Assembly: GCA_963971285.1 (NCBI GenBank)
Contig: OZ020258.1
Span: 12,792,614-12,856,613 of the forward strand
DNA length: 64,000 bases
Reading direction: 5' to 3'
Source of the DNA: Astropecten irregularis
Lineage: Eukaryota; Echinodermata; Asteroidea; Paxillosida; Astropectinidae
The first letter of the stretch is position 1, and each line of letters opens with the position of its first letter. Shown one piece after another: positions 1 to 64,000 of this stretch. Below the pieces are notes generated by a model that worked only from the letters and a program-made list of their open reading frames with translations, was not told where the DNA came from and searched no databases. Made by a program: the position numbers and the translations under genes.

Positions 1-917
1 GAATGTACGAAATTTTACTGCAGATAATGAACATTCCCCAGCAATGCTGCCTAGCTTCATGAGTGTGTGCCTCAGGATGAGCCCCATTCATTTTCCAATG
101 ACGCAGTGCCTCGTGTGATTGCCCGAGACAGTTCTAACACCGTGTAAACCCAACCCATTTTAACACTGCATATAAAAACCAATGCAGAATATGTGTCTAT
201 ACGAAAAATAATAATAGTCACATAAAACAGCCTCGATTGATGTCACACAATAGACTGTCTGCTGGCTTTTGTTGGTTTCCAATTTGGGTTTAAACCTGGC
301 AATAAAAGACCTACATGTAACAGGCAAGCTGAAGCATATTTTATTTTCCAAATCCAGAAGTTCAGGGGTGGGGTCACCCCAGGGAGAGGTGGAGCTTAGG
401 CATTCAGTGTGGGATGACAAGCCCCTCCCAAGTTGTACGCCATAAAATGTTGGAGCCATTTTTAAGACTCGACTCGATTTTCATATGCAGGATTATTTGC
501 CACGCGAAACACTCAGTTAAACTGCACTGCAGTTATGCTGAATACAACCGTTTATACCACAACAAATGAATTGTTTTCGGCAAGAGAATAACTAGTTCAA
601 GGCTTAACAAAACCAACATATTTGTGTCTTCACTCAAGGCCAGCAATATCACCATGAACGGGGAACACATTTGGAATCCTACAGCATACAGCTTCAACAC
701 GAGCTGATTGTTAGACCATCTGTATAAGTGGCCAATTTTCTTCCCTTGTGTTTCCTCTTTGTACATGTACTTCCCGTTTGAGGCCACCATAAGTCGTGTA
801 CAAGGAAGTAGAGTATGTTGAAACACTATGTTCACTCCAATGTAATCAGTTTTTTCAGCATAATACTTTAAAAAGATATACTAACTGATGAATGCAGGCC
901 TGTATAAAGTGCGGTAG

Positions 918-1302
918 ATTTTATTGTTGTAAGCAATGGGTGTCGATCCGGAGGGGGGGGGGGATATATCCCCCAATATTTGAGGTGGGGGATGGCGTGT
1001 ATTATCATCCCCCAATATCTCGAGGTTGAATGACAAAACATCTGAAGTACCAACAAAATAATGAAAAATAGCATGCTTTGAATGTACAAAGACAATAAAT
1101 GTAGCATTTTTGTGTCTTCCCAGTGAATTTATATTATTTTTTCTTCTGAATATCGTTTTAAATGCTCTTTAATGCGACTTTTGGTGTGGGAAGGGGCTAT
1201 CCCCCTCCAACCCTTCCCCTGGTTGCTTCACTCCTCGCATACATGTAGGACACAAAATAACCAATCACCCCCAATCATGAAAAGAAATTGACACCAATGG
1301 GT
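918..1302 (+). repeat. Dispersed repeat with GGTGTCGAT ends, copy 1
   Basis: This segment matches 18505-18905 along its length. Shared landmarks are TGGGTGTCGATC followed by a G-run and ATATATCCCCC, then AATATTTGAGGTGGG, CGAGGTTGAATG, AATAGCATGCTT, and a CCCC-rich end. The ends are roughly inverted (GGGTGTCGAT at the left, ATTGACACCAATGG at the right), which suggests a non-autonomous DNA element of about 385 bp. No coding potential is visible. Confidence 0.6.
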
Positions 1303-1992
1303 GTAGGCCTATCGTTCTAAAATGGCACAATTGAGGGCAGAAATGTGGTATGGGCAATGCATTGTCTTTGTACTTAAATGTTTCAAGAATGTTGTGTTCA
1401 AGGCCTATAATTTTCCAACATTCAGAGGGAAGGAAAGTTGGAAATGGTGGACTATTAGCTATGGGTTTCGCTTCCCTTTTAAATACCAATTTTTTTCGAG
1501 TTGAATTGCCCATTGGCAGGCCTAGTATTCTAAAATAATTCTCACGAGCTTTGAACAGAGAACGTGATCATCACAAACGATGTCCAATATTTCAGTCTGG
1601 ATTTTTACTGAAAATACATCAGTGGTTTTAATTCTCTCAATCCTTGGCATTAGATAAGCATTGTTTTATTTTCCCGTTTTCGTACAGGGATTCTACGATT
1701 TTCGATCTTTTAAGTAAACACCTTAAATGTGTACATGTACTTTATCAAAACACATATTAAGTAAAATACATCTGTATTGTTATAAAACTCAACCTGGCTA
1801 TCATTGTTTTTGCTAAAGAATATTGTATATAGAAAAGGGAGGTGTTTTAGACCCATAGCACCCCACTTTCCGCGACAAAAAACCTTGCTTACGTCACATG
1901 CAGAACACCATGCAGTATACTGTGGTGCGAGCTATATACTAGTTATGTAGGTGATTCATTGTCGCTATTGTTGTGCGGATCGGTTCCAAGGG

Positions 1993-2690
1993 GGACTTTT
2001 TGGAGGGGGGGGGGGGGGGTGCGCATACATGTACTGATTTTGTAACCATTTGGTCAAAAGTAAGCACTTACCCAAACATATAGATTTATATAGTCATTTA
2101 TTATGTATTAAGCAATAATTTTAAGGCACTTTCACCCCCTTCCCAATTTTGATTACAGTAAACCTTTAAAGGGAATTATATTATGTGCTACAAGGTAACA
2201 GTGTTTAATATAATAAAGTGCTTTTATTAATATGCAACATTTTCTATTTTTCGCTGGTGGATGTCAAACATAAAACAGAAAGAAATATATTATCTTGAGA
2301 TCTTGAGCTTAGACATATCCTCATCGTGACCCCATGGACTTTTTGGAGGGAGGGGGGGGGGGGGGGGGTTGGGTTGCGCATACATGTACTGATTTTGTAA
2401 TCATTTGGTCAAAAGTAAGCACTTACTCAAACATATAGATTTATATAGTCATTAATTATGTATTAAGCAATAATTTTAAAGCACTTTCACCCCCTTCCCA
2501 ATTTTGATTACAGTAAACCTTTAAAGGGAATTTTATTATGTGCTACAAGGTAACAGTGTTTAATATAATAAAGTGCTTTTATTAATATGCAACATTTTCT
2601 ATTTTTTGCTGGTGGATGTCAAACATAAAACAGAAAGAAAGATATTATCTTGAGATCTTGAGCTTAGACATATGCTCATCGTGACCCCAT
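1993..2690 (+). repeat. Direct tandem duplication of a ~345-bp unit
   Basis: Unit 1 is 1993-2335 and unit 2 is 2336-2690. Both start GGACTTTTTGGAGGG with a G-run, continue through GCGCATACATGTACTG, and end CATCGTGACCCCAT. They differ by only a few substitutions and by G-tract length, so the duplication looks recent. Part of the unit is related to the inverted segment at 41450-41690. Confidence 0.85.
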
Positions 2691-3180
2691 GCCACACTAA
2701 AAAGCTCTTGTACGGCATCGATACAAGTACATGTATTCCACAGGAGTCATTGCAATGCAGGCAACATGCACCTTACCCAAACTAAGCAGAGTTTCTTTGT
2801 GACTTCAAAACGAACAGAAGTGATTGATGGCAGTTTTTGAACTCAGTCAACATAGGATTGGGGAAATCATGTATTTTGGTATAGCACAGCATGGCATGGT
2901 TTTTCTAATGTAACGTGTTCATATCGTGCTTTAGTGAATTTCCAGTGTTTTTCTTTAGATTGCTTTATTCAATCTAGTCATGCAATTTTGCTCTAAATTC
3001 AATTTAATTCAATTCAATTTATTACACAGACACTTTCAATTTAAAGGGGAAAAATTGTGATGCATATATTGCTGCCGATGATTCATATCTAAGGTATATA
3101 TAATTTGTGTCATTTCAATTCGTTTATCTATTTTTAATGTCAATTATGACTTTGCCTCCTTATCATAATATACATAACAT

Positions 3181-3688
3181 AATAAAGGGTGCACCAAAAG
3201 TAACTTCCGTTAAATTTTATGCCCCACTCCTTTAAATCTAATCGGTTTGGGGTGATATGAGTAGTATGAGTGTTTAGAGCACATCTTAAGCTGCATTTTG
3301 ATGCCCTACTTGATGCCAAGGACTCAACACTGTTTAATGCACACAGCATTCTTTGTCAAAAGGTACAAACCAAAAGTTGCACTTTTAGGAATACAGGTTG
3401 ATCTTACAATGCGCTACATTGCATGGGCGATATTGTTTGGGTCGACAATGGGTTACGCACAGCTGCTGACATTTTATACCTAAAAGTGCAACTTTTGGTT
3501 TTGTGCCTTTAGACAATCAATGCTGTGTACATTGAACAATGTTGAGTCCTTGGCATCAAGTAGGGCATCAAAATGTAGCTTAAGATGTGCTCTAAACACT
3601 CATACAACTCATATCACCCCAAACCGATTAACATTAGAGAAGTCGGGCGTCAAAATAAACGGAAGTTTCTTTTTGTGCACCCTTTATT
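3181..3688. mobile_element. Fold-back element with ~210-bp inverted arms
   Basis: The left arm (3181-3391) and right arm (3479-3688) are inverted copies separated by about 90 bp. The outer ends are AATAAAGGGTGCAC and GTGCACCCTTTATT. Internal landmarks such as CTTGATGCCAAGGACTCAAC (left) and GTTGAGTCCTTGGCATCAAG (right) are exact reverse complements. The arms are not identical throughout, so this is an old insertion. No transposase is present; it is probably a non-autonomous DNA transposon. Confidence 0.8.
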
Positions 3689-4216
3689 TATACATACATA
3701 CATACTGTATTGAAACCATTAAGAATTTGACAAAAGTACAGTCTGGGCTGAGTTAGGTTCCTCTATCAAGGTGATATTCAATCTCTCTTGAAGTCTTTCA
3801 TGATGGACCATATTGTTGTTAGTTTTCATTCAAATCACCGTAGATTTTTAGATATGTTTTGCTAAATCCTAAAATGACTTTGCTACGGGAAGAGGGTGTG
3901 AGACAAGTTTGCTGGAATGCCATTGGAGAGTTTAGGTAGGTGGTCCAATACACTACCCTCACCATCCGTTTGTGTGCATGCTCAGATCTTCAACACTTAA
4001 AAAGCTTCTCGTGTGAAAAACAAGGACAGTTTCATGCTGCATTTTAGTGGACACCATTTTGTTTGTTTCTGGCACTTTGCCGGTTTTGGCCCAGTGTGAA
4101 TTACGTACGTACGTCTGCAATACCCTTTTCACGAAATCAGTGCAATGTCATTTCGCCCTGGTCTCAATCACCAGCATAATAGTCCGCTGGGACTGATGGC
4201 CTGTCCTGCATTATAC

Positions 4217-7200
4217 TCAGAAACACCATTGCAAGTTTAACATTGTCTTGTTTTGGTAACGTTTGGGACATATTTTAAAAGGGATAAATATGATGGAACA
4301 GATGAAGAGGAAGATACTAATTGTAATAAACGCAGCCGATAGGATGTAGCTAAGACTACAGCCTTCATGTTGCATGGCTTTGCAGACACTGGGATTGGTT
4401 GATGACCATTCGCCATTTGCTTGGCAGGTCCAGGATGAGGAGCCCTCCAGGACGAAGCCATCATCACACGCCACCTGCACAGATGCATTCACTAGATACA
4501 CTGATCCAGACGTCGCCCCGTCTCTTACCGCACCGGGAATGCCACAGCTGATGACTTTGATGGAAGCCTTTTGGATGTTCTGCAGCTTCTCTGACACCAC
4601 CTTGGTCTTGTTCGCGAATGAGAGGCTGCCGGTTGTCAGGGCGTCGAAGACGCAGTCAGTGGACTCATGGCACAAGTCCTTGATTTCCTGACTGACTGCA
4701 TCAGATTTTGGGACATCAAATGCTGGATGAAAATCCGGAGAGTGGTACGAGCTATGATCGTAAGGTGGTATGTAGGTGAATATGGAGTCTTGTTTGTTCA
4801 GCATCCATTCTGATCCAAACATGTGAATTTCTTGCAGTGGCGATCCAGTTTTCAAAATAGTCCCGTTGGGAAACTGCAAGTCGTCATCCGGGTCTCCATT
4901 CAGGTTACCCAACAAGCCCCTGACTTGGTCCTGGAACTTGCTGTCTAGCTGAGCAATGAAAGACATCACCTCTGGATCAATGTACACGATGACAGCAACG
5001 CCTGCACTGAATGCAAGCCTGACTTCAGACACGTCTCTGTTGAAGCTAATTCGGACGCCATTAATATGATGAACTCGAATGGGACTAGACTCAATACGTA
5101 ACTGCTCACCATCAACAAGAATCATTGTCTCGTTCGTGTTGGACATCTGGACCTGGACTCTAGCAGATTCGTTGGTTTGAATAACAAATGAGGTGTACAC
5201 AGAGGCATTGGTTCTGCGGAACCTCTCCATGCGAGCTTGGAAGGTCAGGTTATATAGTATCGATGACGCCATCAGGAACTCACCAGCTCCATTGAATGTA
5301 TACTTGTGTCCGTCAAGAGTTGTGATGTGAGGATCCCCATTGCCACCTCCTGGTCTAGGCGGTTCGTAGTCAGAGCAATCATCCGATGGTCGGTACTTGT
5401 AGTAGAAGTCGCAGTTATCGGACAACTTGCAACATCCAATCCACGGAAGAACATCATACCACTGATGCTTCCAGAAATGATCACCGGGGCTGTATCTGTC
5501 AGTTGTTCCTCCCCTAGGTTCACCAACCAGGATATTTCCATCTGCTCCGTAGCAACACTGCTGGCCTGAACCAGTTGGTGATGACGTGGTTGACCTGTAA
5601 CAGCTCCCAGCTCCAGGGTGGTAGAAAGAAAGTCCAAGGTTCGATTCTACAAAATTCAGAGAATCAACAGCAGCTTGTTGAGAAGTACATGGACACGGCC
5701 GGTTTGATCCAGACGCGACATCAACCAATTGCTTCTTGAAAACTGAACAAGGTGAAGAAACATCTTCCTTGATGGCGTAGTTCACAGACGAATAAACTCT
5801 TTTGAGACGTTCTGCGTCGTCCGTGTACACACCGGTAAGATCTTCTCTTTCCATGTCAGATGGTGTAAGGTAGACTACCATTACAGAGATAGGTCTACCA
5901 TTACTGGGGAGCGATTCCAGGATGGCATTTGGGTGTATTGTCAAGAACCCGTTGTTCGAAACGTTGATCATCAAAGTTATCCCATCCATTAGAACAGGAT
6001 GTCCATCGCTGTTATAATTTCCGTCTTGTATCAGTACATCTACATGTGTGATGCCGTCTCCTAAGCTGTTTGGATCCCAGGATAAGGTGATAAGCTCATC
6101 TGAAGTCAGGTCAACAACGGCACTTCCATTCTCGGGATCCTGTCGAACCGTAACAATTGATGGATAGTCCCGTTCAGATGCGACGTATACAGTGCCAGAA
6201 TATTGAAATGTTTTGCCATCATTAAGTGACACTTCAACCGACGTGAGTCCATTCTTGTAGAATGTTGGAGTGATGCAGTGCACAGAGTATTGGTTAATAC
6301 GAGTACCAGACACAATAGTATCGCCATACCCTGTAGAGAATCTACATTTGACATCTTGGAGGCCTATTGAGTTGGTTTCTAAGCAGGGGACTGTAAACGC
6401 GACCGTTTCACCTCCGAGTTCCCTCAAGTAGTACGGCTTAAACATCAGTAAATGGTTGTTTCTTGTAAGAGACAACCCAGCAGCGTATCCGTAGGATTCA
6501 TCGAGTTCATAACCATACACAATAACAGACATAGGCAATGAGAAAGGGTCAGACTGCTCGACGTACATGACGCCTTCCCCTCTAGGAAGCTGTACGACGA
6601 GAGATACGTAGTCAGTGTTTGGTATGTCAGTTTCATGCACGTGGGTGCCGTTAATGAGAGTACCATTTAGAAGCAGGGTCTTCCGAGATTCTGCGTTCAC
6701 CACGATATTGATGAAATTCACGTAGCCTTTAAAGTCTCCAGCGGAATGCGGTGGCGTCGTAAAACCAAAGATGAAACCGAAATGCTTCTCAGAGGGAACC
6801 TGTATCAGAGACGGGTCCACCGTGATGCCGTTTATCTTTGCCAGTTGCTGCATCATCAGAGTCGGCTTGCTGGAGGACACGAGGCCGGAACCAGACAGAC
6901 CCCCTTCCCAGAAATCACCGGAGTTCAAAGGCTGCATTCCAAATCCCGGGATGGTGACGATGGTGTCGCTGAAGTACGCAACGAGTCGATAGACATTGTC
7001 GTCGGTGGTGTCGGATGCAGTGTAGATGTGCCTGTGTCCCCAGCTCTCAACTGGTACCAACTGCTCGGCCAGAGTGTCGCAAGTCGAGCCCGGGCTGTTT
7101 GCACATTCGTTGCCGCTGAACACGGAAACCGGTTTGTCTGAGTGAATGTTACTACCAGTCAAATCTTGAGTTGCCTGCGCTTGAATGTGGACCGTCTCCA

Positions 7201-7840
7201 AGGCATCCACTGTGAAGCTTAATGTATCACCGGCATTGTAACGCTTTCCTTGGAATGCAACCGAGCCGCGTACCGTCACTCGAACTAATGTGCGATCCTC
7301 GGTGCCTATCACTGCAAACTGCGTTGGCCATGTCCCGCTAGGCTGGGATGTAACCACCACGTACATCCTACCGAGACTCTCTGTGGGTATTCCCAGGAAT
7401 CCATCTGTCGTGTAATCCTGGTACATCAAACCATACGCAGATACGTCACTGGAGGCCTGGACGTCAATTCCTTTGAAGCTTCTCTCGTGGCCGGCCATTG
7501 TCAGCTCTGGAGGAACTGATATTCGCCTGAATCCACCGGGATCCACCACGAAGGTCTCCTGGAAGGGTTGGCCGCCAACCTGGTATTTGCTGCTGACAGT
7601 GACCTTGGTCTCCTGGTCGCTAAAGGCTACCACTGAGATAAAAAGCTCCCTGGTATGAAGGGTGTTGCCCGGGTAATTTGCAATGAAGCCGAGAATGAAG
7701 TGTCTACCTCTTGACATTCCATGGCATCTGGATTGAGCCGGGAGTGGGAATTCGTCCAAAGTCGACACCGACGAGACCACAGCTGTTAGGAAGGTCAAGA
7801 AGGTGACCACCCGAGCTGGCCAAACAGATTGCGTCTTCAT
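4217..7840 (-). CDS. Gene 1: IgGFc-binding/AMOP/VWD/sushi type I membrane protein
   Basis: Predicted cell-surface glycoprotein of 1207 residues, read from one uninterrupted exon. An upstream in-frame extension to 7903 exists, but a splice acceptor (TTGATTGCAG) lies 1 nt before the ATG at 7840, and that ATG starts a good signal peptide (MKTQSVWPARVVTFLTFLTA). Domains in order: IgGFc-binding domain (about 40-460, with YGLMYQDYTTDGFLGIP); IPT-like segment beginning PCLETNS; AMOP-like module (CCYG, WYDVLPWIGCC, YRPSDDC); VWD domain starting GDPHITTLDGHKYTFNGAGEF near 835; one CCP domain; and a transmembrane helix at about 1162-1186 followed by a 21-residue tail. From AMOP onward the layout matches SUSD2/MUC4, while the N-terminal domain is FCGBP-like. 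Those families act in mucosal surfaces and cell adhesion; an immune or adhesion role here is inferred. N-glycosylation sequons are frequent. Confidence 0.93.
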   Translation of the reverse strand: MKTQSVWPARVVTFLTFLTAVVSSVSTLDEFPLPAQSRCHGMSRGRHFILGFIANYPGNTLHTRELFISVVAFSDQETKVTVSSKYQVGGQPFQETFVVDPGGFRRISVPPELTMAGHERSFKGIDVQASSDVSAYGLMYQDYTTDGFLGIPTESLGRMYVVVTSQPSGTWPTQFAVIGTEDRTLVRVTVRGSVAFQGKRYNAGDTLSFTVDALETVHIQAQATQDLTGSNIHSDKPVSVFSGNECANSPGSTCDTLAEQLVPVESWGHRHIYTASDTTDDNVYRLVAYFSDTIVTIPGFGMQPLNSGDFWEGGLSGSGLVSSSKPTLMMQQLAKINGITVDPSLIQVPSEKHFGFIFGFTTPPHSAGDFKGYVNFINIVVNAESRKTLLLNGTLINGTHVHETDIPNTDYVSLVVQLPRGEGVMYVEQSDPFSLPMSVIVYGYELDESYGYAAGLSLTRNNHLLMFKPYYLRELGGETVAFTVPCLETNSIGLQDVKCRFSTGYGDTIVSGTRINQYSVHCITPTFYKNGLTSVEVSLNDGKTFQYSGTVYVASERDYPSIVTVRQDPENGSAVVDLTSDELITLSWDPNSLGDGITHVDVLIQDGNYNSDGHPVLMDGITLMINVSNNGFLTIHPNAILESLPSNGRPISVMVVYLTPSDMEREDLTGVYTDDAERLKRVYSSVNYAIKEDVSSPCSVFKKQLVDVASGSNRPCPCTSQQAAVDSLNFVESNLGLSFYHPGAGSCYRSTTSSPTGSGQQCCYGADGNILVGEPRGGTTDRYSPGDHFWKHQWYDVLPWIGCCKLSDNCDFYYKYRPSDDCSDYEPPRPGGGNGDPHITTLDGHKYTFNGAGEFLMASSILYNLTFQARMERFRRTNASVYTSFVIQTNESARVQVQMSNTNETMILVDGEQLRIESSPIRVHHINGVRISFNRDVSEVRLAFSAGVAVIVYIDPEVMSFIAQLDSKFQDQVRGLLGNLNGDPDDDLQFPNGTILKTGSPLQEIHMFGSEWMLNKQDSIFTYIPPYDHSSYHSPDFHPAFDVPKSDAVSQEIKDLCHESTDCVFDALTTGSLSFANKTKVVSEKLQNIQKASIKVISCGIPGAVRDGATSGSVYLVNASVQVACDDGFVLEGSSSWTCQANGEWSSTNPSVCKAMQHEGCSLSYILSAAFITISIFLFICSIIFIPFKICPKRYQNKTMLNLQWCF

Positions 7841-7941
7841 ACTGCAATCAAAAATAAATAGTATAATACAATTAAAAGTAATTAACTGCTGCAAACTACT
7901 CATCAGCCAAAATAATGACCTGAACTTAAAAACAAATGTTC

Positions 7942-8027
7942 TGAGTTAGGAGGGTCTGATGCGTGTCGATGCTTGCAGGATCTTTATCGGAGGCTAGGAT
8001 CGAAACGCGTCAGACCCTCATAACTCC
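7942..8027 (+). other. Hairpin resembling a degenerate hammerhead ribozyme
   Basis: GAGTTAGGAGGGTCTGATG at the left and GAAACGCGTCAGACCCTC with ATAACTC at the right can pair as a long outer stem (GAGTTA/GAGGGTCTGA with TCAGACCCTC/TAACTC). CTGATG and GAAAC lie at the two sides of an inner region, which is the order of the conserved elements in a type I hammerhead. The core CUGANGA reads CTGATGC here, so catalytic activity is doubtful. Related sequence occurs at 61048-61101 and, more decayed, at 49590-49665. Penelope-like elements are known to carry hammerhead motifs. Confidence 0.3.
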
Positions 8028-8627
8028 AAGCATTATCATAAAAAACACCAACATTGTCATAAAATCAACAGAACAAGGTAGAAATGTAATGAAAATGTGT
8101 TTCGCTTGCCCGTTACCAACTTAAAGATGCGGTTATACCTGGCTATGCAATTCACAATGACAATGAAAGGATCAAGTCAAGTCTAGCAAGGATACAACGG
8201 CCTCGATAATGACCAAACACCTCTTTCGTGTGAATAATTAAAATAGGAAATGAATAGCTAGATCCACAAATTCAAATTGAAGAAAAATAAACTTGGAATG
8301 TTTGCAAATCACAGACGACTATCTCCACATTCATAGCAGGACACGACGTGATCTCAAAACATAACAGTAATATCCCGATGTGACTGTACACGAAAGTTGC
8401 TATACGAACTTAGCACATTTTAATTTCCTCTTTTACATATTTATATGCCTTATAGTGACTCGAAAGTTGCCAAACCACTTCTGTCGGCCTATGTCAATAC
8501 TTCTACTCTGTGTGAACATTGTTATCCAAGTTTTGTCGTTGATTAAAGATATAGTACAGGGCTACTGCGATGGGTTATCCTTCGTAACTCGAGTTACGAT
8601 CGATCGCATGGCTTCGTGAAATCGACC

Positions 8628-8970
8628 ACAGGATTGGTAACATACCCACACAGAAACGAACACATTTTCTAATAACTTTCAGGCCTAAGAAGATAGTGCT
8701 GTAAGAAACATTCCGTTCAAATATTTCTGTCTGAAATGGTGTATTTATCCAGAAATTAATCAAACAAAGACCGAAAACAGTTTTGATCTCGGGGTAAGAT
8801 CAAACCATTCTTCATGTTTTATAAGAAAAATTGAGTCGGGTTTTCGCTATTTTCACGTGACTCAGATGTCCGGTTGAGCTCAAATTTCCACAGGTTTATC
8901 ATTTAATGTACATGCTGAATTAGAGAAGTGCTGTTTTGTTTTGTGTACCAATCATGTATTATACCTTTAA
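8628..8970 (+). mobile_element. TTAA-type MITE, copy
   Basis: Member of the family at 36819-37193, 44696-45065, 47346-47555 and 55185-55690. It starts CAGGATTGGTAACATACCCA, contains GATCTCGGGGTAAGATCAAA and GAGTCGGGTTTTCGCTATTT, and ends ATTATACCTTTAA. The left terminus is missing and abuts another repeat. Confidence 0.7.
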
Positions 8971-9540
8971 CATCGCATGAATTTATTTCCACATTAATTG
9001 TGAAAAAAACAAACAAATGACCTGGCTGAACCAGGAATGGTTTGGATCACCACGAGGTCTTCCAATATAGGTTCATTAAGTTAAGGTTATGAATGGTTGG
9101 CATACAGTAAAACTGAGCCCACGTAGAGATTTCTGCATGCAATCAGAGTAAAATAATGCTTTACCTTCTTAGCTGATGATAATCATACATCAAAACACGA
9201 ATGAGTGTTGTGTGAAAAAGGTCCTTTTCGACGTACAGCAGCAGTTAAATCTATTCGATACTTCCCGTGCTTACTCTGTGGAGGTTGTTAAAGGTTAGGC
9301 CCTAATCGTCTCCTTTTAGCTTCATTCCTGAATTTATTACCGACTAATCATGTTGTGCATACACTGTGAGCTATTATATCCGGATGCAGCAATATGCGCC
9401 TTTGACCCATGTTCCCATGGTGATTCTGTGGGTTGAAGTAATGATGTTTTGACGTGAGAGGATGTCGACCTTCCGAGCATGACTTCAAAACAGCTGATAT
9501 TTCCATATGCACTGCATTTTTATACTGCAGTACGTGGAGT

Positions 9541-9908
9541 ACTGTGGCCTAGTGGTCTGGCGTGTTGAACTCAAAGTCTTGAGGTCAATCTATGGATTGT
9601 GGGTTCGAATCCAGCCATGGGTTAATGGTGCTTGCGTCCTTGGGCAAGACGCTCTGTCACATATTGCTCCTCTTCACCCAGGTGTAAATGGGTACCTGCG
9701 AGGGTAGTGATGGCTTTGTGGTTTGATTAGCCTCTGTGCACTGAATACGGTAGCTGGGGCTGTATACTTCCCAGGGAGTTGAGATGGTTTCAGGAATGTT
9801 AATTATGGCCCGATGACCAGGGATAATAATAAAGTTGTAATGCGCAGTAGAGTATATTGATATAGTAGCTGCGCAATATAAATGTCCCATATTATTATTA
9901 TTATTATT
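9541..9908 (+). mobile_element. tRNA-derived SINE, full copy
   Basis: The head is tRNA-like with an A box (GTGGCCTAGTGG) and a B box (GGGTTCGAATCC). It is followed by the conserved body CTTGGGCAAGACGCTCTGTC and CTTCACCCAGGTGTAAATGG and a 3' (ATT)n tail. An inverted copy lies at 62795-63090. This kind of body is common in marine deuterostome genomes. Confidence 0.8.
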
Positions 9909-12184
9909 TTATTCTGGCTCTGCGGAAGACTCTTAAGCATGATAAGAATATAGGCCCTAGGTTACAATATCCAAGACGTTATAATTAGTACAGCAAGCGA
10001 CTAATGTCCGCGACAACTTCGTGGGGTTTTTATTCTCACCACTATATATTTGCAATTAGTCTCTCCAGTACACAGATTAGTAATCTGATCTGATATAATT
10101 TACCTTTTGTTTCAATATAATTCTTTAAAATACCATTAAAGCTCCCTCCACAAAAAAGAAGAAAAATCACCCAAAGCAGCTTCATTTCTTTGCAGCTAAT
10201 TTCTCCTGTCAACTGATACAAAACCTAAGCATTTTCTTAAAGAAATTATAATTATGCATAAATCTTAATCCGTTAGAGTACGGATGAATATCCTTTTCAT
10301 TATTTTCCCGTGCATACAATGTACATGTACGTTCATAACCCGCGTATGGTACATGTACGGGTGTGCAATAGCCCCCCCACCCCCCCCCCCATTTCTTAAT
10401 GTTTCAAGGGTTTTGCAGGGTACCCGAATAACTTGAGTCCGGTTAACTTGTTGTGTTACATTAATTGAAAGGAATGAACACCATACAAGGTCATTAGCAG
10501 ATGTATACCAACATTTAAGACGGAAACATACTGTTGTAAACATTGATTTTTATTATCGCTAAGAAATACATTTGTTTTTCAGCACACGCAACTTTTCTTC
10601 GATAAAATAATCACGTAGAACCTACAGTATTATAATTCTTACACTGTGCAAAAATAATAAGCAGGTAAATTGACTAGTTGAAAATCTAAAAATGTCAATT
10701 TTTTTTATGGTTTTGAATAAGGTTATAGGCTGCACACCCTAAATGAAAATGAGAGAGTTAAGACATAAAAATAGTAAAATTACCACTGTCGCATATCTAC
10801 AGCAAACCCGATCTGAATTGTTTCCACATAGCGCCATCAGGCGACAGCAAAGAACCATCCTACATTCATGTTGCTGTCAGTTCAAGTAAAATGACTACTT
10901 TTTTCCGTAAGAGGGCGACATTTGTATAGGGTTGTGTACCAAACTTTAACATCCTCCAAACCGATGAACTTGAAATTGAAATATGTTCATAATTACAGCA
11001 TAATTCTCTGTCTTATAACAAAATTTGGAAAGTAAAAATACGGTCTTTAAAAGGTAGCTAGGACGTAAAGGCGACCTCCAAATGTCGCCAAACCCTTCAC
11101 TGACTTTATGAAAACTGGTCTCCTTGATGTTAAATATCTCAATATGTTTTCCACATACACATATAACATGTTTATCAACACACAAACAACATTAGCTATC
11201 GTCTGTAACCGATTAAATCTTGAATTTTGTTATAATAATTGAGCAATATCACCTTCATATCCGATTTACTATGCTGAAGAGTTGCTATAAATTTATACTT
11301 TAATACTAAATTCAAAATCTGATCTAAAAAAGTACAAATGTCTATTCAGATAAAACGGTTACTGAGTATTCTAAATAAAGATAGCAAGTAAAAGTTTCAA
11401 ACAAAAATGATACTAAATTTAAAAGAAAATGTAAACTTTACAAACTACTAGGATTGACGTTAAAGTTTTTTTTTACCTTTTAGTTTATGTGCTCTTAATC
11501 GATTTAGTTAGATTTCTTACAATGACATTAAAATGTCGGAGTACAAATATTTTAGTGGAAATTAAAGAAAACTAGTCATTGTCTGGAACGATTGACAATG
11601 CATAATCCATTTTCTTTGGTTTATGATCGAGTAAACACATCTTCAGCTGCGAGTACAATGCTAAAAATTGCTGAAAAGTATAAGTTTAATTAATTATCTG
11701 ACAAGTGAAAAGAAAAAAAATCAAAGTTATAATATAGGTTTTCCCGGTAAAATTCGGTAAATGAGCGGCCAATTTCATTTTCACGCATTCATGTTGACCA
11801 TCTACATAGTATGTTCCGATTTTAATTATCTTACAAAAGACGCATTGATTCGGATAATTTACATTTCGAACAAAATAGCAGTGAAATACACTTAGTTTAC
11901 TGCGGTAGAAAAAAAATGAGAAGCTATAAGAACAGTTTTACGACGGACAATTTAATGTTCATTATCAGTATCAGGTGAGGACAAAACAAAACTGGGGTCG
12001 AATTCATCGTAACTTACGATAAATCTTAAGACTAATGATGCATAGAAGTTCTGCATAGGATAGCTCCCCTACGAGTGGTTATCTTTCGTAATGCGAGATA
12101 TGATCGTTCGTTGGGCTTCGTGAGAACCACCCCTGTCTACATTGTCAAGCATGTGGCTACTTAGTTTAAGGTCATTCACAAACG

Positions 12185-15100
12185 CTATTCATCATGGGAG
12201 ACTTTGTTTTTACCCTTCAAAAACCAAACAAATAAGAGGATAAGAATAACAAGGGTTACCGATGAACCAACGACTATGATCGCAATGGCATATGCAGGAA
12301 GACCGTCTTCCGTGGTAGGAGAAGGTCTACATTCCGGAAGGTCTGACGACCACCGACCATCCCCCTGACACGTTAGACTGGAGACGCCCTGCACTGTGAA
12401 CCCAGTATCGCAGGTCACTTCCACGGTTGAATTCACGAGATACACTGACCCAGACATCATCCCATTCTCTACTGCACCAGGGAACCCACAGCTGATGACT
12501 TTGACCGAGGCTTTCTGTATATTACTGATGACGTCTGTCGCTTCTTTGGTCTTGTTTGCGAAGGAGAGGCTGCCTGTTGTGACGGCATCGAACAAGCAGT
12601 CAATGGACTCACCGCACAAGTCTTTGATCTCCTGGCTGACAGCATTCTTGTCGGGAACATTAAAGGTCGGTGAAAAATTCGGAAAGTGGTATGAGCTGTA
12701 GTCGTATGGTGAAATGTACTTGAATATGGAGCTGTCTTTTGTCACAAGCCACTCCATACCAAGCTTATGAATATCTTGCAGAGACGATCCAGTTTCCAAA
12801 ATAGTTCCGTTGGGAAACTGCAAGTCGTCATCCGGGTCTCCATTCAGGTTACCCAGCAAGCCGCTGACTTTGTCCTGGAACTTGCTGTCTAGCTGAGCAA
12901 TGAAAGACATCACCTCTGGATCAATGTAGACGATGACTGCAACGCCAGCACTGAATGCAAGCCTTCCTTCAGATAAGTCGGTGTTGAAGCTAATTCGGAC
13001 ACCTTTAAGATGATGAACTCGAATGGGACTAGACTCAATACGTAACTGCTCACCATCAACAAGAATCATGGTCTTGTTCTCGTTGGACATCTGAACCTGG
13101 ACACTAGCAGATTCGTTGGTTTGAATAACAAATGAGGTGTACACAGAGGCATTTGTGTTTTGGTATTTCTGCATGCGAGCTTGGAAGGTCAAGTTAAATA
13201 GTATCGATGATGCCATCAGGAACTCACCAGCTCCATTGAATGTATACTTGTGTCCATCAAGAGTTGTGATGTGGGGATCTCCATTGCCACCTCCTGGTCT
13301 AGGTGGTTCGTAGTCAGAGCAATCATCCGATGGTCGGTACTTGTAGTAGAAGTCGCAGTCATCGGACAACTTGCAACATCCAATCCACGGAAGAACGTCA
13401 TACCACTGATGCTTCCAGAAATGGTCACTAGGGCTGTATCTGTCAGCTGTTCCTCCCCCAGGTGGACCAAGCAGGATATTTCCATCTGCTCCGTAGCAAC
13501 ACTGCTGGCCTGAACCAGTTGATGATGACGTGGTTGACCTGTAACAGCTCTCAGAACCAGGATGGTAGAAAGAAAGTCCAAAGTTCGATTCCACAAAATT
13601 CAGAGAATCAACAGCAGCTTGTTGAGAAGTGCATGGACACGGGTTTAATCCACCTGCGACATCGACCAACTGCTCCTTGAAAACTGAACAAGGTGAAGAA
13701 ACATCTTTCTTGATGTTGTAGTTCACGGACGAATAAACTCTTTTGAGACGTCCTGCTTCGTTTGCGAACACACCACTGAGGTCTTCTCCAATTTTCAAAC
13801 CAGACGGAGTAAGGTAAAATGCTACTACAGAGATGGGTCTACCATTGCTCGGGAGAGATTCAAGGATGACATCTGGGTGTATCGTCAAATACCCATTATT
13901 TAAAACGTTGACCCTCAAAGTTATCCCATCCATTAGAACGGGAAATCCATCGCTGTTATAATTTCCATCTTGTATCAATACATTTACACGTGTGATGCCA
14001 TCTCCTAAGCTGTTAGGATCCCAGGATAGTGTAATAAGTTCATCTGAAGTCACGTCAACAATGGCACTTTCATCCTCGAGATCCTGTCGAACCGTAACAA
14101 TTGGTGGATAGTCCCGTTCAGAGGCTACGTATACAGTGCCAGAATATGGAAATGTTTTGCCATCATCAAGTGACACATCAACCGACGTGAGTCCATTCTT
14201 GTAGAATGTAGGAGTGATGCAGTCCAAGGAGTATTGGCCATTACGGATACCAGGCACAATTACATCTCCATAACCTGTAGAAAATCTACACTTTGCATCC
14301 GGAAGTGTAATTGAATTTGTTTCCAAACAGGGGACAGTTATGGAGAATACCTCGCCACCAAGTTCTCTCAAATAGTATGGCGTCAAACTCAGCAGCTGTT
14401 CATTGCTTGAAAGAGACAATCCCGCAGCATAACCGTAGGACTCTGCACTCTCGTATCCATACACAATGACAGACAAGGGTGAACCTTGTGGATCGGTCTG
14501 CTCAATGAAGTAGACACCTTCTCCTTTAGGAAGTTCAACAGTGAGTGAGACATAGTCTGTGTTTGGAACATCCTCCACATCGGTAGCATTGATGGGATTG
14601 TCACTAAGATATACAGTCTCACGCGAACTTTGCTTCACAATGATGCTTACGAAGTTGAAATAGCCACCAGAGTCTCCCCCTGAATGCGGAGGAGTCGTGA
14701 AACCAAAGACAAAGTCAAACTGTTCTTCAGCAGGAACTTGTATCAGAGACGGGTCCACCGTGATGCCGTTGATCTCTGCCAGTTGCTGCATCATCAGACT
14801 TGGCTTGCTTGAGGACACGAGGCCGGAACCAGACAGACTCCCTTCCCAGAACTCCCCTGGATCAAGAGTCTGGTTTGCAAGTCCCGGTATGGCTACGACA
14901 GTTGCACTGAAATACGCAACGATACGGTACATGTTGCTGTCTGTGCTTCGGGCTGCTGTATAGATGTGTGTCTGTCCCCAACTTTTGACGGGTATTAACT
15001 GTTCAGTCAATGTGTCACATGCTGACCCCGGATTATTTACACATATATTGCCACTGAATACAGCGACTGCTTTGTCAGATTGAATGATACTTCCTGTTAA

Positions 15101-15760
15101 GCCCTGTGACCCTTCACCTTGAATGTGAACTGCTTCTAATTTATTGACCAGGAAACTCAACACGTCACCTGGATTGTAGGTCTGACCTTCAAATGTAACA
15201 GCACCGCGTAAAGTAACAAGGACAGAGGTGGAATCTTTAGTCCCTATTACAGAAAACTGCGATTGCCGAGTGCTTTGTTGTGTTATGACAACATACTGTT
15301 CACCAAGATTGTTCGTCGGTATACCAAGAAAGCCATCTGTTGTATAATCCTGGTACATTAGCCCATAAGCCGATACATCACTTGATGCTGAGATATCAAT
15401 TGATTTGAAGCTTCTTTCGTTGCCTTCCATCATCAGCTCATTAGGTACAATGGTCTTCCTGAATTCTCCGGCCTCGATTACAAAGGTCTCCTGGAAAGGC
15501 TCCCCTTGTGTTTGATGCTTGCTGCTGATAGTGACGGTCGTCTCCTGGTCACTGAAGGCCACCACCAAAATGGAAAGCTCTCTGGTATGTGCATATTGAT
15601 TAGTATTTTCCGTGAACCCAACTATGAAGTGTTTACCTCTCGATATTCCGGAACACTTGGGCTGATCTGCTTTTGGGTTCTCTGCTGTTGCTTGTATCCC
15701 AGTGAAAACAAGTGCCATCAAGATGGTCAACCATGCAGAGCTATGCTCCAGATTCATCAT
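12185..15760 (-). CDS. Gene 2: IgGFc-binding/AMOP/VWD/sushi type I membrane protein
   Basis: Complete 1191-residue member read from one exon. An acceptor (TTTTCTTCCGCAG) lies 1 nt before the ATG at 15760. Domains: signal peptide 1-26; IgGFc-binding domain about 36-450; IPT-like segment 475-548 (PCLETNS to SGTVYVAS); a linker related to the SUSD2 middle region 555-690; AMOP-like module 700-826; VWD starting at GDPH (827) to about 1000; CCP 1090-1144; transmembrane helix about 1155-1180 (AYAIAIIVVGSSVTLVILIL); and a short basic and acidic tail (KGKNKVSHDE). It is most like gene 1 and lies on the same strand. This is the best reference copy for judging the damaged paralogues. No frameshift or stop was seen. 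The function is inferred from domains: extracellular binding protein, perhaps immune or mucosal. Confidence 0.94.
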   Translation of the reverse strand: MMNLEHSSAWLTILMALVFTGIQATAENPKADQPKCSGISRGKHFIVGFTENTNQYAHTRELSILVVAFSDQETTVTISSKHQTQGEPFQETFVIEAGEFRKTIVPNELMMEGNERSFKSIDISASSDVSAYGLMYQDYTTDGFLGIPTNNLGEQYVVITQQSTRQSQFSVIGTKDSTSVLVTLRGAVTFEGQTYNPGDVLSFLVNKLEAVHIQGEGSQGLTGSIIQSDKAVAVFSGNICVNNPGSACDTLTEQLIPVKSWGQTHIYTAARSTDSNMYRIVAYFSATVVAIPGLANQTLDPGEFWEGSLSGSGLVSSSKPSLMMQQLAEINGITVDPSLIQVPAEEQFDFVFGFTTPPHSGGDSGGYFNFVSIIVKQSSRETVYLSDNPINATDVEDVPNTDYVSLTVELPKGEGVYFIEQTDPQGSPLSVIVYGYESAESYGYAAGLSLSSNEQLLSLTPYYLRELGGEVFSITVPCLETNSITLPDAKCRFSTGYGDVIVPGIRNGQYSLDCITPTFYKNGLTSVDVSLDDGKTFPYSGTVYVASERDYPPIVTVRQDLEDESAIVDVTSDELITLSWDPNSLGDGITRVNVLIQDGNYNSDGFPVLMDGITLRVNVLNNGYLTIHPDVILESLPSNGRPISVVAFYLTPSGLKIGEDLSGVFANEAGRLKRVYSSVNYNIKKDVSSPCSVFKEQLVDVAGGLNPCPCTSQQAAVDSLNFVESNFGLSFYHPGSESCYRSTTSSSTGSGQQCCYGADGNILLGPPGGGTADRYSPSDHFWKHQWYDVLPWIGCCKLSDDCDFYYKYRPSDDCSDYEPPRPGGGNGDPHITTLDGHKYTFNGAGEFLMASSILFNLTFQARMQKYQNTNASVYTSFVIQTNESASVQVQMSNENKTMILVDGEQLRIESSPIRVHHLKGVRISFNTDLSEGRLAFSAGVAVIVYIDPEVMSFIAQLDSKFQDKVSGLLGNLNGDPDDDLQFPNGTILETGSSLQDIHKLGMEWLVTKDSSIFKYISPYDYSSYHFPNFSPTFNVPDKNAVSQEIKDLCGESIDCLFDAVTTGSLSFANKTKEATDVISNIQKASVKVISCGFPGAVENGMMSGSVYLVNSTVEVTCDTGFTVQGVSSLTCQGDGRWSSDLPECRPSPTTEDGLPAYAIAIIVVGSSVTLVILILLFVWFLKGKNKVSHDE

Positions 15761-17091
15761 TCTGCGGAAGAAAATATTGATGATATCATAAATTTTTTTG
15801 CCTATCCACGCATTTTATGGTACCGTTGTAACGCGTATGTAGAATGAAATTTCTTATCTATTTTGTTTTATGGGCGGGGCACATCGGTGAAAATCGTGCC
15901 TTGCTGTAAGCATAGATGACGAGTGTCACCACGCATTTTTGTGGCCGCCATGATTATGACACTATGGGCGAATTACAACCACTAAACTGTACACCTTTAT
16001 TGTGCATGTCATAATAGTTGACCGCTGTTATAATAACTTTTCGTTTACATTGCACTTGGTTCTTTGTTCCATAACTAAGCAAACAAACATTATTTTTTAA
16101 AAATCATGCCACATTATACAAAACATACAAAGAAAATGTGCGCAGGTTTGTGATGTTCGATGGATTTCACGGATAATGCGCAAACATCGCAAATCACAAA
16201 ACTGCGCAGATATTTCGTGAATTTGTGATGTACGATGTATCAAACATAATTATGTGGCCAGATATTTGTGATGTTTGATGTCCCTCCCCGCCACTATTCG
16301 TTGCTGTCTTGTGTATGATATGCTCAGTTAATTTCACGCGGTGAATAATGTAATTAATTCACGCCCCAAAGTGTCATGTGTCATGGCGACTACCACATCT
16401 CGCCCTGGGTACGAAACCACACTTATGTTTAACATTGATCCTTATATTTTTCTTTGAGTCTCATCCGAGGACGCGGTTCTGTCTCCGAACTTGCAAATGT
16501 CATTGAAATCGTAATTTTTTTATGGAAAATCCCAAGCCTAAAGTGCATAACAAACCAAGCCATTTGTATACTGTTAATGATGGGAGATCAAATAGTCCAA
16601 AATCATGTCGGAGTCTTCCACACTAATTAAGTTTGCATTGACAAATCACAAGAAAAAAATAATTACAAGGGCGGATGCACGATTATTTTTTTTTTTAAGG
16701 GGGGCATTATTTTGACCCCTGTTTTGTTTGAATTTAAGAGGCTGGTGCGTGATGTTCTGCTATGGCCTGTCAAATTTGCTTTTGTCAAACATTCTAAATG
16801 ATATTTTCGCTTAATGAAAGAAAATACAAAATACAATACACAATGTTTGCTTGTGGGGAGGGGGGGGGGGGGGAGGTAACGATCAGAGGGTGGCTAGATA
16901 CCATATTCCTGTCAAGATCAATGAGGGTGGAATACCCACTTTTAATTTGAATAAGAAAGAATGAAATCTCCATTTCGCTTTTTGATGTGTTATGCTTAAC
17001 AATTATATCAATGTATTGGTGCCACCGAGAACAAAATTCATGAAAGGAATCAGCCTCGGCAATTCATGTCCATGCTTTCTGAACATGTTCG

Positions 17092-17615
17092 TCTCCGTTT
17101 TTACTATCCGGCAAAATAAGGGCCTTTTTCAACATAGACGTGAACATGGACACCAAAGATACGCGTAACAATATTGGAGTGTTCAAACGTAAATTTATTG
17201 ATCTAACATTCAACATTTTGGGAAAGCATTTGGTAAATGGCTTGTCTGTGAGTTTGTAATAAATAATCGACGTATCAGTTTGATTAACAACGAATCTTAA
17301 TTATGAAAATTAAGTAAAAATTCAAAATCCAAAAGTTGGCCTACTTGATTCTGGAAAAATATGACTTTAAGAAATGACAAACTTATTTTTCATTTCATTG
17401 TCATAATTTCGATTAAGAATTCAACAATTCTTTCAAGTATGATATTTAAAACAAACCCATTAACAACCCGTTTATCAAACATCTGCTTCACCTTTGGATT
17501 TTAGACCAATAAATTTACCCTTTGGAAACTTCCATATTGTTACGCGCAATTGTGGTGAACGTCCATGTTGAAAAAGGGCCCTTATTTTGCCGCATCGTAA
17601 AAACTCCGACGATTT
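17092..17615. mobile_element. Inverted-repeat element
   Basis: The arms 17092-17208 and 17502-17615 are inverted copies. Landmarks are GGCAAAATAAGGGCC, TTTTTCAACATAGACGTGAA, GCGTAACAATATTGGA and GTAAATTTATTG on the left, with their reverse complements on the right. There is no coding potential. It is probably a non-autonomous DNA element. Confidence 0.6.
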
Positions 17616-17716
17616 GTTTGCCTCGGATTAAAATGAAGTGGAACTACACCGGCATCGTGTATATGGACAAAAAATACGAGATAAAAAAAAAAAAAAAAAA
17701 AAAAAAAAACACTCAC

Positions 17717-17880
17717 CTGGTCATAGTTTTTGCCTTTACACAGAGCCGAACCGTATGACTGGGAAACGATGATGTCCTTACAGATCAAAATTGCAAATTG
17801 AGACTGTGTAGCGTGATAGGTGCAAAGATGAACTGAACTGGGTATTGTAAAGCACTAGTATTTGTATCATCTTCACGTTG
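17717..17880 (-). other. Possible non-coding first exon of gene 2
   Basis: On the minus strand a strong donor (CCAG|GTGAGTG) ends at 17717. A TATA-like run (AAATATATATACTTA) lies about 30-40 bp upstream of 17880. This fits the pattern of genes 3-5, in which a TATA promoter and a short non-coding exon lie 2-5 kb upstream of the coding exon. The exon sequence itself is not similar to the three clear copies, so the call is weak. Confidence 0.22.
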
Positions 17881-18504
17881 TTACTTCGCATGACGCAGTA
17901 TTGGGGTTAAGTATATATATTTAGGGATGTTTCGCTGGAATTGACAAACGTTTTGAACTTTGGATCCCATCGTTATCTTTCACAATAATTTTTCATAATA
18001 TTGTAAACATTTTACACAAATTCATTTCCGTGTGTCTGGAGTTGCGTACATAAAGTTAACCCATGAATTACATGTATAGGCAGATTAATTTGTGCGTTTT
18101 TCATTTCCAATATTTTCTTATGAGGAAAGGACCTCCCTTTATTTTTATATGTACGGTAATAAAATACAGTAAGAACACTTTTCGCCCGATTTCTCATGAG
18201 TAGAATTTTCACATAGAGTTTGTTCTCAACGGAGCTTTGCTAATAATAAGTGGAAAGGTGGATAAGATGGAAACGTAATAGGAAACATAGTGGAGACTTA
18301 TATCATGCTTTTGTTCCAATGCGCACAATTCACGTCAAGGGTCTCGGCATGGATTTCACCAAACTCATCTTAACTTACTATCAATCGTAGGACTTATGAT
18401 GCATTGCAGGCCTATGTAGTTACGATCGATCGTAGGGCTTCGTGAAATCGACCCTTGGTAGCTCATGAGAGCGCCAGACTTCATCCCCTGTATTGAACCG
18501 TAGG

Positions 18505-18905
18505 AACCATGGGTGTCGATCCCCCGGGGGGATGGGGGATATATTCCCCCGCCAATATTTGAGGTGGGGTGGCGTGTATTATCATCTACCCAATATTTCG
18601 AGGTTGAATGTTCTTTAATACCGACAAAATATATCTGAAATATATATAACAATTTCAACAAAATAATGGAAAAAAATAGCATGCTTGGAATGTAGAAAGA
18701 CAATACATTTGTTTTATGTTAAATTCTTCTGAATATCGTTTATAAATGCTTTAAATTGCGACTTTTCGACTTCCTGGTATGATGGGGAGGGGGGGGGGGG
18801 GGGTTATCCCACTTCCCACAAACTCCCCCACTCGGTAGCTTCGCCCCTCGCATAGGACACCAAATCACCAATCACCCCCCCCCCAATCATCAACACCTAT
18901 GGTAG
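18505..18905 (+). repeat. Dispersed repeat with GGTGTCGAT ends, copy 2
   Basis: Second copy of the element at 918-1302, starting CATGGGTGTCGATCC and ending ATCAACACCTATGG, so the ends are inverted. A long G-tract (about 18788-18803) and C-tracts lie inside it. Confidence 0.6.
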
Positions 18906-19135
18906 GTACCGTAACATCTAATACCTATCACGAGTAAACACATAATTCTTCATTATTCGTTTTATTGTTCTTATCAGTGATGGAGTTTTAAACTCAGGGA
19001 TTTAACCAGGAATCAAAACCAGATCATAAAGATCAGTAATACTTCGCGTGCACATACGCTACAAACGCCTGATGAAGCAGCTAGGTACAAACATGCATCC
19101 TATAAGTTTTTCATGATAAGCAAGTCGAAGAGGAG

Positions 19136-19148
19136 AAAAAAAAAAAAA

Positions 19149-19181
<33 letters not shown>

Positions 19182-19182
19182 C
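19136..19182. repeat. Poly-A and (ACA)n microsatellite
   Basis: An A-run is followed by about ten ACA units. This is simple sequence only. Confidence 0.95.
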
Positions 19183-20140
19183 GTAGCGACACTTTGGGCA
19201 CTTCGAAACCGTTCTCATTTGCGTCACTGGTGTTTGTGCTGCATGATAATCTGTATGCAAACAAAACTTGGGACTTCTAAAAGTATAGGGACTTCCCCTC
19301 AGCATTTCCCGACTAGACGTATGTTTGTTTTTGGCCAAGTGGTTATGAAGTTCGATTATTATCAGTAAATACCAAAGAGATAGGCTACGTTTGAAGGTAA
19401 GTGGACGCAAACTTTGAGTTGTGTGGGCTTTTATCTGAATAGGAGCCCTGTATGTATAAGCTAGACATGACTTGCTTACAGTTTTCTCTGGCACTGTTCA
19501 GATGGAGCTAGTGATGATCTTTATAGACTAAATCGCCCCGATTTAAGCATTGGTACCGCAAAACGCATCTGTTTTTCCCAAACGTGCAAACGCTCACTTA
19601 TTTTCACGTTTATCAGTTTCTCAACAAAAACCTCTTATTCGTAAACATAAAGAGGACTGTGGCTCTCGTGACTCCTCTGGAAAACACATAAAAGCCAGTC
19701 ACAGAGCTGCAGAAAATTGCAGATGAAAACGACAAACAAACGAAATACGGACTAAACAGAACACAATTTAACAAATAGGCCTACTTTTTCTTCATTGATC
19801 TCTACTGCCATACTTTAATAACACTAAACAGCATTATAGCAATGTGTATAATGCAAGTCAATGCATAAAATGGGGTATAAAAATCACACTTCAGTGGGAA
19901 ATGGGACAATCCAAAAAAGCCCACAATACCATTTCCCCCCAAAAATGGTGGTGGTGGTGGTGGGGTTGGTTTCAAGGTTGCAAAGGTCACAAAGGTTTGT
20001 ACTTTTTGGTCTGATTGCTGGATGCATATAGTCCTTTGAAATGGCGGTGATGGATAACCATGAAATGACCTGTACGTGTCCATTATGCACACCCGATTGT
20101 AATTTCAATTCTAAAGGACATCCACCATCCGTGAAGCCAG

Positions 20141-20175
20141 TATTATAAACCGTCCAATTATGGCAACACGTCCAT
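20141..20175 (+). promoter_or_regulatory. Core promoter of gene 3 (TATA box)
   Basis: TATTATAAACCG (20141 onward) aligns with TATATAAAACCG at 26758 and TATATAAACCG at 39750. In each case the box is followed by the same downstream exon and donor. The alignment continues upstream for several hundred bases in the first two copies. The start site is inferred to be about 30 bp downstream. Confidence 0.65.
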
Positions 20176-20254
20176 TGCTACGAGAAAAGAGTATCACAGC
20201 AGCAACCTACCTGTGTTCAGTCCAGCCGAAAGTATTATCATCACACCTTTACAG
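20175..20254 (+). other. Non-coding first exon of gene 3
   Basis: Conserved block with CATTGCTACGAGAAAAGAGT, AGCAACCTACCTGTG and CATCACACCTTTACAG, ending in the donor ACAG|GTGAGTACAAATTGAG. Equivalent blocks end at 26871 and 39866. It has no long open frame, so it is taken as 5' UTR. The matching acceptor is TTGCCTTACAG, ending at 22810, giving an intron of about 2.56 kb. Confidence 0.65.
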
Positions 20255-20504
20255 GTGAGTACAAATTGAGCTGAAAATTACAATTATGGATTGAAATATC
20301 GCCTTCCTTTCTATCAAATCCCTCTTCGAACACCTCATCTGTCACTGTCTTCACTAATGGGGGCTAATTTATTTAGATACAATTCCTTGTGCTATAGGCT
20401 CATCACAAAATAGTATACATATTGTGATTTTGCCTAAAATAATGACTTATATAGGCCTATATTGATTCATTATAGAAATACTGAAATACTTATAAAACAT
20501 CATA

Positions 20505-20699
20505 AAGAATGATTTTGGATCTTGCCAAGCCAATGTTGATGGTTTTTGGTTTTACACTTTCTGGATAAATACACCATTGGTAGAGAAATATGTTCACGGT
20601 ATGTTTCTACCATCACCATCTTTATACCCTGAAAGTTACACATAAATCCATGAAAATTTCTGTTTGGGTATGTTACCAATCTTGTTACTGTACCTTTAA
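20505..20699 (-). mobile_element. TTAA-type MITE, partial inverted copy in the gene 3 intron
   Basis: On the minus strand it reads TTAAAGGTACAGTAAC, then ATTGGTAACATACCCAAACA and AAACATACCGTGAAC, matching the left half of the family at 44696-45065. The right half is missing. Confidence 0.6.
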
Positions 20700-22035
20700 T
20701 ATTCAAAGAAAGAATCGGCGTAGCAAAAATAGGTAAAGTAGTAACATCTCTTGTACTGTACCAATTTGATGTATTATTTTAGAAGTTCATGTAGCAAAGA
20801 CTTTTATAACTTTATGCGGTTCAAGCAGTGGTAGTAAAACAGCAAGACTTCGTTAATCTGAAAACAAATTGGTCGCTGTTGCTTATGGTGTTCTGCATGT
20901 TGCTGCTGCTACAAACAACAACAACAACAACAACAACAGCCACAACCAAGAGCCATAAGCAAAGCTTGATGTCTGGTTTGAAAATTGTGCCCTTTGCAGC
21001 TGCATGTAAACTGCCTGTGTGACTTGTCTTTTAGAGAAAGGCTCATAATGACAGCACATCGGTTGTTGATACCGGCGCACACGCACTTCGACTACATGTA
21101 CACTCCTGCCTTTTGTCATATTGGAAACGATCCTCCAATCCTCCAAACCACACATAGTCCATGAATAATTTGTTTTTCATCACGCCACGCCAAAAAAAAA
21201 ATGCTTTGATTATTATGCTAATTTACTTTATGGATAATAATCGGTTTTTTTATATGCTAGGCTAATGGCGCGTAACCTTTTGGAATGACTTCGTGATAAA
21301 CTGCCCCAAACCCCGATCATATTATATAAATATGCCAAGGGTGAACTTTTACCTTCGATTAAGTTGATGTACAAAACAGCACGGTTTTAAGGTGCCGTTG
21401 GCAGCGGCGTATCTAGGGAAAACGGCGCCCGGGACAAACGCTAAAATTTCGCCCCTCAATTCCAACTTCTGGTGCAATGAAAAAAAAATGGAATCTTTCT
21501 TTGTTTTTTCATTGGATTCGATTTTTCAATACCTTCAACAATACAGCTATCTTTTTGCCTTTCCGTTTTTTGCTCTCCCTAAAAACTGGCGCCCGGCACA
21601 CGTGCCCCAAACCCCTCACAATTATTCATTTATCAATTAATACATATTTTGTAATAATGATAAGGGTATGTTAAGAAATAAATAAGACACGCCTACCAGA
21701 TCCCTATACCCATTTCAACAAAATAATCATTACTTTCAAAATACAAATATTGTTAACAATCTTATAATGTTACTACATGTAGGTCTATCATCAATAACAT
21801 CATTATTATTAAACTTGATAAGATGGTTAATAAGGCTTGATATATTATGCCTAACAAAGGAGCATTATCGATCAGGCCTAAATGCTTAGGTTCACAGATA
21901 AACATTAAAATGTAGGGCCTGCAGATAATGAATTATCAAATTAATATCGTGTTATTTAGGAATGTCTTGCAGGGTAAAGTCAGGTACTTATTCTAATTAC
22001 TCTGCTTTTCTTTAATGCCAGGTTTCTTGCTAAGC

Positions 22036-22450
22036 AGGGTCCGGCGCCTTTGTCTTTCCTTTCCATAGCTGTCTATCTTGTGTGTCATCTGGTCTGACAT
22101 GGAAATATTCTAGATCTTGTTTGACATTGTCCTTCCATCTCTTCTTGGGTCTTCCTCTCGGTCTTCTTCCCTCTATCTCAACATCTTGTGAGTCATTTGC
22201 TCTCACACGGAAGTGCTCTTAGTCTTTGCCCTTGTCCTTCCATCTCTTTTTGGGTCTTCCTCGCGGTCTTCCTCCCTCTATCTCAACATCTTGCGAGTCA
22301 TTCAGTCTCACATGGAAGTTTTCGAGATCTTGTTAGATATTGTCCTTCCATCTCTTCCCGGGTCTTCCTCTCGGTCTTCTTCCCTCTATCTCAACATCTT
22401 CCGTTTTCTGGTCTCACATGGAAGTGTTATAGATCTTGTTTGACATTGTA
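22036..22450 (-). repeat. Tandem ~105-bp units of LINE-like C-terminal codons
   Basis: Three to four units recur with a period of 105-108 bp, marked by CTCTATCTCAACATCTT at 22171, 22276 and 22384. On the minus strand each unit reads as VEIEGRRPRGRPKKRWKDN-like followed by VKQDLE and a short acidic stretch. That is the typical C-terminal tail of LINE reverse-transcriptase proteins. The period is a multiple of three, so the frame is kept between most units. A second array lies at 29690-29990, in the equivalent place upstream of gene 4. Confidence 0.7.
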
Positions 22451-22811
22451 ACTAGATCTCATTGCAGCTTCAGCCTTAACCATTTTAGGTTCAATGTTAC
22501 GACTAAGCCTCCCGAAAAATGCTCCTGTCAAAACAAACATTTTGTTGTGGGGTCGCAATAATATTGTAAACCCGAAATCAAACCACGCACAAAGGAAAAT
22601 AAAATTGTTATTGAAGCATCAAACACAAGCTCAAACTTGGAGCAGTATAAAATGAAGCAAATCTTATTTCTGAATAAATAATATCATTGATCAACTTCCT
22701 CCCCTATGAGAAATTGTCGAAGTGTAACTGTAAAGAAACAATAGCAACATGAACGCACAGTGAATGCCAGTAGAATGTTCAACTTTTGTTTTTACTTCGT
22801 TGCCTTACAGT

Positions 22812-25800
22812 ATGCTGAATCTTAAGATGGGCCACGTTTGGGTGACCGTCTTGATGGCACTTGCTTTGACTGAGATGCAAGCGTCTGCTCAGATTCAGGT
22901 TTTACCAACCAGCGATCAGCCCAGGTGCTCCGGAATATCAAGAGGTAAACACTTCATAGTTGGGTTCTCTGAAAATCATGAAAGTAAGGCATATACCAGA
23001 GAGCTTTCCATTTTGGTGGTGGCCTTCAGTGACCAGGAGACGACCGTAACTATCAGCAGCAAACATCAAACACAAGGGGAGCCTTTCCAGAAGACCTTTG
23101 TGGTAGAAGCCAGAGGATTCAGAAAGACCATTGTACCCGATGCGCTGATGATGGAAGGCAATGAAAGAAGCTTCAAATCAATTGATATCTCAGCATCCAG
23201 TGATGTATCGGCTTATGGGCTAATGTACCAGGATCACACAACAGACGGCTTTCTTGGGATTCCGACGAACAATCTTGGTGAACAATATGTTGTTATAACA
23301 CAACAAAGCACTCTGTCATCTCAGTTTTCAGTAATAGGGACTAAAGATTCCACCTCTGTCCTTGTTACTTTACGTGCTGCTGTTACATTTGAAGGTCAGA
23401 CCTACAATGCAGGTGACGTGTTGAGTTTCATGGTCAATGAATTGGAGGCAATTCACATTCAAAGTCCGGATGAACAAGATTTGACAGGAAGTATCATTCA
23501 ATCTGACAAAGCAGTGGCTGTATTCAGTGGCAATATATGTGGAATTAATCCGGGGTCAACATGTGACACATTGACTGAACAGTTGATACCCGTCAAAAGT
23601 TGGGGACAGAAACACATCTATACAGCAGCCCGAAGCACAGACAGCAACATCTACCGTATCGTTCCCTANNNNNNNNNNNNNNNNNNNNNNNNNNNNNNNN
23701 NNNNNNNNNNNNNNNNNNNNNNNNNNNNNNNNNNNNNNNNNNNNNNNNNNNNNNNNNNNNNNNNNNNNNNNNNNNNNNNNNNNNNNNNNNNNNNNNNNNN
23801 NNNNNNNNNNNNNNNNNNNNNNNNNNNNNNNNNNNNNNNNNNNNNNNNNNNNNNNNNNNNNNNNNNNNATCGTTGCCTATTTCAGTGCAACTGTCGTAGC
23901 CATACCAGGACTTGCAAACCAGACTCTTGATCCTGGGGAGTTCTGGGAAGGGAATCTGAATGGTTCCGGCCTCGTGTCCTCAAGCAACCCAACTCTGATG
24001 ATGCAGCAACTGGCAGAGATAAACGGCATCACGGTGGACCCGTCTCTGATACAAGTTCCTGCTGAAGAACAGTTTGACTTTGTCTTTGGTTTCACGACTC
24101 CTTCGCATTCAGGGGGAGACTCTGGTGGCTATTTCAACTTCGTCAACATAATTGTGAAACAAAATTCGCGTCAGACTGTGTATCTTAACGGCGATCCCAT
24201 CAACGCTACCGATGTCTTGGAAAGTGATGTTCCAAACACTGACTATGTCTCACTCACTGTTCAACTTCCTAAAGGAGAAGGTGTCTACTTCGTCGAGCAG
24301 ACCGATCCAAAAGGATCACCCTTGTCTGTCATTGTGTATGGATACGAGAGATCAGAATCCTTCGGTTATGCCGCTGGATTGTCTCTTTCAAGCAATGCGC
24401 AACTGCCAAGTTTGACGCCATACTATTTGCGAGAACTTGGTGGCGAAGTATTCTCCATAACTGTCCCCTGTTTGGAAACAAATTTAATTACACTTCAAGA
24501 TGCAAAGTGTAGATTCTCTACAGGATATGGAGATGTAATTGTGCCTGGTATTCGTAATGGCCAATACTCTGTAGACTGCATCACTCCTACATTCTACAAA
24601 AATGGACTCACATCGGTTGCTGTGTCACGTGATGATGGCATCACATTTCCATATTCTGGCATCGTGTACGTCGCCTCTGAAGAAGACTTTACCCCACACG
24701 TTACAGTGCAACAGGAGAATTCTGAGGATGGTAGCGGCATCATTGACCTAACCTCTGACGGCCTTATCACTTTATCCTGGGATCCCAGTACCTTGGGTGA
24801 CGGAATAAGTCTTGTGAATGTGATGATACAAGACTCAGATTACAACATTGATGGAAATCCCGTTTTCGTGGAAGGGGTGCCCTTGATGTCCAATTTAAAC
24901 GATGGAAGATTGACTGTTCATCAAGAGACTTAAACACCCTCTCCGGTAATGGCATCTCCTTAATGGCATTTTACCTTACTCCGTTTCAGTCTGGAATCAT
25001 ACGAAGCAACGTGAACAAGGTGTACTCGTCTGTGTACCACACCATTAAAAGAAATAGCCACGTCGTCAAAAGAGAACTTTCTTTACTTTGTTCAGTTTAT
25101 ATGAAAAGTTGGTCGATGTCGCGGTTGGATTAAACCCCTGTCCCTGCACGTCTCAACAAGCTGGTGTTGATTCTCTGAACTTTGTGGAATCGAACTTTGG
25201 TCTTTCTTTCTATCATCCTGGTGCTGAGAGCTGTTACAGGTCAACCACGTCATCATCAACTGGTTCAGGCCAGCAGTGTTGCTACGGAGTAGATGGAAAT
25301 ATCCTGATTGGTCCACCTGGGGGAGGAACAGCTGATAGATACAGCCCTGGTGATCATTTCTGGAAGCATCAGTGGTATGACGTTCTTCCGTGGATTGGAT
25401 GTTGCAAGTTGTCCGATAACTGTGACACCTACTACACGTACAGACCATCAGATGATTGCTCTGAGTACGAACCACCCCGACCAGCTGGTGGAACAGGGGA
25501 TCCCCACATAACAAGTTTAGACGGGAACAAATTTACCTTCAATGGAGCTGGTGAATTCCTTATGGCATCTTCAGAACTGCATAACCTGACATTCCAAGCT
25601 CGCATGGAGAGGTTCCGCAGAACCAATGCCTCTGTGTACACCTCATTTGTTATTCAAACCAACGAATCTGCTAGAGTCCAGGTCCAGATGTCCAACGAGA
25701 AAAAGACCATGATTCTTGTTGATGGTAAGCAGTTACGTATTGAGTCTAGTCCCATTCTAGTTCATCATCTAAAGGTGTCCGAATTACCTTCAACACCGAC

Positions 25801-26108
25801 ATGTCTGAAGTCAGGCTTGCATTCAGTGCAGGCGTTGCTGTCATCGTGTACATTGATCCAGAGGTGATGTCTTTCATTGCTCAGCTAGACAGCAAGTTCC
25901 AGGACCAAGTCAGGGGCTTGCTGGGTAACCTGAATGGAGACCCGGATGACGACTTGCAGTTTCCCAACGGGACTATTTTGAAAACTGGATCGTCCCTGCA
26001 AGATATCCATAAGCTTGGTTGGAGTGGCTGGTGACCAAAGGCAGCTCCATATTCACGTACATTTCACCGTACGACTTCAGCTCATACCACTTCCCGAATT
26101 TTGCTGCC
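22812..26108 (+). pseudogene. Gene 3: frameshifted, truncated IgGFc-binding/AMOP/VWD gene
   Basis: The start is taken at the ATG at 22812, just after the acceptor TTGCCTTACAG. Codons run through a signal peptide, the IgGFc-binding domain and the IPT-like segment. The frame is interrupted by 200 Ns at 23669-23868, which may be artificial. It then breaks near 24925 (stop at 24931), near 25090, at about 25769 and at about 26022. The last two are 1-bp losses compared with gene 4 (CTTAAA to CTAAA; GGTTTGG to GGTTGG). Homology ends at 26108, inside the region after the VWD domain, so the CCP domain and anchor are missing. The sequence then runs directly into the promoter-upstream block of gene 4, as expected for an unequal tandem duplication. 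It may be a true pseudogene, or a gene damaged by assembly error. The breaks are described only, not repaired. Confidence 0.8.
23669..23868. other. Assembly gap of exactly 200 N
   Basis: The gap lies in the IgGFc-binding domain of gene 3. The left flank ends CTACCGTATCGTTCCCTA and the right flank begins ATCGTTGCCTATTTCAG. In genes 4 and 5 the same place reads CGTATCGTTGCCTATTTC without interruption. The flanks therefore overlap by about 11 bases, and the gap probably holds no missing sequence. Confidence 0.95.
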
Positions 26109-26154
26109 ACTCTATACAAGTTTGAAATTATACCCTGAATTCACGAAGAAAAAA

Positions 26155-26755
26155 GCCAAACGCATCTGTTTTCCCCACCATACAAAAGCTCGCTTGTTTT
26201 CACGTTTTCAGTCTCTCAACAAAAACCTCTTATTCTTAAACATACAGAGGACTGTAGCTCTGTTGACTCCTCTGGAAAACTACACTTAAAAGCCAGCCAA
26301 AAAAAGAAATGCAGAACAGAAAGACAAACAAACGAAATACGGACAAAACAAAAACAGAACAGAAGTGAACAAACACTTTTTCTCCATTGATCTCTACTGC
26401 CATACTTTTTTAATAACACTAATGTGTATAATGCAAGTCGATGAAGAAAATATGTATAAAATCACGCCCCAGTGGGAAATGGAACAATCCACAAAATCCC
26501 ATGCACAACCCCATTTTTCTTAAAAAAAAAAAGAAAAAAGGATGTGTGTTTGGGGGGGGGGGGGGGGGATTGGGGGGGGGGGGGGGTTAACGTAAGTAAG
26601 TCACAAAGGTTTGAACTTTTCGGTCTGAATGCTGGATAAATAATGTTTCGAAACGACGGTGCTGGATTTCTATGAAAGGACCTGTGAATGTTCCATTATG
26701 CATAGCTAGCTGATTGTAATTTCAATGCTTAAGGACGCCCACCATCTCTAAAGCG
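26155..26755 (+). repeat. Duplicated promoter-upstream block
   Basis: Matches about 19560-20140 upstream of gene 3. Shared landmarks are AAAACGCATCTGTTTT, TCTCAACAAAAACCTCTTAT, GACTCCTCTGGAAAAC, ACTGCCATACTTT and CAGTGGGAAATGG. It contains long G-runs (about 26554-26585). It marks the left part of the tandem duplication unit that produced genes 3 and 4. Confidence 0.75.
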
Positions 26756-26757
26756 AG

Positions 26758-26790
26758 TATATAAAACCGAGTAATTGAGCTGGCGCGCTC
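26758..26790 (+). promoter_or_regulatory. Core promoter of gene 4 (TATA box)
   Basis: TATATAAAACCGAGTAATTG starts at 26758 and is followed by GCGCGCTCATTGCT, as in the gene 5 copy (GCGCTCATTGGT). It is the clearest TATA box of the three equivalent promoters. Confidence 0.7.
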
Positions 26791-26871
26791 ATTGCTATGA
26801 GGATAGAGTATCACTGCAGCAACCTGCCTGTGTTTAGTCAGCCGAAAAGGATTGTCATCACACTTGTACAG
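26790..26871 (+). other. Non-coding first exon of gene 4
   Basis: Contains ATAGAGTATCACTGCAGCAA, CCTGCCTGTGTTTAGT and CATCACACTTGTACAG, and ends at the donor ACAG|GTGAGTACAAA. The acceptor for the coding exon ends at 31559 (GCCTTACAG), so the intron is about 4.7 kb. The intron has been enlarged by a mariner relic, a MITE, LINE-tail repeats and a Penelope relic. Confidence 0.68.
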
Positions 26872-27289
26872 GTGAGTACAAAATTGATCTGAAAATAACA
26901 ATTTTGGGATGAAATATCGCCTTCCTTTCGACACTTAACCTGTCACTCTCTGCACTAATGGGGACTAATTTATTTAGGTACCGTTCCTTGTGCTATAGGT
27001 TCCTCCAAAACATAATATAGATTTTCCCGCATCTAAAAAGGCCTGCACTGTACAGTGCGTATATACAAAAACGCAACAAGATTCAATTTCACATTTGTGA
27101 AGATTATGCTAGCTTTACACCTTTACACAAGTGAGTAGTATCACGTTTAAGCCACATATCTCCTCTTTTCAATGATATCTTATCTATTCATATGCGGTCC
27201 TGGGTGGCTGAGTTCAGTATCCTTCTTTTTGCACAATGGGACAAAAAGTGGACGGGGGGGTCAAGTTTTAGACACGGCTTAGAGCATCA

Positions 27290-27690
27290 AACTCATCAAT
27301 GATTCTTTGTCAGAGAGTTGCAATGTCAGGTCGAGGGGTAATAAACACTTTGCAAAAGAAAGTCACAACAAGTCGGATCCGGAGATCGCGGTGGCCACAC
27401 CAAACCATGACACAAGGCTATCAAGGCGATGTCCAAAAGCCTCAGCTAATCTGTTCCTTACTGCAACAGTGTCGATGGGCTGATGCGCCATCCTGTGCCC
27501 TCCATAGGCGTCTGAACACACCCCGTTTTTGCGTTGGAAAGTTTCCCATTAATTCAGGAATCACATGTTCATTTAAAATCTGTAAGTATCCATTTCCGGA
27601 TCTGACTTGTGACTTTTTTCTTTGGCAAAGTGTTTATTACCTCTCCACCTGGCATTGCAACTCTCCAACAAAGAATTGTTGCCCTTTTCA
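27290..27690. mobile_element. Mariner-like transposase relic with inverted arms
   Basis: Arms of about 85-90 bp (27300-27381 and about 27585-27680) are inverted copies around a 200-bp centre. The right arm on the plus strand reads PDLTCDFFLW, the signature found near the end of many mariner/DDE transposases. The centre on the minus strand reads QDGASAHRH and then VRNRLAEAFGHR, again transposase-like. Frames are broken, so this is a dead fragment that was rearranged into an inverted repeat. Confidence 0.55.
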
Positions 27691-28178
27691 GATAAGTTTC
27701 TTTCACTTGCTCTCATGATTCCGAACCGTCTTACACCACTTTATACAACAGAAATCTTCGTAACGTAGGCAAATGGCTCCAAATGGAGACTTGACCAGAG
27801 GGTTATATTACAAAGTGAAGGCGCGGACTGCGTGCGCAGTCCATTAATAATTTGCTTTTTCATCAAGACACCAAAAAAAAAAAAAAAATGAAAGAAAATA
27901 TATTATTGCAACACCGAAAAAGTCCCAAGCGTACCCCAAGATGTTGATAATCCGTTTGACAATAATGTTATCTGGAATTCAAAGAGTGTACTTTGATTAT
28001 CATGCTAATTTACTTCGTGGATAATAACCCTTTTTTTTACGCTAGGCTAATGGCGCGCAGACTTTTGGGGTGACTACGTGATAAACTGCCTTAAGCCCCG
28101 ATCATATTATGTAAATATTCTAAGGGTGAATGTTTCCCTTCGATTTTGCAAAACAGCACGGTTTTAAGGTGTGCCGTT

Positions 28179-28467
28179 GGCAGCAGCGTATCTTGGGAAA
28201 ACGGAGCCCGGGGCAAGCGCTAAAATTTCGCCCCTCAATTTCAACTTTTGGTGAAATGAAAACAAAATATCATATTACATTGTATTTGAAATTCGAATTT
28301 TGCTTTGTTTGTTCATTGGATTAGATTGTTCAATACCTTCAACAATACAGCTATCTTTTTGCCTTTGCGTTTTTGGCTCCCCTTAAAAGTGGCGCCCGGG
28401 GCACGTGCCAACACTCCCCCACTCCCCCCCCCCCCCACCCCCAAACACCCCCTGGATACGCCACTGG
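28179..28467. mobile_element. MITE with CAGTGGCGTATCC ends
   Basis: The left end GGCAGCAGCGTATCTTGGG and the right end CCTGGATACGCCACTG are inverted. The interior has GCGCCCGGGGCACGTGCC and C-runs. A related partial copy at 21400-21610 lies in the gene 3 intron, and another at about 40010-40260 in the gene 5 intron, so it may be older than the gene duplications. Confidence 0.6.
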
Positions 28468-28671
28468 CCGAGTGGGAATATTTAATAGTGCTTGTACAAA
28501 ATTAGGACATCAATGATACAATTTTTTTTTTCGAAGAAAACAAGGAAAACAAACACGTGTGTCAAATTCCAGTACACACTTCTTTGTTTATGATTATTAC
28601 TTTTAATTCATACTTACAAATATTATTCATTTATTTTAAGATATGTTACGATCAGTACATTAGTATTACTA

Positions 28672-28854
28672 TCAATACTTGGTGAGGCAACACAACTGTA
28701 TAAAATAGTTCCTGTTATTTTTCTGTACTGCTACTGTTGCTGTTGCACATGTTGTTGTTGTTGCTGCTGACGTGCTGCTGCTGTTGTTGCTACTGATGTA
28801 GATGTTGCTGTTGCTGTTGCTGCTTCTACCGTTGCCAGCAATCAAATGCCACAA
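28672..28854. repeat. Imperfect (TGC/TTG)n trinucleotide tract
   Basis: A run of TGCTGT and TTGTTG units lies in the gene 4 intron. The gene 3 intron has a corresponding (ACA)n tract near 20915-20950 and the region before gene 5 has (TTG/TGC)n at 38928-38996. The tract probably predates the duplication. Confidence 0.8.
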
Positions 28855-29689
28855 GCAAAGCTTGATGTCTGCTTTGAAAATTATTGTGCCCTCCTAGCCT
28901 TGCAGCTGCATGTAGAGACAGGTCATGCAAAGCACAATATAGCGCATGCCGAGATAGGTACCCAGGCACTTTGACTATAAGGGCACTCCTTGAACTTTGC
29001 CTTATTTATAACAATCCTCCAAAACCCCGCATGTACAGACAATAATATAAAATTTGCAAATTCATCACGCCGCACCACAAAAAAACGTTACATGGAATGA
29101 AATGAGTGTACTTTGATTATCATGCTAATTTACTTCATGGCCGATAACATTTTAACGCAAGGCTGACGGCGCATACTTGGTAGGTGACTATGTATACAGA
29201 AAAAAAAAATGATAAGGGATAAACATAAAACAGAGCGGTTTAAAGGTGTGCCGTTTAACTTTATTCGTCATGCACAATCAATGTTAATTAATCAATTAAT
29301 GAATACCTTGTATTAATGATAAGGGTATGTTCAGAAATAAGTAAGACACGCCTACCAGATTCCAATACCCATTTGAGAAAATAATCATTACTTATAAAAC
29401 ACAATATTGTTAACAATCTTATAATGTTACTACATGTAGACCTATCATTAATAACAGCGTTTTCATTAAACTTGATAAGATTTGTAAACTAGGCTTGAAA
29501 GAACGAGCATAACCGATCAGGCCTAAAAGCGTAGGTTCAAAGATAAACATAAAAGTGTAGGGCCTGCAGATAGTGAATTATCAAATTAATATCGTGTTAT
29601 TAGGAATGTCTTGCAAGGTAAGTCGGGTACTTATTCTAATTATGCTGCTTCTCCTTAACGCTAGCTTTCTTGCTTATAGTAGGGATCGG

Positions 29690-29990
29690 CGCCTTTGTCT
29701 TCCTTTTCCAGACCTGCCTATCTTGTGAGTCATCTGGTCTCACATGGCAGTATTCTAGATCTTGTTTGACATTGTCCTTCCATCTCTTCTTGGGTCTACC
29801 TCTCGGTCTTCTTCCCTCTATCTCAACATCTTGCGAGTCAGCTGGTCTCACATGGAAAGTGTTCTAGATCTTGTTTGACATTGTCCTTCCATCTCTTCTT
29901 CTGTCTTCCTCTCGGTCTTTTGCCCTCTATTTCAACATCTTGTGAGTCATCTGGTCTCACATGGAAGTGTTCTAGATCTTGCTCGTTATT
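29690..29990 (-). repeat. Second array of ~109-bp LINE-like C-terminal units
   Basis: The CTCTATCTCAACATCTT-type marker recurs at 29816 and 29925. On the minus strand one frame reads EGRRPRGRPKKRWKDN, then VKQDLEYCHVRPDDSQD and WKRKTKAP, the end of a LINE-type ORF. The array is positionally equivalent to 22036-22450. Confidence 0.7.
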
Positions 29991-30154
29991 GTAACTAGCA
30001 TTGCAGCCCCACCCTTAACCATTTATGTTCAATTTTGCGACTATAAGATTCCCGGGAAATGCTCCTGTCAGAACAAACAAAAATGTTGTTGTGGGCTCCC
30101 AATATTATTGTAAACCCGAAATCAAACCATGCACGAAGGAATATAAAATTCGGG

Positions 30155-31135
30155 TACGGTCATGGGATCTCCTACATCCCCAGCCTTCGCGAACATCTTC
30201 AAGGAAGAATTTGAATCATCATCCATCCTCACCGCCAACTTCAAACCCTCCCTATGGCTACGCTATGTTGACGACACTTTCGTCGTTTGGCCCCACGGAC
30301 AAGACCGACTGCAGGAGTTCCTTGTTTACCTGAACCAGCAGCATCCAACCATCAAGTTCACCATGGAACAGGAACAGGCAAGCCAACTCTCCTTCCTTGA
30401 CGCCCACCCACACAGACCGGTACCTCAACTAGCGATCGTTCCATTATCCGGCCATCAAATCTTCGGTCAACCGGACCTTCGTCAGACGGGCCTACCACAC
30501 CTGCCATGAAGACCATCTGCCACAAGAACTTCATCACATCAAGAGCGCCCTCATCCTCAACGGCTATCACCACAAGAGCATCGACCTCCAAGACCCCCGC
30601 CCCAAGGTGTTAGGGTCCCCTATACCCGAAGCCAACCCACCTATCGCCACTGTGTGCCTCCCCTTCCTAAGTCCCACCTCCAACCAGCTTCCCAGGATCC
30701 TCCAGTCAATCAACATCCGGATCCTCCACTCAGCACCCAACAAACTTCAAGCCATGCTCCACATCCACAATGACAAGCGACCACCCAACAGTCAACCGCT
30801 TTCCAAGACTTTACCGCATTCCATGCGAATGCGGTAAAGTCTACATCGGGGAAAAGGGACGTAACTCCTTCAAACTAGAATCAAGGAACATCGAGCCCAC
30901 GGACGACGGCGTGAATACGACAAGTCCGCCATCGTCAACCATGCATACTCCTCGGATCACAACATCATATGGGACAACACAGAACTTATCACCCCCATCA
31001 AGAACTGGTTTCCCCGAAGGATCAGAGAGGCCTTCGAAATCTTCAACCACAACACCGTCACCCAGGACGTGGGCTTCAAACTGAGTGACATCTGGCGCCC
31101 ACTCCTGAACACCACCACCCCTGGGAAGTAGTGTC
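30155..31135 (+). mobile_element. Penelope-like element relic (RT plus GIY-YIG)
   Basis: The first part reads MGSPTSPAFANIFKEEFESS and then WLRYVDDTFVVW, the YVDD reverse-transcriptase box in Penelope style. It continues IKFTMEQEQASQLSFLD. About 400 bp further on, in another frame, comes LYRIPCECGKVYIGEKGR, the core of a GIY-YIG endonuclease. This RT and GIY-YIG pair identifies Penelope-like elements. The N-terminal part is missing and frames are shifted at several points. It sits inside the gene 4 intron, is absent from the equivalent gene 3 intron, and so was inserted after the duplication or lost from one copy. Confidence 0.75.
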
Positions 31136-31575
31136 ATCTATACCCGAAAGCCCCCTCCCCCAGGTCCCCATCCCCATCTTGGCTAGGGTCTCCTATACCC
31201 AAACCAACTTCCCGCCATCCACAGCTGACCGCACACACATCCAGAATCCCAACTCCACGCTCCATCGCATCCTGTTTCCTTTATAACCCACTGACGTCTC
31301 GCTTCACCATGCAAAGCTTCAAATCATACCGAATATAACATTCTAATGAAGCATCAAAAATACACGTTCAAACTTGGCGCAGTATAAAATTGAAGCAAAG
31401 CCTATTTTATTTTCGAATAAATAATGTAATTGATCAACTTCTACCCCAATGAAAAGATGTCGGACTGTATGTAACTGTAAAGAAACATCAAAGTTACATG
31501 CCCGCACAGTGAATGCCAGTATAATGTTATTTTTTTGTTTTTACTTTATTGCCTTACAGTATTCTGAATCTTAAG

Positions 31576-34377
31576 ATGGGTCGTGTTTGGTTGACCGTCT
31601 TGATGGCACTTGCTTCGACTGGGATGCAAGCGTCTGCTCAGATTCAGATGTTACCACCCAGCGATCAGCCCAGGTGCTCAGGAATATCAAGAGGTAAACA
31701 CTTCATAGTTGGCTTCACGGAAAATACTTATCAAAATGCACATACCAGAGAGCTTTCCATTTTGGTGGTGGCCTTCAGTGACCAGGAGACGACCGTCACT
31801 ATCAGCAGCAAGCACCAAACACAAGGGGAGCCTTTCCAGGAGACTTTTGTGGTAGAGGCCGGAGGATTCAGAAACACCATTGTACCTGATGAGCTGATGA
31901 TGGAAGGCAATGAAAGAAGCTTCAAATCAATTGATATCTCAGCATCCAGTGATGTGTCGGTTTATGGGCTAATGTACCAGGATCACACAACAGACGGCTT
32001 TCTTGGGATACCGACGAACAATCTTGGTGAACAATATGTTGTCATAACACAACAAAGCACTCTGTCATCTCAGTTTTCAGTAATAGGGACTAAAGATTCC
32101 ACCTCTGTCCTTGTTACTTTACGTGGTGCTGTTACATTTGAAGGTCAGACCTACAATGCAGGTGACGTGTTGAGTTTCATGGTCAATGAATTCGAGGCAA
32201 TTCACATTCAAAGTCCGGAAGAACTAGATTTGACAGGAAGTATCATTCAATCTGACAAACCAGTGGCTGTATTTAGTGGCATTATATGTGGAGAAAATCC
32301 GGGGTCAGCATGTGACACATTGACTGAACAATTGATACCCGTCAAAAGTTGGGGACAGAAACACATCTATACAGCAGCCCGAAGCACAGACAGCAACATC
32401 TACCGTATCGTTGCCTATTTCAGTGCAACTGTCGTAGCCATACCAGGACTTGCAAACCAGACTCTTGATCCAGGGGAGTTCTGGGAAGGGAATCTGAATG
32501 GTTCCGGCCTCGTTTCCTCCAGCAAGCCAACTCTGATGATGCAGCAACTGGCAGAGATAAACGGCATCACGGTGGACCCGTCTCTGATACAAATTCCCTC
32601 TGAAGAACAGTTTGACTTTGTCTTTGGTTTCACGACTCCTTCGCATTCAGGGGGAGACTCTGGTGGCTTTTTCAACTTCGTAAGCATCATTGTGAAGCAA
32701 AATTCACGTCAGACTGTGTATCTTAACGGCTATCCCATCAATGCTACCGACGTGGTGGAATGTGATGTTCCAAACACTGACACTGGATTAAACCCCTGTC
32801 CCTGCACGTCTCAACAAGCTGGTGTTGATTCTCTGAACTTTGTGGAATCGAACTTTGGTCTTTCTTTCTATCATCCTGGTGCTGAGAGCTGTTACAGGTC
32901 AACCACGTCATCATCAACTGGTTCAGGCCAGCAGTGTTGCTACGGAGTAGATGGAAATATCCTGATTGGTCCACCTGGGGGAGGAACAGCTGATAGATAC
33001 AGCCCTGGTGATCATTTCTGGAAGCATCAGTGGTATGACGTTCTTCCGTGGATTGGATGTTGCAAGTTGTCCGATAACTGTGACACCTACTACACGTACA
33101 GACCATCAGATGATTGCTCTGAGTACGAACCACCCCGACCAGCTGGTGGAACAGGGGATCCCCACATAACAAGTTTAGACGGGAACAAATTTACCTTCAA
33201 TGGAGCTGGTGAATTCCTTATGGCATCTTCAGAACTGCATAACCTGACATTCCAAGCTCGCATGGAGAGGTTCCGCAGAACCAATGCCTCTGTGTACACC
33301 TCATTTGTTATTCAAACCAACGAATCTGCTAGAGTCCAGGTCCAGATGTCCAACGAGAAAAAGACCATGATTCTTGTTGATGGTAAGCAGTTACGTATTG
33401 AGTCTAGTCCCATTCTAGTTCATCATCTTAAAGGTGTCCGAATTACCTTCAACACCGACATGTCTGAAGTCAGGCTTGCATTCAGTGCAGGCGTTGCTGT
33501 CATCGTGTACATTGATCCAGAGGTGATGTCTTTCATTGCTCAGCTAGACAGCAAGTTCCAGGACCAAGTCAGGGGCTTGCTGGGTAACCTGAATGGAGAC
33601 CCGGATGACGACTTGCAGTTTCCCAACGGGACTATTTTGAAAACTGGATCGTCCCTGCAAGATATCCATAAGCTTGGTTTGGAGTGGCTGGTGACCAAAG
33701 GCAGCTCCATATTCACGTACATTTCACCGTACGACTTCAGCTCATACCACTTCCCGAATTTTGCTGCCACTTTCAATGTTCCGGACAAGAATGCAGTCAG
33801 CCAGGAGATCAAAGACTTGTGCGGTGAGTCCATCGACTGCTTGTTTGACGCCGTAGTTACCGGAAGCCTTTCATTCGCGAACAAGACCCAGATAGTGTCA
33901 GGCACTCTCAAGACCATCCAGAAGGCGGCTGTCAAAATTGTCAGTTGTGGGTTTCCTGGAGAGATTGAAAACGGGGCTACTTCCGGGTCTGTATATCTAG
34001 TCAATGCCACAGTAAGTGCCACATGCGAGAATGGCTTCACACTGAAAGGCGCCTCCCAATTGACCTGTCAGGAGAATGGCCAGTGGTCATCCAACCTTCC
34101 TCTGTGTGTCGTCAGTTGTGGGTTTCCTGGAGAGATTGAAAACGGGGCTACTTCCGGGTCTGTATATCTAGTCAATGCCACAGTAAGTGCCACATGCGAG
34201 AATGGCTTCACACTGAAGGGCGCCTCCCAATTGACCTGTCAGGAGAATGGCCAGTGGTCATCCAACCTTCCTCTGTGTGTCGACAGCTCGAAGAGCAGTG
34301 CATCTAAATCATCATGTGCTTTCTCGAGCTGGTTGGCTGTCATGGTGGTTGCGTTTGGACATGCTTACATCTTCTAA
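31576..34377 (+). CDS. Gene 4: internally deleted IgGFc/AMOP/VWD protein with two CCPs
   Basis: One exon, 933 residues from the ATG at 31576. The ancestral ATG after the acceptor (TTACAG|T) is ATT at 31561 here, so initiation must use the next in-frame ATG, which still gives a signal peptide (MGRVWLTVLMALASTG). Domains: IgGFc-binding domain 34-402, cut short; AMOP-like module 405-526; VWD from GDPH at 528 to about 700; two CCP domains at 790-845 and 847-902. At residue 402/403 (nucleotide about 32780) the sequence jumps in frame, losing the end of the IgGFc domain, the IPT-like segment and the linker (about 300 residues compared with gene 2). The C-terminus has a small-residue stretch (DSSKSSASKSS) then the hydrophobic end WLAVMVVAFGHAYIF with no basic tail, which suggests a GPI-anchor signal. 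The deletion could be genuine or an assembly join. Confidence 0.88.
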   Translation: MGRVWLTVLMALASTGMQASAQIQMLPPSDQPRCSGISRGKHFIVGFTENTYQNAHTRELSILVVAFSDQETTVTISSKHQTQGEPFQETFVVEAGGFRNTIVPDELMMEGNERSFKSIDISASSDVSVYGLMYQDHTTDGFLGIPTNNLGEQYVVITQQSTLSSQFSVIGTKDSTSVLVTLRGAVTFEGQTYNAGDVLSFMVNEFEAIHIQSPEELDLTGSIIQSDKPVAVFSGIICGENPGSACDTLTEQLIPVKSWGQKHIYTAARSTDSNIYRIVAYFSATVVAIPGLANQTLDPGEFWEGNLNGSGLVSSSKPTLMMQQLAEINGITVDPSLIQIPSEEQFDFVFGFTTPSHSGGDSGGFFNFVSIIVKQNSRQTVYLNGYPINATDVVECDVPNTDTGLNPCPCTSQQAGVDSLNFVESNFGLSFYHPGAESCYRSTTSSSTGSGQQCCYGVDGNILIGPPGGGTADRYSPGDHFWKHQWYDVLPWIGCCKLSDNCDTYYTYRPSDDCSEYEPPRPAGGTGDPHITSLDGNKFTFNGAGEFLMASSELHNLTFQARMERFRRTNASVYTSFVIQTNESARVQVQMSNEKKTMILVDGKQLRIESSPILVHHLKGVRITFNTDMSEVRLAFSAGVAVIVYIDPEVMSFIAQLDSKFQDQVRGLLGNLNGDPDDDLQFPNGTILKTGSSLQDIHKLGLEWLVTKGSSIFTYISPYDFSSYHFPNFAATFNVPDKNAVSQEIKDLCGESIDCLFDAVVTGSLSFANKTQIVSGTLKTIQKAAVKIVSCGFPGEIENGATSGSVYLVNATVSATCENGFTLKGASQLTCQENGQWSSNLPLCVVSCGFPGEIENGATSGSVYLVNATVSATCENGFTLKGASQLTCQENGQWSSNLPLCVDSSKSSASKSSCAFSSWLAVMVVAFGHAYIF
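33940..34281 (+). repeat. 171-bp tandem duplication of the CCP domain in gene 4
   Basis: Units 33940-34110 and 34111-34281 are almost identical (one difference seen, AAAGGC versus AAGGGC). Each encodes exactly one 57-residue sushi domain from VSCGFPGEIENGA to SSNLPLC. The duplication keeps the frame and lies within a single exon, so it arose by slippage or unequal exchange rather than exon shuffling. Confidence 0.95.
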
Positions 34378-34525
34378 GATAATCATGCCTCGTAATCTGT
34401 TTCACTGGTAATGAACCATTCAGAATACTAAACAAAACAAACAAAGAAAAACAAAACAAAAACCACATCGCAACGAAATAGCCAGGCTGGAAAGTATACA
34501 TTTGTAAACATTTGACAACCCGTAT

Positions 34526-34559
34526 TCATTCATTCATTCATTCATTCATTCATTCATTT
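34526..34559. repeat. (CATT)n microsatellite
   Basis: About eight CATT units immediately downstream of gene 4. Confidence 0.95.
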
Positions 34560-35079
34560 CAGGTTTATTAAAATTGCATTGTAGCCCGCAGGCTAAATTA
34601 CAGCAAAATACACAAAAAATAACATATAATTTTAAAAAGATTATTACAAAAAGCACAACAGTAAAATTACACAAGAACTAAAATACTCCACAGTAAACAA
34701 GCAAATAATCAAAATATATAGCACCAATAAACCATCAAACACTTACACACAAAGCATGACAATCTTTAAAACAATTCCAATGGTTTTCGTTCCATCAACC
34801 ACCTTGCCTCTTTCCGTGGCTTTTATTCGGTGAAATTTTGACAAGATCACTATGAAAGATTCCAATCGAGAGAGCAAATGAAGTTGACCTTAATTTGGGT
34901 TCTCTGAGAATGGTGTATTTTCGCTTTGTAAAATCCGCAAAAAAATTCAGTTTTATTCAGAATATGTGCGGATAATTGAGAATAATAGACTTTAACTGAG
35001 GTGGACCCGCGTGGGTCGCAAGTTTAGTTTCGCCAACATTTCGAAATTGGAAGATTTTTTCATTTCAAAATGTGAAGAG

Positions 35080-36230
35080 GTTAGACAACCGTCACTTTGT
35101 TTGGCTTTTTAAAACGCTCTTAATCTGAACAGTACTTAGAGTTTATGTAAGTTTAGTTGTATCAATACTTATTCTCGAGTTTCGTTTGAAGTTCGTTTTT
35201 GCTTGTACTATGTTGCTTGTTGTATACGTTTTGCCCGCTAAGGTTTATTTTATGCAATATATTAATTCCAGATCATACTGTAGTTTAGTGCCGATAGTAC
35301 TTCGTGTTATACTGTATAATAGTTACGCGCTTATTTGGATGTTTTTAATATGAGTACTTAATTATCAGTAACTGCTGTATTATTCCTATTACACAGAGCA
35401 ATTACCGCATTAATGGTATGCATGATTGTGTACTTTTGACGCAGATATGAATTGAGAAAGACATTTTGAAAACTCCATAACTTTAGTCTGTCCACGTGGA
35501 AGTAGCAGTCAACTTGAATCGATCTTAATTTGTTAGCAATGTGTGACGTCACAACACAAATCACCATGGTGATATTGCATGACGAGTGATGACTCATCTT
35601 AAGACTGATCCTAGTATTTTGTGAAATCCAGCCTATAGGTAATGTGAGTAGGCCCAAAGTATAATACCAGCAACCGCCACTTTGTTTTGCTCTGTAAATA
35701 ATGCTCTTATTTTGAAAAGTTTATTACTCAGAGTTTATGTAAGTTTAGTTCTATCGAAGCAGAATTTCGAAGTTTGACAATAATGGACCCTTCTGGCCTG
35801 TCAATCAAACTGTGCGCGTTGACCAATTGGAGGACGCCTTTTAATCAGGTGACCACGAAAACCCGTAGCTCAATCTCGGTCACGTGTGGTATGTAAAACA
35901 CACGTGGGCGGGGCTTAACGGCAAAGCCGAAATGGTCCATTATTGACTATTGTAATGTAATACGATGTGTGTTATACGTTTTACCCACTAAGGCGCATTT
36001 TTATGTAGTAGCCTATATTAATTTTTGATCATTATTATGTAGTGTGGGCCAATTGTATACTTAGTGCTTTATATACTGCATATAATACATGTGTAGGTTT
36101 GCAATCATTTGGGTGGTTTTAATACTAGTATAAGTGATGAAATATCAGTGACTACTGTATACATTTATGACGCAGAAAAAAATACCGCATTAATGAGGAT
36201 ATTATAAGCGTTCAATTTTATTTAGCTTAA
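35080..36230 (+). repeat. Two units of a gene-downstream repeat
   Basis: Units at about 35080-35680 and 35680-36230 share CTTTGTTTGG/TTTGTTTTGC, GAGTTTATGTAAGTTTAGTT, CACTTCGTGTTATA-like segments, TATCAGTAACTGCTGTAT and TACCGCATTAATG. Two more units lie downstream of gene 5 (45470-46920, interrupted by a transposon, and 46980-47340). The block is therefore associated with the 3' flanks of the cluster genes and was amplified with them or separately. Confidence 0.65.
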
Positions 36231-36504
36231 AGGTAATAGCATATACATGTATTGCTTTTTGTCAAAGAAATGCAGATTCGTGGGCAAAAATACCAAGAAA
36301 GATACAGTTACTGTCATCTGAATTCCAAGTTCCATATGTTGGCAACTTTTTGAGAAGTAGTTTAAAAAAAATGGAATTTCTTTAATCTTGTCACCGTTAT
36401 CTTTGATCTTTTAAAGATCAAAAATATTTTCCGTCGTTGCTTTGCCTAATTTCTTGATTAATACAGTATTTTAGGCGGAAATATTTTAAAGGTATGTTTC
36501 TGCC

Positions 36505-36570
36505 CTTCAGGAGGTCGCCGATTTGAATCCTGTTCCAGTCAGTTTTTCTTTGTTCACCTTTCAATGAAAT
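36505..36570 (+). mobile_element. tRNA-derived SINE fragment
   Basis: Right half of the SINE found intact at 48188-48290: CTTCAGGAGGTCGCCGATTT, a decayed B box, then TTTTCTTTGTTCACCTTTCA. It interrupts a MITE-like sequence that begins near 36228 (TTAAAGGTAATAG). Confidence 0.6.
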
Positions 36571-36818
36571 TAATTATATCACTTCCTACTTGCAAAACAG
36601 TAAATGGTTTGTAACCTTAATTATCTAAATGAACCCCTCAATATGTTCCTCAATGCAGCATGCGATTATCACATAAGTGTCTTTCCTTGATGAAAAGTTG
36701 GCCCGGGTCTTTTGGTCTCTTAACATTAATTTTCACAGTTTGCAAATTCGTAGAGTAAGGAGGGCGTGACGTTTCGAACCATATACAGTATAATTATAGC
36801 AGGATCTTTCTCAGAATC

Positions 36819-37193
36819 TTAAAAGGATGGTACAGAATTGGTAAGACAAAATACACTTCATGATCACAGATTCACATAAAACTTACACAGTATAATGGTG
36901 ATGATAGGAGAAAACATCCCATGAAATGTTTTTGACTGAAATGCCATATTCATTGAGAAATAAATGAAACTATTTTCCGATTTGAATAAATCGCTTCGAA
37001 GCGTTTTATTCATTCGTTGAAATGTGTACAGTTCTTTGTACACGGGTTTTCACTATTTTCTCGTGACCCAGATGGCTGATTGACCTCAAACTTCTACAGG
37101 TTTGTCAGTAAAGGTATATAATGGGTTATATAACGTGCTTTCACTGGCAGCAACGGTTTTGTCGCAAAAACCAGTTCTGTACCATCCCTTTAA
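36819..37193 (+). mobile_element. TTAA-type MITE, complete copy
   Basis: Bounded by TTAA on both sides. The termini are inverted repeats: TTAAAAGGATGGTACAGAAT at the left and GTTCTGTACCATCCCTTTAA at the right. TTAA flanks are typical of piggyBac-related non-autonomous elements. The interior has no coding potential. Confidence 0.8.
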
Positions 37194-38370
37194 GTTTGCA
37201 AATTCATTATTATTAGCCCCAATTGTTATCACTTCAGCCTAGTTGTTGTCTTTATTTCTTTTCTGCATCGGAATAGATTTTATAAATAGAGGGCGATTTG
37301 TAAATGCTTATTATTATTATTGTTATATTATAATGATTTCACTAAAGACACTTTACTTGATATTAGAATCATTTCCCAGCGTTAATGATATTCTACACAA
37401 TGCATACGAATTACAGATAAAGCGTACACTGTAACTATGGAAACAAATATTAATAAAATATTGTATGGGTTTGCATTGAAGCTGATCTTTTTGACTTTTG
37501 TATCAATTTTTCTCTGGAGTTAATGCTTTCTGTAAGAAAAAATAATCGAATAGAAAAAAAATATGAAAAATAGAGAAATCATTTCGATCTGACAACCAAA
37601 AGGCCACATAAACTGAAAATATTACCAGTATTGTATTAACTAACCGCTATAACGTATATAAAATGTGCTATTATTTTATTGCGAACTTCCCAACTGCTAT
37701 TCCAACTTTAGGGGTTGATTGGTTGCTTGGTCAGTTATACTCTTTCTATTTGTCTTCTCGTTATCTTGTTTTCCTTCACGGCTAAAGATAACAAAACTTG
37801 GGCTGCCAAAAGGCCAACATTGATCAGTAAGGGATAACAAATTCATCCGAAAACAATTGCAAAATTATGATTAACAAAGAACAACTCCAACAACAAAATG
37901 GCAATTTACTCCAAATAACATACAACCAAAATGAATTGAATGTGCAAAAAAAAAAAAAGAACAATCAAGTTTAACATAAGTTTACCAAATAACAGAAAAG
38001 ATATTGTAGGAAAAGATAAAAAAATAAAAAAACTTCTACAATTTAAATAAAGTTCATTTGAAGTTGTAGACAATAGTAATCGCAAAATCTAAAGACAAAA
38101 ATAACCAAATATGCAGAATCAATTCTTAAAAGATTAAAACCTTAAAGGGCGACAAACTATTTTTGATGTAGAATGAAACATTATGTGAATGTATGCGCAC
38201 AAATCTGAACCACCAAAACACAAGAGAATGTAAGAGGGCGTATAGCTTTCTTTTCGGAAAGACTGATAGTCGGTTGAGAATCAATCATCAAAAGTCGAAA
38301 TAAACTAAACGCCAGAAAACGTTAGAGGGCGACTGGCGTTTAGAAACTGGTGGCAGTATAAGGCCGTGTC

Positions 38371-38616
38371 ACGGACGTATATGAAAAAATCTGGACTAGC
38401 AATACTTTCTATAAGCTCACGTAGGTCAATGAAGCCACAAGTATCCATCTCGGAGGGCCAAATACAAAGGTAATACAAAGACGCGCTCACCATTGTTAGT
38501 TAAATCCGTCTGGCAACAATAATTAACGCATTGTATCTGGCACGGTAAGATGGCCGCCGGTGGCTTCAGTAGATACAAAAGCGATGCAGGTCCAGATTTT
38601 TTTATATGACGTCCGT
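38371..38616. mobile_element. MITE with ~27-bp inverted ends
   Basis: ACGGACGTATATGAAAAAAT at the left matches ATTTTTTTATATGACGTCCGT-like sequence at the right as an inverted repeat, and the inner TCTGGAC/GTCCAGA also pair. A 62-codon open frame on the minus strand inside it has no recognisable domain. Confidence 0.65.
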
Positions 38617-39749
38617 GGGCCGTGTCTCAATTCTCTGGCTGGGGCTGCAAATGACGCATGTACCTATGACAGCCACTAACCAGTGACTGCAGCCGTTTCC
38701 ACAGACTTGTGTGTCATTTGCGGTCGCAGCCAGATATAATTGGCAGTGGTGCTCTCCTCTGAAATTAGGCAGTATACACAACTAAATATTACAAAATTTA
38801 CAAACAACTTTTGTGAATACTGTATATAATTTTGTATTTATTTATTTATTTATTTTTTTTTTTTGGGGGGGGGGGACGTGCATGCGGTCAATATGGGCCC
38901 TATATTGCACAATTATGATAAAGCTATTGTTGTTGTTGCTGCTGCTGCTGCTGCTGCTGTTTGTGTTGTTGTTGTTCTTCTTCTTCTTTTTCTAGTTTTG
39001 CTTGTTCTTTCTGTTTTTCGTGTTTCTTGCAAATTGTGTCCTCGTCGCTGCTGTAAACTGCCCGTGTGTGATTTGGCTTTTGGAAGCGGGGATAGACATT
39101 ACAATGTACTATAATGTACCATAATGTTCATAACGTTTTCTCACACAGTTTACCCTAACTGTCACCCATTTTTATTTGCCTTATATGTCTCAATTGTCCA
39201 AAACCACGCATTGTGCAGTCCCAGGGAAAGAGAAACTACAAGATTCATTGCACCGCATGGGACATTTCAAATGCTTCCCCCAGGCTAACGTACCTGGAAA
39301 TGAAGAAGGGCACTTTAATTATCATGCTAATTTAATGTATAGATGATGACATTTTTGAAGCTAGGCTCATGGTAAATTACAAAATAGCTTCGGTCGGTGC
39401 CTGCCTGAAGGCATGCTCTGAAGAAAAGTAGGGCTCAAATTACTTTTACAGTCTAGTTCGTTGAAGTGTAAAGAAAGACGGAACAGAACATATATGTTTA
39501 CCTGCTCGCGTGTTATTATACAGGTTAATAGCATCATTCAATGTGATGTGCAACGAAGCATGACCATGCAATAACAAGTTAGGGTTTTTGTAAGAAAGTT
39601 GTCTATGATCTGAGTCTTGAATAGATATAATGTATCACAGCATATTATGTATATAATGACGGTGTTGGATTGCTATAAAAGGATATGTGTGAGAGTAGAC
39701 GTAGGCATAAATGATCGTAATTTCAATGTTTAAGCAACTCAGAAGTGTG

Positions 39750-39782
39750 TATATAAACCGTGTAGTTGAGGTAACGCGCTCA
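39750..39782 (+). promoter_or_regulatory. Core promoter of gene 5 (TATA box)
   Basis: TATATAAACCGTGTAGTTG starts at 39750, aligned with the promoters at 20141 and 26758. It is followed by GCGCTCATTGGTACGAGAAA. Confidence 0.68.
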
Positions 39783-39866
39783 TTGGTACGAGAAAAGAGT
39801 ATCACTACATTAACCTGCCTGTACGTGTTTAGTTCAACCGCAAGGATTATCATTACACTTTAACAG
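39782..39866 (+). other. Non-coding first exon of gene 5
   Basis: Contains AAAAGAGTATCACTAC, AACCTGCCTGTACGTGTTTA and CATTACACTTTAACAG, and ends at the donor ACAG|GTGAGTACAAATTGAG. The acceptor for the coding exon is GTTTTTCTAG, ending at 41983, so the intron is about 2.1 kb. Confidence 0.68.
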
Positions 39867-40687
39867 GTGAGTACAAATTGAGCTGAAAATTATCATTTGG
39901 GGATGAAATATCTTCTTTTCTTCCTATCCTTTCTTGAACACCCAATATGTCACTCTATGCACTAACGAGAGTCGAGAGATATTTTATTTAGGCCTAAGTA
40001 CCGTTCCTTGCAGTGTCGTAACTAGGATGGGGCAATAGGGGCATGTGCCCCGGGCGCCACTTTTAGGGGTCGCAAAAAAAACCCCAAAAAACAAAAACGA
40101 AACGGCAAAAATTTGAGCTGTTCTGTTGAAGTTATTGGAAGTCTAATCAGATGAAGTTTGAACAAAGAAAGAAAAACTGTCAATTGTCTGATTTTCTTTT
40201 TTCATTGGCATCAGAAGTTGGAATTAGGGGCCCAATTTTAGCGCTTTTAAAGAATATTTATCTGAATTGATGAATTCATTCTTATTGTACTATTGTTTTA
40301 GTACTATTGAATTAAAACAAAAAGGCATGATTTTGATTTTTATAAATGAATGACAACAAAGAAAACAAACCTCCCCAAAGTTCGTCATGATTAGAATGTA
40401 TTTTCAAATAGTGCTTATTGTTCAAAGTGGCTCAGCAAAGAACGATTAGGCGTACCAAGGGTAGCCTATTAACTAACATCTCCTGTAATTTCTAGTAATT
40501 TACAGTTTCACAGGACAAATTCTAAAAGCAAATTCCGGACCAACAGTTAAAATAGCAAGTAGCAAAATGTGATGTGTGCTTAAATTACAAATTGCAAGTG
40601 ACTTCTTTGCTGATGTAAACTGCCCGTGTGTAATTATGGCTTCTAGATGCAGGGACTAGTACAGCACGATGTAGCATAATGCTCTAA

Positions 40688-40924
40688 GGCCAATTTCATG
40701 GAGCTGCTAAGCACAAAAAATTTGCTTAGCACAAAAATGTCTTGTCCAATAAAACAAACCACCGTTACAAATTTCATTTGATATTCATGGTCAGTGAACA
40801 ACAGCCAAAGAACAATCACAAGCGATACACAACACATGGAAATTTGGTTGGTAATCCGGTTTTAAGTAAGACAGAAATGTCATGCTTAGCAAATTTCTGT
40901 GCTAAGCAGGGCTGTGAAATAGGC
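40688..40924. mobile_element. MITE with AAGCAC-type inverted ends
   Basis: GGCCAATTTCATGGAGCTGC and TGCTAAGCACA at the left are inverted in TGTGCTAAGCAGGGCTGTGA and AATAGGCC at the right. The family lies in the gene 5 intron. No coding potential is seen. Confidence 0.65.
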
Positions 40925-41449
40925 CCCAAAACGTTTTCCCACATCGTTCAACTATACACAGGCACCCTGGTACATTTCATTTGCCTTATTTGTTATGAAA
41001 CACACACACAAACAACGCATTGTGCAGTCCCAGGATTACAGCTTTCATTTTACGCCACAATCATTTAGAGAAAACGCCGTAGGGACTACTGCGCTGCAGG
41101 AGACATACCGATTGTTCGATCCCAGGGTTTTCATGATAAATTTTGATTATCATGCTAATTTATTTTATAGACGATAACATTTTTATCTAAGTCAGGCTGA
41201 TGAAGCGTACGTTATGGGTGACTAAAGTCGGTCACTTCCTCCAAACCCAAGCATACTCTATACAAAAGGGATCAACTTTACCTCAAAATTATTGTAGTAA
41301 AAAATAGAAGGGAGTCTCATTGCCAACATATTAATTCATAATTATCACTATGATTTTATTTCAGAGATTATCCATTATCTATGTGTAACTGTATAAAACA
41401 ACTCAATTGAAAAACTTTGGGAATTAAAGTTTACTGTTGTCAAAATTGA

Positions 41450-41690
41450 GAAAGGGGTGAAAGTGCTTTAAAATTATTGCTTAACACATAATTTATAAGT
41501 TTATGCAAGTGCTTGCGTTCTGCAAGTGACGTAAGCAAGGTTTTTCGTCGCGAAATGTGGGGTGCTAAATTATGGGGCTAAAATACCTCCTTTTTAGCAC
41601 GAACAATGATATAGACATGTTGAGTTTTATAACAATACAGATGTATTTAATTTCATATACGTTTTGATTACAGTAATCCTTTAATCATAC
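41450..41690 (-). repeat. Inverted copy of the 1730-2160 repeat
   Basis: Read on the minus strand it contains CCCCACATTTCGCGACGAAA, AACCTTGCTTACGTCACTTG and AAGCAATAATTTTAAAGCAC, matching 1860-1915 and 2090-2150. It is old and diverged. Confidence 0.6.
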
Positions 41691-41984
41691 TCGCTCAGAT
41701 TGACAAGAGCAATGTTCACAGATTCACATAATAACATGGCCTGATAAAAAAGTAATGATCGATTATACCGGAAAGGTAAGATTAGTAGTAACATTCTCAT
41801 CGGTGGAAATTTTCTGAATTTCTGAATTTTATAAAGTCACTATCGTCAAAAGTGGCATCAGTAAATAACATTGCCACCGTAAAAAGGAATTCCATGGTCA
41901 ATGGGTAAATATCAGTGGAATTTAGTTACAACATGGACTTTATAATTAGAATCTAATCTTGTTTTAATTCGTTGTTTTTCTAGC

Positions 41985-44411
41985 ATGCTGAATCTAAAGA
42001 TGAGTCGTATTTGGTTGACAGTCTTGATGACTCTTCTTCTTAATGGTATGCGAGTGTCTGCTCAGCTATCGCCCAGCAGTCAGCCCGGGTGCTCTGGAAC
42101 ATCAAGAGGTAAACACTTCATTCTTGGGTTTTCTGAAAATCTAGGTCCTGGAGCAGATACCAGAGAGCTTTCCATTTTGGTGGTGGCCTTCAGTGACCAG
42201 GAGACGACCGTCACTATCAGCAGCAAGCATCAAACACAAGGGGAGCCTTTCAAGAAGACCTTTGTGGTAGAAGCCGGAGGATTCAGGAAGACCATTGTAC
42301 CTAATGAGCTGATGATGGAAGGCAATGAAAGAAGCTTCAAATCAATTGATATCTCAGCATCCAGTGATGTATCGGCTTTTGGGTTGAGGTATCAGAATTA
42401 CAAAACAGATGGCTTTCTTGGGATACCGACTACCAGTCTTGGTGAACAGTATGTGGTCATGACGTCCATGCCAAATAGGCCGCAGACACAATTTTCTGTA
42501 ATAGGGACTAACGGTTCCACCACTGTCCTTGTTACTTTACGCGGTGCTGTTACATTTGAAGATCGGACCTATTATGCTGGCGACGTGTTGAGATTCACGG
42601 TCAATGAAGCAGAAGCAGTTCAGATCCAAGGTCTGGGGTCACAGGACTTAACAGGAAGTATCATTCAATCTGACAAACCAGTCGCTGTATTCAGTGGCAA
42701 TTTATGTGGCAATAATCCGGAGTCAGCATGTGACACATTGACTGAACAGTTGATACCCGTCAAAAGTTGGGGACAGAAACACATCTATACAGCAGCCCGA
42801 AGCACAGACAGCAACATCTACCGTATCGTTGCCTATTTCAGTGCAACTGTCGTAGCCATACCAGGACTTGCAAATCAGACTCTTGATCCAGGGGAGTTCT
42901 GGGAAGGGAGTCTGTCTGGTTCCGGCCTCGTGTCCTCCAGCAAACCAACTCTGATGATGCAGCAACTGGCAAGTATTGATGGTGAGGTAGTGGACCCGTC
43001 TCTGATACAAGTTCCCTCTGTAGAACAGTTTGACTTTGTCTTCGGGTTTACGACTCCTTCACATTCAGGGGAAAACTTTGGTGACTTTTTCAATTTCATC
43101 AACATCATTGTAAATCAAAGGTCTCGTCAGACAGTGTACCTTAACGGCTATCCCATCAATGCTACAAACGTAAATGAAAGTAATGTTCCAAACACTGACT
43201 ATGTTTCACTCACTGTTCAACTTCCTAAAGGAGAAGGTGTCTACTACGTTAACCAGACTGACCCTAGTGGTTCACCCTTGTCTGTTATGGTGTATGGATA
43301 TGAACATGACGAATCATACGGTTATGCAGCTGGATTGGGTCTTCCCAACACTGGCCAGCTGCTGAGTTTGACGCCATACTATTTGCGAGAACTTGGTGGC
43401 GAACTATTATCAATAACTGTCCCCTGTTTGGAAACAAATTCAACTACACTTCAGGATGCAAAGTGTAGATTCTCTACAGGTTATGAGGATCTTATTGTGT
43501 CTGGTTATCGAAATAACGAATTCTCTGTGGACTGCATCACCCCTACATTCTACCGAATTGGTCTCACGTCGGTTGCTGTGTCACTTGATGATGGCATCAC
43601 ATTTCCATTTTGTGGTACTGTGCACGTCGCCTCTCAGTTAGAATTGGCACCACTCGTCACAGTACAACAGGAGCAATCCGATGGTAGCGGCATCATTGAT
43701 CTAAATTCTGACGGTCTTATAACTTTATCCTGGGATCCCAGTACCTTGGATGACGGAATAAGTCATGTGGATGTCATGATACAAGAGGCAAAGAACAACA
43801 GCGATGGAAATCCGGTTTTCTTGGATGCGGTGACTTTGACGTCCAACGTCTTAAACATAGGATCATTCACTTTTGACATAGGGGCACTCTTTAACCCAGA
43901 TTCCGGTCACGGTATCTTCTTCTTCAGAATTGTCTGGGAATTTAGTTTTGAGCGTCTTCTGAAAAGCATCTTCTCGGCTGCGAAAGTATTCATCAAGACA
44001 GTTGTTGACTTGCCATGTGCGGTTTTTAATGGTGTATTGGCTAATGTCCCGTCTGGTCTAAGTGCATGTCCCTGCAGATCTGACAAAGCGGATAAAGATC
44101 TGGATTTTGTGAAATCGAACGATTTAATTTGGTACTACCACCCTGGTGCTGAGAATTGTTACAGGTCAGCCAAGCCATCATCGACTGGTTCGGGCCAGCA
44201 GTGCTGCTACGGAAAAGACAGGCATATTCTGATTTGGCCTCTTGGGGGAGGAACAGCTGACAGATACAGCCCCGATTATAGTTTCTTGAGGCATCTGTGG
44301 TATGACGTTCTTCCGTGGATTGGATGTTGCAAGTTGTCTGATAACTGCGATAAATATTACCAATATCGTCCAGCAGATAATTGCTGTGGTTACAATTCCC
44401 GAAAGCCCTAA
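41985..44411 (+). CDS. Gene 5: IgGFc-binding/AMOP protein lacking VWD, CCP and anchor
   Basis: Single exon, 808 residues. The ATG at 41985 lies 1 nt after the acceptor GTTTTTCTAG|C. Domains: signal peptide about 1-27; IgGFc-binding domain about 35-455 (ACDTLTEQLIPVKSWGQKHI, YRIVAYFSATVVAIPG); IPT-like segment from PCLETNS; a linker that diverges from the other members after about residue 625; AMOP-like module with CCYG and WYDVLPWIGCCKLSDNC. It ends YRPADNCCGYNSRKP and a stop, exactly where the others continue into the GDPH of the VWD domain. With no transmembrane helix, GPI-like end or VWD domain, the product should be a soluble secreted form. The long intact frame argues for a functional gene rather than decay. 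It is the most diverged member. Confidence 0.9.
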   Translation: MLNLKMSRIWLTVLMTLLLNGMRVSAQLSPSSQPGCSGTSRGKHFILGFSENLGPGADTRELSILVVAFSDQETTVTISSKHQTQGEPFKKTFVVEAGGFRKTIVPNELMMEGNERSFKSIDISASSDVSAFGLRYQNYKTDGFLGIPTTSLGEQYVVMTSMPNRPQTQFSVIGTNGSTTVLVTLRGAVTFEDRTYYAGDVLRFTVNEAEAVQIQGLGSQDLTGSIIQSDKPVAVFSGNLCGNNPESACDTLTEQLIPVKSWGQKHIYTAARSTDSNIYRIVAYFSATVVAIPGLANQTLDPGEFWEGSLSGSGLVSSSKPTLMMQQLASIDGEVVDPSLIQVPSVEQFDFVFGFTTPSHSGENFGDFFNFINIIVNQRSRQTVYLNGYPINATNVNESNVPNTDYVSLTVQLPKGEGVYYVNQTDPSGSPLSVMVYGYEHDESYGYAAGLGLPNTGQLLSLTPYYLRELGGELLSITVPCLETNSTTLQDAKCRFSTGYEDLIVSGYRNNEFSVDCITPTFYRIGLTSVAVSLDDGITFPFCGTVHVASQLELAPLVTVQQEQSDGSGIIDLNSDGLITLSWDPSTLDDGISHVDVMIQEAKNNSDGNPVFLDAVTLTSNVLNIGSFTFDIGALFNPDSGHGIFFFRIVWEFSFERLLKSIFSAAKVFIKTVVDLPCAVFNGVLANVPSGLSACPCRSDKADKDLDFVKSNDLIWYYHPGAENCYRSAKPSSTGSGQQCCYGKDRHILIWPLGGGTADRYSPDYSFLRHLWYDVLPWIGCCKLSDNCDKYYQYRPADNCCGYNSRKP

Positions 44412-44695
44412 TCTTGACGAATGACATAATATTATTGCAATCCACAACAGTTGGTGGGTAGTGGTATAAAACAACTCCCCATTATAACAAGTCAAACGGG
44501 ACTTTTCTCAATAGAACATCCTTCGCGAGGGCGAAAATGCCCCCCCTGGGTGACAGGGAATTTTTCTCTCCGATTTTTTGGAGTGGTTTTAATTTTACAG
44601 GCCTACTAAAATATCAGTAAATGCTGTATAATCTTATTACGCAGAAGAAATACCGCATTAATGAGGATACTCTGATTGTGTAATGTTAATAGGGC

Positions 44696-45065
44696 TTAAA
44701 GGTAAGTACAGGATTGGTAACATACCCAGACAGAAATGTTCACAGATTTACGTATAACTTTCAGGGTATGAAGCTGGTAGTACTATAAACATACCGTTAA
44801 CATATTTCCGCCTGAAATGGTGTATTTATCCAGAATTAGTAAAACAAAGACTGAAAACATGCTTTGATCTCGGGGTAAGACCAAAACCATTCTTTATATT
44901 TAACAAGAAAATCTGAGTCGGGTTTTCGCTATTTTCTCTTGACTCAGATGTCCGATTGAGATCAAATTTTCACAGGTGTGTTTATTTATGTAGGCCTACA
45001 TGTTGGATTAGATCAAGTGCGAGTGCTGTTCTGTGACCTTTACCGATCATGTATTATACCTTTAA
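44696..45065 (+). mobile_element. TTAA-type MITE, complete copy
   Basis: Starts TTAAAGGTAAGTACAGGATT and ends ATTATACCTTTAA, so both flanks carry TTAA. The interior includes GATCTCGGGGTAAGA, GAGTCGGGTTTTCGC and GCTGTTCTGTGACCTTTACC. Good representative of the family. Confidence 0.75.
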
Positions 45066-45696
45066 GGCTTAACAGACATGAACATGCAGAAAGACGTCTT
45101 ACAAACTCTATAACTTAACACTGTCGACGTGGTTCTATTCCCATGCTTGGGAATATACCCCAAATCAAATCGTGATTCGTGATTCTTCCAATCAAGACTT
45201 TTCCAAAGGGAAACTTTTATATCGATTGTAAAGTTGAACCTTTATGTTCTATAAAGATGGTGTCTTTTCGCTTGTAATGTCGCGAATATTTTCAAAGTGA
45301 TGCTGTGATTAACTTTCTATACAGCTGCGGATATCAAATATAATCAAGAGATTGTCAAGAGGTGATATTGGATCGTCGGATGATTTCAAGCTAGATTTGG
45401 AAATCATTCAGAAATTTAGATTTTTGTTTTATTTGAAAATGTGACGATGCCCAAAATATACAACCAGCAACCTCCATTTTGTTTTGCTTTGTAAAATCTG
45501 TAAAGTACTCAGAGTGTATTTAAGTTAAGTTCTGCCAATGCTGATTCTTGACATTTCGTTATCGTTTTATGATAATATTGACTATTGCATGTAATTGATT
45601 TTTACGAGTTTTACGCCCTAAGACGAGTTTTTGTGTAATATATATATTGTCATTAATTCCATTTCATAAAATACGCCTATTGCACGTCGTGTTATA

Positions 45697-46767
45697 CAGG
45701 CTGTCTCAAAACAAAACTATACACTTTTGAAATGGCTGACAAATAACAAATTATATGATTTTTGGTGGTAAGTTTTATATGTATGGAAAGCCCAGACACT
45801 AAATTTTCATATAACGTCAAAAAAATTCCGAAAATGATTCATGCTCGGGTGAGCACCGCTCACTTTTGTCAAGGGTATGGAAATTGAGTTGCGCATGAAT
45901 GGTCCTTTCAATTTGTGAGAGGAAAGTCCTTTGGAGCATAGGGAATTGTAGATGATTAAACAAAATTAGGATCAATAGTGTTGGGCTTGGGTCTGCCGAG
46001 TGAAATAATGTGTTTTATGGGATTAACATTTTATGCATGAGTGAATAGAAATTGCATTTATTATTGTAGCATTGTAGCTTTCCATGGTACTCAGTGTTGG
46101 TGTGAGTCAGGTAGGATGGGCTTATGCTACATGATGCATGGGATGTGAGATAGGGTAGGACTTTGTTGGTTGAATGGGATAAGGCTCAAGAGGACATTTG
46201 CCCCCTCCTCCCCTCCACTCTCTCTCCCCCTTCCTGGGTGTGATTGTGCATATCTTGATGATTAAATTATGCATTGATCTCCACTGCAAAATATCCAGAC
46301 CAGCTTCCCTTATTACAAATTCTTTCATTTCCCAAATTTGGACTTGTTGCTATCACCATGTACTGAAGAATTAGTAGCCAACATCTGTGACTTTCCTTTT
46401 TTTTTTCACCAAACCGTATTTGAAGATTCAATAATCTGCACCTGGATATTAAGTTATGCAATGAGATGTTCAACAAATCTTAGGAGGCTGGAATTGGAGA
46501 GGGGGAGGGGGTAATTCTTCCCTAACCATTGAACGTTTTAACACAAATTGAAAGGACAATTCCTGCGCAACCTAGTTTCCATAGCCTTTACATAAGTGAG
46601 CAATGCTCACCCAAGCATGGATTATTTACGGAATTTCTTGATGTCATATGAAAGTTGAGTGTCTGAGCTTTCCATACATATAAAACTTTCCACCAAAAAT
46701 CATACAATTTATTATTTGGTGGCCATTTCAAAAGTGTATAGTTTTTTTTTTGTAGACATGCACTCTG
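45697..46767. mobile_element. 1.07-kb TA-flanked transposon with ~230-bp inverted repeats
   Basis: The element begins CAGGCTGTCTC and ends CATGCACTCTG. TA dinucleotides flank both ends (45695-45696 and 46768-46769). The arms (about 45697-45930 and 46535-46767) are inverted: ACTATACACTTTTGAAATGG against CCATTTCAAAAGTGTATAGT, and GGGTGAGCACCGCTCAC against GTGAGCAATGCTCACCC. It interrupts a gene-downstream repeat unit. TA duplication fits the Tc1/mariner superfamily. No transposase frame is visible inside, so it is non-autonomous. Confidence 0.8.
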
Positions 46768-47345
46768 TATTGTTGATAATGAGGTAATTTGGATGGTTTG
46801 ATATTAAAACTATAACGTCAGAAATTGCTGTATGACCGCATTACGCAGAACTTATACCGAATTAATGAAGATAATTATCATGACTGCTTAATTCTGATTT
46901 GACTTGAGGCTTATTAAACAGACAAACGTCTTGAGAATTCTTTTAGTTCAGATTGGAGTAGTATAGGAAATGTTAATAATGCTCAATTACAATCAACCGC
47001 TGTTTTGCTTTGTATAATTCACGTTTGTATAATTCGGAGATTATGAAAATTTCGTTTGAAAAATGCTGATTCTCAACATTTTAAGTTGGTTTTATACATA
47101 CATGTAGACTATTGTGTGTAACGCAGGCTGTATTTGCATACGTTTTAATCATACTATTTAGGCCGATTGCATTTCGTGTTATAGTGTGTATTGTTATGCG
47201 ATGATTTGGATGGTTATATTAGAACTAAAACTCAGTAACTGCTGTATAACCTTATAACTCAGATAAAATAACGCGTTCATGAAGATAATAATGGTTCTGT
47301 ATGATTTTATCTGGCTTAAGGCTTAACAGCTTTTTATAATGCAAA

Positions 47346-47555
47346 AAACGAAAACAGTTTTGATCTCGGGGTACGATCAAAACCATTCTTTATCTTATAT
47401 AAGAAAACATGAGTTGGGTTTTTCGCTATGTTCTAGTGACTCAGATGGCCGATAGAGCTCAAATTTTCACAGGCTTATCATTTCATGTACATGCTGGATC
47501 AGACAAAGTGTGAGTGCTGTTCTATGACCTTTAATACCAATCATGTATCCTTTAA
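47346..47555 (+). mobile_element. TTAA-type MITE, 5'-truncated copy
   Basis: Carries GATCTCGGGGTACGATCAAA and the tail ending in CCTTTAA. The left half is missing. Confidence 0.6.
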
Positions 47556-47642
47556 GATGCACTACATGAGGAATATAAAATACAACTTTGATTCTGTAAT
47601 ATTGGGGGACAGCAGAAGATCCCTTGTTGACGCTTTACATTT

Positions 47643-50600
47643 CTATAAAAGAAAGTCACCCATCACGTGAAACATAAATGCCATGTTTTCTCCTTTGTCT
47701 GTGCTTGTGTAAACCTCCGGATGAGAAATGAACACTTGCCAAACTTTTGACTCTACCGAATTGTTGGAGTTAATGGAGTTATTCCATATAATGGCTGCAT
47801 GTGAGTAAATACCAACCTGGGAGATATTAGGAAGTACACTGCACCCAAAATATACATTTAGACTGGAATGTTCCTTCATGTGTTCTATAGAAATGCCCTA
47901 ACTGTTCCCCGAGCAACATGGTACACAAAACATCTATGGACGGGTACGCATTTTCCTATAACCGCGTACGTAATAAATCATTAAAAAAAGTTGATATAAT
48001 AATCAAATAACCACAAGGGGAAACTGACTGAATTTCTCAAGTCATTGGAAGGTGAACAAAGAAAAATTGGCTGCTGCGAGTATCGATAAAATGATCCCTG
48101 GGATATAGCAGTGTGTGCTTGGTTTCATGGCTTCTGACTGCCAAACAAACAAAAGATAATTGACTATTAAGGACGCCACCAAACGTAGGGCCGGATAGCT
48201 CAGTTAGTAGAGCGCCTGTACGGTATTCAGGAGGTCGCTGGTTCGAATCCCGCTCCAGACAATTTCTTTGTTCACCTTTCAATGACATAAATAAAGTTGC
48301 AGTGTTCGTGGACAGATATAGGCCTACATAGTCGTGCATGTATTACTTCATAAATAAAGGGCTTGCTGTTGTTGAAAGAGGTATATTTACCGTCAGTTGG
48401 TACACCGGTACTCAAAAGGTATTACACTGAAACAGTATAGATATGTTCCCATCAGGTTAAGTGGTAAATGGAAGTTAAAAAATGCACTCTTTGATTCCTG
48501 AAACTTTGTATTAATTATTACATCGAAATAGCCTCGTAAGACATAACCTTTTTTGAGTAACAGTGTGCAAGATACACCGTTACACAATACACAAAACGTT
48601 TATTTCCGTGTATAAAGTCGCCATTTACAGTTTATTGCTACGTTACATGTGGATCATTGTAAAGATCATTGTTTTCAACACATTAATGTTTACTACTTAC
48701 ATATAAAGTTGACAACTAATTGGTTACTATAATAGCTTATAATATTATATGGATTTGCTGTGCGTAAAGAAGTATTAATAAAGCTTGTATTGGTATGCAT
48801 TGGAGCTGAACTTTTTGACTTTATGTATCCACATTGCTCTGCTATTAATGCTGTCGGTAAAAGAAAACTCAAAACTACATTTACCAGCATGATTCTCAAT
48901 CACCGAAATTGATACTAAGTCTGATATTAATCTTGTATCTTATTTCTCCCAGCAGATATCCCGGAAGATTTAGTATTGATTGGTTGCTTGGTCAGCTGTT
49001 TTGTCTTTCATTTTGCTTTCTCTTTACCTCGTTAGATTTGATCAAATGAAAACCATAATTTGTCATTTTCTCCTCCCTCTAAAAAAGAAATTATCCATCA
49101 TTCATTTTCTGTAGATGGTCATAATTGTTTCATAAAAGCTTCCAATATCTGAGAAATCGTAGGTCCAACTAGAATGTGTTTAAAACTTTGCGACAAAATT
49201 CTGTAAGGTTGTCCTTATTTCCTGAACATGGAAATGGGATGCATATGCCCAGAAAGCAGAGAACTGCCTATTTTGCTGAACTTATTGAATAATTAAACTA
49301 TACCACTTAAAAAATCTTAACTAAGATCATCAATTTTCTTTTAAACGCGTTCTTGATGTCCGTGTACCGTGTATGTGACTCAAGCGCTATCCGAGTTATT
49401 GGTGCTTGGGTTGACTTTCACCAATTTGATGTGGTTAGACTTGTTGCTACTCAAGGTCCAGGCATTGGTTTTTACACTCTGGGAAAAAAGAGCGATTTCA
49501 AAAAGGGGAATAACTGGAACATGCTTCAATACAAGTAATAAACTACTGCAAACTACCCATCAGCCAAAAATGACCTGAAATACATAAACTGCCTGGAGTT
49601 AGGTGGGCCTGGCACGCCTGAGGGTTTGAAACAGGCTTCGTTAGATCCTGAAACGTATACATGCAAACGGCAGAAGATTTACCAACAACAATTTTCATCT
49701 TGAAACAAGTTTGGGCAGTAACTGTTAGGACCAAGTGTTGAATTGCATTCGCTCGAACCTTGTGAATATGTGACACGCCTGATGTAACCAACAGAGAAAT
49801 ATCAGCCTCCCTGGTTACCATGCATGAGCCACTTTTTTGTGTTTTAAACTATAGGGCACTGCAGCAGGAAACCAGGGAAACATTAATCATTGAAAGTCGG
49901 TGCAGCTGCAGCTATACTAAAAACATAATTGTTTGAAACCTCCTGTACTTATTCGTAAACGACCTAAGTCGTTTGCACAAGGAAACGTTTTTGCATGTGC
50001 GTTTAAAAAATCAAAAATTAGCTAACTACATCCATCCCTAAAACTCGCTTTCGCTCTTTGGTAATTTTTTCCTCACAATATGCTGGCATTCGTTTCCAGC
50101 GAGAAGTCTCAAATATGTGAATCCAGCCAATACATGTACTTACATGGTCAGTGTTGCCCATGCTTCTATCTGCCCGTTTCTTCATGTCGTGACGCAGTGC
50201 TGCCCGCACCTGTGTGATGAAGAAAATCAAAATACTATATGTGACAACAAGCGGACTAAAATTTGAGCCCCCAGAGAGTACATATTGGCACTGCAGACGA
50301 GTGCAGCGTGTCTGGCCAGCACAGGATTATGCCAATTTCAATAGCGAATCAAATTTACATTGAATACGCCACCATTATTGCACGGTCTATTTGTGCAATT
50401 TCAAGATATTTAATGTTTTATTTAGGCCTACACATTTTTTAATTGACCACCTGTTTCAGCATTTTTATGATAATTCTATAAAATGACGAGATGAACTGAA
50501 ATAGCAGACAAACACCAAATTTAAAATGGCGCCGAATTAAAAATATCTTGAGCCAAGCCAAAGTTACAACTGGAAAACAAAGTACGGAACAAGTTTTACA

Positions 50601-53600
50601 GGTAGTAAATAGCGAGTTACTATGTTCAAACAAACTAAACAAAAACAAATAAAAGACCCCGACAAGGCCAACCAGACAATGAACATACAACATGAATAAT
50701 ACGTCAACCGAAACCAACAAAACTCAAAGCAAATAAATGTCCATTAGTTTCCCAATTGATGTCCCACTTTGAGTATTTTCTGTGTTCCAAAGTCTATAAA
50801 TTTTAGGTTTATCAAAATTACCTCATTGCTCAGCAAGCAGTATAACACAGCCATGAAGAATCCCTTCGAGGATGCATAGTGAAGAACAAAGAAAATATCC
50901 AAGTGACTTATCGGATTTTCACTTTAACAGTAAGAAATGAAATGTAAGACTCCTCCTGTCACTCATTATAAGGACATTTGATTTAAAGGTAGTATCATAC
51001 TTTGGATTTTATCAAAGAAATACAGATTCATGGGCAAAAAATATCAAGGAAGATACAGTAACAGTCATCTGTGAAAATTCCAGCGGGTAACAACTTTCAC
51101 CACCAATGCGGTTCCCACTTTTGAGAAAACAGTGAAAAACATTCACAGTATTTCTAAAGTATTTTCTCTTTTATTTTTTGTTTTTATAAAGATCAACAAG
51201 ATTTTTGGTCGTTGTTTTACTAATTTCTAGATAAATGCACCATTTCAGGCGGAAAATTTGTAACGGTATGTTTCTACCACCACCATCTTCATACCCTTTA
51301 CGTTTTACGTAAATCTGTGAACATTTCTGTTTTGGTTTCTTACCAAAGTATGAAACTACCTTTAACATTATTTTGTTTTTACTTCATACATTCTTACATG
51401 GAAGTATTCGAATAATAAACCATTACGATTTGCATGGTCGTAAAGGATATTTTAATCACTGTCTCCATATAAGAAAAATTCCAATGGTAATGCCTTTTTT
51501 AAGCATTCATCCATATATCATTTGACCCAATTCACAACTAACCGAGGGAGCCGTCTTTTACAAAGCACTGAAGGCACTTTCTATTCGCAGTCGGGCGACA
51601 TTCTTAAACGGTTCTCTCTTTTTCATTACCTGTAAGCCGTTCAAAATGACGAATGCATATTCCAGTGCTAAGCTGTATTGAGTAAACAGCCCGATGATCC
51701 AGGAGATACCAAGAAGTGGAACCAGCATCAAAGCGCTCTTAGAAGCGGCCCTTTGCGAAAGAACAAAATAACTTCACTGTGGTAGTCGTGAAACGTTTTA
51801 TCAATGACTTGTTACCAAATCATGACAAGTCCATTATAATAAAGGTCTAAATTTTGTACATATTTCCACCGATAAAGGGTATAATGATATATCTTAACCC
51901 TGGTAGATATTTTGCTCTGTCTAAAGAGGACAAATGGAAAATTCATAAGATTGTAGAAGGTTCAGTGCCTACAATTTTGCGTCACAGGAGCTGCACGAGT
52001 TGATGAAATATGAAGACAATCCAATGACTTACATGTACTTGGTAAAGGCAGGTCACACCACATCAAATATTATTGTAAAAAGGCTTATGTGCACTTTGTG
52101 GATTTTGAATTGTTTCATATGTACCCTCTGTAACTTGAATAAGATCCCAAAGATATCAAGATAATGCGACAGATAACTCCATTTCAAGTTTTAATGAACA
52201 ATCTGTACATAATGTTTCATAAACATAGCACCTCCAAGGAAGGTGCTACGTACATAGGGCATACCACTAAGGAAGGTGCTACGTACATAGTGAATACCTC
52301 TATTAAGGAAGGTGCATGCTACGTACATAGTACACAAATTTATGAAATAGTCTGTGCATATATATTGTAATTTTCTGCTTCTGAACTGCAGCTCCGATGG
52401 GTCTCGGTTTGTGCTGTCCTGGTTGGCAAAAACTTCGGCTGTGACGTTGCGAAAGACAGCTCTGTGGTCATTTTGGTATGAATTTACCTGATCCGTTCTT
52501 TGTTGGTTTGGCACTTGAGAGCGGCAGCGCGGGTAACAACTTTTACCACCATTACCAGCACTATCACGTTCACCTGTATAATAAAACATCGAATGTTCCC
52601 TGTGTTAAACTAAACTGGCACAATTCAGTAAGTCTGCGTCACTCACTGTTGCACCAAATCAGTTTTAACATGAGTGAAATCTACTTTCAGCCAATTCCTA
52701 TTCGATTCACCATCTCATCATTCATTAGTCTCCTTAGCCATTTCCTTTTATGCAAATTACGTGCATTATTTTACAACGCAATTGAATTGAACTTGAAAAA
52801 AAAAACAATGCTTTTTCGTTGTGTTTTCTCTGTGTGTGATGATAACAATTAGAACATGTTACAACAAAGCATCGATTATGCAAACAATTTACAACCTTCA
52901 ACGACGTAGATAAGCACTTCACTATTATGCCTTTTGAGCACCCATGAAAACCGAATCATGCGCTGGCTCAGATGGGATACACCTATAGTACTCGAGTTCG
53001 AACTTGGTTATTCCCTCTTCGGGTCCAAAATGTAATCCAGTCCATGTCACGCTATTATAACAGAAGTACTATACTGTTTAAATATTCTATGATAATCTGA
53101 GTTGTGATCTTTTGTCTTACCGTGATAATGAGGATGACGGGTCCAACAAAAGCCCAAATGAGACCATCTTTAGCCGTCAACCAGCAGCTGTTTAGAGGAA
53201 AAAAATATTATTGGATATTCACCTTATAACCAGATCTATTAGCAACCATCCTAATTAGTGATAGGTGTCTCATTCATATCAGCTTGTGTTCCATGCCTGG
53301 TCGGATTTTGAGCCCTTTGGGAGGAGTGGGAAGATGGGCCCGGCAAATTTTCCCACAGCGGTCTTATGGGAGTGAAGGTTGCGATCTATTGGCACCTTCC
53401 TAGCAACGCAGGCTTGGAGAGGCACGGTAAGCTGGCGGACGAATCGGTGTCTTCTTGGGCTAACATATTTCTGTTGCTGTAGTTTTCCTCTTCTTGGCTG
53501 GTGATGTTATCTCTGGCTTGTTCAGGATTAGTGCTTTCAAGAGGGATTGGCTGAGTTGGTAGTCGAATTTGTGGGCCAAATCCGTGTAGTATTCGCCGCC

Positions 53601-56600
53601 TGAATCCGAGTACAGTGGTGTGTTTCCAGAACAACCAACTGGGCGTATTGGGGTGGAGAAGATGGTGGTGTGTGCGGGATTATACTTTTCAAGGCGTTGT
53701 CATGAATACTGTAATACTGAAGGCTCTGTTGTTTGTTTGGTCCGGCAAACTGTTGATAGACCAACCGTGCACTTTCGGTTTACTCCAAAAAAAAAGAAAA
53801 AAGCAAAGACTTTCTTTGCCGACTTTCTTTGAGTGAGTTGTGGAGTTGAGGACTACAAAACACCAGTGTTGTAGTCGAGACCTGGAAGTCCGAGACCGAG
53901 ACCGAGACCGAGACCTGATGGGGGAGACCTATACAACACTGCAAAACACAATGTAATATACGCTGTAAAATCAGGGCCTCGGCTGTACCAGGTTATACCT
54001 CTGGCTTCTTCTCTATCATAAGAGACTTATTGCACCTAACTGTCTACTGCAACGCTTCTAAATATATCAAGTAACAAGTGTTTTTCGTATGTGGATCGGT
54101 TTGCGGAAACACCATGTAAGAATCGTTCGTACTTTCGCACTTCTATTTCGTTCGCACTTCTCGTAAGGTCTCAACGTTTCGACTAGCCTGCTCCAGTCAT
54201 CATCAGCAGACCAGTGTATTATCGTCACTAGATTAGGAGAGAAGAGAGACATGTCCTCTGAAGTGTTTATTTTCATACACAACAACAATCATAGGTCTTT
54301 CAGACACTTACTGAGGCCCAGTCCCGTACAGGTGGTACTTGATGCCAAGAGAAACACCAACAATGATAACAGGCAAACCTGAAACAGGAGCAGAGGCAAA
54401 ACAAAATTGGACCTTATTTAAATGGTACTGACTTTGCACAAACGTTTGTGATGATCGCTTTTAAGTTTACCCGGCGGCGGTAACAGAATGTAGGATTTTT
54501 CAGCTTACCCCATCCGGCCAGATAATAGAGAGGCATCTTGCTCCGCCCTTGCTCAAAAACAGAGATAACCTGTCGGTACAGGTGTACGCCCTCAACGAGC
54601 ATCCAGCAAAAGACAGCTAGGAACAGGTAGTGAAGAGCTATCGCCACAATCTTACAGGGGATCTATTTCCATGGGAAATAAAAGTGTTGTCCTTTGTGAT
54701 AAAACACTAATATCATTACTGTCACTTGCAAATGCATTGCTTTTCAACATGGGCGTTTCACAATAGTGCGCCACCATGAGTTCGCAATGCGCTGGCCAAT
54801 CACAATGCGCGGAATTATTTCTGTCGACAAACTGCGCATGTGGAAAGATGCGCAGTTTGTCGACAACTTGGCCAACGCTTTGCAAACTCATGCTGGCGCA
54901 CTTTTGTGAAATGCACGTATTCATTTTTATCACACTTTTAAATGCAAAGGACTACTTTTAACATTTTCAATTAACGTGTTAGGACATTCGCCTTATACTA
55001 AGCATACCAGAGTGAGGTCTGAAGCCACGCCCACCAAGAAGAGGGCCACGCCCAGCAACAGCGCTGCCATCAGATTCTTATGAATTGTCATACGTTCCGA
55101 AGCCACTGACGATCTGATAAGGAAAAACATATTCAGTGTATTGTGAAGTTAGAATTTTTTACTACATGTTCTTTATTTCCCTGTTACAGGGTACAGTACA
55201 GAATTAGTTACATACCCAAACCGGAAATGTTCACCGATTTACGTATAACTTTCAGGATATGAAGATGGTGTTTGCAGAAACATACCGTTAACATATTACT
55301 GCCTGGAATGGTGTATTTATCCCGAATTTAGTTAAACAAAGTCCAAAAACATGTCAGTTTTGATCTCGGTGTAAGATCAAAACCATTCATTATATTTTAT
55401 AAGAAAAAATGAGTCGGGTTTTCGCTATTTTCTCGTGACTCACAATGGGAGACTTTTGAGAACCGTTCTTCAAGTCAACAGCGCACGCGCATGCACAACA
55501 GCGCAGGCGCAAAACAACGCGGGCATGTTCACAATAATGTGCGCATGCGCTGTTGACTTGAAGACCGGTTCTCAAAAGTCCCCCATTGAGCTCAAATTTT
55601 CACAGGATTATCCGTTCATGTACATGCTGGATTTAGACAAAGTGTGAGTGCTGTTCTGTGACCTTTACCGATCATGTATTATACCTTTAATTCGAACGAA
55701 TAAATAAATAATAGGGCCTACGTACCCGAGATATAAAAACACAATGAGAGCTACAACCAGGGAAACGATGGACAGGGTTGAGCACGTATACGTTAGGATG
55801 AGAAGTATAGTATCGTGGATACTGCCTTCATCTGGAACCTGCCAGAAAAACAACATGAAATATTGCACTTACATCTAATTTACCATTTGAAAATAACTGG
55901 AACTCTAAACGTCAAGTTTCATATTTTGTTTTTCTAGAAAATGTGGAGTGTGGCCTTGCAAATGAACAACTCCCAAGATGAAAATTAAAGAATAAATATA
56001 TTGAGATTCATATAGGTGTGTCACCAGACTCTACCTTTCACTAACCTGTTTTTCAACAACTTGCATAAGAACAGCAAAGTTGGTGGTATGATTGCAGAAA
56101 CAGGACACCGTATCATTGCCAGATTCCTCGTCTGCCTCAACAATGGAGCAGCCGAACTTGGACCACTTCCCACTACCAGAGAGGCCGCTATACATGCAGG
56201 TTAAATAGCATTCGAGCATAATATAACATGAAATATTTTAATTATTTAATGAACAGCAAAGGGATCTGACCAGATTAATCTACGAAATCAAAATAAGAAA
56301 AATTGACTGGAGCAAGATTCGAACCTGAAGCTTAAGGAATACTGTACAGGTGGTCTGACCATTAAATAAGATTAATTTAAGTCACTCATATTATAGGTGG
56401 AAAAAAAGAAAAAGGAATGAAGCTGGATTCGAACCTTTGGCCTCGGGAATATCGTACCGGAGCTCTACCAACTGAGCTTTTCAGCCCTATCTTAGGTCGA
56501 ACGTATCCCTAATTGACAACTATACTAATTTGTGTAAGTAAATTTGCGTAATATGTTTTGGTATAGGCCTTAGCATATAGACCGTTGTACATGGACAGGC

Positions 56601-59600
56601 AGACTAGCAGGACAGTTATGGGTAAACATATCAAATTACCTGATGTCGAACTTCCAAAAGACACAGCTGAATTCCTGAGTCTCGTTGTCTCGGATCTCCA
56701 CGTCCTGTACAAATGAAACACGATTTGGAAGTATCATGACGTCAAGGTCTCAAGATATTTTTGTATTTACGGAGGATGTCAATCAGCAAATAAAATGTCG
56801 ACATGTAAACATGATTTTCATGGTTTGTTTGTTTGTTTATTTCTTTTCCAAATGTAACCATCTGTTATGAATACAGATATATATATATATATTTTTTTTT
56901 TTATGGAAGTCGCCGGCAACACAAGGCACAAAGGCCACTCGAGGTGAGGGCTAAAAGAAGAAAGAGAAAGGAAAAGAAAGCGCACAGAATTGAGATAACA
57001 GAAGCCTATTCACATTGCACTTGAACTTAGACAAATTATATACAGCAGGGAAACAGGATGCAGGTAAGGAGTTCCAGAGTGAAGCAGTACGTTGGAAGAA
57101 ACTCGTAGCATACCCCTTGGACCTGCATTTGGGAGTCACAACTGTATGAGGATGGGATTTGACTGAGAGGCGAGTGGTTCGTTGTGAGGGACGGTCAACA
57201 GGGACGACCAACGAAAGACCATTGGAACACATGCCGTGATAGTATCTGTAAAACAGGCTCAGAGAAGATACATTGCGACCATGTGAGAGGGGTTCCAAGG
57301 AAGATGACAATTCTTGGCCCACCAGGTTAACAACTCGACGCTGTATTCTGTCCAACAGAGAAAGGTGACAAGCTGGAGCACCGGACCAGATGTGACAACA
57401 GTACTCCATAACAGGGCGGATTGTCGTCTTGTATAAGTACAGAATGACAGGGGGAAGGCATTTCCGTGCACTTCCGTGTCTTTCGAAAAGATTGACGGAC
57501 TTTTACTTACGTGAAAATTCTTTGGGGTGGAGTATTCCACGGAGAGAGAGGTTTTTCCACCACTGGAAGCCAGGACAGTCACAACCTCACTGTGAAGTCG
57601 CTCACCCGTAGCACTTTCTGCAGTTAAGCTGTCTGTTGGTTCATCTCCAGGTGATAAAGTAGCCATGTTCCTGAACACACCGCCGGCTAACATGGCGCTG
57701 TCGTGAGCTGACGGTGTTTAAAAGGATAGCGTGATAACGGCTTTCAGCTTATAAAAGTCATTTGTCCTAACTGGTGAAATTAGTTAATTGCGTTCATTGA
57801 AAGTAAAATAAAATAGGGGTGTATCATATTAATTGGGCCAATATGGATCCGCGGAGCTGATTACCATAATTTGTTTATAAATCATGAAGTATTTTTTTTT
57901 AGATAACTTTTATTTGTATTTATTTATTTGCTGTATTTATTATCATTTGTCAATATTTTTGAAGGGGGTCTCTTATAATTAATGTATTGTGCAGTTATAA
58001 TTTTGAAAAGTTTTGTGATTCAAGCTATGAATTTGGACTTGAAGCATTTTGGCTCTAACGTTGGCTCTATTTGGCCTTCAAAATGGAGAGTTCCTTCTTG
58101 GAAACTGGCGGTTAATCGGTTTGGGGTATAGCACATTTTTGGTGTTTTTTTCTGAGGCTAATTAGCAAAATTTCTCATCGCCAAATAAAAAATGGAAAAG
58201 AATTTTGTAGTGGGAAATTTGGATTAATATTCAAACGGTATTATTATCAGTATTGTTGCAAAACCCTAGAGACAATTCTACAGTGAAGTTTCAGTATTTT
58301 ATGCAAAAGTCAAAAGGAGTTTAATTAGTGTGGTTCGCCCTTTGAATATTGTGACCATAGACATAAATAACCTATTTACGTCTATGATTGTGACGGTCTT
58401 GCGCCCTCAACGTCGATTCTGCAACATTACCTAGCATTAACAAGATGGACGTCGGTAGTGAAGACTGCAAAGCCATTTTGATAAGTAAGTTCATCGAATG
58501 TTTCTAAAAATAACAGTAGGCTACTACAAAACAAAAGACTTTCTGAAAAGGCAGACGATATATGTCTAGACAACAGCTGAGTAGGCTTGAAGTTACTTGA
58601 AGTTCGTTTTATACAATTTACCGCGGGACAATAAGGAAGCGCGTCTCATGCATTGTGTCTTTGTGTTCTGTATAGGAATCTTGAGAATTTCATTAGAACA
58701 TGTCTTCTTGCCGAGGTGTTGCAGGAATTCTTTATCATTCAAATACTTCAACGACGACTACTAAAGCCAAACCCAGGACTAGTAACGAAGGGGGACGTGT
58801 GCAGTGACCAAAGGCAAAAGGCTGTTTTTACACAAGAAGTTGTGAGCAGCAGACCGACTGAGGAATACATGCAACGGTGGACATAATTTATTTATACCAG
58901 AGAAGTTTTTGTCGTGGAATTCCTGGGCAGATATCGTGGCAGTGAACTGTGAGTCCAAACTGGACCAGTGCCATCCTGACAGAAGTAGCTCCTCGGAATT
59001 CACCTCGAACAGCTGGATTTCTGACAGCAGAAAAGAAGCGTCAAAAAATGAGGTAAGTCGTCTGAGTAATTGAAATAACTCCTTGGTTAATATCAAGTGA
59101 ATACAAAACCGAATTGGTTTCCAGCGCTGCATAGTAAACCATAAGTGTTCATTCAAAATTTTCACCCCAAACCGGCAGACAATAACTGTTCAACACGGTG
59201 TCCTCATTGACACACTGCCCCCTACAAACTACACTGTAATTAATCCAGCTTTTCAGGTCACTTTAGTAGAATGATGAGAAAATTATGACCTATACAATAA
59301 AGGGATATTTGATTTCAGTGACAACGTATGTCTTTTAACTCTTTAGGAAATAAATGAATAGTCGCGTTTAATCAATAAATAAATGTCTTCATGTTGTACA
59401 CGACACATAAAATTGGCCGATAAACTAGGTTATACCGATATTTTCTGAGGCTATTTCCATCGACGATTCTTTCTCGAGACCGTTGCCGACTTTCAAAACA
59501 ATGTCTTCCAAGGCATGTATGATTTGAAATGGACCAGACACTGCCTGTCCCTGCAACGGAGTAAAGTATTTTTAAATTATATCATTAGAGAAAGCTGAAT

Positions 59601-62600
59601 TTATCTGCATTGAAATCAATGCCCAGAATACTCTGTAACTTGTAAAAACATGCATAGGCAAACTCGTTTCCGTTAAAGCCAAAAATTCATGTTAAGTCAT
59701 TGATCATGCTCCACGTACAAGCAAAATAACAATACAAAATAACACTGTCTTTAATTGCAGTTATACGAAAAACAAACCCAAACAAAGAAAACCATTTGGG
59801 GGAGAGGGAATTGAAACAAACGTCCTGATAGCCTACCATTTCCGCGCTTTTCCAAGATTCGGCATTGTTTGGATTTAGCAAGTTACTTCCAACTGTAACA
59901 ACTTTCTGCAAGGAAACATCACATCAAACTTGTACTTCGTGATTATGCACGAGATTTAAGGCATTCAAACACAATACATGGGTGTTTACGAACATAGTGT
60001 ATATTCCCAAGGTACATAATTACCCACTGGAGGTTGTGTTAAAGTCAATGCAGGAAAATGAGGAATTATTTAAGTTTTAACATGTTGGGCCTATTGGTTG
60101 TGATTTTAGGGCGACTTACATTGAGTGTTGTAAACATAAGGATTTTTCTGTAACACATGTATTTAAATAGAGCCTAAGTGATACCATGCCGGTGCTAAGG
60201 ATCTGATGACGTCATTATGACGTCGTCAATTGCCCTTATATCATAAGAATTTTTTACCAAAAGGGTATCCCATTGGATGCTTTGGTGTAAAGGAAGAGGT
60301 GATTTAGTCCCTCGTATAACGATATTTTCACTTGAATAGGAACCTGCAAATTACTAATAATTGGATTTCATCAACACCATGGGATACACTGATCTCAGAG
60401 TCAGAGGGCTCTTTGTTTACCTCCATGATTTAACCGTGTAGTTGTGTAATACCACAGTCAGTACGATTTGTCGAGTACCCAAATGTCTGGCAAATATACC
60501 GACGTAAATGCTTATTACCTGAAGCATGTTCTGAGTGGCGTTTACATCTGCCGTGTCCCAGTCCGTCTCGGCCACAGACTCTAAGAAATTGACCGAGGCG
60601 GTGAGGTCTGAAGGTTGTACGGACGTGGTCGTGTTTGCAGTAACTTGCAGTAAAACATTCAGTCCGATCTCGGCGATATTAGGAGAGATACTAGCTGTAT
60701 TGCCTCCGGATAAGGCACCGCAGAATGACGCAATTTCCTGTGGAAAAAAATTGATCAAGACCCAATAGAGGAACATACCACCTGTGTTAAGTTCCTTATA
60801 TCTCATGGTCATTAAATGACATTGCTCATTTTGATCAATCTAAGTCACCAGTCATAAATGACAATTAAGTGAGCTGATTATGAATTAGTTAAGTAATAAA
60901 CTTGACCACACTTGCTCATCTCCTCTATCCTATAGTTTCTCAGCCTTATTGCGTGCTTTCCCTGTTTCCCTTGTCACTCTTTGGTTGTTCTGATTCTATC
61001 ATCCATTTATTTGTATCTTTACTTGCACGTTCTTGTCGTCTTGACATTTAGCGTTTGGGGAAGATCCTTCTAGGATCGAAACGTCAGACCCTCCTAACGC
61101 CATGCGAATTGATGTAGTGTTAATAATTGGTAACCCACCGAGAAGCATATTCTTCTCTGAATGATCTTTGGTGGGAGTGTTTTTAATGTTGGATCCTACC
61201 TTATCTGTGAGACCCTCTGAATCGACTGCCTTCTTCAATTCGTCCAAGAACTGAGTTGATTGTTCCGGCCCAGTTTCCGTATCACCACCCCCATCGCCTC
61301 CTGGTAATGCTGACGGTGTCGCTGCATCCACAGGCAAACATGTAGGCACCCCTGTGCTATAGAAGGCACTTGTATCAGCTAAAGATGACATCAGTAAGGT
61401 TGTTGGCTCTTGAGGTTGTGTTGAATGAATGACGCTAGTGGTTTGTGCCATCAAGGGAGGGTCACTCGTACTTGGATTAACGGTAGTTTCTTCCACACTC
61501 GGAGGCAACTCAGTCGTCTGCTCGGTCGAAGTGCTTGCCGATGTCGACACCACCTGCGTGCACATCTGTTGTTCACATACATACGTCGTGTCTTGTCGAC
61601 AGTTGTCATTTACAGTACAATCTGTATATATTAAGAACGACACAAATTATTGTCTTTTTGTCGATGTTATGCATTTTATCAAAGCTTTGTTACAAAATTG
61701 GCTTCGGGATGACATCGTGAACCCAAGAGACTGCCTGTTATGGCCTTTGGATAAATACAACATTTCAGACGGAACTTTCGTTTATAATCCAATACGTGTT
61801 GGGTAACATTTTACATAATAATGAGCGAATTCGTATAGCGCGTCGCAAATAAGTAAGATTTTACACAACCTGTGTGTTCTTTTTCTGTGAGGGATAGGAA
61901 AAAGATAAGTACATTTGTAGTTAAAGTATTATGCTTCAATCACTTCCCGTATTTCAGAGATACACTCACTTGACAACAATTGGAAACTTGTGCTTCGTAA
62001 TTGTGACAATTGTGTGGAATATGCCATACAAAGCAATCTGAAAAGGACTCTATAGACGGGTTTTCTAGTGGTCACTTTGACTATGGCGCATCCATTTTGT
62101 CACCTTCCTTGTATGCTGTTCGGAAAAGATAACACCAATTCTAAAAAGAAAACGGGTACCAGACTATTCTAAATTCAAGAATCGCTTTGATGGCACTGCT
62201 TCGAATGCAGGATGGATGTGAATAAGGCCTATTAGGATTGTGATCGCAGTTGTAAGTGTACTTTATAGGGAGAGATAATTTGGACCATTGACCACAGTCT
62301 AAAAAATTCGCAGAGTACGATAAAATATCCTTGGTTTATATGAAATGTTTTGTACTAGAATGTCCATTGATAAAGTTAACAAGTAGATAGAGTCTCATGT
62401 AGACAACAGGTGCTATCACAAGTAAATTCACAACGTATAACATGGATAATTATGTTTCATGGAAAAGAGTAAGGTTTTTGAAGTAGAATACCCCAAAATA
62501 GAAAAAGGAAAACAAAACTCACAAGTTGTTGAGTAATCGAGAACGCATCCGAGCAATTCCATTCTTAATTGGACATGCGTTGGGTTTAACACATGAATTT

Positions 62601-63678
62601 TGATGTAGTCTGCATACACGGGGTATGGAAAGATGTTGGTAACCATGTCAAGTGCATCGAAGTTCAGGTTGAATACCTATGGAAGTGGGAACATGAAGTT
62701 AGAGACGTGTTAGTCAGTAATGAGTATTATAAATCTCGATCTTGTGTGATAAATGATCTTTAATAATGCTTTATAGCCCATGCAGTTATAATAATAATAA
62801 TAATATAGGACATTTATGTTGTGCAGCTACTATAATTGTAAATACACTCTACTGCGCATTACAATTTGCATTCCTGAAAGCATATCAATTCCCTGGGGTG
62901 TATACAGCTCCGTGCTACCATAAGGTAGCACGGAAGCTAATCAAACCACAAAGACTCAACTCTACCCTCATGTACCCATTTACACCTGGGTGAAGAGAAA
63001 CAATATGACAAAGGGTCTTGCCAAAGCACCACTAACCCATGGCTGGACTCGAACCCACAATCTGTGGATTGACCAGGGATTATATCTGAACTCGGTCAAA
63101 CAAATTCCGCCATTTCTACTCAAACTTTATGCTGAGATCTGTTTAAGTCTATGCTGAGTTTCTGGCTCTTTGATTTGCATTTGTGCAACCTGTCAGTCTT
63201 GTAGAGCTCTTCCAATAGTAAAGGATGTGTACAGACAGTTTACACGTCTACTAAATTCAATACTCTATGGCTTACAATTAAATCAGAACATGAACATCAA
63301 GATGAATTCTGAAGAGTTTATCCTATGTCAGCGGGGCAATGCCATTCTGAAATATCCATCTCTATCGGACAATACCTGTTTGTCAATGCCAACTTTTATC
63401 TTTTCATGTGAACATTTTGAATATGAAGACAAATTTGTGAATAATTATAACTGTTTAGTAAATCTATCTTTGAGCTCGTGAAAAACAGACGATTTTATGA
63501 ATGACTACGATTCGGTCTTTACCTTTATTTGACCGTTATCAGTGATGAAGGAACTGTCTCCAGTAACTGTGGAACCGTACTTAATTTTGGCTTTTTTGAG
63601 GAAACGTGGTTCATTCGAGTTTGAAAGACGCCCTTGAGTTATAATGCCTGTGACCCGTGTAGATTGTTCAAATGTGAC
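47643..63678 (-). CDS. Adhesion GPCR with F5/8 type C domain (5' end outside window)
   Basis: Minus-strand gene, exons in order of transcription: 63678-63523, 62676-62523, 61621-61200, 60737-60519, 59905-59837, 59550-59436, 57707-57511, 56704-56640, 56187-56046, 55838-55726, 55113-55008, 54662-54509, 54378-54312, 53187-53121, 52573-52488, 51750-51630, 50863-50822, 50209-50144, and tentatively 47816-47643. All junctions are GT-AG and every phase matches its partner. The roughly 840 residues comprise the end of an F5/8 type C domain, a Cys and Ser/Thr-rich linker, a GAIN domain, the GPS (CVFWKF...CFCNHTTNFAVLM) with cleavage expected at HT|T, seven helices and a short tail. Helix 3 holds FCWMLVEGVHLY and helix 6 LLGISWIIG, both typical of this class. 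Such receptors sense extracellular matrix or cell contacts and signal through G proteins. The ligand and orthology are unknown. The last exon fits by phase only. Confidence 0.88.
48188..48290 (+). mobile_element. tRNA-derived SINE, best copy
   Basis: Contains an A box (TAGCTCAGTTAG) and a B box (GGTTCGAATCC) and continues into CAATTTCTTTGTTCACCTTT. The anticodon arm does not form a correct 5-bp stem with a 7-nt loop, so it is not a working tRNA gene. Related copies lie at 36505-36570 (+), 56295-56371 (-) and 56401-56500 (-). Confidence 0.75.
49380..49534 (+). pseudogene. Isolated F5/8 type C domain exon fragment, opposite strand
   Basis: The plus strand encodes AWVDFHQFDVVRLVATQGPG and then GFYTLGKKSDF and NNWNMLQYK. 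The pattern W.DF....V..VATQG...FYTL.....D....W resembles the middle of an F5/8 type C domain. A possible donor (ACAA|GTAATA) follows at 49535. No neighbouring exon was found on this strand. It lies in the last intron of the receptor gene, which itself carries an F5/8C domain. It may be a decayed inverted copy or a fragment of another gene. Confidence 0.45.
50983..51365. mobile_element. TTAA MITE with 24-bp inverted ends
   Basis: TTAAAGGTAGTATCATACTT at the left and AAGTATGAAACTACCTTTAA at the right are inverted repeats flanked by TTAA. The left half resembles 36228-36440 (GGGCAAAAATACCAAG, ATACAGTTACTGTCATCTG). The right half is the reverse of the 44696-type family start, so this is a composite family member. 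Confidence 0.75.
52237..52333. repeat. Three-unit minisatellite in a receptor intron
   Basis: AAGGAAGGTGCTACGTACAT recurs three times with irregular spacers (about 38-45 bp). The third unit has a 4-bp insertion (GCAT). Confidence 0.8.
54749..54917. mobile_element. Fold-back MITE with GC-rich palindromic core
   Basis: The ends CGTTTCACAATAGTGCGCCA and TGGCGCACTTTTGTGAAATG are inverted. The centre is a near-perfect palindrome: CTGTCGACAAACTGCGCAT (54821-54839) and ATGCGCAGTTTGTCGACAA (54848-54866). It lies in the receptor intron next to exon 54662-54509. Confidence 0.75.
55185..55690 (+). mobile_element. TTAA-type MITE carrying a nested fold-back insertion
   Basis: The outer sequence matches 44696-45065. 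Between GTGACTCA and TTGAGCTCAAATTTTC, where other copies have only about 10 bp (GATGGCCGA), this copy has about 145 bp (55443-55588). The inverted ends of that insert are AATGGGAGACTTTTGAGAAC and GTTCTCAAAAGTCCCCCATT, and its centre repeats GCGCACGCGCATG / ATGTGCGCATGCGC. It is an insertion into an older element. Confidence 0.75.
56295..56371 (-). mobile_element. tRNA-derived SINE fragment
   Basis: On the minus strand it reads GTACAGTATTCCTTAAGCTT, then GGTTCGAATCTTGCTCCAGT and CAATTTTTC. The B box is nearly intact, the A box decayed. Confidence 0.6.
56401..56500 (-). mobile_element. tRNA-derived SINE copy
   Basis: On the minus strand it reads GGGCTGAAAAGCTCAGTTGG, TAGAGCTCCGGTACGATATT and GGTTCGAATCC, followed by an A/T-rich tail. 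Both internal promoter boxes are visible. Confidence 0.65.
56945..57430 (-). mobile_element. 3' fragment of a jockey/CR1-like LINE
   Basis: The minus strand encodes a C-terminal piece of a non-LTR reverse-transcriptase ORF: MEYCCHIWSGAPACHLSLLD, RIQRRVVNLVG, LSLFYRYYHGMCSNGL, SFFQRTASLWNSLP, FKCNVNRLL. These are hallmarks of the region after the RT domain. A possible A-rich tail (AAAAAAAAATATATAT, minus strand) lies near 56880-56900. It is 5'-truncated, as is usual for LINEs, and sits in a receptor intron. Confidence 0.75.
58445..58886 (+). CDS. Unrecognised small gene candidate nested in a receptor intron
   Basis: On the plus strand, opposite to the receptor, an ATG in good context (AACAAGATGG, 58445) opens MDVGSEDCKAILI and runs into a strong donor (ATAA|GTAAGT at 58484/58485). 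A second open stretch to 58886 reads NLENFIRTCLLAEVLQEFFI and ends TEEYMQRWT. An acceptor at 58635 (AATAAG|G) would join the two in frame for about 96 residues, but its pyrimidine tract is poor. The better acceptor at 58675 gives an early stop. A further open stretch in another frame (58846-59050, KFLSWNSWADIVAVN, RKEASKNE) ends at the perfect donor GAG|GTAAGT. The product is not recognised. An intron or a sequencing shift may separate these pieces. Confidence 0.25.
61048..61101 (+). other. Second hammerhead-like hairpin
   Basis: GAAGATCCTTCTAGGATCGAAACGTCAGACC contains a short hairpin (AGATCC/GGATC with a TTCT loop) directly before GAAAC, and the outer ends (TAGCGTTTGGGG and CCTCCTAACGCC) can pair imperfectly. 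The CUGAUGA element is not visible, so this copy should be inactive. It shares GGATCGAAACG and GTCAGACCCTC with 7942-8027. Confidence 0.3.
61200..61621 (-). other. Receptor exon: Cys-containing and Ser/Thr-rich linker
   Basis: 140 residues. It opens with several cysteines (YCTVNDNCRQDTTYVCEQQMC), possibly a small EGF-like or similar module, followed by a Ser/Thr/Pro-rich stretch likely to be heavily O-glycosylated. The end (FLDELKKAVDSEGLTDK) begins the GAIN subdomain A region. Confidence 0.7.
62523..63678 (-). other. Receptor exons encoding the F5/8 type C (discoidin) domain
   Basis: Exon 63678-63523 encodes 52 residues (VTFEQSTRVTGIITQG..., KIKYG, GQIK). Exon 62676-62523 follows (VFNLNFDALD, YADYIKIHVL, MELLGCVLDY). 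The order of beta strands and the closing ...MELLGC agree with coagulation factor 5/8 C domains, which bind phospholipids, glycans or proteins. The start of the domain lies beyond 64000. Confidence 0.8.
62795..63090 (-). mobile_element. tRNA-derived SINE, inverted copy
   Basis: Reverse complement of the SINE at 9541-9908: GTGGGTTCGAGTCCAGCCAT (B box), CTTGGCAAGACCCTTTGTC, CACCCAGGTGTAAATGGGTA, CCTATATTATTATTATTATT at the 3' end. It is located in the receptor intron between its first two visible exons. Confidence 0.75.
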
Positions 63679-64000
63679 CTGTAACGGAGAAGAAAACGGT
63701 GACATGTTTTCTTACGAATACATTCACAGTAAAATGTTGTCATTATGTTAGAATTGTTATAGGATCTGGTAAGGATAGTAAAACCGAAACTATAATGATG
63801 AGATGTATCTTTTTCATTTCTGTCGCTACACTCTATGACTTGAAGCTGGGAACTTTCCTAAAAAATGCCGGTTCGCGCCAATGCAATTTGCTGTGGCACC
63901 TATTGTCCCCAATAAGGTGCCTAGTGGCGTGCAGTGGCTCAAACTGCCTCCCAACTGGTTCGTGGTGGCCCGTAACGGCGCCAAAAATTGAATTTGGAGG
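63679..64000. other. Upstream intron of the receptor gene
   Basis: The acceptor of the first visible exon is at 63679-63680 (CGTTACAG). The remaining sequence to the window edge shows no further exon. Confidence 0.5.

Follow-up and report, generated by a model that had tools for sequence, protein, structure and literature searches.

In this study, we describe a family of genes in the starfish Astropecten irregularis whose complete members encode an IgGFc_binding head (PF17517), as found in FCGBP, followed by AMOP, VWD, C8-3_MUC4, and sushi modules, as found in proteins of the Mesh/SUSD2/MUC4 type, and whose intact copies are open from start to stop within a single coding exon. An intron-free, possibly mRNA-derived founder fits this arrangement. 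Five paralogues lie at positions 4217 to 44411 of the window (the whole 64,000-nucleotide stretch that was analyzed; chromosome 15, C22:12792614-12856613, assembly eaAstIrre1), with g1 and g2 on the minus strand and g3, g4, and g5 on the plus strand, in agreement with the original prediction of five paralogues in 40 kb. Searches of the genome (475.7 Mb in 168 contigs) revealed two further full-length copies on chromosome 18, which that prediction did not mention, bringing the family to seven copies found. The features of the window copies are as follows.

4217..7840, minus strand: g1, complete single coding exon of 1207 codons, with IgGFc_binding, TIG-like, AMOP, VWD (GDPH), C8-3_MUC4, and Sushi domains and a transmembrane-like tail
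7842..7843, minus strand: g1 predicted 3' splice site AG, one base ahead of the ATG
12185..15757, minus strand: g2, complete single coding exon of 1190 codons, domains as in g1, transmembrane-like tail
15762..15763, minus strand: g2 predicted 3' splice site AG
14456..15337, minus strand: g2 IgGFc_binding domain (P0002 160-453, E of 1.3e-49)
14123..14395, minus strand: g2 TIG/IPT-like domain (P0002 474-564), homologous to the TIG exon of Mesh-type genes
13346..13657, minus strand: g2 AMOP domain (P0002 720-823, Pfam)
12803..13285, minus strand: g2 VWD domain (P0002 844-1004, Pfam)
13271..13282, minus strand: g2 GDPH motif, predicted Asp-Pro autocleavage site (motif seen in the sequence; mechanism as described in PMC10880436)
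12518..12646, minus strand: g2 C8-3_MUC4 domain (Pfam)
12329..12490, minus strand: g2 Sushi domain (Pfam)
22809..22810, plus strand: g3 predicted 3' splice site AG
22812..26111, plus strand: g3, damaged, with a 200-N assembly gap at 23669-23868 and frame breaks near 24930, 25770, and 26019; similarity stops at 26111
25126..26111, plus strand: g3 segment matching g4 32784-33771, identical save for two single-base deletions
31558..31559, plus strand: g4 predicted 3' splice site AG; the adjoining ATG is now ATT, and the next in-frame ATG lies 15 bases on, at 31576
31576..34377, plus strand: g4, single coding exon of 933 codons, with two near-identical sushi repeats and a GPI-like tail
33940..34286, plus strand: g4 tandem duplication of the sushi unit (171 bp, 2.0 copies, 98% matches)
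41982..41983, plus strand: g5 predicted 3' splice site AG
42000..44411, plus strand: g5, single coding exon of 803 codons, with IgGFc_binding, TIG-like, and AMOP domains and then a stop; no VWD, sushi, or C-terminal anchor

IgGFc_binding exceeded its Pfam gathering score in all five window copies (in g3 through its pieces), with E values from 1.3e-9 (the second g3 piece) to 9.4e-54, and AMOP was likewise present in all five (again through pieces in g3; E of 6.8e-11 to 1.3e-12). VWD was found at about 1e-16 in g1, g2, and g4, as one domain per copy and not several as in FCGBP; it is partial in a g3 piece (7.8e-6) and absent from g5. Sushi scored between 1.1e-10 and 1e-21 in g1, g2, and g4, so that all four domains named in the original prediction passed their gathering scores, and did so jointly in g1 (P0001), g2 (P0002), and g4 (P0006). 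The full set had been ascribed to every copy; this is true of g1 and g2 only, since g4 lacks about 300 amino acids, g5 ends after AMOP, and g3 is damaged. Two domains had gone unmentioned. C8-3_MUC4 is above its gathering score in g1, g2, and g4, which share the order AMOP, VWD, C8-3_MUC4 (g5 stops after AMOP, and g3 lacks C8-3), and a TIG-like domain ahead of AMOP was recognized through homology to the TIG exons of Mesh-type genes (z of 17.3 and 13.4). Pfam itself made no TIG call in the window proteins, where g1 gave a subthreshold Anth_Ig match. NIDO was found neither in the window proteins (Pfam) nor at the family loci among the 21 NIDO matches in the genome, and NCBIfam returned no match for P0001 or P0002. 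Among solved structures, the VWD region matches FCGBP chains (8rde; E of 1.4e-34 for the whole query) and AMOP matches isthmin-1 (9c6t; E of 2.7e-9), while the best hit of the IgGFc head (E of 0.78) is not meaningful. By eye, g1, g2, g4, and g5 show no long Ser/Thr-rich mucin region.

Some further features were seen in and around the cluster. About 12 kb before the window lies an AMOP-only open frame of 187 amino acids with a leader-like start (L039:7562-8122; C22:12780193-12780630), which is 50% identical to P0002 across the AMOP part. At 60420-61646, two minus-strand frames, one of them Ser/Thr rich and neither with a Pfam match, may form one secreted or receptor gene, and a 355-bp tandem repeat (1.9 copies, 96%) occupies 2005-2691.

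The copies differ in their state of preservation. Over a stretch of 986 bases, g3 and g4 are free of substitutions and differ by two single-base deletions in g3; this stretch lies near the assembly gap and reflects either very recent copying or an assembly effect there. It starts at the point where g4 has suffered an in-frame loss (at 32781/32785) of the equivalent of P0002 420-722, which takes in the last part of the IgGFc profile together with the TIG-like region. Cryptic splicing was considered as the source of the g4 gap and rejected, since the missing segment has no GT start and AG end in the aligned copies; a DNA deletion or recombination fits better. g5, which has an additional in-frame ATG at 41985, displays a higher overall dN/dS (0.24 to 0.47) than the others and an unusual internal hydrophobic stretch near residue 663. 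In g2, a second ATG lies one codon upstream of the annotated start. Upstream of g3 and g4 we also noted a 105- to 109-bp minisatellite (22075-22449 and 29720-29981), which recurs upstream of one chromosome-18 copy and, as a fragment of 55 bases, at the other. On the reverse strand it can be read as repeats of RRPRGRPKKRWKDNV..., which resemble the tail of a LINE-type reverse transcriptase. A reverse transcriptase fragment upstream of g4 (30147-31128; RVT_1 E of 0.0005, below cut-off) is one that we take to resemble a Penelope-like element.

With respect to gene structure, g1, g2, g4, and g5 are open from ATG to stop over the lengths listed above, with colinear domain matches, and to this extent the proposal that the whole coding part is one exon stands. 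It requires amendment at the 5' end, where a further, noncoding exon is indicated: at the start codon of all seven copies (five in the window and two on chromosome 18; the seven are not independent of one another) there is a pyrimidine-rich stretch followed by AG, and in the five window copies the 20 bases before the AG are 70 to 80% pyrimidine. Because this apparent acceptor is present in every copy, it is likely to be the 3' splice site of an intron in the 5' untranslated region. BLAST similarity begins within about 20 bases of the AG for g2-g4, g3-g5, and g4-g5, about 25 bases inside the coding part for g2-g3 and g2-g5, and about 120 bases inside for g1. In g1, g3, and both chromosome-18 copies the frame stays open through the AG up to an upstream in-frame ATG, and an unspliced start at that codon is possible in these copies.

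The C-terminal half of the family has intron-bearing relatives in the same genome. Profile searches and tblastn identified genes with NIDO, TIG, AMOP, VWD, and C8-3 in order at C20:0.374-0.380 Mb and C8:32.005-32.016 Mb, and P0002 474-1092 is matched colinearly by frames of the former in six blocks and of the latter in seven, with z of 4.5 to 23.5 (frames of at least 35 amino acids, score of at least 38, z of at least 4; exon ends are approximate). In-frame stops occur in every gap between homologous blocks (5 of 5 and 6 of 6, respectively), and the homologous half thus appears from its sequence to be split into at least six and seven exons in these two Mesh-type genes. By Pfam, the first homologous block is a TIG domain, which passes the cut-off in the C8 gene and falls just short of it in the C20 gene. 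P0002 565-715 found no match to Mesh-type exons above the cut, and the C20 gene has GEPH where the family has GDPH. In Mesh, the order is NIDO-TIG-AMOP-VWD-sushi-transmembrane segment, according to PMC4964579; in the family, the IgGFc head occupies the place that NIDO normally has in a body of the Mesh/MUC4 type. Elsewhere in the genome, eight paired NIDO and C8-3_MUC4 matches on C24 (1.5-11.9 Mb) and one pair at C16:15.83-15.84 Mb, with no AMOP match there, constitute another expanded NIDO family.

A similar picture emerges for the head. PF17517 has at least 20 scored matches in the genome, 8 in the family and 12 others. In the nine of these 12 others that were examined by eye, an AG after a pyrimidine-rich stretch lies no more than 26 bases from the conserved motif, and because of this acceptor-like AG the leader of the nonfamily genes probably sits on another exon; at one such locus, L001, an in-frame ATG precedes the AG. 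In the window family, leader and IgGFc head share one exon. A tree of 15 IgGFc heads (six intact family copies and nine others) grouped the family together (support 100/100) on a stem of 1.48, with uncertain neighbors (support 86/83, long branches). Prokaryotic and viral relatives of the head were sought with two short peptide patterns drawn from the window family, a narrow net; none was confirmed among the 82 prokaryotic genome-contig stretches that met one of the patterns or among 600 viral-contig stretches that met the pattern search. L001 itself (C8:4594579-4595502) has, by eye, an IgGFc domain and then a hydrophobic segment in a frame of 852 amino acids whose long tail contains several tyrosines, and is possibly a signaling form.

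How the copies multiplied can be read in part from their flanks. The chromosome-18 copies are 96.2% identical to each other over 5.8 kb. Upstream noncoding DNA is common to them and g3/g4, with 82% identity over 0.8 kb in one of the two copies and 81% over 0.2 kb in both. Between g3 and g4 themselves, the upstream DNA matches at 84% over 0.7 kb, and noncoding DNA downstream of g4 recurs at both chromosome-18 copies at 84 to 85% over 1.3 kb. Because noncoding flanks are shared, g3, g4, and the chromosome-18 copies spread as DNA, and retroposition is ruled out as the source of the latter; for g1, g2, and g5, no gene-adjacent shared flank was seen. The local expansion proposed in the original prediction is supported, with DNA-level duplication as the route for these four copies, and only the founder would call for a retroposition step, if one took place.

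All six copies with open frames (g1, g2, g4, g5, and both chromosome-18 copies; the broken g3 was omitted) bear the mark of purifying selection. In pairwise tests, dN/dS was below 1 in 85 of 85 domain comparisons (0.03 to 0.64, the ratios being rough where dS, at up to 2.7, nears saturation), and overall values were 0.14 to 0.47; the long frames are hence under selection and not open by chance. An immune-type role, at which the original prediction had hinted, is not shown by these comparisons, in which no positive selection was seen. Silent divergence is uneven along the genes. Between g1 and g2, dS is 1.72 in IgGFc, 0.13 in AMOP, 0.18 in VWD, and 1.29 in sushi, and identity at fourfold sites is 0.29, 0.23, and 0.32 in 100-residue windows starting at 120, 170, and 220, 0.69 and 0.70 at 270 and 320, 0.49 and 0.43 at 370 and 420, 0.84 over 536-1012, and 0.47 to 0.53 from 1020. 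For 8 of the 15 pairs, the best high-identity silent-site segment was equaled in none of 2,000 permutations, and the other 7 showed no clear segment (50 to 257 of 2,000). A regional mutation rate is disfavored as the cause, since the high-identity region differs between pairs (536-1012 in g1-g2, 68-828 in g2-g4); for the same reason, gene conversion or recombination is the best reading of these sequence mosaics. VWD is the most uniform part (dS of 0.06 to 0.34 over 10 pairs), and the IgGFc heads other than that of g1 differ by a dS of 0.02 to 0.31, against 1.36 to 2.13 between the g1 head and all others.

The family proteins carry a leader, cysteine-rich modules, and tails of the kinds given below, and we would say from these features that they are secreted or surface bound. 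By a plain hydropathy count, the C terminus of g1 and g2 is a strongly hydrophobic segment followed by a short tail; that of g4 and the chromosome-18 copies resembles a GPI signal, being weakly hydrophobic and lacking a charged end; and g5 has no C-terminal hydrophobic segment and one internal hydrophobic stretch. Of the six intact copies, only g5, which has no VWD, is without GDPH; the motif occurs in the other five (g1, g2, g4, and the two copies on chromosome 18), and the g3 piece carries it too. Since FCGBP and MUC4 are cleaved at GDPH within a VWD domain (PMC10880436), a two-part protein is likely by analogy. As to role, a protein labeled by name as IgGFc-binding belongs to a sea star transcript module described as adhesion related (PMC10320347), and another, also labeled by name, is tabulated with positive values among the genes that change when sea cucumber skin ulcerates (PMC4906609). 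The genes most likely encode putative surface-bound or secreted, GDPH-cleaved mucosal or adhesive binding proteins, with the binding role taken from family names.

Taken together, these data favor, by a little more than an even chance, a history in which chimera formation, a retroposed founder, DNA-level spread with conversion, and a cleaved surface or secreted binding protein are all combined. An FCGBP-type IgGFc_binding head would have been joined onto a Mesh/SUSD2/MUC4-type body (TIG-like, AMOP, VWD with GDPH, C8-3_MUC4, sushi, and anchor), and a spliced transcript of this chimera was probably reinserted into the genome, an event that would have removed the leader intron and no fewer than five to six body introns together. 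The retroposed copy would use a noncoding first exon spliced at the start codon. Its descendants may then have multiplied, at least partly through duplications at the DNA level, both inside chromosome 15 and between it and chromosome 18, and exchanged segments by gene conversion. The protein would enter the secretory path, probably be cut at GDPH into two held-together parts, and be displayed on the cell surface by an anchor, transmembrane in g1 and g2 and GPI-like in g4 and the two copies on chromosome 18, or, in the case of g5, be secreted, with the IgGFc head presumably binding mucus, matrix, or microbial glycoproteins.

The original prediction had offered intron loss or a retroposed founder in explanation, and the intron-free founder is supported by comparison with the relatives of each half, whose introns are absent from the window family; stepwise loss is a possible alternative to retroposition. 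No direct parent of the family was found in the genome, nor any intron-bearing chimera among the best-scoring candidates, and marks of retroposition would have decayed, because silent divergence between the g1 head and the rest approaches saturation. That the introns were instead lost singly, or through partial conversion with cDNA, with no retroposed founder, is in our view somewhat unlikely. The long separate history of the family in the IgGFc tree would have allowed it, and the acceptor at the ATG could be the original splice site of the gene; against this, all copies lack the body introns and the leader intron jointly, and the matches scored in the genome included no family member that keeps some of them. 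It is improbable that much of the cluster is nonfunctional, consisting of decaying copies and assembly duplicates. Such a state would account for the broken g3 beside its gap, for the g3/g4 identity, and for the dN/dS and odd hydrophobic stretch of g5, but it sits badly with six open copies whose overall dN/dS is well below 1.

Two other roles deserve consideration alongside the cleaved binding protein. Structural adhesive or mucus-coat proteins (of epidermal mucus or tube-foot secretion) without a recognition role are a tentative alternative, in keeping with a domain set common to MUC4, SUSD2, and FCGBP and with the adhesion-related sea star module (PMC10320347), albeit not with the lack of a visible long Ser/Thr-rich mucin region. 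An immune recognition family diversified by gene conversion, like the SpTransformer genes of sea urchins, we consider unlikely: the clustering, mosaic silent sites, variable tails, and domain losses would all suit it, as would the sea cucumber ulceration table (PMC4906609) and the precedent itself, in which the genes are tightly clustered (PMC5491942) with two exons and a mosaic second exon (PMC8634487). However, dN/dS is low throughout, only seven copies were found, and the heads apart from that of g1 are close and not strikingly diverse.

It is instructive to set the family beside known systems. FCGBP is not known to have an AMOP domain, a sushi domain, or a membrane anchor. The family resembles it in its PF17517 head and in a VWD that carries GDPH and matches FCGBP chains (8rde), but FCGBP has 13 VWD domains (PMC10880436), compared to one here, set in a Mesh/MUC4-type body. 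Mesh, an insect septate junction protein (DVSSJ2), has TIG, AMOP, VWD, and sushi domains and one transmembrane segment in common with the family (PMC4964579); however, its head is NIDO and not IgGFc_binding, and the window family is multicopy with a single coding exon. SUSD2 and MUC4 share AMOP and VWD, the C8-3 model is named for MUC4, and SUSD2 is a type I transmembrane protein with a sushi domain (PMC5571916, PMC4902942); yet SUSD2 has Somatomedin B and MUC4 has NIDO and EGF, where the window family has the IgGFc head instead. The SpTransformer (Sp185/333) proteins are unrelated, and the window family, unlike them, gives no sign of positive selection in pairwise tests. SpTransformer genes have their leader on a separate exon. 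The likeness lies in the clustering of an echinoderm gene family, in its mosaic sequence, and in a two-exon structure (PMC5491942 and PMC8634487). Within the literature searched, one paper, a mucus review, contains both IgGFc and AMOP, and "AMOP domain" with IgGFc returned nothing; the IgGFc-Mesh/MUC4 architecture may already be annotated in other protein databases.

One speculative, and quite unlikely, possibility is that these genes represent a new kind of starfish receptor, an IgGFc-Mesh fusion, retroposed and run as a clustered recognition family. In it, conversion would hold the cleavable VWD part more uniform than any other, and the differences among copies would lie in a g1-type or g2-type head, in the sushi module, and in the anchor (transmembrane, GPI-like, or secreted). 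In more general terms, the family offers a concrete route along which the exon structure of a large multidomain surface protein can be lost, perhaps in a single step, while the family still expands. It presents a defined domain swap, IgGFc for NIDO on a Mesh/MUC4 frame, that is datable across echinoderms, and its mosaic pattern allows a direct test of the part played by gene conversion in a family of echinoderm surface proteins.
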